Part shown: positions 1 to 64,000 of the stretch, one piece after another
Layout of the letters: each line of letters begins with the position of its first letter
How positions within the stretch are numbered: position 1 is the stretch's first letter
The notes under the pieces: generated by a model
Database searches by the model: none
What the model was told of the DNA's origin: nothing
The model's input: the letters and a program-made list of their open reading frames with translations, nothing else
DNA from: Tethya wilhelma
Taxonomy: Eukaryota; Porifera; Demospongiae; Tethyida; Tethyidae
Assembly: GCA_964030475.1 (NCBI GenBank)
Contig: CAXIPT010000001.1
Span: forward strand, 22,412,776-22,476,775
Length of the DNA: 64,000 nt
Direction of reading: 5' to 3'
Position numbers and translations under genes: made by a program

Positions 1-49
<49 letters not shown>
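1..49. repeat. (TG)n microsatellite at window edge
   Basis: Uninterrupted TG dinucleotide run that continues off the left edge. The Cys-Val open frames across it are only translations of the repeat. Confidence 0.95.
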
Positions 50-1387
50 ATTACCCTTTTTTTCTCTTTCTTTAGTTCCTCCTCTACTAGTCATCATCAT
101 GATAGTATTGTACCACTCTATTCAGTGGTGTCCAATTCTCTACTGTACACACTTAATTGTGCCATTCAGTTCATTGTTTTCAGTGGAATATTCCATTTGA
201 GTGTCTTCAAATAATGCTATTACTCTTCAAATTGTCCTTGCATTGTTCCTCACTCAAAGCATTGTGTGGGAACGTCCATTATGGTATCTCAGTGCCATTG
301 ACGAGAGTGTACCCACTAATGGTCCCACTGAATTCCACGCATAGCAACGAAGCCTGGCGCTGTGATATACTCTGATGCTCTAGTACAGGCACACTGTTAA
401 ATGACTGAACACTAAGAAATATTTATAATATAGTGAACCTTTGAACATTATCTTATGTATCTAGAATGTAAACCTACAAAAAGGTACTACTTTTAGACCG
501 AACACTGTCGAGCAATATAGCCGTATGGCTCCCTAGTCACTGGGTTACAATAACATTTTTGTAGGTGTACTTATATATTATATAGTGGCATAAGATTAAT
601 GTTCACTATGTGCTGGCATACTGTGTTGATTTGGATACGGTTTAAAATACCCTAAGCAGTTTGAAGTTCCGATAAGTCGTCTTTGTGGTGAACTCTATCT
701 AACAATGATTATTGTAGGACAGCCTGATGTTCTCACCATATTATTGTTACAGAATACTCCCATTCTATGTATACTATTATCGTAATATCCACGTATACCC
801 ACACACACTGGCAATATAAGTCTTACTACTGCATTCCAGACTTGTTGATTCTCTTAACTAGGTTACATGGCCTATTTGTAAGGGCATTAGTGCTGTTCCA
901 TTCTTGGTTCTTACTACCAACTCCACCCTCAGACACTACCTCTGGTCTTGTCCCTAGCTGTCCCAGTCTTGTCAGTCTTTGAGCTCCAGTAACTGAGTTA
1001 AGCGTGTCTAAATCTTTTGGGACCTTCAGCATGACTGTGTCATTTAGTGTAGCTGAAAAAAAGAACAGCACCATTTGTTTATCTTTAGCAGACAGAAGTT
1101 AATTTCAATCAAGTGTAGGTGGTCATGAGGTATGGTCAGTAAGGGCCCACCCTGCTACCTGACCTTGGTTGGCATGTATGAACCTGACACTTCAATGGCC
1201 TTGCATGCTTAATCATATCCAATCTATGTACTTTTGTGTATGTACAGTATTGTGGTACATACATACATGTTCATGTTTGTCCTATACCTGCACACAATCA
1301 TGTAGCTATGTGTGTAAGGTTCCTGTAATGTACACCTGCATGGTCATTGGTTCCAGCAACAATTTCATAAAGTATCACTTCTTTACT

Positions 1388-1425
<38 letters not shown>

Positions 1426-1456
1426 GACTCATGTTGTGACCTTACCATTCTTTAGT
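50..1456. other. Non-coding stretch upstream of PTB coding exons
   Basis: No convincing coding exon was seen on either strand. A CT dinucleotide tract at about 1388-1424 lies just before the acceptor TTTAG at 1451-1455 and probably serves as its polypyrimidine tract. This implies at least one 5' exon (UTR or a few codons) further upstream that I could not locate. Confidence 0.5.
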
Positions 1457-2472
1457 ATGTCTCAAGGAGATAAGGTACAGTGTATGCCCTAAGGGAGCTA
1501 TCAAAATGATAATGTCTTGTTATTTATATAGCGGTTTCGCGAAGAAAGTTCAACTGGAGGTGAGAGCATTGTACAGTGTGTATGTATGTAGGTACTAATG
1601 GGGCCTGGCTTTAGTGTTCAATGTGTCATGTGTTCATCATAGGAACTGTAACATTCTTGAATCCTATTGAGCTGGACTCTGCTGCTAAAAAGGTCAGCTT
1701 TTGTGAATTGTGTGTTGTGAATGACACACTATCTGTTGAATACGTACAATGTAATTAGAGCACTATAATATACTAATGATAGGCTCCTCTGCTACTGGTT
1801 CACACCATTATTCCATTCCATTTCTACACTCATTTCCATTCTATACCATTTTCCTTTCTGATGATAGGGTTTTCCTCTTTCATTACTCTCCTTACATGTA
1901 CTGTGACACCACCCCTGTAGTTCTCAAGGTCAGGCACGTCAATGGTTCAGCATTTTTACAACTTACTATAGACATTTCCTGAGCAGTCATTGGGCTGGAG
2001 GGTTGCTTTAGGTTTGGGAATGTTTGTAAAAAGAAGACCTTTTAAATTTTCAATGTTCACCCTGATGTGTATATTCCCCACCTGTGTGTGTGTGAGTGAG
2101 TGTGTGAGTGTGTGTGTGTGTGTGTGTGAGAGTGATTGTAGTGTCTCTAGTTTCCTTGAAGACTGTTCACAGTAAATCTTGTACGCTAACAATAATGTGT
2201 ATAGAGTAGAGTTGTCCCTATATTGGGTGTTATGTTCAACACTGTATGTGTCTATTGTGGTGTGTGCATACTGTAGGTTCATTTTCCTTACAAGTGACAT
2301 TGTAGGAAAGTATTTCTTTTAGTTCTCTCAAGTAAACTAATCCTGTATCTGTTCTTGGCAATGGAAAGCATTTATACCTTTTGTTTGAGATGCACCTGGA
2401 ACAATAATTGTTATCACTTAGTGAAAAGATTTCACTGTGGTTAGGGGTTGTGATTTGTAATGCACACACACA

Positions 2473-2546
<74 letters not shown>

Positions 2547-4014
2547 AACCTTCAGCCTCGAATGGAGGAAGCTCCCATCATCCCTTCTAAAGTTCTCCAC
2601 CTCAGAAACCTCCCTGACAATGTCACTGACAGAGAGGTGGCTGTCCTGGGGATGAGGTTTGGCAAGGTGGTCAACATTCTACCTCTCAAGTCAAAGAACC
2701 AGGCCTTCATTGAGATGGGGGATGTCACCTCAGCTACTGCCATGCTCTCTTACTATTCCACTATGCCAGCTGTTCTTAGGTGAGGGGGGCTGGGATTATG
2801 TCATACACACAGATCTGTTGAGTACCTGATGGAACTAATATGGCATGACTTAATTTGTTTTTTCCAAATGCACTACTGCTTTCATGTTTAATGAGGCAAG
2901 GGGGGTTGGTGATACGTTTATAGTCTTTTGGGGTGTTTTGGGAGGGGAGCATTTAGTGTTTTAGCTTGTGGTATTTCACAACCCTTCTCTTGTATCATTG
3001 CAGGGATAAGACTATTTACATACAGTACTCAAAGCATCAAGAAATCAAAATGCAACCGGTAAGCAAAGCTACGCGTGTATGTGTTGTGTATCTTTTTTAC
3101 AGAGTTACACAATTATTGCACGCATACATTGGTATATCAATAAGTCATCTACTGTAGTTGTGTATGTATTTATTGTACATAGACTGTGTCATATATGTGT
3201 ACTTTAAATTTCTGAATTGCATGCTGTTCTTAACTGTTGATGTGATTTGTTCGATTGTGTACATATGTGCCAGTGCACCTTATTCAAATGTATATCACTC
3301 TTTGATCCTAAAGACTAGTGTGTTTCCATGGTCACACACACCAACCAAGATCACTGGTGCATGTACCAGGTGGTTGGTGTAGAGCTCAAGGTGGCTGTAT
3401 TTGGTTGGTAGGTGGCTTACCATCATGTTTGCCCTGGGTCTGTTTTCATTGGCTATACTCCCCAGTAATTCTGTAGTCATGGCCACAAACAAGAGCTAAT
3501 TAAGTTTTATAATTACATGGGCTTCCCCAAATGTAGATGAGATACTCTCTCCCAGTAAAGGCCAAGTAAGGAATGGCCTGGAACTGAAGCTCTAAGATTT
3601 GCTTAGAAGGACAAACGTCATGATCCCATGCTTGTAGTTGATTGTGGGAAGTCTGAAGACTTACTACGTAGCTCATTCTTGTAGGGTCCAATTTTCTATA
3701 GTTTCTGGTATGAGTGAACTCTGACCTCCCTTGTTGAATTGTTTTTAGATTAGCAGTGTGTGGGTTGGCTGCAAATGACTGACATTCCTGGAGGGTCGTG
3801 ACTGCTGTACCGTGTCTTCTTGTAGCCCTGGGGCTGTGTTTGAGTCATTGACAAACACCCCTAGCTATTTGTTGGCAGGACAAGAATGTGTTGACACGGA
3901 AAATTTAATAGCCTCAGACTGTCCAGTCTAGTTGTACTCGACACCAATGGATTATCTATACACATACACACACACACATACACACACACATACACACACA
4001 CACACACACACACN

Positions 4015-4054
<40 letters not shown>

Positions 4055-4422
4055 ACGCACACACACTGATAGCCCGTGAGCCAACCAGTCAGTGGTGCCT
4101 CCAACATGAGTCTGCTCACTCCAGTGATGTCCGGAGGAGCCTCTCCCTCTGCCTCTCCCTCTAACTCTAGCTACACCATGGAGCCCGCCTCCCCCCAGCC
4201 TCCTCAGGGCTGCCCCAACTCAGTGCTCAGGATCATCATTGAGAACATGATCTACCCCATCACCATCGATGTGCTGCACCAGGTGGGTCTGGGGAGATGG
4301 TGGATCAGGGGCAGGGAAAGGAGTCTGTAGCTGGGTAGACTAGTACCAGATACACTGTATGGGGGTCTGGGGGTGTACTGAATTAGTCTATCAGCTATAT
4401 CCTCCTTTGTCATATTGCATGC

Positions 4423-4462
<40 letters not shown>

Positions 4463-7400
4463 TGAGTCTAGTAAATGTCACATTCTGAATGCAATTGATA
4501 AAACGTGAAATTGTAATTTTAGTCAGCGTGCATCATTTTTCAAAAAGACAGTTTACTGGTGTCTTACACCAGGTGTGTGGGTATATTTGGTGATCTGAGT
4601 GATAATTATTTTTAGTGACCTCCTACACTAGTAGTGGTAGGCTATTAGTATCAAGAAATGACTTGTACATGTAACTCCCCCATGATGTGTACCTAATGCG
4701 TATGGCATTTTGATTGTTGATGGTGAGCTGATTCATGTCAGTATCTTATCTCTGTACATGTGTAGATCTTCTCCAAATACGGTACCATTCTCAGGATTGT
4801 TACCTTTGTCAAAAACTGTAAGTACATGTATAATAATGAATACATATGCATGAATAAATATTAAATGTTCAGCTTAATGTATTGTACTTCACACGGCAAT
4901 ACTCTATACAGCTCAGTTCCATGCTCTGATTCAATACCCTGATGCCATTACTTCAACAACAGCCAAAGCAGTAAGTGTATATATTGTGCACCTATTCTTC
5001 TGTGTGACAATAGAGTAGGTGTAGCCTTTTGACTAGCTGTACTTCTAATTCTGGGGAGTTATAGCTTGCTAAGGAGAAATTGGCAGGAGTTAAAGTATGT
5101 CCATCGGTTTGGTTTGGTGGTCTTGTAGCCTCTGTCACACCTAGCACCCTCAATTCTTTCCTAATTGACTATATGTACACATGTACACATTGTGTGCAGT
5201 CATATACTGTAATTCCTTTCACAATTAGTTTGTGAAAGCCTGAAGCTTTTTTCCTAATTTGTGAATCATGATCTCTAAATAATGCCCATTGTGCTGTTGT
5301 ACGGTATGTATCAGACTTAGATTAGCCTCGTTCCCAGGCTCTCACCTCTGACCTTACACTCACGGTAAGGAAGGAGAGAGCCTGGTCGGAAATATCACGT
5401 GAATTTCGTCATTGATGATACGGAGGTAGATGTGACCTTTGACCTCTGCCACGATCGTGCCGTTTTATGAGCGCCTAGCACGAACAGCTCGAAAGTAAGT
5501 AATTTTACTGTACTTACCTTGCTTATTTTCATAGTTTAGACAGCTTAAATCAATTTATGAACTGTAGTAGCGCTAGTTCAGAATCGCTGCAGCTTGCAGA
5601 GGTCAAAGGACGTGTCTACCCTAGTGTCTATCCCCACGTCATTCACGTGATATTTCCGACCAGGCTCTCTCCTTCCTTACCGTGAGTGTATGGTCAAAGG
5701 TGAGAGCCTGGGAACGAGGCTAGACTTAGATTACCATACTGTCAAAGTTAACAGCATGCAAAAATAATATCATATGATATGTCTCTGATAATGTACATTG
5801 AGATGAGTTATTGAGTGAGGTGTGTGTGTTCTCTCCTGCTCAGAGTCTTGATGGTCAGAACATCTACAATGGCTGCTGTACCCTGCGAATAGACTTCTCT
5901 AAACTTAGTGCACTCACTGTGAAATACAACAACGAAAAGACAAGGTACATCCTGCCCAAATCTAACAGGGAATGAAGCTATGTGAATTGTATTTATTTGA
6001 CAAGGAATTTACCTAGGTGATATGTACACTGGATTTTGGGTACAAATTTCTATACCATAGATTAACTGACCAATGAGCATGTAATAGCCTCACATGATAC
6101 AGCTATATGTGTACAGTATATTGTGCACTAGCAACAGTCTAATGGACACAGTGGCATACCATATTCAGTGTGTGTGTAGTCTGTGTGCAGTGCTGATACA
6201 TCCTGTGTTTCCCATTCCCCCCCCCTCCCTCAGGGACTACACCCGGCCTGACCTGCCAACGGGAGAGGCTGATGTCAACCCTCCAGCTGCTGCGGGAGGA
6301 GGCAATGTGCCAGACATCTCAGCTGCTCTGGCCGGTGAGTGGAGCACTCTAAGTTAATGACCCAGTGCTACATGGGCTGTGTAGTATTACGTGTTGAATT
6401 CACAATGATTATTTGAATTGCTTTACATGAAAATTGGTCTTATCTTTGCAAACAATTCCATGTATGATCTATACCAATTCATATTTGGTAAGGGGTCACT
6501 GGATACCCAGACTACACCTTACAATGAGGGATGCTAATTGATGCGACTCTTACTCTTGAAATACAGATGGCTGTGTATACAAGTAGTGTCCAAAGAAAGT
6601 TTGACCATACACTAGAGCCTTTTTAATCTCCAGCTACCATGCACTCCCAGTCTCTGCCATGTGCTCCATAGTACAGTGGCAGTTTCTTGAGTCATTTGAC
6701 GTTTAGAACAAAGGATCTTACCTGGGAGAGACGAGTGTACGTATTTCAGATGGGTGCATGTGATAGTATGGTGCTAACAGTAGCTATTGAGAATTGCTTC
6801 ATTCAACACGTTGGTTGATGTTAGGGAGTGTATGCTATGAACCAGGATCAGCTTCATAAGACATTAGCTTCGCCATGTACACTGTACCTCATGGACTAAA
6901 ATTAATAAAGAAAGACTTTCTTTGTAGATTCAATTTAGAACTTTGTACTCTTTATGTGATTGTGCACACTACAATTGAGTGATGTTTGTTTTCTATCTTC
7001 AGGTATCCCGCCAGCTCTCCTTCAAAATCCAGGTAACTAACTCTAACAAGAATTGTACTCTGTATGTCTATGTGTACTGTACGTATGTGTATGAATGAGT
7101 ATGTGCACAGAATTAATGCATTGTTTTATGACTGGCAGCTCTTGCTAATTTACGTGCTGCTTTGGTTGCATTGGCTTCTAATTCTCCACCCCATTCTATG
7201 TCAGGGGGGATCATGATGTCGGGATGTGTGGTTCTCGTCTCCAACCTCAACGAAAAGGTGGGTGGGATAGGAGAACACATGGTGCATGCACATACATGTT
7301 GCGGCCGATGTACACTGTGAATGTATGATATGTGATGGGCAGTGTCTCTGTTGTGAAAGCATATCTTAAGAACAAAAAAAGAAGGTTTAACTGAAGAAAA

Positions 7401-8582
7401 AGAAAACAGAAGTTGATCCCTCTGTCACAGTGCAGTGGTAGTGTGACCTCTGTCCAAGACACTGTGGCTTCATACATTACATGTGTACTGTGTGCTGTCT
7501 ACTTGTTGTGCATGTAAATGTGCTGATACATGCACAACTGTTTGTGTCACAAAATTGACTTCTTTGTTGTATTTTTCTCTCTCTTTCTCTCTCTCTCTTC
7601 CATTCCTCCTCCTGTCTGTCTGTCTCTCTGTGTGTGTACCTGTCTCTCTGTGTCTCCTCCGTGTGTCTCTGGACCTCCTTCCCTTCCTTCTCTCCTCCTA
7701 AGATGATTACTCCTCATGCTCTCTTCATTGTCTTTGGTATGTTCCATACCTCTACTAACTCACACCGCATGTTATATGTTATATCTGTGCCTACAAATCT
7801 GTAGACTGTTTGACTGGCCTAGTTTTTGGTCTAATTAAACCCACATAAATCGTGATTTACAGAAATCATGGACCCATTATGATAGAATTTAAATTGAAAA
7901 TGTTTGTAAAAGACTTGTCTTTTACTGTAATTTGTGCCACAAGCATTTAAACTTACAATACACTCTGTGCAATCATGTATTGATGTGTGTTGTTGAATAT
8001 GTGAGCCAATTTACTGTCCACAATACATTATCAGTCCCACCCAACTGTCCAATGATCTGCAGGTGTCTATGGTGATGTGATACGAGTGAAGATCCTCTAC
8101 AACAAGAGAGACTCCGCCCTCATCCAGTTCAAGGAGCCACAGCATGCTCAAACAGGTAATGAGAGGGAGAGAAGCTTTACTATTTTGTAGTTGCAATGGC
8201 AACCAAAAGACATCAGAAAGAAGCTAGGGAGGTCAATAGGTCTGATGACTTAATTGGAGGGGGAGCAACTTCAATACACTTTTGGTGTCTTAGCTAGTCT
8301 ATTAAACTAACGTTCAGTCGTTGTCCCTTTTGTCAGGAAAAGGTGTCTACCTCAATAGACTATGTTTTAGCATATGACACTTTCATCTTCTGTATGTGTA
8401 GCTGTAGCTGTAGGTGTAGAGATTTTGTGTGTGATTATCATTGTGGATTGTTACATGTACTTTTGCACCTGTAGCCATTGCAAACCTCAATGGTGTTGCC
8501 TTATATGGCAAGAAGATCCATGTGACACACTCCAAACATTCTCAAGTCCAGATGCCTCAGGCTGGCAGCAATGTGAGTTGAG

Positions 8583-8620
<38 letters not shown>

Positions 8621-10860
8621 NTAATGACCCAGTGCTACATGGGCTGTGTAGTATTACGTGTTGAATTCACAATGATTATTTGAATTGCTTTACATGAAAA
8701 TTGGTCTTATCTTTGCAAACAATTCCATGTATGATCTATACCAATTCATATTTGGTAAGGGGTCACTGGATACCCAGACTACACCTTACAATGAGGGATG
8801 CTAATTGATGCGACTCTTACTCTTGAAATACAGATGGCTGTGTATACAAGTAGTGTCCAAAGAAAGTTTGACCATACACTAGAGCCTTTTTAATCTCCAG
8901 CTACCATGCACTCCCAGTCTCTGCCATGTGCTCCATAGTACAGTGGCAGTTTCTTGAGTCATTTGACGTTTAGAACAAAGGATCTTACCTGGGAGAGACG
9001 AGTGTACGTATTTCAGATGGGTGCATGTGATAGTATGGTGCTAACAGTAGCTATTGAGAATTGCTTCATTCAACACGTTGGTTGATGTTAGGGAGTGTAT
9101 GCTATGAACCAGGATCAGCTTCATAAGACATTAGCTTCGCCATGTACACTGTACCTCATGGACTAAAATTAATAAAGAAAGACTTTCTTTGTAGATTCAA
9201 TTTAGAACTTTGTACTCTTTATGTGATTGTGCACACTACAATTGAGTGATGTTTGTTTTCTATCTTCAGGTATCCCGCCAGCTCTCCTTCAAAATCCAGG
9301 TAACTAACTCTAACAAGAATTGTACTCTGTATGTCTATGTGTACTGTACGTATGTGTATGAATGAGTATGTGCACAGAATTAATGCATTGTTTTATGACT
9401 GGCAGCTCTTGCTAATTTACGTGCTGCTTTGGTTGCATTGGCTTCTAATTCTCCACCCCATTCTATGTCAGGGGGGATCATGATGTCGGGATGTGTGGTT
9501 CTCGTCTCCAACCTCAACGAAAAGGTGGGTGGGATAGGAGAACACATGGTGCATGCACATACATGTTGCGGCCGATGTACACTGTGAATGTATGATATGT
9601 GATGGGCAGTGTCTCTGTTGTGAAAGCATATCTTAAGAACAAAAAAAGAAGGTTTAACTGAAGAAAAAGAAAACAGAAGTTGATCCCTCTGTCACAGTGC
9701 AGTGGTAGTGTGACCTCTGTCCAAGACACTGTGGCTTCATACATTACATGTGTACTGTGTGCTGTCTACTTGTTGTGCATGTAAATGTGCTGATACATGC
9801 ACAACTGTTTGTGTCACAAAATTGACTTCTTTGTTGTATTTTTCTCTCTCTTTCTCTCTCTCTCTTCCATTCCTCCTCCTGTCTGTCTGTCTCTCTGTGT
9901 GTGTACCTGTCTCTCTGTGTCTCCTCCGTGTGTCTCTGGACCTCCTTCCCTTCCTTCTCTCCTCCTAAGATGATTACTCCTCATGCTCTCTTCATTCTCT
10001 TTGGTATGTTCCATACCTCTACTAACTCACACCGCATGTTATATGTTATATCTGTGCCTACAAATCTGTAGACTGTTTGACTGGCCTAGTTTTTGGTCTA
10101 ATTAAACCCACATAAATCGTGATTTACAGAAATCATGGACCCATTATGATAGAATTTAAATTGAAAATGTTTGTAAAAGACTTGTCTTTTACTGTAATTT
10201 GTGCCACAAGCATTTAAACTTACAATACACTCTGTGCAATCATGTATTGATGTGTGTTGTTGAATATGTGAGCCAATTTACTGTCCACAATACATTATCA
10301 GTCCCACCCAACTGTCCAATGATCTGCAGGTGTCTATGGTGATGTGATACGAGTGAAGATCCTCTACAACAAGAGAGACTCCGCCCTCATCCAGTTCAAG
10401 GAGCCACAGCATGCTCAAACAGGTAATGAGAGGGAGAGAAGCTTTACTATTTTGTAGTTGCAATGGCAACCAAAAGACATCAGAAAGAAGCTAGGGAGGT
10501 CAATAGGTCTGATGACTTAATTGGAGGGGGAGCAACTTCAATACACTTTTGGTGTCTTAGCTAGTCTATTAAACTAACGTTCAGTCGTTGTCCCTTTTGT
10601 CAGGAAAAGGTGTCTACCTCAATAGACTATGTTTTAGCATATGACACTTTCATCTTCTGTATGTGTAGCTGTAGCTGTAGGTGTAGAGATTTTGTGTGTG
10701 ATTATCATTGTGGATTGTTACATGTACTTTTGCACCTGTAGCCATTGCAAACCTCAATGGTGTTGCCTTATATGGCAAGAAGATCCATGTGACACACTCC
10801 AAACATTCTCAAGTCCAGATGCCTCAGGCTGGCAGCAATGTGAGTTGAGTTGTGTGTGTG

Positions 10861-10903
<43 letters not shown>

Positions 10904-10919
10904 ATGCGTGCGTGCGTGC

Positions 10920-10950
<31 letters not shown>

Positions 10951-11903
10951 TGTGTGCATGTGTGTGCAATGCCCATGAATACTTATGCCTTCCATTATAC
11001 GTTCTCAATGTATTTCACACAGGAGGATGCTCTTACTGAAGACTACACAAACTCACCTCTGCATAGATTCAAGGTACTATCATGTATTCTAGCTGTTTAC
11101 AAGCAGCTGGTAGGCATATCTGTCTTGAAGTGTACAGCATAGCTGCCAAAATAATTATGTTGCACGAAAGAATATACCATTTTATTAACTATTATCCCCC
11201 AATTTCTATAATACCCACATAGAAACCAGGCTCTAAGAACTATCAGAATATCTTTCCTCCTAGTGCTACTCTTCACCTTTCCAACATACCGTGAGTTCTG
11301 CACTACATTATATTACATTATAGTAGATGACTACAGTTTCATCAACTATGGGATATCTCCACTCCTTCCAGTGAATGCATAGATGAAGACTACATCAAGA
11401 CTCTGTTTGGATCAACTGGTGGAGTGGTCCAGAATTTCCGTTTCTTCCAGTGAGTCTCACTATATACTGATCGCATTGCATTTAATAAGTGGGTATATGT
11501 GCCATGCCATGTATAATACCGGCTGTACACTATTAATGTGACTTTATAGTAGCATACAATGGCACCATTTTACTGTCTGGATGTTTGTCATTAATATTAT
11601 GTGCTCTGTACTTTATTCCCCCCCCCCTCAGAAATGATCATAGAATGGCCCTCATTCAAATGGCCTCAACAGAGGAAGCTGTTTCTGCACTCATTGTAAG
11701 CTGTAGCCGCTAACTCTAAATAAAGACCATCATGTTGTACTTTTTTATGTACAACACACCATTAACTGACCACCATACCTGAAGCTACTTTACAAGTTGT
11801 TCTCTTTCATTCTCCCCCCACAACTGTACAGGCCATGCACAACTACAAGATCAGCGAAACAAATCATCTTCGTGTATCATTTTCCAAAAATCCCATTTCT
11901 TGA
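1457..11903 (+). CDS. PTBP: Polypyrimidine-tract-binding protein (PTB/hnRNP I family), 20 exons
   Basis: Four-RRM splicing regulator that binds CU-rich RNA in the nucleus. Exons in consistent phase: 1457-1474, 1532-1559, 1643-1692, 2556-2779, 3004-3058, 4073-4282, 4766-4817, 4912-4970, 5844-5944, 6234-6334, then 7003-7032, 7139-7257, 7703-7736, 8063-8155, 8475-8572 (repeated at 9270-9299, 9406-9524, 9970-10003, 10330-10422, 10742-10839), then 11023-11073, 11223-11290, 11372-11449, 11632-11695, 11832-11903. Counting the repeated block once gives 534 aa, close to human PTBP1. RRM1 starts at [13 protein letters not shown] and has [22 protein letters not shown]2 starts at [19 protein letters not shown]3 has [10 protein letters not shown] and [21 protein letters not shown] split over exons 12-14; RRM4 ends [10 protein letters not shown]. 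Basic clusters KRFREE and AKKPR near the N-terminus fit a nuclear signal. Read literally, the duplicated block would disrupt RRM3; it abuts an N and is probably an assembly duplicate. The ATG at 1457 is the first in frame, but an upstream coding exon is not excluded. Confidence 0.93.
2463..2543. repeat. (CA)n immediately upstream of PTB exon 4 acceptor
   Basis: CA tract of about 80 nt ending 12 nt before the 3' splice site (acceptor CTAACCTTCAG, exon from 2556). It occupies the place of a normal polypyrimidine tract. Confidence 0.9.
3961..4067. repeat. (CA)n with an N, upstream of PTB exon 6
   Basis: CA/TACA tract interrupted by N at 4014, ending about 5 nt before the acceptor used for exon 6 (exon starts 4073). 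Its true length is unknown because of the gap. Confidence 0.9.
4429..4460. repeat. (GA)n microsatellite
   Basis: Simple AG/GA run in PTB intron 6. Confidence 0.9.
5323..5722. mobile_element. MITE, TAG...CTA ends, 9-bp target duplication
   Basis: A 400-bp foldback in PTB intron 8. Its ends are TAGCCTCGTTCCCAGGCTCT and the reverse complement; further inside, both arms carry GAGAGAGCCTGGTCGGAAAT-type sequence. It is flanked by a perfect 9-bp direct repeat GACTTAGAT at 5314-5322 and 5723-5731. No transposase is encoded. The 9-bp duplication is the size known for Mutator-like elements. Two more elements with the same end triplets and 9-bp duplications lie at 44234 and 49034. Confidence 0.85.
6355..8582 (+). 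repeat. Near-identical block, copy 1 (PTB exons 11-15)
   Basis: Matches 8622-10849 at a constant offset of 2267 bp, with the same introns and exons. I noticed one coding difference: G at 7730 against C at 9997, giving Val or Leu in exon 13. The copy ends in a (TG)n run and then the N at 8621. This is typical of two overlapping contigs or haplotypes placed end to end rather than of a biological tandem duplication. Confidence 0.9.
7561..7736 (+). promoter_or_regulatory. CU-rich tract plus 34-nt exon 13 (putative autoregulatory poison-skip exon)
   Basis: About 130 nt of almost pure pyrimidine (TCTCTCTTTCTCT..., CCTCCTCCTGTCTGTCTG..., CTTCCCTTCCTTCTCTCC) precedes exon 13 (7703-7736), which is 34 nt and encodes [12 protein letters not shown]. 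Vertebrate PTBP1 exon 11 and PTBP2 exon 10 are also 34 nt, encode the same part of RRM3, and are skipped under PTB control to give NMD substrates. Here skipping would join phase-0 exon 12 to exon 14, read as GTG TCT ATG GTG ATG TGA, an immediate stop. The same arrangement lies at 9828-10003 in the second block. Confidence 0.7.
8583..8621. repeat. (TG)n ending in an N gap
   Basis: TG run after PTB exon 15 (copy 1), then N at 8621. The sequence after the N restarts inside PTB intron 10. Confidence 0.9.
8622..10849 (+). repeat. Near-identical block, copy 2 (PTB exons 11-15)
   Basis: Second copy of 6355-8582 (offset 2267). Exon 13 here encodes ALFILFG, the same Leu I recall in human PTBP1 (FILFG), so this copy may be the better sequence. 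It continues without a gap into exon 16, so it is contiguous with the 3' half of the gene. Confidence 0.9.
10850..10968. repeat. (TG)n/(TGCG)n compound microsatellite
   Basis: TG run followed by a long TGCG run, then TG again. It is the expanded form of the microsatellite that ends copy 1 at 8621. The length difference between copies would explain a failed merge during assembly. Confidence 0.9.
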
Positions 11904-12016
11904 CTAACTCAATTGCCTTCCAGGCACAGCAGCTAGCTAGGTCTTCTAGAAATTTTATTTACAGAAATCAAAGATGTTGTTTTGTGTTTCTAACTACAGT
12001 ATCGTGTAACTTAGGA

Positions 12017-12022
12017 AATAAA
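12017..12022 (+). terminator. Poly(A) signal AATAAA of PTB gene
   Basis: Canonical hexamer about 114 nt after the PTB stop codon (TGA 11901-11903). It is the first AATAAA in the 3' region. Confidence 0.5.
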
Positions 12023-13101
12023 GGCAAACCTTATTTCGTGTTTTCTCTGTTTTTACCATTATTTTTCGGACTTTCTCTTTTGAAATGTTCAGCTAGCTAC
12101 TATAGTCTATTGTTCTCTGTGTCTATTAGCTAATTTCTTGCCCTTTATAGACTTTTCCCTTTGGTTGCTATTGGCTACATGTTTACTGTATTCTACTTAG
12201 ATATTGTGCATAATATTGTGTAGTGCACTTTTTCATGGCTTTTGGTATCTACACAAACTTACACTCCAAATGTTATTTATAATGAGTGCTTTGTACATAA
12301 TATTTAGGTGTTGTGTATAAATGTGTCAATTTTGTCACGGAATCATGTCAATATCATAATTATTATTATTATCATTATTAGTGTGAGGACTGAGAGCTGT
12401 AGAATATGAAAATATTAACCATAAATTTCTTGCTAGCAGATCAGCTATAGTAGATTGAATTACTTTAGTCACGTGCAGTTTGCATGTACGATCAATGATC
12501 GATATAATGACAGCTAGGATATAATGTTAGGCTAAATTTGTTATGCTAACATTATGTACTATGTACTGCTATAATTATAGTAAACGTACATTTTAATTAT
12601 AGATAATTTGGTAGTCAACCAACTTGTAATTAAATAATTTGACCTAGCAGCATGTTTCTGCCACGTGCTATTGTCACCAATGTAACTTCAATAGCTTCCC
12701 AGATCATTAGCTGCAGATGTTCGACATGATCAGGTGAAGTGAGTAACAATTATCATGACTGGCAACAACCTTTAACCGAATTATCCATGCATGCAAGCAT
12801 TCTATCAGTGTGTGTGGACTGGTTGTGGACAATGATATCTGTTTCAGTTTACAAAAGCAAGCATAAAACATACATGGCCTATAGGGAACCCAGCACCAAA
12901 CAAAAACTTGACAGTATCAAAATTACTATAGCTATTGTGCTAGGTCATAACAATTATTTCGAAGAACTCGAATATAAAAACCTTCAAAACAATGCCTATA
13001 CATGCAAGCTTTAGGAAATTCTGCTTCAGCACTGAAATTTTCAGCACACAAACAGCTACATTGATTCATATTCTTAATTGAGAAGGAGCTCAAGATCTTC
13101 C
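12023..13101. other. Intergenic, PTB to deaminase-like gene
   Basis: AT-rich, with no convincing exon. A TATAAAA-like sequence at 12973-12979, about 129 nt upstream of the next start codon, is a candidate core promoter element for the deaminase-like gene. Confidence 0.4.
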
Positions 13102-14449
13102 ATGGAGATGCTGAAGGTGGCTACACTGCTGGTGGTAGTCACCTCCGCCCTCTATATCCAATCAGCCAGCAGTCATGGCTACACCAACGAGGTGATGGAG
13201 CAAGAGATCGATGAGGACAACTTTGAAGCAGAAGCCGAGATTGAGGCTCTGGAAGAAGAAATGGCCAATGTGATGAGAGTATTGGAGAATGAATTAGCAT
13301 ACATCAATGATAATCGAAAACCTAAATATTCTAAAACTAAACGCAAAACTCTTCAAAGGGCTAATCAGGTGAGAAAACAGCCAAAGAAATCTGAACCTAT
13401 AAATAAGCCAGCTCCAGTTACACTTACTACTCGAGGTCCTGCTCCCAAAAAGAACTTTTGGACAAATCCTATTCGTAAGAAACAAATAGAGGAAAAGAAA
13501 AAACTTCTAGCAGCAAAGAAAAAACAGCAACAAGTCCCAAAATTATATTCATGCATCAAAAATGGCATGAATGATCCTGAAATATACAACGATAATAACC
13601 GTACGTGAGTTACAAACTCGAAATTATGAACTTAAATCATATATTAGGCATACAATGACAGGATTGTATGACTTTATTCATTGTCTCTTTATTTCAGTAA
13701 GGAAAGTGGCTGAAAAGTTCATGGTAGAAAACCCTGAATCAAAGCTGAACGATGCCACATGTGGAGAGGGTATTACCTTGCACAAATTGATGAAGATGAT
13801 TGACTCGATGCGTGATGCTCCTCCCGACAAGCACATCTTTCACTTTTTAGCTGGCACAGCATCCTACGCATATCTTCCTAAACAGGGAGATTGTGATGGG
13901 AAAACGTACAAAAGTAATGAAGGCTGTCCTAAGTGTAACCCTAATGGAATAAATTACAACAAGCGAAATCAAAAGGACTCGGAGATTCAGCTAATCAAAG
14001 AGTGTACTACGGCCACTAGCTACTGGTCTGCCTGGACACCGTGCTGGTACTGCCAGTGGAGCCTGATGGACTGGAAGCCAACAGACAGGTCTGTTACCAT
14101 ATGGTTTGCCAGTTTCTATGAAGATACTACAAGTCCTCCTAATAAAATCAAGACCACAATGGAGCCCTGTCTTCAAAAAATGCACAACGAGGGATTCAAA
14201 CTCAAACCATGGGATTGGGACCAGTTCATAAAGGATGCTCAACTGACAAATGACTGTAAGGATGTAGTTAATCTGGTCAAACACTGCCGTGAGATCAATA
14301 CGTCATTGAGTGCAGTGACAGATGTGATCAACAAGGCTAAAGGAAATAAGTATACAGGTCAGTGCAATCGGCCTCCAGATATGAGTTCCCCAACTGCTAA
14401 CACACAGTTTGCTAGGTGGATTCGCCGAATGATGCAGCGCTACAATTGA
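13102..14449 (+). CDS. Secreted AID/APOBEC-like deaminase-fold protein
   Basis: Two exons, 13102-13600 and 13698-14449 (97-nt intron, donor GTACGT, acceptor TTTCAG), 416 aa. A second in-frame ATG at 13108 is also possible. Residues 1 to about 26 form a signal peptide (MLKVATLLVVVTSALYIQSA). Residues 30-165 are an acidic segment and then a Lys-rich low-complexity linker. The C-terminal part shows the order of an AID/APOBEC domain: strand region HIFHFLAGTASYAYL, helix KDSEIQLIKE in the place of the H-x-E zinc/catalytic helix, strand and loop SYWSAWTPCWYC (compare AID SWSPCYDC), strand VTIWFASFYE, helix MEPCLQKMHNEGFKL. The catalytic Glu and both PC-x2-C cysteines are present, but the zinc His position is Asp. 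The spacing from Glu to PC is 18 residues, shorter than in vertebrate AID. It could be an active extracellular deaminase, or a catalytically altered relative. The fold call rests on motif reading only. Confidence 0.62.
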
Positions 14450-15893
14450 TCACGCATGAGCCTTGATGCCTTATTTAATTATTGGAAGCTCATTAATTAG
14501 CTGATAGATTATTGTGCTGCAACTTACTGTGTATACAATGTCATATTGAACTATTATAATAATTGAAGTAACAGAGATGGATATCTATTAATCATGGATA
14601 AACAACACAAACTATAATTATGAACAGTAGTTATCACTAATAGATCTTAATTCATTATAATAATTATTGCAATAATTATCATACTATTAGGGTAGTACTA
14701 CTCAGTGCCCAAATTGGCTAACTGATATATACCCTAAGTATTGGTAAAGAAGTATTGTAAAAAAATAATGTCACTAGCTATAATACCTATAGAGCCACCA
14801 ATGCCAGTTAATTGGATATTCAATAGACACAATCATACACAATAATAATTATTACTAAGTAAAGATAATAAAGATACTAGTACATTACATACTGACACCA
14901 ATGTTGGATGAATGGACATCATATATTATTATCATGATATGAACATAATTATATTATAGTGCGAGATGCTCAGACAATGCAAGGCGAGTTGACTCTCTTC
15001 TAGCCTCGTCTAGGCCTCCATGGAGACGAACTCTGTTCATATCATAATAATTATCTTATATAATGCCTATTCATCCCACACTGACATTGAGACAAACCCT
15101 CTTCCTACATCACGGTACATCCATAGTCAAATCATCACTTCATATGCATGCTGATCGAAGCAGTTAATTGATCATGAACCTGGAGAATCAACTCAAGTAT
15201 AGCAGAAGCGTCAGACTATAGCAATGAGGTAAATCCAACCAGTGAAACACACCAACCTGATGAGGACCAAGACACTGTGGAAAGAGGAAGCTGAGAAGAA
15301 TGAGAGAATTTGCATGGATGATTATAATATCAGAGGATGTGTAATGAAGATCAAACTCATCATCAAAGTATATAGTACGCAAAGCACTGATCCAAACCAG
15401 GCTTGAACACTTTATAATCAGGAAAGAGCTCCCTGATGTCATGCATACATGTACATGTCTTGATGGTGATTCTGAAATGTCAGACTCATATGCATTCCAG
15501 TGTAATCATTCAAACATTATACAAATTGTTGGTGTTACATACATGATCATAACTTGATGTTGAATACCATTTGGTTCAAACCGTGTATTGCAAGAAGCCA
15601 TTCACTCATGTCACTTACCACTACATCACTAAGAACATCACATCGCAACCACATGTACACTACCTAGTCTAGTCCTAGACCCAGGCTATAATTATGCTAC
15701 CTAACTCTTAATCACTGGATATTAAAATTGGGTCTATCTATTATCATGCAATTAATTAAGAACAGAGTACAGTCAATGTAATTGTTAACACTCTGTTCAG
15801 TGGTAGAGATGGTGTAACCAATGTAACTCAGATTCAGCTAAATTACAATGTAATTAACTACAAAGAACGGTTTGAGTGGATTCCACAAAATTT
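14450..15893. other. Intergenic / 3' region of methyltransferase gene
   Basis: AT-rich, no exon recognised. From 14710 onward it is duplicated at 18934. A short foldback (ATATGAACATAATTAT ... GTTCATATCATAATAATTAT) spans about 14938-15054. Confidence 0.4.
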
Positions 15894-17014
15894 TTAACGG
15901 TGATTCATGACTTTTTTTACACAAGTTGTTGCTGTGGATTGCCCAATGATGCTTCTTTGTTCTGCTTCGTGTTTCCTAACAAACTCTTCAGCCAAACCCA
16001 AATCGATCTGCTCCTTCCACCACACTAGCCCAGCCTCCAGCTCTTCTTTGGTTGCTAGTGACCACATGCTATCTGATTTACGATAGCATTCATCAAATGG
16101 ACCTTGAATGTTAAGTTACTTGTCCAAAAAATGATCCATGATGATCTCAATTTTAATGTCGTTCCAACCGGCCATAGCAAGTTGACGTTTGAACAGTGGA
16201 ATGCCTGGCACTTTTGAAGCACAGATGCTTGATGCTTGTGGTATCAAAGCACTGTACCAACATCCACACATTAATTGCTTTGGAGTGTAAGATGACAGCC
16301 AAAACACCCCACCCGGTTTAAGGGTCCTATAAATGTTTGCTAATGCCTTGTTTTGCATATCCATTGAGAGGTGGTGTAGAACTTGAGTCATGATGACCAC
16401 ATCGTAGGCTTCAGTTTCGAAACATTTCTCATCAGCAGCGCTTCCCTGAGTGATGGTAACTCGATTATCATCTTTATGCTTGTTTGTAGCTGCTGCCAGC
16501 ATCCCTTCATTGAACTCCAGTCCATAGCAGGAGCCCACCTTGTCTTTGAGAGCATTGATGTAGTTACCAGTGCCACATCCAACATCAAGGAGCTTGAGAG
16601 AGCTTTTCTCTTTGCCTAGGTTTTGAGATGCTATTTCAAGAGCCCTTTCCAAGGACTCTAGGCCAACAGGTTTTCGTTTTTGATCGTAAGTTTCAGACAC
16701 TGTAGAATAATCTTCATACTCGCTGACTTTGAACCAGTGGAAGCCATCGATCTCGGGATTGGAAACCGCTCACGTGAGCAGTATAGTCCTGTACTTTAGG
16801 TCGTCGGGCCGGCAGGCCGGAGCGCCTTTTTGGTCGCCAAAAAAGGCAGCTGCCAGCTAGTACAACCCACACTAAACGCTTGAAAAGCGAAAACTAGGAA
16901 GCTTATACAAGTAAGTCCAGGCATAAAACATGTATACAAAGAATACTTGCATGCAACAAAAACATTTTTTTATAGCAAAATTTCTTAGATTTAGTACAAA
17001 AGTAAGTTGAACAG
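14710..17014. repeat. 2305-bp near-identical block, copy 1 (methyltransferase gene)
   Basis: Matches 18934-21238 at a constant offset of 4224 bp. Copy 1 is ended by N at 17015, and copy 2 begins right after N at 18933. No difference was noticed by eye across the coding part. Most likely an assembly duplicate or an unmerged haplotype. Confidence 0.9.
15894..16751 (-). pseudogene. Class I SAM-dependent methyltransferase, in-frame TAA before conserved tail (copy 1)
   Basis: Reading right to left, an open exon begins about 16751 (acceptor-like CCCGAG before it; no in-frame ATG, so a 5' exon is missing) with FHWFKVSEYEDYSTVSETYD. Motif I is LLDVGCGTGNY, followed by GLEFNEGML, the acidic motif VTITQGSAADE, DVVIMTQVLHHL and LKPGGVFWLSSYT. 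These bind S-adenosylmethionine; the substrate is unknown. A TAA at 16116-16118 follows DHFLDK. The same frame then stays open for 73 more codons (stop 15894-15896), encoding GPFDECYRKSDSMWSLATKE...EAGLVWWKEQ...SIIGQST. This resembles the normal C-terminus of bacterial-type methyltransferases of this class. A GT-AG intron spanning the TAA was tested and does not restore frame. Either the gene is recently damaged, the stop is read through, or the reference carries an error. Confidence 0.72.
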
Positions 17015-17015
17015 N

Positions 17016-18147
17016 AGGATTGGTCTGTAGCATTTTGGTTTTGTACATGTACCCAAAGAATTGATCCCTTTCAATTCGGATAAGAGTGTCTAGAAGGTAG
17101 TCAACCCTCCTATTGAGCTTTCCATTCAGATACATGGTCTTCAGCTTATTGTGAAAACTGTAGAGAATGTTGGGTACTCTTAAGTGCCAATACGATGTAG
17201 AATGTGTTTGGTAGAGTAAATATGTATATGTGTACATACACACACACACCTTTCCAAGAACATGTTTGTATCTGTGTCTGAATGGTTGAAATGTCGGTAG
17301 CTCTTTGCCCATTTCTCTGTGTGTGTGTGTGTGTGTGTGGCACGCATACTAATGTTGTGCACATGAATTGTTATGTGGGTGTCTACCTGGACGGGAAGCA
17401 TAGTATTCCTTAAAATAGGTGACAAATTGTGGCTCTTTGGACTGCCAATATAGCTTTGAAGTTTTTCAAGAAGGTCCGTGAATACTTCTAATGATGTTTC
17501 TTGGAGGAGAACTCCAAGTGATTGATACATTTGGACTTTGTTTTCATCCTTCACACCATGTAGGTGGTTCTTCCATGACCTGTACAATGGGCGAGGATTT
17601 GTATGTATACATATTATCATAGTGATAATAATACAAAATTAGGCCAGTAACTCACCGGTCAACATGCCAATGGCAAAGCAAATGCCTCAGTTCATTTCCA
17701 TAGACACTGATTGCAGCATTCCAGCCAGTATTATCTATTTTAATGTCCATGTACATAATCAGAAAAGATTATAATTTTAGTGACTGGAATTTACTACTTA
17801 ATTTTCAATATACCGTCATCTGTCATCAACACACTGACCACAGTACTGGGAGACCTATCTCTGAGAGATAGCAGAAATTGTTCCATAACCTCTGTGTTTT
17901 CCCTGTCCGAGATACACCATGCAATAGGCTGGCCTGTTAGCCAAGTGTATGTGATTGCATAAGAGAAGGGACACAAGCATACGTGTAAATGTTCTTTGTA
18001 GTGGCACCCAAAGTATTGGGCACGGTTACTGCTACACGCTAATATTAGAGTGGCTCTATAATTGGAAAAAATGCGGTAATTAGAAATTGCAGACTGGCTT
18101 ATAGGAAGATTTTTGAAGGTTGCAAGCATGATATTCAAACTCAGCAC
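17016..18147 (-). mobile_element. MULE-type transposase gene, spliced, truncated
   Basis: Five exons reconstruct in phase on the minus strand: about 18147-17814, 17734-17656, 17579-17387, 17314-17250, 17178-17016 (cut by N at 17015). They read LCPFSYAITYTW..GQPIAWCISDRE, then MTDDDNTGWNAA across the first junction, HLLCHWHVDRSWK across the second, KWAKSYRHF, then NTNMFLERVPN across the last. The strand-helix pattern with G-P-A-ISDRE, M-T-D-D, C-H-W-H-V-D-R-W and the NTNM-E motif is typical of the MULE (Mutator-like) DDE transposase domain. The 5' end is not resolved. Four introns are unusual for an active transposon and suggest either a domesticated gene or an intron-rich element. Confidence 0.7.
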
Positions 18148-18842
18148 CCTTGCTTTAGTTAGAGATCACTTTATTTTTTCTTTTTGGGCTCTCAGCAAGG
18201 GATAATGCAAGCGTGGTAAAAAGTTAATTAACATTCCATTGAACATTCCATAGTCCAGTAGCGGGAGAACAAAGGCTCTGCAGAAGATAAAAAGAAATAT
18301 ATCCCCCTAAATCAATAGTACTCAGTTCAGAAAAAGCTTCGGAATACTTCAATAACCATTGCTTCTGGAGATATAAGAAAACCAATCAGTGACCTCATTA
18401 GACAAAGGTCAAGTGTGTCCTACCTCCTCTGGAAAAAAAACCATGCATGTCAAGCTCGATTGATCATGTTGATGTGCACAGGAATCTGCAGCATAGCTGA
18501 AAAGAATGGATTGCTAATAGGGTAAGTAAAGAATTCTGTTCTACTGCTAATTTAAGCTTACTAACATTTTCCAAGGCCATCTGGCACAATAATGCCACGA
18601 AATATCAAGTTTAGCTTGAGTCTGAGCCTCAGTGGTCTGTAGATACTGGTTTGTTTTTCTGTGGCCTACTTCACACACAGATCAGGCCTTAGGGTGCTCA
18701 GTGTCTATGTCTGAAGATATTTTTATACTGCATAAAATTTGAAAGGAAGAGAAGAGCTTGGGCCACTGCCTGAATATTCTATCACTAGGCAGCAGGGTGC
18801 ATTAATTGTATATGTCTCTTTTAATCTGTGCACGTGTGCACA
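18148..18842. other. No gene recognised
   Basis: About 700 bp of AT-rich sequence upstream of the MULE exons. It may hold 5' exons of that gene, but none could be placed. Confidence 0.4.
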
Positions 18843-18878
18843 TGTGTGTGTGTGTGTGTGTGTGTGCGTATGTGTGTG

Positions 18879-18919
<41 letters not shown>

Positions 18920-18933
18920 GTGTGTGTGTGTGN
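18843..18933. repeat. (TG)n ending in an N gap
   Basis: TG/TGCG microsatellite that runs into N at 18933, after which the second methyltransferase block starts. Confidence 0.95.
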
Positions 18934-21238
18934 CAAATTGGCTAACTGATATATACCCTAAGTATTGGTAAAGAAGTATTGTAAAAAAATAATGTCACTA
19001 GCTATAATACCTATAGAGCCACCAATGCCAGTTAATTGGATATTCAATAGACACAATCATACACAATAATAATTATTACTAAGTAAAGATAATAAAGATA
19101 CTAGTACATTACATACTGACACCAATGTTGGATGAATGGACATCATATATTATTATCATGATATGAACATAATTATATTATAGTGCGAGATGCTCAGACA
19201 ATGCAAGGCGAGTTGACTCTCTTCTAGCCTCGTCTAGGCCTCCATGGAGACGAACTCTGTTCATATCATAATAATTATCTTATATAATGCCTATTCATCC
19301 CACACTGACATTGAGACAAACCCTCTTCCTACATCACGGTACATCCATAGTCAAATCATCACTTCATATGCATGCTGATCGAAGCAGTTAATTGATCATG
19401 AACCTGGAGAATCAACTCAAGTATAGCAGAAGCGTCAGACTATAGCAATGAGGTAAATCCAACCAGTGAAACACACCAACCTGATGAGGACCAAGACACT
19501 GTGGAAAGAGGAAGCTGAGAAGAATGAGAGAATTTGCATGGATGATTATAATATCAGAGGATGTGTAATGAAGATCAAACTCATCATCAAAGTATATAGT
19601 ACGCAAAGCACTGATCCAAACCAGGCTTGAACACTTTATAATCAGGAAAGAGCTCCCTGATGTCATGCATACATGTACATGTCTTGATGGTGATTCTGAA
19701 ATGTCAGACTCATATGCATTCCAGTGTAATCATTCAAACATTATACAAATTGTTGGTGTTACATACATGATCATAACTTGATGTTGAATACCATTTGGTT
19801 CAAACCGTGTATTGCAAGAAGCCATTCACTCATGTCACTTACCACTACATCACTAAGAACATCACATCGCAACCACATGTACACTACCTAGTCTAGTCCT
19901 AGACCCAGGCTATAATTATGCTACCTAACTCTTAATCACTGGATATTAAAATTGGGTCTATCTATTATCATGCAATTAATTAAGAACAGAGTACAGTCAA
20001 TGTAATTGTTAACACTCTGTTCAGTGGTAGAGATGGTGTAACCAATGTAACTCAGATTCAGCTAAATTACAATGTAATTAACTACAAAGAACGGTTTGAG
20101 TGGATTCCACAAAATTTTTAACGGTGATTCATGACTTTTTTTACACAAGTTGTTGCTGTGGATTGCCCAATGATGCTTCTTTGTTCTGCTTCGTGTTTCC
20201 TAACAAACTCTTCAGCCAAACCCAAATCGATCTGCTCCTTCCACCACACTAGCCCAGCCTCCAGCTCTTCTTTGGTTGCTAGTGACCACATGCTATCTGA
20301 TTTACGATAGCATTCATCAAATGGACCTTGAATGTTAAGTTACTTGTCCAAAAAATGATCCATGATGATCTCAATTTTAATGTCGTTCCAACCGGCCATA
20401 GCAAGTTGACGTTTGAACAGTGGAATGCCTGGCACTTTTGAAGCACAGATGCTTGATGCTTGTGGTATCAAAGCACTGTACCAACATCCACACATTAATT
20501 GCTTTGGAGTGTAAGATGACAGCCAAAACACCCCACCCGGTTTAAGGGTCCTATAAATGTTTGCTAATGCCTTGTTTTGCATATCCATTGAGAGGTGGTG
20601 TAGAACTTGAGTCATGATGACCACATCGTAGGCTTCAGTTTCGAAACATTTCTCATCAGCAGCGCTTCCCTGAGTGATGGTAACTCGATTATCATCTTTA
20701 TGCTTGTTTGTAGCTGCTGCCAGCATCCCTTCATTGAACTCCAGTCCATAGCAGGAGCCCACCTTGTCTTTGAGAGCATTGATGTAGTTACCAGTGCCAC
20801 ATCCAACATCAAGGAGCTTGAGAGAGCTTTTCTCTTTGCCTAGGTTTTGAGATGCTATTTCAAGAGCCCTTTCCAAGGACTCTAGGCCAACAGGTTTTCG
20901 TTTTTGATCGTAAGTTTCAGACACTGTAGAATAATCTTCATACTCGCTGACTTTGAACCAGTGGAAGCCATCGATCTCGGGATTGGAAACCGCTCACGTG
21001 AGCAGTATAGTCCTGTACTTTAGGTCGTCGGGCCGGCAGGCCGGAGCGCCTTTTTGGTCGCCAAAAAAGGCAGCTGCCAGCTAGTACAACCCACACTAAA
21101 CGCTTGAAAAGCGAAAACTAGGAAGCTTATACAAGTAAGTCCAGGCATAAAACATGTATACAAAGAATACTTGCATGCAACAAAAACATTTTTTTATAGC
21201 AAAATTTCTTAGATTTAGTACAAAAGTAAGTTGAACAG
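18934..21238. repeat. 2305-bp near-identical block, copy 2 (methyltransferase gene)
   Basis: Second copy of 14710-17014. It continues without a gap into 21239 onward, so its right flank is physically linked, unlike that of copy 1. Confidence 0.9.
20118..20975 (-). pseudogene. Class I SAM-dependent methyltransferase, in-frame TAA (copy 2)
   Basis: Same sequence as the 15894-16751 entry: motif I LLDVGCGTGNY, TAA at 20340-20342 after DHFLDK, open tail to the stop at 20118-20120. If the two blocks are one locus assembled twice, this is the same gene and its TAA is not independent confirmation. Confidence 0.72.
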
Positions 21239-22086
21239 CAACATTCAACAAACTAGCTGATTTTGCAGAGTTTTCAGGACTGTAACCTTGAGCACAGTGA
21301 ATAGATTCTGGTTTTCTGGCCTGATAATGTTTCTTTATATACTGAGTCATTTGAATAGGTCCTGTATGTTGGAAGAAAACATTCATTTAGCACAAAAAAT
21401 TAGATAGACAGTACAAAAAATAATACATTGGGTGCCTTGATATTCGGGACTGGAATTTCAACACTAGTGGATTGGACCCAACTTTAGCACCACATAAAGA
21501 TAGTTTGTAAGTGCTAATAACAGAGTAGGGTTATTAAAAGCAGAGCACACAAACCTATCTTGAAAAAATTGAGTGCAAAAATCAATAAATTTTCACCTTA
21601 GCAACCATAAGCAGTAGGAAAAGGCACAGAGAAGACAACAGCAGGCAACAGACAAACTAGAAATCCTAACAGAGTTTCCTACCAACTTGTTTTAGCTTTG
21701 CAGTCTTATAACAGCTAGTCAAACCATTACTACCCCAGCATTGATATGGATATACCTCAATATTAAAATGTCTGAAGTTACATGAATATTGATGTACAAC
21801 TTCTCTTGAAAACAAACATCTAAGGAACAGTCTCACGGCTCTCACATGATTCCCTACAATAATTTGGGGGGAAGGGGGGGGGGTTGCATAAAATCCTTAC
21901 CAGCTTAGTAGAGAAGTGCCTTGTCTTTGTAAAAAAGACTCTTGATTATGAGCTTGATCACACTCTGAAATACTTCTCAACTCAATTAGGTCCTGCCATC
22001 TTCTTCTCAGTCAGCTGATTTATTCCCAGATCATCATTCTTTCAATACTTTTTCTTGCGCTGTAGCTACTTCAAGGGGTGGTCACG
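21239..22086. other. No firm gene; one possible minus-strand exon
   Basis: On the minus strand an acceptor-like ACATACAG is followed by an open stretch (about 21365-21240) reading PIQMTQYIKKHYQARKPE. It could be a 5' exon of the methyltransferase gene or part of another transposon protein; nothing decides. The rest is AT-rich, with a poly(G) run near 21870. Confidence 0.3.
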
Positions 22087-22365
22087 ACCATACCCGCTGT
22101 ACTAACACCCGCGACCGGGATCAAAATTTGATCCGTCCAATTTTTAGGCCTTGACCCTTGATTTCACTACTTTGGAAGGCCTTGATCGTGATAAATTTGA
22201 ACTTTGACCCACAAAAACGTGCTATTTGCAGCTAATGGCCTTTGACCGTTGATCGAAAGCAAGCAGTAGAGCTTTCTTGACCCTTGATGGGCCAATTTTT
22301 GTTGCTTTGACCCCTTGATCGCATCTTGATCCCGGTCGCGGGTGTTAGTACAGCGGGTATGGTCG
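22087..22365. mobile_element. MITE-like foldback cut by an N
   Basis: The left arm GACCATACCCGCTGTACTAA... and the right arm ...TTAGTACAGCGGGTATGGTC are perfect inverted repeats, extending inward through CACCCGCGACCGGGATCAA. The interior repeats TTGACC/TTGATC motifs. The right end is directly followed by N at 22366 and then by mid-exon coding sequence, so no target duplication can be seen. Confidence 0.75.
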
Positions 22366-22366
22366 N

Positions 22367-25300
22367 TTATGGCGTGAAATCAAATTCTCCTACTGTAGTC
22401 AAGATGCTTTTAGACAGAGGAGCAGATGCTACACGAAAAACTAGAGATGACAAAAACATAATCCAGTATGCATATGAATGTCAGAAGGAACCAGACCAGC
22501 TCATTATTATGATGCTGAAAAAAGCACTGGGGATGCCTTCAGCCAATGAACTTGATAAACCCATGCTGGAAGTAGTATTTAGTCTCTTGGTCCCCATTGC
22601 TAGCAACTGGAAATCAATTGGCGTTTTCCTTGGAAAATCAGACAGAGTCTTAATTAACATCAAGGATAACAATGATACTGTGGAAAGCTGCCTTTATGAG
22701 ATGCTCAAACAATGGTTGTCACAAGTTGACCCTCTTCCTACATGGTCATCACTGGCTGAAGCAGTTGAACCAATCAACTCAACTATAGCAGAAGAAATTC
22801 GTCAGAAGTACTACAATCAGGTATGTAAATCAGATGTGTACACCCCTAGCAACAAACATTTCTTGCTATGGGAATACTTGGCCAAAAGAAGGTGTGAGGT
22901 TCTGTGTGATTTACACCATAGCTTTTTATCCCAGATGTAATTGGTACTTCAAAGGAAATTTCAAAGTGATAAATTTGTTATTTTCAAGTGATAAATATGT
23001 TATTGCCATGACAGTAGTAAAGAAGAATAATACACAGCTATATACACATGATACTATAAATTACATCTGGGATAACTATTACTTGTCAGACACTTGTATA
23101 AACCATTGCTAGTGTTCAAACAAGTGACCCTTGGTACCATGTGTAGCAATTAATAGCGTCTTACCCATATAGGCTCTCTCCTTTGACCTTACACTAAAAC
23201 TAAACCCACAGTCCTTGGGCTAAGAGGTTAGAATAAGCAATTGTATTCTCGTATATTTGTTATGTTCAGTTTTCGTTTAACCCTTTCTTATCTCAGTAGT
23301 GTCAAGTAGAGGGCTGAATGTCTGGTTGGCTACAGAGTACAATTAAGTAAGAGAGTCTAGTGGTGGCATTACTTGGGCCTTAGCCAATTCTCTCTTGCAA
23401 ATTTCTACCCTTGTCTGACAATGCATGTAAATGTCCGGGAATAGCTTGACCAAGGGTCACAATAATATTGCATGTGAATCTACATTTGTAGTATGAAGCC
23501 TTATGACATCAAAGGAAAAACTATTACTTTAAATCCCATACTATGTACAGAGTAAACGCTACTAGACCGCAACATCCTGTGGTTGGAAAATAGACCACGG
23601 CTAGGGATAATAGAGCACGGCTGGGCATAATAGAGCACGGCTAGTGATAATAGAGCACGGCTATAGGGATAATAGAGCACAGTTGCAGCAAATACAGTTT
23701 GTTTTAGAGTTAGAAAGCAAATTAAGACTGATACAAGTTCACCTGTCTTTCAATGGAACCACTCCTTTTGCCGCCGCTTCATTGGCCTCTTTCTCTGAAC
23801 CTGGAGCAGCAAACTTAGATGTCAGGCTACTCTTGGCAATGCGCTGACTTGAGCCTCTTCTTTGGAGGGCTATCTAGCTCCAAAACTTTGCTTCAAAAAC
23901 ACAGAACTGTACTCAAATTGCTCAGCCATTCTAGTCAACGAAGAACTGTTAGACTTTTTCATACTACAAACCAGTTAATGCACCGTAAACGCTCGTACTC
24001 TACGTAAATTATTGGGTTCGGGAAAGTTCTCGAATGGCTCATGTAGCACGAGGTGAAGCCTCGTGCTACATGACCTTCTTGAACTTCCCCTCACCGAATA
24101 ATTTACATGGAGTACTCGCGACGGTGCATTAACTAATACGTGTAGGACTCCTTATTTTCAAAGGAAATTCAAATAGAGGAAATAATCAATGTCTGGACAG
24201 TTTTTTTTACTGCACCAATGTACTCCAAGTTCGCCAGTGTTGGGGATATTGATATAGTACTGGTGCATACTTCAGACATGTATACCTCTCACACGTACAT
24301 AGTTGCCAACCTCCAACTCAATGCTAGCGGGACATTAAAACCGTGCTGCGTGAATATGGTAAACACCACACCTCTTTTACGTGGTGACATGCCCCTTTAT
24401 CATGCAATAGTTCAAAGTGCAAAATGCTTCTTAGCGTAGCGATTGCGAACTAGCGCTTCAGAAAGCTCAATATTCGGCTTTTAAAATTGATTTTAGACAT
24501 TATTTGTCACCATAGAGTTGCTGAAAGCTAAATTTTAAGGTAAAAGGCTGCATTTTTCAAGAAAAGCGGGACACTTAACTGCTTTTGGAGCAAGTCGGGA
24601 CACGGCAGGACGGAGGTAAAAAAAGCAGGACTGTCCCGCCAGAATCGGGACAGTTGGCAACTATGCACCTACCCCACAAGCCTATAGTAGGGAACAAGAC
24701 TACTTGCGTATGACACAAAATCTCACTACAGCTGTGCATCCTGCTGAGCTAGCTTTTTATTGCACGTGATCTTTTCAATACTTATGCCCATATTATGGTC
24801 AATGACATGTGTTTCGGAACTTCAGCTAATCTTGCACATATAATGCCAAAAATCCAGAAATTAGTGCGTGTTAAATTATTCACATTTTATTTTTCCGCAT
24901 TATCTATTTTTCGCAGTGTAATGAAAGAATATACGTAGGAACAGGTCGTTTGTTTGTATTTTTTGCGGTAACCTCAAACCACAAATGACAGCGAAATTTT
25001 CCGCATTTACGGTATATACCGTGCTTTATGTGTACATGCATGGTCCACCGGTGTGGGCAACTCTCGCATGTGGAGGCAAAAAAGAAATACAGAATGTGAT
25101 ACAGTAGAACTTTGATTATTTGAACTCTTGATTATGTTGCAGACAGAGCTGAAGACCAAATTTTGGTTAATTAGAACTAATCCAAACAGAGTCCACCCTC
25201 TTTTCTAGTTTGAGGCTTAATCGTGCATGCAGTCACTATTACCGTAAGGTTACTATTAATTGCGGCAACTAATTTTAGCGATTTTAGCAAGAAGCTTGAA

Positions 25301-28300
25301 AATCGCTAAATTAAGTATGCGCAATATTTTATACCGTAATTGAATTTCACTTAATTAGAACAATAATATTAAAAATCGCTAAAATTAATATCCGCCAAAA
25401 GTGCATATATGCCAAACCGCTAAAATTAGTTGCCGCAATTAATAGTAACCTTAAGTTATTCAAGTTTGATCGAAGAAAAATACGCTCTACTCATGATGCT
25501 ATATAAAGAGCTAGTAAAACTATTGTAGCTACTGCTAGAGCAGCAAAAACAAGGATTAATTTATCGCTTTAGTTATCCGAACATTCGGTTTTCCAAACAC
25601 TTAAAATTAACCTGAGAGTGTGTTTCGAGGTGTTCGGATAGGTACTATAGTTGCATGACCCTTAAGTGAGGGGTATATGATGCACCTCCTCTGTGTATTA
25701 TTATTATTGGCTATATAGCTACCAATATGAACAGCCTCAAGGACTAGGGATGATCTGAATCAGAGGAGGTACGACAGCCCCGTGTCATGCTGAGCTGGCA
25801 TTTTTAGTTCACATGTACTTTTTGCTCACAATTTGCACGTGACACTAGGAGCTTAAGTACTGAAATGATCACGTGTGGTAAAAATGCCAGCTCAGCATGA
25901 CAAGGGGCTGTCGTACCTCCTCTGAATCTGAATACATTAAGGTTAGGAGTCAAAGTGTGGATATGAATAATTCATGAACAATGTTGAGCTACATTTAGAA
26001 CATAGATGCCTATATCTATAACACCAGAACTGGAATGTGGGACTCTAATATTCAATTTGGTGTCATTGTGCAAGCATTATGTCAATGTTTTGTTATATAG
26101 ATGCAGGTTGATACACTTGCAGAGGAGCCTGTGTACTTGGAAGACGAAATAAAAGAAATCATTCGAACTCACAAGCCTAAACCGAATAAAAGTGTGAATA
26201 TCAAACCTCTAGTAAAAGCAGTTCAACTGATTCTCCTCACTTGTAATGAGAAAGAAAAGTGGGCTGTTTATGAAAAACTGAAACCACCGATTGCTACATT
26301 GATTAGTGGTGAAGGTGAAACCCTACATAGAGCTCTCCTTCTACCTGAGAGTAACACTGTGATTGGATGTTTTGGTGGATACACAGTTGCAGTTTTGACA
26401 ACAGAACAACGCAAGAAATCAGAACATAAGCTCAAATTGGCTTTGGATTTCTTTCCTAATGCAGTAGCCATTATTGCTGTTGGAGTCGGATATGGAAAGG
26501 ACCGAGACTCTATCAAGTTTGCTGATGTAATGGTTTCAGATCATATTGAAGATGCCTCCCAAGTCTCTGTGTTGCAGAATGATGCCAGTGAGCAAATACG
26601 AGTTGAGCAGAGAGGCCCACGTACTGCAATACAAAACGAACTCCTCAGATATTTCAGAAAGACTGAGGAGTGGGAAACTGAAAATGATTTTAAGGTATCG
26701 AGAGAAGGACGAACTGCTATTGCCAAAGTAGGTACTATTGTGAGCAGTGAAGCATTAATGAGATCAGAAACTTTGAGAAACCAATACATGGGTCTTGCAG
26801 CTCGAACCATTGGAGGAGAAATGGAAGGTTGTGTACTGCTGAACATGGTTAAATGGATGCAAACGCAAGGCCGGTCTCTCAGTGTGATCGTGATCAAAGG
26901 AGTTGCCGACTATGGAGACAACCAAAAGGACAAACGATGGCAGTTCACTGCAGCCAAAGCAGCTACTGATTTCGTTCATTACTGCCTTGAAGAGACTGGA
27001 GGGTTTGGAGCATTTGTTCCTGGTACTAATGAGCAAGGCAAAGGTTGGTCAACTTATATATTATTATACTGTAATTTGGGATAAGTTTAGTCATCACCAA
27101 GTCGGTTGTGTGACTTAAATTTTGCAAAGTAGTGGGTGAGGGTGTGTAACGTAGTGGTACTGTCAAGAAAATTTTGGTCCACCAAAAATTTTTGGCTGAA
27201 GGACCAAAACTCCCAGTGAAAATAGTCCGGGGCCCCCTCTAAAAATTTGAGCCCGGGCAGTTTTTAGCATGCAGCCAGTGATAAATGAAAACAAATTATA
27301 TGCAGTTTATAATCAATGATGCATGCTCACTATCGGAGTTACCTGTCGTGCATAACTACCCGGGCAAAAATTGTCCCGTTATAACACGTTTCTAATGCGT
27401 TAGTATTGTGTTTATAACGCGTGATTGATTTTTAACGCTCTCATTTTAAATGACGACCCTTACCCTCTATATTCATTTGGAGGGTAATTGTCGTCATTTA
27501 AAATGAGAGCGTTAAAAATCAATCACACGTTATAAACGCAATACTAACACATTAGAAACGCGTTATAACGGGACAATTTTTGCCCGGGTGAGTTTCAATC
27601 AGAAAATCTTGTTCATAATATGCCCAAAAACATGCTCAAGAAGAGTATTGAGGCTAAATTTATCTATATACAAAGTATAAGTCAGTAGCCCTTCTCAGCT
27701 CCTTCTGTGTTCTGTCAAGTAAAAACATTTAGCTTTCAGTCAACTCTAAATAATAACAAATGGGCGTAATCAGCACGTGTGGCCTCAAAGCTAAGCGCTC
27801 AGAGATGCTGAAAAGCCTCAGATCTCGGGAACTACAGGTTTTGTTTAATAATACATATAATTTTTTCTATTATTTTACCTTAAAGGCGCAGTCGCACGGA
27901 AGTAAATTTACGTGACGTAATGAAGCCGTATTTTGCACTTAATTCCTGCGCGCAGAATATAGACCAGCGCTAATATGAGTCTCCACGCTCTTCAAATACA
28001 GCCAATGCTCATGAAAAGCTCTAGTGTTACTCTTCGCTAGTTTGCTAGCCTACTCAGCTACTGTTTTTCCTAACTGCACAGGTTTTCAACGCTAAATCTA
28101 CGCGTTCTCGATCGCAAACACGTGGACAAATAATATGCGATTCTCCCTAACTGCGCGAAATAATTACATTCCAATGACGTATTTCAACCAATCAGATTGA
28201 GTTTTTGATTTTTGGGTCCAGAATTCAAAAAAAATGGCGCCGTAATTACTTCCGTGCGACTGCGCCTTTAATTGGTATGCCCCTTTAGAAGACTAGAGCT

Positions 28301-30634
28301 GCCGTTAATTCTTGAGATATTCAGTGAACAAAAAAACTCTACAGATAGCAGTCGTTTCGCCAGCGTACCGGAAGTCCAATGGTCCCCATACAAATTTATT
28401 TGCACGGGAAGTAAAAAATGGCACCAACTCTGCTAGCTATAGCTAATTAGATATTCAAGCCAAAATTTTTGCCTCCAAGATTCAGCTGCAGATACAAATG
28501 TAGTTTGTACTGAAACTAGCATCCTTTAGTTACTCATCTTCAAGGTTTATATAGCCTAGACTTGATTTCTACGGTGATTTAGGAGGCCTCAATGACAACC
28601 TACCTACAGCAACAAAACCCGTGGAGAAAAATTTTCTGACCAAGCTGTTGACACAGTTTCTCTTGTACTAAGAATAGATGTACTGTAGAATCTTTTTTTG
28701 CAGTCTTGCGGACTTGTTCCCATGGAAAGGAGCCATGCAATAAACGGTTCAAAATTTCTGTATCACAATGTACTGAAATAGGTAAGGGTCATTACAAAAC
28801 TTGTTGAATTATTAAAAGTTGTTCATAAAACAGCAGTGTGATCATTGTGCAATGAACAATTGACCTACAAAATATCAATACCGAGTTGCAGAATGAATAT
28901 AATAGTGCTGCATATAAAGAAATGTATATTAATCTTGCATGGTGAAGCTGTTTTCAGCGAAGAAAACATGCATCACAGATTTGCTTACATGAATCAATGA
29001 AGGCACCGATGGTGCATAAGCCTCGGCACACTCAACTAGCTAGCACAGTTACATGCATACATTCTGTAAAAGAGTGTATCATAACTCAGTATTAAGAACT
29101 TATCCGCCACCTGGCCCAGCCTGGCATATAGGCCAGAGAGAGCCTTCAGCGGAGTTGTTCACAATACACTTTATACATATGGCCCAGGTTAGCCACATAA
29201 CTAACTATGGTAAAGCAGCAAATGTCACAGATGATGAACCAGATGAGCTTTGCTATGATTATTGGAATGCTCACCTGCTGTCAGATAGTGAAGTCTAACT
29301 ATAAATTTGAACCACTGATGCACTGAAAATGTATGAATACCCTATATGCTTACATAGAAAGCAGGCCAACTCCTGTCTGTCTTGCCAAACAACACTGACT
29401 AACAGCAACAGCAGCTATAACTGAATCTCTGCTGTGCTTCTATTCAACACGAATCAAGATAACGCACACCAAATCAGTAGGCGTGGTCTCGAAGCTAAGT
29501 GCTCAAAGAAGCACAAAAGCCTCAAATCTCAGCAACTACAGTGTTTTGGAAAGAAAAATATTATATATTATGTTTACAAGATCATTAACGTAAGTACCAT
29601 CAATTTTGTCGCTATAGAGCTGCCTTTCTTGAGATTTCGATGGAACAGACAGACAGACAGACAAAACGACTACCGTAATCCTCTGCACGTGCTACGCACG
29701 TGCCGAGGCTTAATAAATGAGCACTTTTCTTACAATAATCCATACATAGATACAAAGACTTGGTGGAGAAATTTTTCAGACAAACATTAGGCTTGCAGTT
29801 TTCATAAGCAGATGCATGGGTAGCTGCTTAACAATATACTCAAGTTCTATCCTGTTCTCAAGGTTTTCATGGATGCAAGCGCTAGACTAATACTACTACT
29901 CTTAGGCTAGGGTGACTCACAAAAAGTTCAACAGGCATGCAAAAAATATAGTGCACGTACTATGGGCTTTTTATCACTCTACGTGTTGAAAAATAATATC
30001 TGTAACGTTCAATGAAGTTTCCTTGGCTTTCTCTGCTCTAGAAATAGCATAAGGGATGCTTTTGTGACACTACTTGACAATTGTGATTTTAGCTCGATTT
30101 TCCCTACAAAAATGACGTAATGCTGCAAATAAAATTGCGCAAATTTAATGCTGGCGAAACGACTGATAGAATTAAAGACAGACAGACAGACATACAAACG
30201 ACTACCGTAACCCTTGGTGCGCATGGGCAAGGGTTAATAATGCCACAATTTTAACACCATGCACATTTATAATCATTGCAGAACAAGTGGTTAAAATCGA
30301 CGTCAGTGATGCTTCTCACATTACAAGATACCTGCAGACACTGACCAACATTCAGCTGAGGGCCTTTGGTGTAGCATTGGGCTTGTCACCTTATGATGTT
30401 CACAATTACCCCAACGAAGGCCTCTGTATGACGATAGTACTGGCATGGTTGAGACGGGAGTACCAGGTCAATAAGGTGTTGGAGGAGTACCCCTTTAGTA
30501 GCAATCTCACTTGGAATGTGCTGGCTGCAATACTGGAAAATGAGGGACAGAACCACATCGCCATGACTATACGTAAGGATAAAGGAGCTACACTAAAGAC
30601 TAAAGGTAATCCTCCTAAACCAAGCCTTCCTTAA
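22367..30634 (+). CDS. Gene A: ankyrin end - Death - nucleoside phosphorylase-like - Death (5' partial)
   Basis: Exons 22367-22820, 26101-27043 and 30282-30634 join in phase; a symmetric 78-nt exon 28704-28781 may be included. Exon 1 starts mid-ankyrin after N 22366 (VVKMLLDRGADA) and then carries a Death domain (IASNWKSIGVFLGKSDRV ... TWSSLAEAVEPI...AEEIRQKYY). Exon 2 is a PNP_UDP_1-like domain: GCFGGYTVAVLTT, IIAVGVGYGKDR, GGEMEGCVLLNM (ribose-binding Glu) and VIKGVADYGDNQKDKRWQ (the position of the catalytic Asp in nucleosidases/phosphorylases). The last exon is a second Death-like domain (LGLSPYDVHNYPNEG ... WNVLAAILENEGQNHIAMTI) and ends KPSLP. Exons 1-2 are paralogous to gene B at 43366-45470. 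Likely cytosolic innate-immune adaptor or effector. Death, Death and phosphorylase assignments are from motifs; enzyme specificity is unknown. Confidence 0.8.
23585..23683. repeat. Minisatellite, about 22-bp unit
   Basis: Five tandem copies of a unit like AATAGAGCACGGCTAGGGAT with small variations, in the first intron of gene A. Confidence 0.85.
23974..24132. mobile_element. MITE-like foldback, 159 bp
   Basis: Inverted repeat with ends GTTAATGCACCGT ... ACGGTGCATTAAC and a central hairpin around ATGTAGCACGAGG/CCTCGTGCTACAT. No coding capacity. Confidence 0.75.
25246..25452. mobile_element. MITE-like foldback, about 207 bp
   Basis: Arms AAGGTTACTATTAATTGCGG ... CCGCAATTAATAGTAACCTT, with inner arms rich in GCTAAAATTAG. 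No coding capacity. Lies in intron 1 of gene A. Confidence 0.8.
25760..25925. mobile_element. MITE-like foldback, about 166 bp
   Basis: Arms CAGAGGAGGTACGACAGCCC ... GGGCTGTCGTACCTCCTCTG, followed inward by TGCTGAGCTGGCATTTTT and its complement. No coding capacity. Confidence 0.8.
27359..27588. mobile_element. MITE-like foldback, 230 bp
   Basis: Nearly perfect long arms beginning CCCGGGCAAAAATTGTCCCG and ending with the complement. The arms meet at a short loop near ACCCTCTATATTCATTTGGAG. Such long stems can give small RNAs if transcribed. Lies in an intron of gene A. Confidence 0.8.
27761..28345. repeat. Dispersed repeat, copy split by a TTAA element
   Basis: 27761-27880 (GTGGCCTCAAAGCTAAGCGC ... 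AAGCCTCAGATCTC) and 28271-28345 (AGAGCTGCCGTTAATTCTTG...) align with 29452-29640, where the two parts are joined without the intervening 27884-28267 element. This shows the foldback inserted into an older repeat. Confidence 0.65.
27884..28267. mobile_element. MITE flanked by TTAA, inserted in a dispersed repeat
   Basis: 384 bp with arms AGGCGCAGTCGCACGGAAGT ... the complement ending GCGCCT, directly flanked by TTAA at 27880-27883 and 28268-28271. TTAA duplication is characteristic of piggyBac-type insertion. The terminal bases are not the usual CCC, so the superfamily is open. Confidence 0.75.
28704..28781 (+). CDS. Putative 26-aa cysteine-containing cassette exon of gene A
   Basis: Bounded by TTTTTTTGCAG and GTAAGG. 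The 78-nt exon has the phase that fits between the phosphorylase exon and the last Death exon (1-nt carry-over on both sides), and is open only in that frame: RTCSHGKEPCNKRFKISVSQC. It can be included or skipped without frame change. No homologous exon was seen in gene B. Confidence 0.45.
   Translation, partial: SCGLVPMERSHAINGSKFLYHNVLK
29452..30240. repeat. Dispersed repeat copies with (GACA)n and CGACTACCGTAA ends
   Basis: 29452-29712 and 30174-30240 share a 3' part GACAGACAGACAGACA..ACGACTACCGTAAYCC...TTAATAA. Recurrent short ends with a simple tetranucleotide suggest a SINE-like or other non-autonomous element. No RNA polymerase III boxes were identified with confidence. Confidence 0.5.
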
Positions 30635-32071
30635 ACTTCTGCTAAGTTTTGGAGAAAGTGTGGTATTATTATTTTATTATACGTATAGTTTTTGAACCAT
30701 GCACAATTGATTGGCCAGATATAGATCCATTTTGCCTCACTCTCACCTCCTTGGAATGAGACATGAGCCTCTGTAGCTAGAATTTTTCATGCAAGTATGA
30801 TCCTCAATTTTCATGAATTGAAAGCTATAAGCCCATTCCTCAGCTTATAGGCCTTTTATATAATTATATGCTTCTATACAAATTGTTGATACTGTACATT
30901 CACAATCATTATCATAATTAAATCTAAACAATTTTGTTGCTACAGTACATGATATTTGCGCATGTAACAACTGGCCATATGGTACTGGATACTAGAGTAA
31001 ACGATCAATTTTCGGCCGTCTCAATTTTCGGACGCCGTTTCTGACTTGTCTGTAGATGCTACTGCTTCGAGACTACCACCACACGATAGCCCATGAAAAA
31101 TTACCTAGGGTTGTGCAAACTTCAAGCCCCACCCACCTACTGTAAGGCTTCCTTGTGCCGAAAAAGGGGTGTGTCCGAAAAAACCTAAANAATAACTCTG
31201 CAAAAACTGATGGCTTGGCACTAAAAGGCTTATAAAGCTACTATTTAGCTCATTCTCTTTCTAACAAGCCTAAAAACATGGCCTAAAGCCATCGCTAAGG
31301 TACCAAACTAAAATATACCAAACCTCCAATTTTCTCCTTCTTCTTCTTCTTCTTCTTCTTCTTCTTCTTCTTCTTCTTCTTCTTCTTCTTCTTCTTCTTC
31401 TTCTTCTTCTTCTTCTTCTTCTTCTTCTTCTTCTTCTATGTTATTTCAGCGTATCTCAAAGACTGTTCACTTTCAGAAGCTGATTCTTGAACGAACAAAC
31501 TTGGTACCATTGTCTTCACATATGCTTTTGGTATCGTGTGCTCGAGTCTCCCGTTGAATGGCTAGATACAAGGCGAAAAGCGCTTGTCCGTATGGCAGCC
31601 ATTCAGTTCTACGATATGCATAAATTCATAAGCTACTTGAAAAGTCAAGTTGACGTCCCTTTTCCTGGTAGACAAGTGTGCGTTATTTGGAATCCGAATA
31701 TTCGCTGCCTGCCCAGCTGCCTGCCTGCTTTACCTGAAGATTTCTGGTTGTGCTGAACAATGAAAAAATGAGAACAAACAAGTAAAAAAACACATTGGAA
31801 ATGTAATGATGAATGTAATGTAATATATAAGCAAAGTTGTGTGCATGCATGTGTGTGTGTGCAACGGGAGTTCACAGGAAGTTCTCCGACCTTGAGCTAA
31901 TGCACTACTTTTTCTCTAAACTGTGGAGAATGCAAGCTATGAAAAATGTGCCTAGAATATGGAATGCTATTTGTTTTAAAATTCATGTCCAAATATTGGC
32001 ACTAATTTATTGTTGACAGTGGCGCTAAATATAGAAATAGTGGCGCTAATGTACTACAGAGTTAGTTTAGA
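30635..32071. other. No gene supported; N at 31190
   Basis: AT-rich spacer after gene A with a gap at 31190. An open frame at 31487-31756 (89 codons) has no recognisable domain and starts inside repeat-flanked sequence, so it is not called. Confidence 0.4.
31340..31437. repeat. (TTC)n trinucleotide repeat, about 33 units
   Basis: Uninterrupted CTT/TTC tract of nearly 100 nt, a mirror-repeat homopurine/homopyrimidine run that can form triplex DNA. Confidence 0.95.
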
Positions 32072-32281
32072 TACCGTATAGCGGGAAATTTTCGTGGGGG
32101 AAAATTTTTGCGAATTTCGTGGTTTGGCAGCTTTCCGCGAAAATTTTCCCCTACGAAATTTGTAAGGTATGTGGTCGTCATGTATAGTTGAGACGCAATC
32201 CACGAAAATTTTCCCCGCGAATTTCTATTCAAGACGAAAACGCAAAAATTTTCCCCCACGAAAATTTCCCGCTATACGGTA
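32072..32281. mobile_element. MITE of TACCGTATAGC family, copy 1
   Basis: Arms TACCGTATAGCGGGAAATTT ... AAATTTCCCGCTATACGGTA, 210 bp, interior rich in AAAATTTTCCCC. Ends are consistent with a TA target duplication. Related ends occur at 36037, 36321 and, partially, 48217-48320. Confidence 0.8.
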
Positions 32282-32476
32282 GTACAGGCGCTACAAGTAT
32301 GGCTGACTGTTTTTGAGATCGCTGACAAGGCTTACCAGTGCCATCCGTATCTGACAAAGAAGCGTGATAGAACAGCCAATCTTTCACAAAAGAAGCGTGG
32401 CAAGAGGAGAGCTTTCGCTTCTAGGAGTCTGCTTCTCTGTCACCGTACATAAAACACAACTAGCTAGATAACGAGC

Positions 32477-32767
32477 AAGGGGTGGCGACTCCAGTATGCA
32501 TACACTGTACTTGCATCTGCGACTGCGGTCAGAATAACGGTCAACGGTCAAAGTGAGATTTTAGTGCTGGGCAACGGTCAGAATAGGAATTCATAACGGT
32601 CAAAATGGGTAAAGGTTGTCAAAAAAGACGTCATACATTTAAATGTGCTAAATTCTACCTGTACGGTCAAGGGTCAAGCTCGAATTTTAGCGCTGGTCAA
32701 GGGTCAAACTGCAATTTTTCACAGCCAAATTTTGACCGCAGTCACAGATGCGGAGTCGCCACCCCTT
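32477..32767. mobile_element. MITE-like foldback, about 291 bp
   Basis: Arms AAGGGGTGGCGACTCC ... GGAGTCGCCACCCCTT. The interior carries repeated GGTCAACGGTCAAA / TTTGACC motifs, like the element at 22087. Possibly the same broad family. Confidence 0.7.
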
Positions 32768-33106
32768 GAACGAGTTTCTTTGCCAGCTGATTGCAAAAAT
32801 GGCAGAAGTCGGAAAGACTCCATCTGTGACGTCACATAGTGAAGTAAATTGCTGAGCTGGCCAAATTGCAAAGAGGAGCTGTCAGCCTATGCATGCATAC
32901 ATAGTTACCTTTCACTGCCCAGCTATTTACTATGCAGAAGCCTGTATACTTGCATGCATCTAGCAGTAAACATATATAAGTATACTTCATACACAAGCCA
33001 GGAGCGTGGCGAGCAAAGCGAGCCACACTCCTTGTATATACTATAATTGCATGGGTTTGAATTAATTATATTGATATTAATATTAATATAATCATTTATA
33101 ATGCAG

Positions 33107-36100
33107 ATATTATCGACAATTTTAAGCACTATGAAGCATATCAACAGGCTCTGGAGAGAGGTACAGATGTGTCAATTAGGTATTTTAAACTCCTCTTTTC
33201 TGGTCCTCCACGGGTTGGCAAAACATCAGCAAGACGTCGACTTGTCGGAGAAATCTTGAACCTTGACACAGAACAGGTTAAAGTGAGTCTAAGCACTGGA
33301 GCAGCAGAAAGCAGTCATATCATAGTTCAGCTTGAGGAACACAAACATGTGACTACCCTGTTGGTTCCGAAAGCTAAAAATGATCCTTATAAGTGGGTGC
33401 CTGTTACAACCTTTGGCAATAAGGGAAAAATTGATCTAGACAATGAATTGATTTTGCTTTACAAGTTTATATACGGACAACTCCCTGCTGAAACAAGTAA
33501 TCCCAACCTTCCCGAAGAACCTGACAGGTCATCTAAAGATGAAGAACATGTCTCACAGCAAGATAGTGTAAAATTGCAAGAAGCTATAGAAGACAACAAT
33601 ACAACAATACAAAGTCCACCTAATTACGTCACTACACAACAAGAACCAAGTTGGAAACGGATCAATGAAGAAGTATTCATTGCCTTCAATAAAGTGTTGA
33701 AATCTGAAAATCGTCACGAACATCTTGATGAATTACTCAAGGGAACATCTCTAATAAACATGATTGATGTTGGTGGCCAGCCAGCATTCTTAGAAATGCT
33801 TCCTGTATTGACAGTCGGACCAGCAATGTACCTTGTGTTTTTAAATTTATTCCAAGAGCTTAAGAGGAGTTATGAAATTCGGTATGTAGACAGTGCACGT
33901 GAGATTTTGCTAAATACCTGGTCATATTCAATTCAGGAGGTCATCTTTCAAATCCTTTCAAGTATTGTTGCATTCTCTCGCATTGAAGCAAGTAAGGACT
34001 TCCCAGATTCTTCACAGGCTGTTCTTATTGTTGGCACACATAAAGACAAACTGTCTAGTCCTACTAGTGATATTCTTAAAAAAGACCAAGCTCTCCGTAA
34101 AGACTTGGAACACATTTTGATGAATGACAGCGAACTCTTGTGTAAAGCATCAGATTCTGAAGAAAGTCTCATATTTGCTATTGACAACATGACTGGTGAC
34201 CAAACTGAAGTTGAAACCATGCGTAAACGACTGGAAACTATTATTGAAGAGAAATTTAAAAAGCACAAAATTCCTGCTGCCTGGCTAATGTTTAACATTT
34301 TACTTCGGAAAATTGGCATGCGCGTCATGCCCCTTGAACAGTGTGAAGACATTGCAATAAAGCTGAAAATGTTTGCAGATATGAAAAATGCTTTATGGTT
34401 TTTACATCACATAGTGGGAAGCTTAATGTATTTTCCACAAGTTGAAAAACTGAAAAACTTGGTTATCTGTGATGCACAGTTTGTATTTGATTGTGTTACG
34501 TCATTAATTGTTCAAACCTTCAGCACTAGTGACACTGCAAGCAAGCAATTTGCAGAAACAGGTCAATTTAGTTCTGAAGATATTGAGAAAGCACTCAAAG
34601 GAAATAGTGATGAGTATCTTTCTCCTGACAAGCTTGTTTGTCTTCTTGAGTATCTCAACATTATTACTCCCATTCAAGCTCCTCCTCATAGCCTCACATC
34701 AACCAAGTTGTATTTCTTCCCAGCCATATTAAGGTGTGCAACAAATGAACAATTACACGAATTCTACCAAGCCAAGAGGCCAAATGACCCTCCTCCTCTC
34801 ATGATCCACTTCAAGTTTGGTTTTGTTCCAATGGGTTTATTCTGTGCAATGATAGCCAGGCTTGTGAGCCTAATCCATTCCCAGAGATTGGGATGGGTAC
34901 AAGACTGTGATAGTAGGGATTATCAGAGACCTTGGTACAAAAATAGAGTTTCATTCCGTCTTGGTCAAGAAGCTGCAGAATGTGTTACACTCATATCACA
35001 CCCAAAGCGATTTGAAGTTCATATTAGACAAAGTGAACACAAAGAGGCTGATCGTATTGTTGAAGTTTGTCAAAGTGTTTTCCTGACAGTTTGTGATACT
35101 CTTGATGCAGTCATATCACAAATAAAGCATTTGAATGTAACAAGTTTTAACACAACAGAACCAATTTACCAGCTTGGATTTAAATGTCCTCGGCATTCAC
35201 ATTTAAACAGTGATGATTTAGTACTTAACAAGGCCAAGTCTAATCCTTTAAAGTCTCCACAACTTTTGTGGTATGATTTTCTTGAAAATAACTCTTTCTT
35301 CCAGTGTCTTCACAGTGACGAGGAACTATCAAAGAATGAATTATTTAATCTCAAGTACCTCAACTGTTTGCCATGGTTTGGTTTGTCAAACCTTAATAAT
35401 CTGAGACTGTTACTAATCACGAAACAACCCGAGAGCCAGTCAATAATATACGGAAATAAACTTTCTTTTAAAGTAGAGGTTTCTGCTGTTGGAACCAAGC
35501 TAAATGAAGACTCATTCCAATACCAATGGTTTAAGGACAGCACTGAAGTTACCCTTGAGAGCCATCCCTACTGCAGAGGAGCTCAGCAATCCACAATATG
35601 TATCGATGCTGTTCTTGCACAGTATGAGGGTAGCTACAAGTGTATCATATCAGTGGAAGGACAGAGTGAGGATGGAAGCCAATTTAAAGAAGTTGTACAT
35701 TCTGATAATGCCTCACTTAACGTTGGTAAGTATAATTGTACCATGGTTGTAGTTAATTGACCAATCCTATTTTTGATCCAATCCGAACAATAGTATAAGA
35801 AAGCATTTCCCCCTGGGTATATGATTGTCAACACCCCCTCTACCTAGAAGCTATTTATGACACAGCTACAGTTGTAGACCACTCCCTCTATTCTGTGAAC
35901 AGCTAATTTGGTTGGTTCATGGTACAAATCAGTTACATCACTGACTCGGTTCTGCACTGTGTGGTTTACACAACCTCTCGCCTCTGGCCCTCGATGTATA
36001 AATACCACATAGAAAACTGCACTTCGTGATGTAACCTACCGTATAGCGGGTAAACTTAGCGAGAATTAAATTTGGCGAATTAGCAAATTATTCTTCAAAT

Positions 36101-39100
36101 CACCAAATTAAAAATCACCAAACAGTTTAATACACACGTGCGCCCATATAAACTATGCAGCATAAGGAATTGAATCGCCAATAATCCCAAAATAGGAATT
36201 TGCCAAATTTTAAGCCCGCCAAATTTACCCGCTATATGGTATGTACATATACACTTCAATAATATTTATAAACTTAACAAATTACTGGTTAAAACTTTAT
36301 CTAGGTGATTATCACCCAATATACCGTATAGCTAGAAATTTTCAAAGAGTATAAATTTCGCTGTTTTTGCGGATCGTCGGCGATTTGCGAAAATTTCCAG
36401 ATCGTATATTGCAATATAATTTATGGGTGGGGCTGATCGATCCTCGAAAATTAAATCACAAAAAGTTTGGCGATTGCCTTTCCCCGAAAATTTTATTCCT
36501 CGAAAATTTATACGGTATAATTGTTTGTTTCCTTAGTGCATGTGTAACAATTGTATCATTCATGTATATATGCAGTTACTCCACTGTCTTGGCTGTTACA
36601 TGGATGTACTAAGAATACTATGACCCCTTCTGAGCGTAACCAACTCCTCCCACTAGTACCGCCAAAACTTGAAGTGGTTGATCACAAAGGGAAAATGATC
36701 CTAGGACCAGATGAGGGAATGACTATCAATGTCCCAGCAGGAGCAGTGGCAGAGAATGATTTCATTTGTGTACAAACCCAATCCTTTGTCCCATCGTCAA
36801 ACAATACCATCTCTCTTCCAAAGAGACTGAAATTGCTAAGTCCTATTTATGGCATCTCAACTTTTTCCAAGAAATTTCTAAACAAAGTTCAGCTATCAAT
36901 GTTACATTATGGAAAGCTTAACTCACCAAAAGATGTTTCTGAAGTAATGTTCCTTCACTGTACTGATAAAGAACCACCATATAGATTTGTAAAGCTACCA
37001 GGTGGAGTGTTTGATTTTAATTCTCGTACTGGGACAGTTTCCCTTCAATCATTTTGCAAAGTAGCTCAAGCTGGACCCGAAAGTAAGACTAGTAATAAAT
37101 AATAATCATTATTGTATAAGTATGACCAGCTGTGTGCATAAAGCGTTTTCCTGTGATGATTTAACTCAATGCAGGTATTTGTGAGGAATACAATGTCTAT
37201 TTCATCCACCCTATCCCAGCACTGAATCCAAAATGTATGTTTGCTATGTTCAGTGCTTGTTACAGGCACAATGCATTTCTTAAGGTGAGATTATATAGTA
37301 TTGTCTTATGTATGAAGTGCCTAACATATGCATGGACAAATGTTTCCTTGTAGCATCTAAAGGGTGAAATGGAAACTACATTTCCAGATGGAAAACCTTT
37401 CCTTGCTGATTTTACACATGTGGAGCTGGCTCAGGATTCCAAAGGGTTTGAGCTCATCATTCCTCATAAATCTATTGAGGAACAAGGATACCAAGTCAAG
37501 ATCATGGGACGCAGGACAACTAAGGTATCTATTATAATATAAATGCTAATAGGTACCGTATTATACATAATATTGGTAGCAATAAAATTTGGCAGTTGCA
37601 TGCATGCCAGAATAAAAGCTGTTTCAGGATGCTATAGCTCTCTGCTACACGTGCTATATTATGATAGTAGTGGTGACAGAATACCCAGGCTGAAACTGCA
37701 TGGGTATATATAGAAATGCCTAATACATGCATATCTGATTGGATCATAATAATTATAGATCCCACTTAAGGACCTGCCTCCCCAGCCAGCTCCTGAGTCA
37801 GATGCCTCCCCTGGCTACCCAAGCACCTGTCCTCTTCCTAATCGTCTGTTACAAGTTAAGTCACTGCACAAGTACTCAATGATAGAGGATGATCTCGAGT
37901 GTGAGTTGAGAGTGGGTGGCATCAAAGGTGAAGAAGTGTTTGTGCTAAGAGCCAACCCTCCGGTTACTAAAAAAAGAAACAGAAACAGAGATCATAGTGA
38001 TACATCATCCCAACCTAAAGTACCAGAGTAAGTCTAGCCCTTATTATTCTCATACATCTAGTCCTTGGTGTTGCTGTACAGGAGATCTCACGATCAAGAT
38101 AGGGATAAAGATCGTGATAGGGAACATGGTGGTGGGAGGGGCAGTTATATTTCGTACAAGAAACAGAGCAGCAGAAACGAAGGTCACATTTCAACCTCTG
38201 AATCAACAGAGAGTGAGAGTGATAGTGGTGGTTTGTCATCTTTACCAAAATTGTCAAAGTGTACTACTGAAAGATCAGACTTTAAGTATGTTGTTTTATT
38301 GTACTCTTGTATATACATGTGTATACATTTATAACACTGTAAGAATTTTAATTTTAATGATACATTGTGTGCACATTATTAATTGTAATCCACAATAATG
38401 TATACAGGAGCTCTCGCTGGCAAGACAGAGATAGAGACTGTGATAGGGAGCATCGTAGTGTAAGGGGCAATCATAATCTGAGTCTGTACAAGAAGCAAAG
38501 CAGCAGAAGCAGAGGTTACAAGTCAAGGTCACCCTCTGAGTCATCAGAGAGTGAGAGTAATTGTTTGTCATCCTCACCAAAAGAATCTACCTCTAGAAAA
38601 TCAAACTTTAAGTAAGTTATTCCAGTTACTCTTCTACATGTACAACAGTGTAGAAATTAATAGTAAAATTAACAAGTGTGTATGTTTTTACTGATCTACA
38701 ATAACATAGGAGCTCTCACTGGCAAGATAGTTATTATAGTGATCTTGACGGTGACAGGGAGCATGGTGGTGGGAGAGGTAGGCGTAGTTCAAGTCCCTAT
38801 GGAGAACAGAGTAGCAAGAACAGGTCACCCTCTGAGTCAGCTGAGAGTGAGAATGATGGTGATTGTTTGTCATCCTCACCAAAGCCACCAAAGCATACCT
38901 CTAAAAGATTGAAGTAGGTTGATTCATGTACTGCACATGTGCATGCATGCATGTATACGTATGGTCTAAGATTGTAAGAATATATTAGTAATGTGTTTTA
39001 TGCATGTCTATAATGTAGGAGTTCTCTCTGGAAAGATAGAGGTAGAGACTGTGATAGGGAGCATCGTAGTGGGAGGGTCAGTCATAGTCTGAGTCCCTAC

Positions 39101-40987
39101 GAGGATCGGAGCAGCAAGAGGAGTAAGAAAAGCAACAGACAACGACGTCGAAGTGTTTCACCCTCATTTTCAAAGAAGAAAGACCATCCTCACGAGGCAC
39201 ATTCTAAGAGGAGTAAACATAGAAAGAAATATTCTTTAGAATCTTCTCTTGCTCCATCCTCCTCTTCTGAACAATCGGACAAAAGCAGTAAAGAGGTTTG
39301 CAAACTCATTGTAGCATAATATATTAGAACCTCCAAATAACAGTCAAGTTGAGAACACGACTTTTGTCCTTTGTAGAGAGCTTGTCCTCTTTCAGTGCCA
39401 TGGTAAATCTGACCATGCAGTATACACTCTTATGTGGTGTTAGCTTCCTGAGTGCATACTTTCTCATTCTATGCAATACAGTTGATCGATGGCTCTGTTT
39501 TCTTTCACTGATGACCGATGCAAAGCCCATGCATTTAATTATGTAACAGAGAATTAACATATCCCGGCCTGCATCAATTTTGCTCGTGGAGTCCAGATGA
39601 TCATGAAAGTCTCATTTATATGGTGTATATCTCCATGCAAGCATTGTGTGTCACAATATCCATGCAGAATTTGAGCATTCAGTGGATATATCATATATGC
39701 TCTAAACAGCATAGCAATATAGCTATATACATGTAAAACAGATTCTAATGGAAGATTTGTGTGCCTGGTACACATGTAGTTTGGTACACCAGCAAGGCAG
39801 CTAGCTTTCACCATGTCTAGGCAGTTAATTTCATGTGCATGCATCAGTTCAATTGGTAATTCCCCAAATCATAAATTTAAGCAAATAGAAAACTATGCAT
39901 GACTGTCAATCAAATCATGCAGGGGGATTACTGTCTGTATTATTTTATACAGGAACCATCCGGGAAATTTGTTAGTGATTTCCAAAGAGCCACTCCTCTT
40001 GCGGGGTCAGAAATTGATCCTTCTGCTCCTGCAATTTGGAAACTGAAAGAGATCCATAGCAAACTGAATGGAGAAGGCATTGTAATTGCTATAATTGACA
40101 ATGATGTCAACTCTGATCATGAAGCATTCTCTAATGCTTGCGATGAAAACCGATTGTTTGGACGTGGATTCAAGAAAGGCAAGAAGGAGGAAGAAGAGAA
40201 GGAGAGAAAGAAGAAAGATGAATGGGGTGCACCTGAGAGAGGTGAGAAGGCTAGCCACGGAACTATGGCTGCTTTTGTTGCTGGAGGAGAGCCATTTGGT
40301 GATGTCAAGAGTGGAGGGGTTGCCCCTAAATCAACTCTATGGATTTATTCAGTTGGAGCTACGTATGACAAAGAGTCCATTATCAATGCTCTGAAGCATC
40401 TCATCAAAATGAAGAAGAAACGCAATGCACCCGATATCATTTCAATGTCATTTGGCTTCGATTATACCCCTGGTGATTCAAAGCGGGATTTAATGGCCAC
40501 CCACATTCAGACTCTCAGGCAACTAGGAGTAGTGATGGTAGCTGCTGCTGGCAACAGTGGAGTGTTTGAAGGAGGTGTTCAATTTCCTGCTGGTGAACCA
40601 GAAGTGATTTGTGTCGGAGCTCACAAACAACTGGGAGGAGTGATGGATCTCAGTCCTCCAATGGATCGTATTGATTGCTTTGCCCCTGGGGAAGCTGTAT
40701 GGCACCCAGGTGCAACTGGTAGTGTATCGTCACTCGTTAGTAGTGGCACTTCTTGTGCTGCTCCAGCCATTGCTGGACTAATAGCTCTCTTACTTCAATT
40801 CTCAAACAAGCATGTGACGAATGAAACAGAGAAGAAGGAATATCGAGATCCTGGCACTTTGAAACGGTTGTTCAAAGATAAACTTAGAAAAAGAGGAAAT
40901 GAAATTGTGCTTGCTCCAGTGGAATACTTGAAACTTTCCATACTCGAGTGTGATGAAACGAAACGATTGGGAAGAGAGCAGGATTAA
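33107..40987 (+). CDS. Gene C: ROCO-like GTPase - Ig-like - ZU5 - RS-rich - subtilisin S8 protease (5' partial)
   Basis: Ten exons in phase: 33107-35725, 36576-37082, 37175-37284, 37354-37524, 37759-38027, 38082-38285, 38408-38611, 38710-38913, 39019-39295, 39953-40987; about 1866 aa without the missing 5' exon(s). Numbering from 33107: P-loop GPPRVGKTS about 33-41, switch DVGGQPAF at 221, base-recognition THKD near 311, then a COR-like region (IPAAWLMFNILLRKIG..). An Ig-like domain lies at about 766-873 (YQWFKDSTEV, YEGSYKCII). ZU5 follows (ILGPDEGMTINVPAGAV), then a segment that may be UPA-like. Four RS/RD-rich exons follow. The C-terminus is a subtilase with Asp1571 (AIIDND), His1624 (SHGTMAAF), AAAGNSG and Ser1789 (SSGTSCAAP), so the triad is intact. 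No signal peptide is visible, so a cytosolic GTP-regulated protease is inferred. The exon joins are predictions; two separate genes sharing the region are the main alternative. Confidence 0.78.
36037..36241. mobile_element. MITE of TACCGTATAGC family, copy 2
   Basis: Ends TACCGTATAGCGGGTAAACT and ...TTTACCCGCTATATGGTA, 205 bp, in the gene C intron between the Ig and ZU5 exons. Confidence 0.8.
36321..36518. mobile_element. MITE of TACCGTATAGC family, copy 3
   Basis: Ends ATACCGTATAGCTAGAAATT and ...AAAATTTATACGGTAT, about 198 bp, 80 bp after copy 2 in the same intron. The arms are more diverged. Confidence 0.7.
38082..39295 (+). repeat. Tandem array of RS-type exons in gene C (three of exactly 204 nt)
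   Basis: Exons 38082-38285, 38408-38611 and 38710-38913 are each 204 nt, share the same phase and the same layout: ERSHDQDRDKDRDREH-like start, YKKQSSR middle, SESxESES core, LSSxPK, then basic end. A fourth exon, 39019-39295, starts the same way and extends into KKSNRQRRRSVSP and a Ser-rich tail. The introns are short (98-122 nt) and similar. Each whole exon can be skipped in frame. Confidence 0.85.
39259..40358 (+). repeat. Segment shared with gene B (S8 module), copy 1
   Basis: From the end of the last RS exon through the 657-nt intron into the S8 exon, this matches 47128-48215 closely, including the intron. It is a recent segmental duplication carrying the protease module. Confidence 0.85.
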
Positions 40988-41438
40988 TTTATAGTAATAT
41001 TTGAAGTTGAGTTGTGTGCGTATACAATATGTGTACTACTGAATTAGCTATGATTGTGTTTTGTGATAGTTTAAACTGAATGGGTAGCCCTAGCTATGAT
41101 GATAGTATTGATACAAACTTCAATTCAATCTAGTAAGAATATTAATATTGATTACTATCCCAGACATAAAGTAATGTGTGTATTCAAGTTTTGTTTGTTG
41201 TGGTCATCTGGTAGGAGGTCTCTGGCTTTTGCAGCTCTTGCCGGCCTGGATATTGATGTGCATGATGTTGTTGATATTCAATTGTGTCATTCATTACTAG
41301 TTAGTATGTTATTAATAATTTTTGTTTACACATTATTGCATGTTAATTTGTATATACATGATGGTGCATCCGTTTTCATGTCTGGTAATGGTCAATACGT
41401 TCATATACTCTTTGTTGTTCAAGTAGATTTCTAATTAG
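40988..41438. other. Spacer between genes C and B
   Basis: 450 bp. The ankyrin exon of gene B starts at 41439 with 2 nt of a split codon, so a 5' exon must exist, but none could be placed. A stretch at 41215-41301 (RSLAFAALAGLDIDVHDVV) between AG and GT looks exon-like but its phase does not fit. Confidence 0.4.
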
Positions 41439-44400
41439 TGAGCACTGCTTGTAACAAGGCATGGTTTGATGCTAGCTCGACTGCAACACTACTTGGAATA
41501 CTTGGTAACATCAGTATGGAAAAGAAAATAATCCTATCACAAAGAGAAGCTGTGAGTGCTGCTGCTACAAATGGAGACGTGAAAAGTGTTTTAGCCATCT
41601 TGGAAGAGACAAGAATAGACGTCAACTTCGTCCACCCTAAGTTGTCCTTTTCCCGTTCATTTCCTCCCCCACTCATTGCAGCCTGCCAAGCTAATCAACC
41701 CGAGGTGGTAAAGGCTCTTCTAAAACGTGAAGATGTGAACATTGCCGTTGAATATCGTGTTAAGACTCCTCTATCTACTGCTGCTGGTGGTGGGTATGTT
41801 GAAATCATGAATCTTTTGTTTGCTCATGGTGCTAGTGTAGGCAATGACTTGGTGGGAACTAGAAACCCATTGTTTTGTGCCGTACAAAATAACCAGTACG
41901 AAGCTACAGAGCTACTTCTGAAAATGGGTGCCAAACCAAATCCACTGGTGTTGCCAACTGGTCACAAGACTCCCCTAATGATTGCAGCACACAATGGTTT
42001 CTATACTATAGTTGAACTACTACTAAACAATGGTGCCAATCTGGAACCCCCTGACAATTCAAACCAACTATCCGCTCTAACTCTAGCTTGTTCTAATGGA
42101 CACACAGATTGTGTTAGGTTGCTGATAGAACGTGGAGCTGACCTCAATGCCAAGAGTAACTATGCCGATGGTACCCCACTAACATGTGCGGTTGATAATC
42201 ACCACATTCAATGCACACAACTATTGCTTGCCCTGGAAAATAAAAAAAGAATTGATGTCAACCAGCCAAAGACAGTACTCATCCGTCTAGAAATAAAACA
42301 GCTTTAATGATTGCTAGTGAAAAGGGGCATCTAGAGGAAGTCCAGCTGCTACTCAAGTGTAAAGCAAATGTGAGTCTCGAGGGAAACAGACACACTGCTC
42401 TTTACTTGGCTTGTAAAGGAAACCATTTCAAAATAGCAAAACTGTTGATTGAGAATGGTGCAGATGTAAATCAGATTCCAGATATTGCCCACCATACTTT
42501 ACAAGCAGCCATTAGAAACAGTCACTCTGATATAGCTTGTCTCATGATACAAAGTGGAGTTAGCATAGAAGAATTCCGAGATCAGATTCCACTGATAAGT
42601 GCTCTTAATAGAAAGGACAAACAGGTAGTAGAAGAACTTCTTCATCATGGAGCACAGATCGACATCAGGGGATTGTCACAAGCAATACAGTCAAAGGACT
42701 CGACTATCATCAGTCTCCTCCTAGAGAAAGCAAATAAAGACACAGTGTGTACAATGAATGAAAATCTGGTACAGGCAGCTGTTGATGGAGACCATGAGTT
42801 TGCTAAAGTAGTTCTACCACACATACACGATATCAATGTCCAACTCAAATCAGGCAATACAGCCTTGATGGAAGCAGCCAGACGTGGTCAAGAAGAACAC
42901 ATGAAGCTGTTTTTAACACATTCTGCTCAAGTCAACATACAAAATGGAAATGGAGACACTGCCTTAATGACTGCAAGCCAAGAAGGTCACACAAAGTGTG
43001 TTGAACTGCTACTAAAGCAAAAAGATATCGATGTTAACCTACGTCCTGGTAATACAGTTTTGATTGAGGCAGCCAAACATGGTCAAGAAGACCATATAAA
43101 ATTGTTTCTGGAGCATTCTGCTCAAATTAACATACAAAATGAAACTGGAGACACTGCGTTAATGATGGCCAGCCAAGGAGGTCACACAAAGTGTGTTGAA
43201 CTGCTACTGGAACAGAAAGATGTTGACATCAACCTACAGAACAACAAGGAGTGTACAGCCCTCATGTTAGCCAGTGAGAAGGGACGTGTCAGTGTGGTGG
43301 AACTATTGCTAAGGAACAATGCCAAACTTGAAATTTTTGACACCAGAGGATGCTCAGCATTGTTTTATGGTGTGAAATCAAATTCTCCTTCTGTAGTCAA
43401 GATGCTTTTAGACAGAGGAGCAGATGCTACACGAAAAACCCTGGATAGTAAAAACACAATTCAGTTTGTATACGAGTGTCACAAGGAACCTAACCCACGT
43501 ATTATTAAGATGCTGAAAGAAGCAATGGAAAGGGTTTCGATATCTCCTGAGAAGGAGAACGAACCAACTCTGCAAGAATCGTATCGGCTCTTGTTCCTTT
43601 TGGCTAGTCACTGGTATAACATCGGAGTTATCCTTGGTATTCCAGATGGAATCTTGAAGAACATCAAGGCCAGCTATGATAACGAAGTAGAAAGCTGCCT
43701 TCGTGAGATGCTAACAAAATGGTTGTCACGTGTTGACCCTCCTCCTACATGGTCATCACTTGCTACAGCAGTAGAATATTTTGATGAAAGAAAGGCGAAA
43801 GAAATTCGTCAAGAGTACTGTGGCATTGAGGTTGGTCCAGCCAGTGAGGAACAGAAGAAGAAAGTCAGAGAAAAGCTAAAAGTCTCTGAACAAGCATTGC
43901 TTCACATGGAAGATAATAAAAGTCACCTAGGAAATTCTAAGAAACCTGCTTCCAGACTTGAAAAACTAGTTCATCAAGAAGTATCTGCTGCCTCTCAAGA
44001 TGTAAGTTTATAAATTTTAGGTCCTATAGAAGCCATGCCTAAGTTTTGGTATGGGAATAAAATACCTTTGACCAGCCAGAATGGGGTGAGGTTTCTTATC
44101 ATGGGTTTGTACTACACCTTGTGGCAAGACACTTCATAGGCATGCAAGTGTACTTGAATTTTGTGTGGCTTGCAATTGTAAACATATGCAGTTACCTAGC
44201 AACTAATTTTTTTTTTTAAAGGAAGCTGTAGAGTAGCCTCATCAACCAGGCCCTCCCCGCGATGCTTATTGCTAAGTCCGATGCTTATTGCTAAGTCCGT
44301 ACTTAGCAATAAGCATCACGGGGAGGGCCTGGTTTACAAGGCTAGCTGTAGAGGTCAGTAGCCTGTAAGGGGTGCCACATACTGAGGTAGTCCTGCATGA

Positions 44401-47400
44401 TTGACTCTGTATGAGTGCTGGGGTGATTGGCAATGGCATGTATGTGCATGTATGTCTTCCGTAATGTTAATAATTATAAAATTAAGTGGGTACATGTATT
44501 AAAAATTATACAGGATGAGGGACCTAGCACTCCTCCTGGAAAAAAGCCATGGCCAAAAATGGAGTCTGAGGAGCAGCCTTTGTACAAATTTAGTGATTTA
44601 GGAGCTCGTAAACCTGAGCCCAATAAAAATGTAAATCCCAGGCCTCTAATTGAATCTGTTCAACTGATTCTGCTCAATTGTAACGAGAATGAAAAGCAGG
44701 CCGTGTACGGAAAGCTGAAACCACCAAAGATTAAAGGTAAAACCCTTAAACGGCCTCTCCTTCTTTCCACAGATCTTGGTGCAGATCACTCAGACTCACC
44801 AAAGAAAAGTGTGACAGTCATCGGAACATTTGGTGGATACACAGTTGCTGTTGTGACGACCAAACAAGGCAAGAAATCGGAAGCTGGACTCAGAGAGGCT
44901 TTAGATTTTTTCCCTAATGTAACAACCATCATTGCAGTTGGAATTGGGTATGGAAGAGATCGAAAATCTATCAAGTTTGCTGATGTAATGGTTTCAGATC
45001 ACATTTTTGATGCTTCCCAAGTCACTGTTGATGAATCAGATGCTTGTGGGACGATTAAAATTACACCACGATCCTCATGTACTGCAGTAAATACCGAGCT
45101 CCTTAAGTGTTTTGGAACAATGACCAAAGAATGGGAAATTGAAAGTAAATTTGTGGTATCTAGAGAAGGACGAATTGCACAAGCTAAAGTAGGTACTGTT
45201 GTGAGCCGTGAAGAATTAATAAGATCTGAAAATTGGAAAAAGAAGTTCATGGATCTTGCACCTCAGGCCATTGGAGGCGAAATGGAAGGTTCCTCGCTGT
45301 TGAACATGGTTGAGGACATGGAAAGCAAGCGTCGACCTCTTGGTGTGATTGTGATCAGAGGAGTTGCCGACTATGGAGACAACCAAAAGGACAAGCGATG
45401 GCAGTTCACTGCAGCCAAAGCAGCTACTGATTTCGTCCATTACTGCCTTGAGAAAACTGGACATTCTGAGGTAAGTCACTCAAACTTTCTAGCTGACAGT
45501 GTTGAGTCATTTATTTTTGCTGTCATTTTTCAGGTACAAGATGATAATGTGACTATACCAGACCAGTCTGGCCGTTTGCAAGAAGTTGGTAAGCCATCCT
45601 GGCTTCTAGGTTCCCTGAGTACACGCACCAACCTCAATTGAGTATTGTTTACTAAACAATCAGTTTATGGTAATGGCTAGTCACTACCCATGGTCATTTG
45701 CATGTGGTTACAGTGAATATGACCTTATGCATATTGTGTTTATAAGCTTGCAGACTGAGGTGGTTACAACTTGTGTCTCTAGAGATCACCATTATAGCTA
45801 TTGTAGTCTTATAGGTTATACAACTAGGCCAATCAGCCGAGTCAACAAAATTTCTACTTAACCACATTAAATTTACATGACTTTCATTCTTTAAATTATT
45901 GGAGTGAGCCTGAGCCAGCCCTATAGGAATGTTAAAACATGAAGAAGTGTAATACATGCATGCACCAAACCGGAAATAGCTCAAATTACACAAAAAACTA
46001 AATATCCTGGCCTTAGTCTTACGGTATTTCTATTTACATGCACGCACACAAAATCAAAGAACGTTGAAAGCTAGCCTCGTGGGGATGAGACTATGCTGGA
46101 TGTGCACTTACAGATCGATAAGTCTTTCAAATTAGTGTCTTTAGTCTGACAGCACTACCACTCACAGTCAGCTCAGCCTAGCTATATAGCTGCTCGTTTC
46201 TTCACTGTCGCAGCCTCGTTCCCAGACGAATGGACAGCTACACAGACAGATTAAACTATAGCCCGGGTAGAATCAGTTCAATATAAATTTTGCTTATAAC
46301 AAGATAGATAATCATGCTCTTATCTACTAATCGCATGGTCCTGTGAGTGAAGATTTTTCGCTCAGGCTTGCCCAACGATGCTTTCATCTAACTAGTTTAA
46401 AGTTGCTTATCTCAATTCCTATTCCCAGAGCACCACCACCCCCCATCTCCTAGCAACTCTAATCCTTCATCTCCAGTGGTTCCTTCCCACCATCAAAGTC
46501 ACCTCCACACTAAACCAAAGACACTCTCACCAGCTGCACCTCCTCACCTCCAAACAGTAAGTGAAGAGGTATAAGCATGTATGAATACATAACTATACAA
46601 TTCACTTTTAGTTGTATTTTCCAAATTTAAAAATTATTATACAGCACTATGATATACCCCTATAGCTGGTAGCCATGGCCCCTGAAAGACATGTCTAGTC
46701 CATAGGTATTAATTTTTCTATTGCAATTACCATAGAAACAGAAAGGAAAATAAATAGGCATTTTTGCAAATTTTGGGGATTTCGGATGGCAGTGATTCGA
46801 AAAAATCTGAGAATCCCACTGCATAGAATGGTAATGGCGAGCAAGACAATCCGGGGCATGAAAATTTAGATCCACGAAATTTGTTTCCCTCTGAAATAGT
46901 GCCCATCCACTGCCCGATATATTTTATGGCTTCCTGGTACCGATATACATGTCACTATCTCTGACCACATTTAGGAATCATCCATGCTATTTGTTGGTGA
47001 TTTCCAAAGAACTACTCGAGTATCTCTTACCGAGTCTGGAAGTCACAGGTCAACCTCTGAATCAAGAGAGAGTGAGAGTGATAGTGATGAGTTGTCATCC
47101 TTACCAAAATTGTCAAAGCGTACATTGTCCTCTTCTGAACAATCGGATAAAAGCAGCAAAGAGGTTTGCAAACTCATTGTATAGCATAATATAATTATTA
47201 GAACCTCCAAATAACAGTCAAGTTGAGAACACGACTTTTGTCCTTTGTATAGAGCTTGTCCTCTTTCAGTGCCATGGTAATGTAGCCTAAATCTGACCAT
47301 GCAGTATACACTCTTATGTGGTGTTAACTTCCTGGGTGCTTTCTCATTCTATGCAATATAGTTGATCGATGGCTCTGTTTTCTTTCACTGATGACTGATG

Positions 47401-48215
47401 CAAAGCCCATGCATGTAATTATTATAATTATGTAACAGAGAATTAACATATCCCGGCCTGCATCAATTTTGCTAGTGGAGTCCAGATGACCATGAAAGTC
47501 TCATTTATATGGTGTATATCTCCATGCAAGCATTGTTTGTCACAATATCTATGCAGAATTTGAGCATTCAGTGGATATATCATATATGCTCTAAACAGCA
47601 TAGCAATGTAGCTACATGTAAAACAGATTCTAATGGAAGATTTGTGTGCCTGGTACACATGTAGTTTGGTACACCAGCAAGGCAGCTAGCTTTCACCATG
47701 TCTAGGCAGTTAATTTCATGTGCATGCATCAGTTCAATTGGTAATTCCCCAAATCATAAATTTAAGCTAATAGAAAACTATGCATGACTGTCAATCAAAT
47801 CATGCAGGGGGATTACTGTCTATTTTATTATGTACAGGAACCATCCGGGAAATTTGTTAGTGATTTCCAAAGAGCCACTCCTCTTGCAGGGTCAGGAATT
47901 GATCCTTCTGCTCCTGCAATTTGGAAACTGAAAGAGATCCATAGCAAACTGAATGGAGAAGGCATTGTAATTGCTATAATTGACAATGGTGTCAACTATG
48001 ATCATAAAGCGTTCTCCAATGCTCTTGCTGAAAACCGATTGTTAGGACGTGGATTCATGAAAGGCAAGATCACTGATGAATGGGGTGCACCTGAGAGAGG
48101 TGAGAAGCCTAGCCATGGAACTATGGCTGCTTTTGTTGCTGGAGGAGAGCCATTTGGTAATGTCAAGAGTGGAGGGGTTGCCCCTAAATCAACTCTATGG
48201 ATTTATTCAGTTGGA
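41439..48215 (+). CDS. Gene B: ankyrin repeats - Death - nucleoside phosphorylase-like - linker - S8 protease (partial, one frameshift)
   Basis: Exons 41439-44001, 44514-45470, 45534-45588, 46429-46556, 46975-47163, 47838-48215 (cut by N 48216). More than 15 ankyrin units (TPLMIAAHNGFYTIVELLL, TALMTASQEGHTKCVELLL) are followed by a Death domain (ASHWYNIGVILGIPDGI ... TWSSLATAVEYF) and a PNP_UDP_1-like domain with GTFGGYTVAVVTT, GVGYG-equivalent GIGYGRDR, GGEMEGSSLLNM and RGVADYGDNQ. A His/Pro/Ser linker exon, a short RS exon, and the start of a subtilase with Asp (AIIDNGV) and His (SHGTMAAF) follow; the Ser part lies beyond the gap. Ankyrin repeats suggest ligand binding, Death signalling, and two enzyme domains as effectors. 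The reading frame shifts by one base at about 42267-42271 (VNQPK then DSTHPSRNKTALM); the repeat continues cleanly afterwards, so an indel error or a recent mutation is likely. Confidence 0.8.
44234..44344. mobile_element. MITE, TAG...CTA ends, 9-bp target duplication
   Basis: 111-bp foldback in gene B intron 1. It starts TAGCCTCATCAACCAGGCCC and ends with GGGCCTGGTTTACAAGGCTA. It is flanked by the perfect 9-bp direct repeat GCTGTAGAG (44225-44233, 44345-44353). The interior has a tandem GATGCTTATTGCTAAGTCC. Confidence 0.85.
47128..48215 (+). repeat. Segment shared with gene C (S8 module), copy 2
   Basis: Matches 39259-40358 with small indels (for example the charged insert KKEEEEKERKKK of gene C is absent here) and base changes, so the copies have diverged and are not an assembly echo. 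Confidence 0.85.
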
Positions 48216-48216
48216 N

Positions 48217-48320
48217 ATATACGGCGCCCAAAATATTGGCGGATTTAAATTTGACGATTTGGACTTTGACCGTCAAACCGTCAAATTAAAATCCCCGTCA
48301 ATATTTCCGGCTATACGGTA
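48217..48320. mobile_element. Partial MITE end after N gap
   Basis: Starts right after N with ATATACGGCGCCC and ends ...TTTCCGGCTATACGGTA, which resembles the TACCGTATAGC family ends. It replaces the second half of the S8 exon of gene B. Confidence 0.6.
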
Positions 48321-50542
48321 CTGAGTTTACGGAGTGGTCCGCGGAATTTCTATTCGCAGACATCGGTATGGCCAGCTGCTCGAGTAGAGAATGGATGGAG
48401 TGTGCTTAGCTCTACTTCTGGCAAAGAAATTGAAAAATCAACACGAAAACGTTCAGAAGAGATTACGTTTACCTCGGGACTTGATTTAGTTCTGATGCTA
48501 ACGTCTACCAATGGATCTAAATGCTACTAGTGGCTTATACTTCGGTTATGGCAGTACTTGTGCAGGGCTACTCAAGTTTCTATAGCCAGTTCAAAACAGT
48601 GCTTGCTCAGGATGTCATAGTTGTGAGCATCTGGACTGGGAGAGGCTATATCTACACCTTGCTTTATGGTCAAAAGAATTCTAGAGCACTCAAATGCTTG
48701 TGTAACAAATAGCACAAACTTGTGCAGGGGCAACTGCAATTGTACAGATTTGCAAGACACATTACCCGCTGCTTCTTTTTGAAGTACTAAGACACCTTTA
48801 CTGGGCCGGGTATACTTGAAGTTTTCCAAGTGAACAGCAAGTGTTTAAAAAAAGCACAAAACATGGCATTTTTTAACACTGAATTCAGTAAATTCTGCGT
48901 TTTCCGTATTGGTGCCATACCGATGATTGCGAGCGCGGTTTTCCAGTATACGGAGGCGTTTCCAATCCACGTGAAGCGTATATATATATTATCTATGATT
49001 CAATGGTTTAATTGACACAACCGTGTTTTTATATAGTCTCGCTAGCCAGTTTTCTAGCCAGATTTTCCGCAAAAAATGGGAGAGTCTGGTGGATTGCGTA
49101 TGCTACTTTTTGTTCCACGTTACCAGAATCTGGTAATGACCACAGTGATTAAGTGGCAGGAAGCTCTACTGGTGCAAAGACTGCTGTATAATCCTATGGG
49201 GTAGATTTAGATTATGTAATGTAATGGTAGCATGCACCCACTTAACTTGACCACGGGTTACAACTGTGGTCATTATTACCAGATTCTGGTAACGTGGAAC
49301 AAAAAGTAGTACGCAGCTCTCATTTTTTGCGGAGAGTCTGGCTAGCGAAACTAGTTTTTATATAATTTCACGTTCAGGTGTATAGAGGCTTTGTTAATTA
49401 CTAATCTGTGGGTGTAAATTGTCTACAATAATCGAGCAACGTAAACATTTACCCTTCAACAAGCCAGTAGTGACTGAGCTCGAGCATGCGCAGACTCTAG
49501 CTCGATTGCGTTAGTTTTCATGTAGTACACTAAGTTCACCCTCTTTTAACAACGTATAATATGATATCAATTTGTACATAACCTGAATTGTATACAACAC
49601 TAGATGATACTCATGATAATAATACAAACTAAAAATAAGCGACCGACCTACTCAAAGACACTATATATAATTATATCTTGAGTGAGAATATGAACCCCCT
49701 TGTGTAACAGCTTTCACTAGCTTTCCATCTATCAAGAATAAAATTACATTTAGTCAGTGACACTGGATTTTCTTTTTGCTGGATTGAATATCACTACTTT
49801 AAATGCCACACCCAAAACCATCTATAGTAACTTCAGTCTATATAATTATATTGGCCCAGAGCCTCAGACCCAAAGTTAATCGATGTATATGTCCCACACA
49901 AGACTCAATTAAGCTCCTACATAATTATTTTAAATTACTGATAATAATCAATAAGAGACCGATCTTGTCCCTGGCACCATAATAACATTATGAGGTTGAA
50001 GTAAACGAGAAGATTAATCACTCCATTTACAATTTGAATATAATACACTTGTAAGGCTTTTAAGGTGTATATCTCCACGGTGGAATTTTTTGTTGGAGTG
50101 TATATACATGACTTTTAATTAACCCACCACCAGTGAAATTTAGGCAAAAAAAAAAAGGCTTGTATTGTGAACATTACAAACATCATAAAAAAGAGGCCAC
50201 TGAGCAGATTTTTTAACGCCGAATCACTTATTAGTTGTATCAATTTCATTATCCTACTCATACAGTGTTTAAGGTTTTTAACGCGATACTTGACAATGGA
50301 TTGGTAATGAAAATTTGAATTCGCCAATGACAGTACTTTTGGGTTAATTATTCCAGGTATAATCGCTAAAACTGCAGAACCTATATGGCTTATTTCCCTA
50401 CGTAGGGAAACAATTAAGCCAAAGGTTCTACAGTTTTAGTACCATTAGTCTAAGACTCTATATATAAAAATTGAAATAAATATTTAGGGCTGAAATTGAT
50501 AACAGCAGCAGTAAATTAGCTAATGTGGAACAATATATATGC
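48321..50542. other. No gene recognised
   Basis: AT-rich spacer containing the 49034 element and a short palindrome around 50350-50450 (AAAACTGCAGAACC ... GGTTCTACAGTTTT). The open frames are short and lack domain signatures. Confidence 0.4.
49034..49353. mobile_element. MITE, TAG...CTA ends, 9-bp target duplication
   Basis: 320 bp. Ends TAGTCTCGCTAGCC ... GGCTAGCGAAACTA, with CCGCAAAAAATGGGAGAG and its complement next inside. It is flanked by the perfect direct repeat GTTTTTATA at 49025-49033 and 49354-49362. Third element of this type in the window. Confidence 0.85.
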
Positions 50543-53473
50543 CTAGAGTGCTAAAAACTCCTCTTTTCTTTTTAAGTATTCAGCAAACCTAATACCAGCA
50601 TACCTTGGGGGAAAAGAAAAAGAAGATAATTATGTAACATCATAATTATTATTGTACAAGTGTACACTAAAAGGTTTTAAAAGCTAACAAACAAACTAAC
50701 AAACACACTGAGACACTGCATCATAAAAGTTAATGTGACAATAACCAGCATGGCTTACTCAGCATAGTTGAACTCTATAGTAGAGTGGACAGCTTCAAGT
50801 AGTCCCCACATGGCCCAGAATAGATGAACAGCCTACAAAAATTAATTTTAATAATAATAATTATTGCCGAGCGCATTAGCGCGAGGCATCATAAACCGGT
50901 TTGTACTTGGGTTGGCATTATTATGATTACTTTTTGCGTCCGATTACAAGTTATGAAAGTTATTATGATTGGTTTTATTCTAATTATCACCGTTTTCTCC
51001 AAGAAAGAGAAAGCTACGATCTCGAGATTAAAGAGATGGCACAAAGAATCAAATGAATAGATCGTATACATTTCATAAGCACGAATTTGGGCCTTCAATC
51101 AACTTCTAAGAATGCTCTTGCACTTGCACTCTGAACTACACTAACACTGCCAGATTAGTCACATGTCAGCAATAATTATGACACGCACAAGATCTGTAGC
51201 GTGGAGTGGAGTCTCTGCATGGTGAAGTCTTATCTTTTCTGTAGCGACCTCGTGTGTCCTGGCACATGGCTTGAAATTAGTGGAGTTTCAATATGATCAT
51301 TTAGCTCTCCACAAAAGCTAAACTTGAAGACAGGTATACATGTAGATATTTACATTTTTGTCCAGCAAATGTTACAATGTATCTCAGTGAGAAAATCACC
51401 GATTCACGGGCATTCTGACAATGAACTAGACGTATTATCTACGGAACTACAGTACTATCTTAATATTACAGACTCTGCACGAGGCACATCATGCACTACA
51501 TTGTGTACTACTAGTTATTATTAATAATAGACCAATCTTGTCCATGGCACCATACAATAATGATTATAATATTATGAGGTTAAAGTAACTGAGATGATTT
51601 ATCATTCCATTTACTATACATTTGTAACACTTAAAAGTAAAGGCATGTATCTGGTAGAATTTTTATAGGAGCGTGCTTTGATATTAACCCACTACAAGAG
51701 ACTTTTGTGTTAGAAGTTGTTTTAACACTCAAAGAAACTAAATTGTGAAAAAAAGTTTATTTAACACTAGTAGAACACTTTTTATGAAAAGAAATTTTTT
51801 GAAGTTTTATTAGGCAAAAACACACACTTTAGGGAAAACTAAAGTTTTCTATGCGTCATTGATTGACAACACACTAAAACTAGTTTAATCAAGAGCAAGC
51901 ATACATGCATGAGGATCAAAACTACTAGATATATTATATAGGCACTGTTAAAAGTACTGATATCATGCAGTGATTGACATTGTGATAACTCATGATTATT
52001 GTAAGGGTTGCCATGGTAAGTATAACTGCCACAATAGCCACAATCTATCAGGCCTTTTAATCACAAAATTTGGTACTTTTCCTTGCATGGTGCGAACATG
52101 CAAGGTACGTATAATTAAGAATCCTCCAATAATCTGTATCTATGCAAAGAACCATGGATGATAGTATGTATACTCATTACAACATACCAGTGCAAACCTG
52201 TTGACCTCTCTATAAATAGAATGAATTTGCTCATCAGTAATAGATCTGCCATCAGCACCTATAAACATTTTTTTAAATTTATAAACCAGAAATAAACTAG
52301 TTGACATCTTAGAATGAGCACAGTTCTTTGAAATATTATAAACTAGTAGTACACTGAGTTCAGGGAAATTGCCTTGCACAGTATGTACTCAAAAGCAATG
52401 TTGTTATTTATCTAAGAATCAGTGATTCTAATTGCAGCTAATTGTGTAGCTGATATACTAGTAATCATGATCATTCTGCAATAGCAGGCTAGTAACTCTC
52501 ACTTCTTCTGGTATTAGTTAGAGTATGGCAACCATGTGCAGTGAGCACTCCAGTGGCAGTAGAGTTCTGTACGCTCAGTTGCATGCATGTATTTAATGAC
52601 ATCAATCGGTAAAGGTCATTAAATTTAAATGTATAACAGGCACAATTATTGCCAAACTGGGCAACAATGTTTTCATCTGGTGTTATGATGCTTAATTGGC
52701 TATTACTTACACAATTTTTGGCCCTGCACAATTACATACCTCACACTAAGGTGCTCAGTAATTAACATTGAAGAAAGGAAATTAGTCAAAGGAGATAGTA
52801 TATAGTCAGGTACAAAAAGTTTTTATTTAGATCACCGACAACATAAACAGCTAACACAATGGAGTTGCAGCTCTTGGTATATGGTGGGCGTACACCCCAC
52901 TGTGTGTTTCCATAGAAGCAATCACAATTATCCCATGTATTCACAAACCTTGAAGGTTGGCCTTCTCTTCCAAGTATATTCTGATCCATTTCTTTTGAAT
53001 CTCTTCATTGGGATATCGGCTGTAGTCAACAGTAAACACTCCTGTATGAATAATATACACAGTCCTAGTTCTGAAGGCTAGGCACCTGAGTAGCTTGACC
53101 TTTTACCAATTCATATACATAAATTTGCCTAAGCAGGCATTGGGATGGTTCCTTTACACTTGGGATTGTTGGTAAAGGTTAGACAAAATTTCATCTACAC
53201 TACAGGTTGGCCATTGTGGACAAACATTAGCACTACCAGCCCCCCCCCCCCCAACACCCTTGTCTGCATGCTGGGAGGGTGTGTACTGTACTAAAGAATT
53301 GATCTATATATAGTATGAGCTTCGATCAACATACATCCTAATAGGAGTATATATATACACATGTACTATACGCATGAATGTATGCTTACCAGCAAATTCA
53401 CAAAAGTGGTGTGCTATTTCAAAAGCTAGATAGTTGGGTCCTCCATATTCATAATCAATGAGAGTGATGGTAC
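50543..53473 (-). pseudogene. ETNK: Ethanolamine kinase, second copy, last five exons only
   Basis: Minus-strand exons 53473-53390, 53041-52949, 52258-52188, 50832-50759 and 50603-50543 have the same lengths (84, 93, 71, 74, 61) and phases as the last five exons of the complete gene at 53675-59541. They include LIDYEYGGPNYLA and end AEYLKRKEEFLAL. Protein differences are few (AHHFCEFAG for ADHFCEFAG, FAEYL for FTEYL) but the introns are largely different, so this is a true older duplicate. N at 53477 lies 4 nt before the first exon, so whether the kinase-loop exons exist elsewhere is unknown. All five exons are intact and would be functional if 5' exons were present. Confidence 0.8.
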
Positions 53474-53674
53474 CTGNTACATAATGTAATTAGAAGTTTT
53501 GCAAAAACTATAATTAAATTTAAAATTTTGTCAAACAGTCACAATTATCATGTACACGCATGGACTGTACATTATATTATACTATAGATAGGTGGCTTAA
53601 AAGTTTTACATTGTAATACGATCAATAAATAATATATGGTGAAGATTGGTATAAACAGCAGTGACTGAATCAAT

Positions 53675-53811
53675 TTAGAGTGCTAAAAACTCCTCTTTTC
53701 TCTTCAAGTATTCAGTAAACCTAATACCAGCATACCTATTGGAAATGAAGACAACATCATCTGGTATGGCATTGTACACTAGCTGAAACACTCCCAACAG
53801 TAAACAAATTT

Positions 53812-53858
<47 letters not shown>

Positions 53859-56800
53859 AAGACAAACACACAAATATAGTGCATGAATTTAGTGTATAGA
53901 GGTCCAGAATGTATAAGTCAACAAAATCATTGTGGCTTACTCTGCATAGTTGAACTCTATAGCGGAGTGGACAGCTTGAAGCAGTCCCCATGTGGCCCAG
54001 AACAGGTGGACAGCCTACAAAAAACACAATAATTATTAAGACAACATTATTCTAGTTTGATCGATTTTACAAGTCTGCAAAAACAGTAACTAAAACTTCG
54101 TATATAAAAATAACTGTCTTCCTACACAGCAAGATATATACATGTAAACATGCCAGCAGTAGTCTCATACCCAGGCTCTCTCCTTTGACCTTACACTGAT
54201 GATGGACCCACTGTTCATCGCACTTAGAGCTAGATTGTCATGACATTGTGTGAGTATTGTATTGCTAGGGCACCAAGAGTTAAGCGCACCTTGGTGCCTT
54301 TTCATTGTGAGTCTGATTGAGGTGTACAACCATGGATTGTCTTAGAAAGGTCAAAGGGGAGAGCCTGGGCAGAGGCTATATATGCTACTAATCAGGCTTT
54401 GTTTATACAGAGACAGTTGTGCTTCCTGTTAGCATTTTTGGTGTTTGCAAACAAGCAGGAAATGGATGATAAAAAAACTATTGTATGCTCTAAAACTAAA
54501 CAAAGCCTTAGTTGAGCAGTTCTAGAGGCCTGAAAAGAGGGCTAGCCTAAACTGGAAGGAAGATAACAAATCCCAAACTACCACTCGTACACTACCCATT
54601 CATTGGAACTAGAATAGTACTCAATAGAAACACAACATACCAGTGCAAACTTGTTGACTTCTCTATAAACAGAGTGAATTTGATCATCAGTAATGGAGCT
54701 GGGATCAGTACCTGCAAGAAATACAGTTTGAACATCAGAAATAAAGAAGCATCCTAAAGTAATTGCTGTTAAAATACAACAATGAATCAAATCAGGAGCT
54801 ATAATGGCAACAAGAAGTATAGTACCAATAGCAGAACTAAAAGCACAGACAAAAGTATCATCTTCTAAAGATTTGGCACATCTTATTATTCAGCACTCTT
54901 TACAAAATTTACTTCTAATTTTGAAGAAAGGTTGTTACATGTACATATATATGATTGTACTATTTATATGTGTACACGTAGCACATGCATGCAAATACTT
55001 TCGAAAAATTCAATAAAGCTTGTCGAGTATACATGTTTAGTTGGTGTCATGGGAGTGTGTGTGGAGTTCGATAAAACTGACTTTGTCTAGTATAAGGTAA
55101 ACTATATACCACCATTTGAAAGCTTTTATGCCAATCACAACGGTGCAACTTCTATTTTTTAAACAATTAACTGTATACTAGCAAGAGTTAAAAGTATGTA
55201 GTCGGTACAAAAAAAAAAAAAAAAAAAAAACACCTAAAAGCACCTTGATTATATTTGGGTGTAGGAAGGCTATATGAAACTGAGACTTGGACCATTGCAT
55301 TCAGTGTAATGAGAGCATTCAAATGATACCCATTTTGTTACTATTTGCTAAACCTAGGCCTGATTATGTCCCACCTATAATAAGCACTATATACGAGTAT
55401 GATCATTTCCTATGGGAGTGTTTGTGGTTTTCGATAAAACCATAACTTTGTATCGTCCATTTTTGTCTAAATAGGGCAAATTATATAGCATTTGAAAGCC
55501 CATTTCATGCCGATCACAATAGTACAACTTTCATTTTAAATTAACCAATTGTTTACTGACAATATTAAAAAGTATGTAGTCAGTACAAAAAAAACACCTA
55601 AAAACACCGTGATTATATTTGGGAATAGAAAGGTTATATGAAACTGAAACTTACACCATTACATTCAGTGCAGTGAGAGCATTCAAATTATATATCATTT
55701 GAAAGGCAATTTCATGCCGATCACAATGGTACAACTTCAATTTTAAATCAACCAACTGTTTACTAGCAATATTAAAAATATGTAGTCATTACAAACAAAA
55801 ACCCTAAAAAAAAAACTAAAAAGCACCTTGCTTATATTTGGGTGTAGGAAGGCTATATGAAACTGAGACTTGGACCATTGCATTCAGTGTAATGAGAGCA
55901 TTCAAATGATACCCATTTTGTTACTATTTGCTAAACGTAGGCCTGATTATGTCCCACCTATAATAAGCATTATATATGAGTATAATCATTTCCTATGGGA
56001 GTGTTTGTGGTTTTCGATAAAACTATAACTTTGTATCGTTCATTTTTGTCTAAAATAGGGCAAATTATATATCATTTGAAAGCCAATTTCATGCTAATTA
56101 CAACGGTACAACTTCAATTTTAAATCAACCAACTGTTTACTGGCAATATTAAACAATATGTAGTCATTACAAAAAAAAAAAACCCTAAAAAAAACCCTAA
56201 AAGCACCTTGCTTATATTTGGGTGTAGGAAGGCTATATGAAACTGAGACTTGGACCATCGCATTCAGTGTAATGAGAGCATTCAAATGATACCCATTTTG
56301 TTACTATTTGCTAAACGTAGGCCTGATTATGTCCCACCTATAATAAGCATTATATATGAGTATAATCATTTCCTATGGGAGTGTTTGTGGTTTTCGATAA
56401 AACTATAACTTTGTATTGTCCATTTTTGTTTAAAATAGGGCAAATTATATATCATTTGAAAGCCAATTTCATGCCAATCACAATTGTACAACTTTCATTT
56501 TAAATTAACCAACTGTTTACTGACAATATTAAAAAGTATGTAGTCGGTACAAAAAAACACCTTGATTATATTTGGGAATAGAAAGGTTATATGAAACTGA
56601 AACTTATACCATTACATTCAGTGCAGTGAGAGCATTCAAATTATATATCATTTGAAAGCCAATTTCATGCCGATCACAATGGTACGACTTCAATTTTAAA
56701 TCAACCAACTGTTTACTGGCAATATTAAAAAAATATGTAGTCTTACAAAAAAACACCTAAAAAACACCTAAAAGCACCTTAATAATATTTGGGTGTAGGA

Positions 56801-58722
56801 ACTAAGACTTGCACCATTGCATTCAGTACAATGAGAGCATTCAAATGATATCCATTTTGTTATGATTTGCTTAAAGTAGGCTGGATTAGGTCCCACCCAA
56901 AATAAGCACTATATGTGAGTATGATCATTTCCAATAGGAGTGTTAAAATTAGATTATTGTGTCGTCCATTTTTATCTAAAATAAGACAAATTATAAAACC
57001 TTATTTCATTCCAATCACCAAGGTACAACTTTTATTTTCAAACAATAAACCGTTTACGGACAATAGTAAAAAGTATGTAGTTGGTACTGTATCAGTAAAA
57101 AAAAACAACAACTAAAAGCACCTTGAGTGTAGGCAGGTTATGGAACTGTGACTTGCACCATTGCATTCAGTGTGATGAGAGTATTCACTGAATGATAGCA
57201 TTTTTTTATGATTTGTTAAATGTAGGCCTAATTAAGTCCCAGATTTTAAGTTCACTCTTGGTATGGTTGGTGAACACCACACTGCATGTGTATACATGGT
57301 GCAATCATATCCCAAACACACACCTTGAAGGTTGGCCTTCTCTTCCAAGTACATTCTAATCCATTTCTTTTGAAGCTGTTCATTGGGGTATCTGGTGTAG
57401 TCAACAGTATCTAAACCTGTAGATAAAGTAATAAATACATGAATGCAATACAGCTAGGTCAACCTGTGTGGATGAACACTGATAAATGTAACCTCAATAC
57501 CCCCACCTCCAAATGACCATGCACATGTACCGTACACGTACTTGATATGGCATAAAAATTCAAAAGGTCCAATCTTTACAAACAATGATTCCTAACCAAA
57601 CAATCCCAAACCTAAAGGAACCCTCCCAATGTCTGCTCAGGTAAGTATTCGGTAAACTGAACCACTCAGGTGCCTAGTCTTGTGAACTAAAACTGGTAGG
57701 TTGAAAAGCTCTTTTGTCCCATGGTTTAAGCTTCAGTTAACACAAATCCTCTAGATACAGTGTACATACATCCAGGTCAGCTAGGACAAATAATACTGAG
57801 ATGTACCAAGTTCCCTTACCCACCACCACCATGTGTGCTGAGAGCATGTAAACTGTACATTAAGTGACTTTAGTACAGGTTTTGCTTCAACCAACACAAA
57901 TCTTTATATCTTCATATACTGTAGATTGGGAAATTTTCGTGTTGAAAATATTTCGTAAATAAAATTTTCGTATATTTATAATCTTCGTAAATATGGTATG
58001 TATGAAAATTTTTAAGGGGTTGTCACATTCCAAAGTTCATGTTTGAAATTTTCACAGATTCATGTAAAAATTTTGAACAACAAAATTTCCCGATCTACAT
58101 TAATTATGTACTTACCTGCAAATTCACAAAAGTGGTCTGCAATTTCAACAGCTAGATAGTTAGGACCTCCATATTCATAATCAATGAGAGTGATAGTACC
58201 TGCATGGAACACATACACAATAATTGTGCACTAATATCATCCAGTGTGTATCATGACATTGGTGCGACTCCACTGTGTAACCAAACTCCAAGGCTCTCTC
58301 CTACACATAAACAAAACCTTCACAATAAGGAAGGAGGGGAGATAGGAAATGGAAGAGCGTGGGTGGACTGTACTGTGATACCAAGGTTTATTATTGACTG
58401 TTAAACAATGTGTGTGTATAACTCTGATCATGCAGGTTCTTGATCCTCCTTCTCCTATGAACAAAGTTAACTATGAAATACATGTATGTACAGTACGTAC
58501 ATCATTGGGAGTGTAGTTTCTACAATTGCTATGATATATAGCAGCCACAACTTACCTTTCTTACTATCGTATATCATGTTAGCACTGAGTAGATCATTGT
58601 GACAGAAGACAACAGGAGACTGACAGTCACTCAGTTTAGCTTTCATCTCCTCAACTTCAGTTTTGAGTCTTTCAATAGAGCCTATTGTGGAGACAAAACT
58701 GATGTGTGTGTGTGTGTGTGTN

Positions 58723-58773
<51 letters not shown>

Positions 58774-59541
58774 GAGAGAGAGAGAGAGAGAGAGGATGAT
58801 ATGTGAAACTCTAAAGATCACAAGAAAAGATATCCATTTTCACATGTATGGCTGTGCATTACATCCGATCGTCATAAAGTGTGTATGACATGGCAGCCAT
58901 AAAATAAGAAAATCATTGGCAGTTTTACCTAATGTACTATCATATGCGTACCATTTCTGTTTTTCTTGGTCTTTAAATCGTGACGGTATAATCTTCATCC
59001 ATTCGTTGATCTTATTCCACACTTGTGGTTTCCTTCTTTTGAAGGCATCGGGGATGGGCACCAGGTTGAACTGGGCCACGGCACGACATGCTCTCCTCAT
59101 CATGGCCTCTTCTTTCAACTCATCCAGAGAGACGTGTCTTCCCGGAGCGAAACCATAACACAGCCCATTCTTCAGTTGAAGGTAGAAAGGAGGAACAAGG
59201 CCGGCATTATTTAGAGTCAAGAAAGATATAATCTCGCCCTCTCTGTCGATGAAGTTCTCTGTACTTTTTCCATTGATTCTCAACAGAACCACGTTGCCAT
59301 CAGGGTCGCCGATACCCCTACCCTTCTCATATATTGCAACCAGTTTGTTAGTAACTCCTTCTTCAAACACTTTACATCCCAAGCTACTTGGATCCCAGTT
59401 TGGTTTGATGAGAGGGAGGATAACAGCCTTGAACTCGTCCATGTAGGAGTCATAATGTAGCTCTAAGTTTGGCAGGTACTTCCAAGACAGTCCTTCCCTG
59501 TGTTCTTCAACGCAAACTGAGCTTTCTCGTCCTATCTCCAT
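53675..59541 (-). CDS. ETNK: Ethanolamine kinase, seven exons, 373 aa
   Basis: Phosphorylates ethanolamine with ATP, the first step of the CDP-ethanolamine (Kennedy) route to phosphatidylethanolamine, in the cytosol. Minus-strand exons: 59541-58929, 58681-58556, 58199-58116, 57416-57324, 54711-54641, 54014-53941, 53735-53675, all in phase; starts at ATG 59541 (MEIGRESSVCVEEH). Features in order: VFEEGVTNKLVAIYEK (nucleotide-binding region), VVLLRINGKSTENFIDRE, GLCYGFAPGRHVS, Brenner-type loop CHNDLLSANMIYD in exon 2, and the choline/ethanolamine kinase motif LIDYEYGGPNYLAVEIADHFCEFAG in exon 3. Length fits the family (about 360-450 aa). Ethanolamine rather than choline specificity is from overall resemblance (GPNYLA, HLFWATWGLLQA). 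Exon 4-5 intron holds a 2.2-kb satellite. Confidence 0.93.
53816..53852. repeat. (CA)n microsatellite
   Basis: CA run in the last intron of the complete ethanolamine kinase gene. Confidence 0.95.
54169..54377. mobile_element. Foldback related to the 5323 element
   Basis: Ends CCCAGGCTCTCTCCTTTGAC ... GTCAAAGGGGAGAGCCTGGG resemble the arms of the 5323-5722 MITE (CCCAGGCTCTCAC, GAGAGCCTGGG). No clear target duplication was found. Similar half-sites recur near 23170, 60500 and 61180. Confidence 0.6.
55050..57240. repeat. Complex satellite in ethanolamine kinase intron 4
   Basis: Seven tandem units containing TTCATGCCGATCACAATGGT, ACTGTTTACTGGCAATATTA, TGTAGTC..TACAAAAA and TTTGGGTGTAGGAAGG blocks. 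The distances between successive GCCGATCACAA blocks (about 55129, 55507, 55712, 56089, 56469, 56667, 57005) are roughly 378, 205, 377, 380, 198 and 338 nt, so full units alternate with units lacking about 180 nt. Poly(A) runs of varied length sit in each unit. Confidence 0.85.
58704..58793. repeat. (TG)n - N - (GA)n microsatellite
   Basis: TG run, N at 58722, then a GA run, in intron 1 of ethanolamine kinase. Confidence 0.95.
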
Positions 59542-59616
59542 AGGCTAGCCCGAGCCTCGTCCCCAGGCTGAGGGGACTTCCCTTGGATGGCTGGACAAAG
59601 TGGGCGTGGCTAGTTA

Positions 59617-60182
59617 GTGCAAGATCAGCAAAAACATTATTTACGCAAGAAGGAAAATGTCTCTCCCAGCCGAGGGGATAATTGTCTGCTGAAAGAATTA
59701 ATCAGAGCTGTCAAAGAAGGAGAACTGGAACGAGTGAGACGTCTTGTGGTACACGAGAGAAACCCCCTTTCAGACAAAGCTAAAATTTATTTCAGTCTCA
59801 AAAATCAAGAGAAAACCAACTGCTGGCCTCTCACAAGTATAATACTTACTTGAAAAACATTGGCTGCCAGCAAATAAGCCCAGAAAGTGTAGATACTTCC
59901 CAAAATAGCTACGCACGAGCTAGAAACACCGCTCCTAATAACCAAAGCTGCTCGTCAAGAAAGTCGTGGTGCCCCATTGTCTTCTGCTGCTGGATAATGT
60001 GGAAATAAAAATGCTGTTTGAATATGGCGGTACTGATCTTGATTATTTTGTTAGAAGTATGTATGAGAGTGCTCTGATGCTTGCTGCCAAGAATGGTCAT
60101 TTTGAAGCTGCTGAGCTTTTACTTTTGAAAGGAGCCAAAATCGTAAACTTATGTACAAGACATGCTCCTCAGACTCCTCTTT
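59617..60182 (+). pseudogene. Degenerate ankyrin-repeat fragment
   Basis: Divergent from the ethanolamine kinase start. The frame at 59617-59853 reads LLKELIRAVKEGELERVRRLVVHE and stops; 59966-60182 reads ALMLAAKNGHFEAAELLLLKGAK and stops at TAA. These are ankyrin helices in broken frames with no in-frame ATG and no obvious splice solution. Probably a decayed relative of the ankyrin genes at 41-44 kb. Confidence 0.65.
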
Positions 60183-60252
60183 AATTGTCTGCTGTAATAA
60201 AGCATTTTTGTTGTTAGCTGTTTATCGTAGTGTGCACAAATATTGTGTATGG

Positions 60253-61515
60253 AATTCCAAATAGGACAAAATTGTCAAACGTGCATTGTCATTCTCAAAC
60301 TACCCATGCACTCATGGACCTTGGTCATTCTCAAACTACACTCCTGTGTACTCATGGTCATTCTCGAAACTCTGCACATATATGGTCATTGTCAAAACAC
60401 TTATGGTCATTCTCAAACTACCCTGGCACTCATGGTCATTGTTAAACTGTTGGTCATTGTCCCAAAACTACTGAACTTTGAACCCATCACTGTGTTCCCA
60501 GGCCCCTTTGACCTTTTATTCGTGGAAAAAGTCAAAGGGGGGAGCCTGGGAATGAAGCTATGATTCTTTCAGCTTGATAATAACCCCTATAATTATTATA
60601 ATAATCACAAAGTTCTAGCATTGTACTGATTAAACTGATGATCTCAATTAGCTAATTAACTTCAGACACTGTTAGCATCATCTGAAAGTTGTCTAATATA
60701 ATATTGTACTCTATCTGACATTCTACTGAGTATTAAATAATATCCATGATTAAAATAAGACCTCCAATATTAAAAAACTGACTGTTTCAGCCTTAGAATC
60801 ATCTAAAAGCTGTACACAGATTAGCGTACCTTAATTAGAGTGACCACTATTATTTACTAACACAACAAAGTAAATCTTGGGAAAGGAGGAATGTAGGGGA
60901 TGTACCCCCTATGCCCCTATCTGACCATGCAGCATTGCATTGGCTAGAACCCAGCGTGCAGTAAATTTTTTATAACTTTCTTTGATCCCAGTACATGTAC
61001 CAGCTCAAAGTATGTGGAATCTACGGAGCACAGCTTTGATCAGACAGCTTTCAGAGGATACTAACAGTGTTTTAATTAATTGAGATCGTCAGCTCAATCA
61101 GTACAACGCTAGAACTTTATGGTTATAATAATTATATGGGTTATTTTCAGGCTGAAAGAATCGATTCATATAGCTTCATTCCCAGGCTCAATCCCCCAGC
61201 CCTTTGACTTTTTCCATGAGTAAAAGGTCAACACAGTATATAGTGGGTTCAAAGTTCAGTAGTTTCGGGACAATGACCAGCAGTTTGACAATGACCATGA
61301 GTGGGTAGTTTGAGAATGACAATGAGTGCATATTTGAGAATGACCATGAGTGCATATTTGAGAATGACCATGAGTGCACAGTTTTGAGAATGACAATTAA
61401 TGAGTGCATATTTGAGAATGACCATGAGTGCATATTAAATTTTGAGAATGACCATGAGTGTACTGCAATTTGAGAATGATAATGCACGTTTAACAATTTT
61501 GTCCTATTTGGAATT
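60253..61515. repeat. 1.26-kb foldback with minisatellite arms
   Basis: The left arm starts AATTCCAAATAGGACAAAAT and the right arm ends with ATTTTGTCCTATTTGGAATT. Each arm then has an array of CATGGTCATTCTCAAAC-type units (60290-60470) or its complement (61255-61490), a CCCAGGC..CTTTGACCTTTT block, TGAAGCTATGATTCTTTCAGC and GATCTCAATTA..ACACTGTTAGCATC. The centre is near 60880. It ends within about 70 bp of the ankyrin remnant. Probably a large non-autonomous foldback element. Confidence 0.8.
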
Positions 61516-63647
61516 GCTACTACCAGCATGATCCTTTAACAGGCTCCCGAGTCAAGCTTCAAATTAGATTCAAGGTTAAGAGGGAACAAGCTTAAGATAA
61601 TGAGGTGTGTAAATTATTAATTCCCATAGCTTAGAGTGGGAGTCCCCCGTATGGAAATAGGTTAACTATACCTATATGTCATTTTTTTTCTCCATGTCAG
61701 CAGAGAAATTTACATTAGTGTGTGGCTGAAAACTTTTCATGTGCATGTGTATAGTGACAATGGCATTTCAGTATTGGGAGATCCTGGTAATGATTGACAG
61801 TATATAGGAAATTAGTGTACAGCTAAAACCATGTTCCCTTTTTTTCCAATCCCATAGGCAAGTATACAGCTGAAAAATAACAGGTGAAAGTTTGGTTTTG
61901 AGTGTTAGCTACAAGTATTGTGAACTTTTATTGTCTTCACGTATGAAGAGAATGGATACTGCAATTATATAGGAACGGAGAAGATATTATATCAACATAA
62001 GTGTTTATCTATCATTAACACTTATTATGTTCGACAATTGTTGACCCCATTATAACTCTCTATATATAGTTGAACTAAAATAACTCATTGACAATCTATT
62101 ATACATAATAAACGTTCAAGTGAATTACATGTGCAGATCAGCATAATTATACAAGATAATAATTATGTTACACACTATCACGTAAATCATGACATTATAA
62201 TATTATGACATACTATACCATTGTACATGTATACATGCCATTATTTTAGTAATAGTAGCCCTGGAATTCAAATAAAAACATCAATTTTTAACCTGCCCAG
62301 TTAACCTCTCTATGGTACTTGGGTTGTTCTTGGTGAGATTTGTGAGGTTGTAACAAGTGTACTACATGTGAAACATGATTTAAGTGGACACCTGATAACC
62401 TCATAATAATAATTATTGACACTGCATGCATGGCATACTAAAAGTCATTGAATGAATAAATAAGACCCCTAACTGCTACACTGTTGTCCTAAGTTAATTA
62501 TGTACATGCAGATATGCCATAATTATAATGTAGTGCAAATTCGAGGTATACCCATTCCACTGATAGTATGTCTGTTTATGTATGTATATGGACTAACCTA
62601 CTACACAATAATAATTCAATCAAACATTATCGTGGTTCAGCCTAAACTTTATTCACTGTATGTACAAGGGGCACTTGGAACTGGTACTTTACCTTCTGGA
62701 ATCAAGATATAACATGAGTTTACTTTCACTAATGGTGTGTATTTATTGATCCTGCGTGAGTTGGTTGTAGTACCAATCAAAACCCTCAAAACTCAGTCTT
62801 ATAAATTAGTTAGGTATTGATTAGTTTCTAAACTTAATTCAAGAAAATTTTTAGTTAGTTTTAGTTAACTAACTAAAATTAGGTCTTTTGGGCATATTTT
62901 TGACTTAGTTTAGTTACCATTTTGACCAACTCTTCATAATTTAGTTTAAAAAAAGGCCATTAATACTTTTTGCAAACACTAAATGGTTTTTAGTTTTAGT
63001 TCTTTAGTTAACTAAAACAAGTGAGGTCCGTTGTACATGTTCAAGGCTTCAAGTATAATAAACAAGATATCTATGTTTAAATTCTCTGTGATTGTGGAAA
63101 GCCTGGCAGTAAAAATCAAAGATTTGTGGTCCACAGATTGTGGATATGTCACAATTATGTGTCTGCTACTATGTACCCATAACTAGTGCATGGTTGTAAG
63201 CTAATACTGGTGGTAACTTAATTAGTGGCATTGGTCAAGTTTCTAACACAGTGATGTCACTATGTAAACTGTATCCAAGAAATCTTACAATCATAATAAT
63301 CAACATAATTATACTAGTATTCTACTTGCATTTTGCGATAAAAATTGTAACTGATCATGATATTATAATATAATTGTATATTATATTCTACTGAGTTAAA
63401 TTGAGGCAATAATTTACATATTAAATTTTTTTGAACTCCAATCGCTGCATTGTTATTATAATAATATTTACATGTATTTTAATAATAATTATTGTAGTTG
63501 CACATAATTATCATTTGTGCATGTATTAGTGTGCATTTTAAACCAAGAATTAGTGTTTCAAATATAATTATAATAACAAATATTCATAAAGTTCTTTCAT
63601 TTATAATAACTATTAGTAATTAATTTGTATTAATTTTATCCATTATC
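61516..63647. other. AT-rich intergenic, no gene recognised
   Basis: Rich in ATAATTAT motifs. A cluster of TTAGTTAACTAA palindromic repeats occupies about 62800-63020. No supported exon on either strand. Confidence 0.45.
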
Positions 63648-64000
63648 TTAAGCTTGTGGGAAATGGGGCACCACCTGAGTGTAGTAGCCAATCAGCTGAG
63701 CTCCAGGGATGGAAATGCGCAGCCCACTAGCAGTGGTCTCATAGCGTGTGGTGCGATGGCCTGATCCAGAACTACTGGAGGATGATCCAGAACTTCTTGA
63801 ATTTGAGCTCCAAAATCCAACATTACTGTAACTATTACTTGAACTGAAAGATGACCTTACTGCTCTTGAGCTGTAGCTAGCATCAGTGTTAGCGAATTCC
63901 AGTTCGATATTTCTTGAGAGAAGGAATCCAGTGGCATATTGGGGGAGAACATAAGGGGGGTTGGGAGTGTTGGGGGTTCCTGAGGCTGCAGCTAAGACTT
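63648..64000 (-). CDS. C-terminal part of an unidentified protein (runs off window)
   Basis: On the minus strand one frame is open from the window edge to TAA at 63648-63650 (117 codons). It reads PNTPNPPYVLPQYATGFLLS, NIELEFANTDASYSSRAV, a Ser/Gly/Asn-rich stretch and the end GLRISIPGAQLIGYYTQVV..FPQA. Base composition rises above the AT-rich neighbour at the same point. I do not recognise the family. The uninterrupted frame with codon-like composition supports a real 3' exon. Confidence 0.6.
   Translation of the reverse strand, partial: VLAAASGTPNTPNPPYVLPQYATGFLLSRNIELEFANTDASYSSRAVRSSFSSSNSYSNVGFWSSNSRSSGSSSSSSGSGHRTTRYETTASGLRISIPGAQLIGYYTQVVPHFPQA

Follow-up and report, generated by a model that had tools for sequence, protein, structure and literature searches.

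Do the ankyrin, Death, ROCO-like GTPase, Ig, ZU5, phosphorylase-like (PNP_UDP_1, here PNP) and subtilase (S8) modules crowded into one stretch of the genome of the sponge Tethya wilhelma belong to a family of proteins that couple sensors to enzymes, or to ordinary neighboring genes? The original prediction, made from the letters of that stretch (the window, 64,000 nucleotides), was that genes of one strand join recognition, switch and signaling modules to enzymes in what may be an immune pathway undescribed in animals. We addressed the question in the window and across the 124.6 Mb genome (204 contigs).

Architecture of the three genes

A Pfam search of ten window ORFs, comparison with paralogs and inspection of motifs confirmed the predicted cluster, with the ankyrin, Death, ROC-COR, Ig, ZU5, PNP and S8 exons all on the forward strand. 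Exons were joined by a script that selects donors and acceptors so that the phases agree and takes the best chain without a null, so that phase consistency alone is weak evidence for a model. The modeled features are as follows:

22367..22820, + strand: gene 1 exon with the last ankyrin repeat and Death (Pfam Death 23.1 bits); donor phase 0
26107..27084, + strand: gene 1 PNP exon, predicted MTAN-like nucleosidase, EMEG and GVADYGD intact
30282..30605, + strand: Death-like exon, phase 1/1, homologous to the one that follows ZU5 in paralogs L061 and L062
33107..35725, + strand: gene 2 exon with ROC GTPase, COR and Ig (COR-A 28.7 bits; Ig; G1/G3/G4 motifs)
36576..37082, + strand: gene 2 ZU5 exon (Pfam ZU5 38.0 bits once spliced)
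37175-37284, 37354-37524 and ~37762 or 37771 to 38027, + strand: three post-ZU5 exons of gene 2, phases consistent, in the UPA position
38082..39295, + strand: four Arg/Ser-rich exons of gene 2, of which the first three share one phase and a length of exactly 204 nt
39953..40987, + strand: gene 2 Peptidase S8 exon (Pfam), ending in a stop; acceptor score 7.2, phase 0; catalytic D, H, N and S
41516..42255, + strand: gene 3 start and first ankyrin repeats (Pfam Ank)
42280..44001, + strand: gene 3 ankyrin repeats and Death (Pfam Ank; Death 22.5 bits)
44514..45470, + strand: gene 3 PNP exon, E46, E244 and D272 intact (numbering of the 303 aa query)
45534-45588, 46429-46556 and 46975-47163, + strand: three linker exons of gene 3, a phase-consistent chain
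47838..48215, + strand: start of the gene 3 S8 exon (Pfam S8), cut by the join at 48216; acceptor phase 0

The cluster ends, 22367 and 48215, coincide with single-N assembly joins (join positions 22366 and 48216), which is why gene 1 is without its 5' end and gene 3 without its 3' end; a third such join, at 31190, falls inside the intron that separates the Death-like exon from the ROC exon. The joins are rough, to judge by the duplicated ends, exact or nearly so, at 8621 and 17015/18933. Here 14710-17014 is duplicated exactly (100%) by 18934-21238, and 6355-8619 nearly so (99.8%) by 8622-10886, each pair ending at a single-N join; these duplications are probably unmerged contig ends, and the methyltransferase ORFs at 16116-16769 and 20340-20993 are therefore probably one gene.

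Gene 1 is, to judge by its exons, an ankyrin-Death-PNP gene with the 5' end missing. Its Death domain (ORF 22311-22937) scores 23.1 bits against a Pfam cut-off of 22.6, and its PNP ORF (26101-27081), to which Pfam gave no match of its own, is 66% identical to the PNP copy of gene 3; the gene may end at 27084 or splice onward from 27043. The gene 3 chain runs from ankyrin-Death through PNP and the three linker exons into S8 as far as the join at 48216. It has many ankyrin repeats and a Death domain slightly below the same cut-off (22.5 bits) at 41435-44010, with one frame break in the ankyrin region (~42256-42290, where ORFs overlap), followed by PNP_UDP_1 (33.9 bits in ORF 44427-45638) and the cut S8 copy (36.9 bits in ORF 47766-48245).

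The spliced frame of gene 2 is open for 1970 aa, with its sole stop at the end, in a phase-consistent chain of the Death-like exon, ROC-COR-Ig, ZU5, three exons, four Arg/Ser-rich exons and S8. Its ROC domain carries GPPRVGKT, DVGGQ and VGTHKD, which we take to be the G1, G3 and G4 GTPase motifs. COR-A reaches 28.7 bits in ORF 33061-35757, under the Pfam cut-off of 35.3 (Ig is likewise under its cut-off), and is over the cut-off in P0121, P0122 and L018; the gene 2 ROC-COR region is 29% identical over 519 aa to that of P0121. By its G motifs and COR, gene 2 is accordingly classed as a predicted ROCO protein. ZU5 scores 30.3 bits in the single ORF 36548-37099, and the three following exons share 51% identity with their counterparts in the ZU5 paralogs L061 and L062, which supports this part of the model; Pfam matched ZU5 alone there and recognized no UPA domain in gene 2. 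Proteins of the UNC5/PIDD type have the order ZU5-UPA-Death, and the two ROC-Ig-ZU5 paralogs are alike in ZU5, conserved region and a terminal Death-like exon without a Pfam name, whereas in gene 2 the Arg/Ser-rich exons and S8 occupy the place of that terminal exon.

The Death-like exon at 30282..30605, either the N-terminal exon of gene 2 or the C-terminal exon of gene 1, is 36% and 33% identical to those of L061 and L062, respectively. Pfam gave nothing significant for it, BLAST gave no alignment with the Death domain of L032, and a fold search with a single-sequence model (pLDDT 67.8) placed the TNFR1 Death domain first at a non-significant E of 3.4.

The S8 ORF of gene 2 (39881-40984) scores 106.7 bits and has the D/H/S triad together with the oxyanion Asn, by which it is a putative subtilase. 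The predicted arrangement on one strand thus stood, and what changed is the status of the S8 exons, which in the models close genes 2 and 3 at the 3' side and do not form separate genes. As a weak donor (score -1.5) precedes S8 in both genes, these fusions in the window are likely rather than proved.

Fusions and copy number across the genome

The reading in which the S8, ROCO-ZU5 and PNP genes of the window are ordinary neighbors, and the spliced fusions artefacts of chaining exons over a tandem array, draws on that weak donor, an in-frame ATG upstream of the S8 acceptor, the single-N joins that cut the region and the paralogs L061 and L062, which run to their Death-like exon and show no continuation into S8 within the stretch read. 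We nevertheless consider it unlikely in the light of the S8 loci elsewhere in the genome. Of 20 distinct S8 exons, 16 have phase 0 at their best-scoring acceptor (by rows, 17 of 22, since two exons appear twice), a count that drew on 20 of the 30 S8 loci read for their partners. Among these 30, ankyrin repeats lie in the S8 ORF itself at seven (L033-L035, L037-L039 and L049, seen by eye, and by Pfam for L037 only), COR lies directly upstream at four (L030, L040, L041 and L043, with BLAST alone as the basis in the first three) and Death lies just upstream at two (L032 and L036), so that COR or Death immediately precedes S8 at six loci. Pfam, run on ten partner ORFs, gave no match in L030, L040, L041, L055, L046 or the window Death-like exon. 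L055, a further COR-S8 candidate, reached a BLAST E of 0.19 at best, which was unconvincing, and it is excluded from the counts. The S8 pair L040/L041 has a dN/dS of 1.01.

Fusions within single ORFs elsewhere in the genome also argue against chance neighbors, as they require no splice model. ROC-COR and PNP share one stop-free ORF of 1426 aa, which begins with three repeats that are helical by eye and without a Pfam name; ankyrin, S8 and ROC-COR share a stop-free ORF of 1187 aa, in which Pfam confirmed S8 and ankyrin; and COR-A is over the Pfam cut-off in both. Ankyrin and S8 are joined in a stop-free ORF of 1455 aa and in others, and a 953 aa ankyrin-Death ORF runs into ROC and, after one frame break, is followed by a 998 aa ROC-COR-PNP ORF. 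ROC-COR and PNP further occur in the same ORF at L015, L017 and L019 and, on a separate database contig, in P0123 (1071 aa; 62% identical over the 981 aa searched), COR is found in the ORF upstream of PNP at L018 and L020, and an ankyrin-Death ORF precedes PNP at L010. The PNP of P0121 is below the Pfam listing and was recognized by homology search and PADLOC. At three places a ROC match precedes an enzyme module, by 0.5 kb for S8 at C3:340051-343657, by ~3 kb for S8 at C3:1434987-1441106 (-) and by ~3 kb for PNP at C3:2220073-2226211. Together with the splice models, the fusions outside the window support the predicted passage from sensor, adaptor or switch to enzyme.

Genome-wide we obtained 23 matched stretches for PNP, 41 for S8 and at least 61 for ROC-COR (51 of 207 candidates scored), in addition to 20 for ZU5; these are stretches and not genes, as one gene may yield several. 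Copy numbers of this order for PNP, S8 and ROC-COR imply that the window cluster is not a chance array. Two tandem PNP exons with matching exon starts (L007 and L011, G000 C1:19.88 Mb) are perhaps one gene with two PNP modules, and at L026 a PNP ORF is followed by an NB-ARC ORF on the same strand.

The enzyme modules and their relatives

GGEMEG and GVADYGD occur in both window PNP copies, and D, H, N and S are all present in the full window S8 copy, as had been predicted. We scored in PNP the Glu, EME and Asp positions, which we take to be the catalytic residues of MTAN. Of 19 genome copies that span them, 15 retain these residues, and 24 of 26 full-length S8 copies retain theirs, consistent with enzymes that are probably active in most copies. 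In the C6 ROCO-PNP clade (L017, L019 and L020) the second Glu of EME is Q, and in P0123 it is V; by these replacements the four may have an altered substrate or have lost activity. The PNP copies are under purifying selection, with dN/dS of 0.13-0.57 in those 51 of 91 pairs whose dS is under 1.5 (14 of 23 copies).

By its modeled fold the PNP module is of the nucleosidase (MTAN-like) type: all 50 Foldseek matches listed, and the best 46 matches listed by VIA-align, are MTA/SAH nucleosidases or futalosine hydrolase. The same matches would suit a regulated housekeeping MTA/SAH-type nucleosidase which, along with an intracellular protease, is carried on signaling scaffolds with no role in conflict. 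Such a role appears improbable to us, because a housekeeping enzyme would hardly be expected in tens of diverging copies whose partners are shuffled and because the bacterial relatives lie in STAND proteins. When GTDB contigs were scanned with the PNP alignment, using patterns that demand the conserved motifs, 11 loci emerged, and Pfam was run on the host ORFs of ten of them (L085 being left out). PNP_UDP_1 was found in all ten and a STAND NTPase in five, namely NACHT in three (L078-L080) and nSTAND6 in two that are much alike (L082 and L083); L075 combines PNP with TPRs, and Pfam detected no STAND domain in the remaining four. In PADLOC the effector model PN-superfamily is matched by both window copies (E 4.5e-12 and 9.8e-13) and, among ten match-bearing bacterial ORFs scanned, by nine (all but L082; L083 left out). 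At L077:3384-10518 a bacterial PNP ORF has a weak SIR2 match, under the cut-off, and adjoins ORFs that match viperin and HEAT-repeat defense models; this is possibly a defense locus.

For S8, a search of other genomes for relatives in long ORFs (653-2077 aa) gave three bacterial-type subtilases, none of them listed with ankyrin or COR. Fungal NLRs with S8 adjoin gasdermin genes in the relevant passages of PMC9815663; a search for gasdermin as a candidate S8 substrate gave no match, and its control likewise matched nowhere.

Proposed function and relation to known immune proteins

We regard a sensor-effector family as well supported by the single-ORF fusions, the kept catalytic residues, the predicted MTAN-like fold and the bacterial relatives in STAND proteins, and we think it probable, with some reserve, that this is an expanded, exon-shuffled family of intracellular receptor-effector proteins with a role in immunity. 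Ankyrin arrays would form the sensing part, Death-like domains would serve recruitment or oligomerization, the ROC-COR GTPase, where present, would act as the switch, and the output would come from the enzyme module, usually C-terminal. Recognition would thus lead to oligomerization and turn the enzyme on, whereupon PNP might hydrolyze an adenine nucleoside or nucleotide (ATP or dATP by analogy) and S8 might cleave a target protein, and the loss of nucleotide or the proteolysis could result in cell death or a block to the invader. That the same chemistry of sensor, switch and effector serves self/non-self (allo-) recognition instead of microbial defense is very unlikely in our estimate, although the arrays are tandem and diverging and some fungal NLRs, only a small fraction according to passages of PMC9815663, control incompatibility.

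Rousset 2023 is said to concern immune ATP nucleosidases. PNP_UDP is called an ATP nucleosidase or hydrolase in immunity in passages of PMC10197012 and PMC12881547. The PNP_UDP_1 (PF01048) effectors of coral, fungal and bacterial STAND/NLR proteins share with the present set the MTAN-like fold, the catalytic residues and the fusion to sensor or adaptor; here, by contrast, the enzyme is usually C-terminal, ATP cleavage is putative and the switch is ROC-COR, or Death/ankyrin alone, and not NACHT. With E values of up to 1 admitted, Pfam found neither NACHT nor NB-ARC in the ten ORFs of the window, a set that does not extend to the 5' end of gene 1 or the 3' end of gene 3. The claim that animals have no described pathway of this kind is not borne out as it stands and is partly wrong. 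Coral NLRs with a PNP effector at the N terminus have been published, as has a PNP effector with a Death domain in a sponge (both cited in passages of PMC4986451), whereas an expanded animal ROCO family with an exchanged enzyme module, nucleosidase or subtilase, looks new. Word searches found no report of ROCO-PNP or ROCO-S8 and no match for Roc-COR paired with Peptidase S8 or for PNP_UDP_1 paired with a Death domain in animals; such a search, with the subscription literature mostly outside it, is weak evidence of absence, since most of these searches missed the sponge Death-PNP report. The main text of a sponge NLR survey has no PNP, phosphorylase or ROCO (PMC12909245).

The window genes share the receptor-to-enzyme design of bacterial and fungal immunity, arranged here partly around a ROCO switch; enzymes fused to ROCO, and two enzymes within one gene, make a new form of this known design. 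Passages of PMC8195603 describe two sets of proteins that come close to it. Bacterial AP-GTPase(ROC)-COR conflict proteins with LRRs, which have at least 24 variable C-terminal domains, show the same repeat sensor, ROC-COR switch, exchangeable effector and several paralogs; they differ from the present proteins, which are animal, use ankyrin, Ig, ZU5 and Death, and have PNP nucleosidase and S8 subtilase as effectors. The Amphimedon Death-like/TRADD-N proteins, with C termini of ankyrin or PNPase, share a sponge expansion, a Death-like adaptor, ankyrin and PNPase, whereas ROC-COR and S8 belong to the present set.

We suggest, as a tentative and less than even prospect, that in this animal lineage ROCO GTPases have become a second class of NLR-like receptor, with ROC-COR taking the place of NACHT and nucleosidase and subtilase swapped by exon shuffling, some proteins bearing both and thereby combining nucleotide depletion with protease-driven cell death. 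ROCO proteins such as LRRK2 and DAPK have been studied mostly as kinases. If true, an animal family that retains the ROC-COR switch and ends in a nucleosidase or protease would link the ROCO proteins of animals with the ROC-COR conflict proteins of bacteria, and through two easily assayed enzymes the switch-to-effector mechanism could be put to direct test.

Two further ORFs of the window may be recorded. A choline/ethanolamine kinase ORF (Pfam 65.1 bits) lies on the reverse strand at 58840-59544, and an ORF at 13571-14449, for which a Pfam match is absent, contains SAWTPCWYC, reminiscent of the PCxxC motif of AID/APOBEC.
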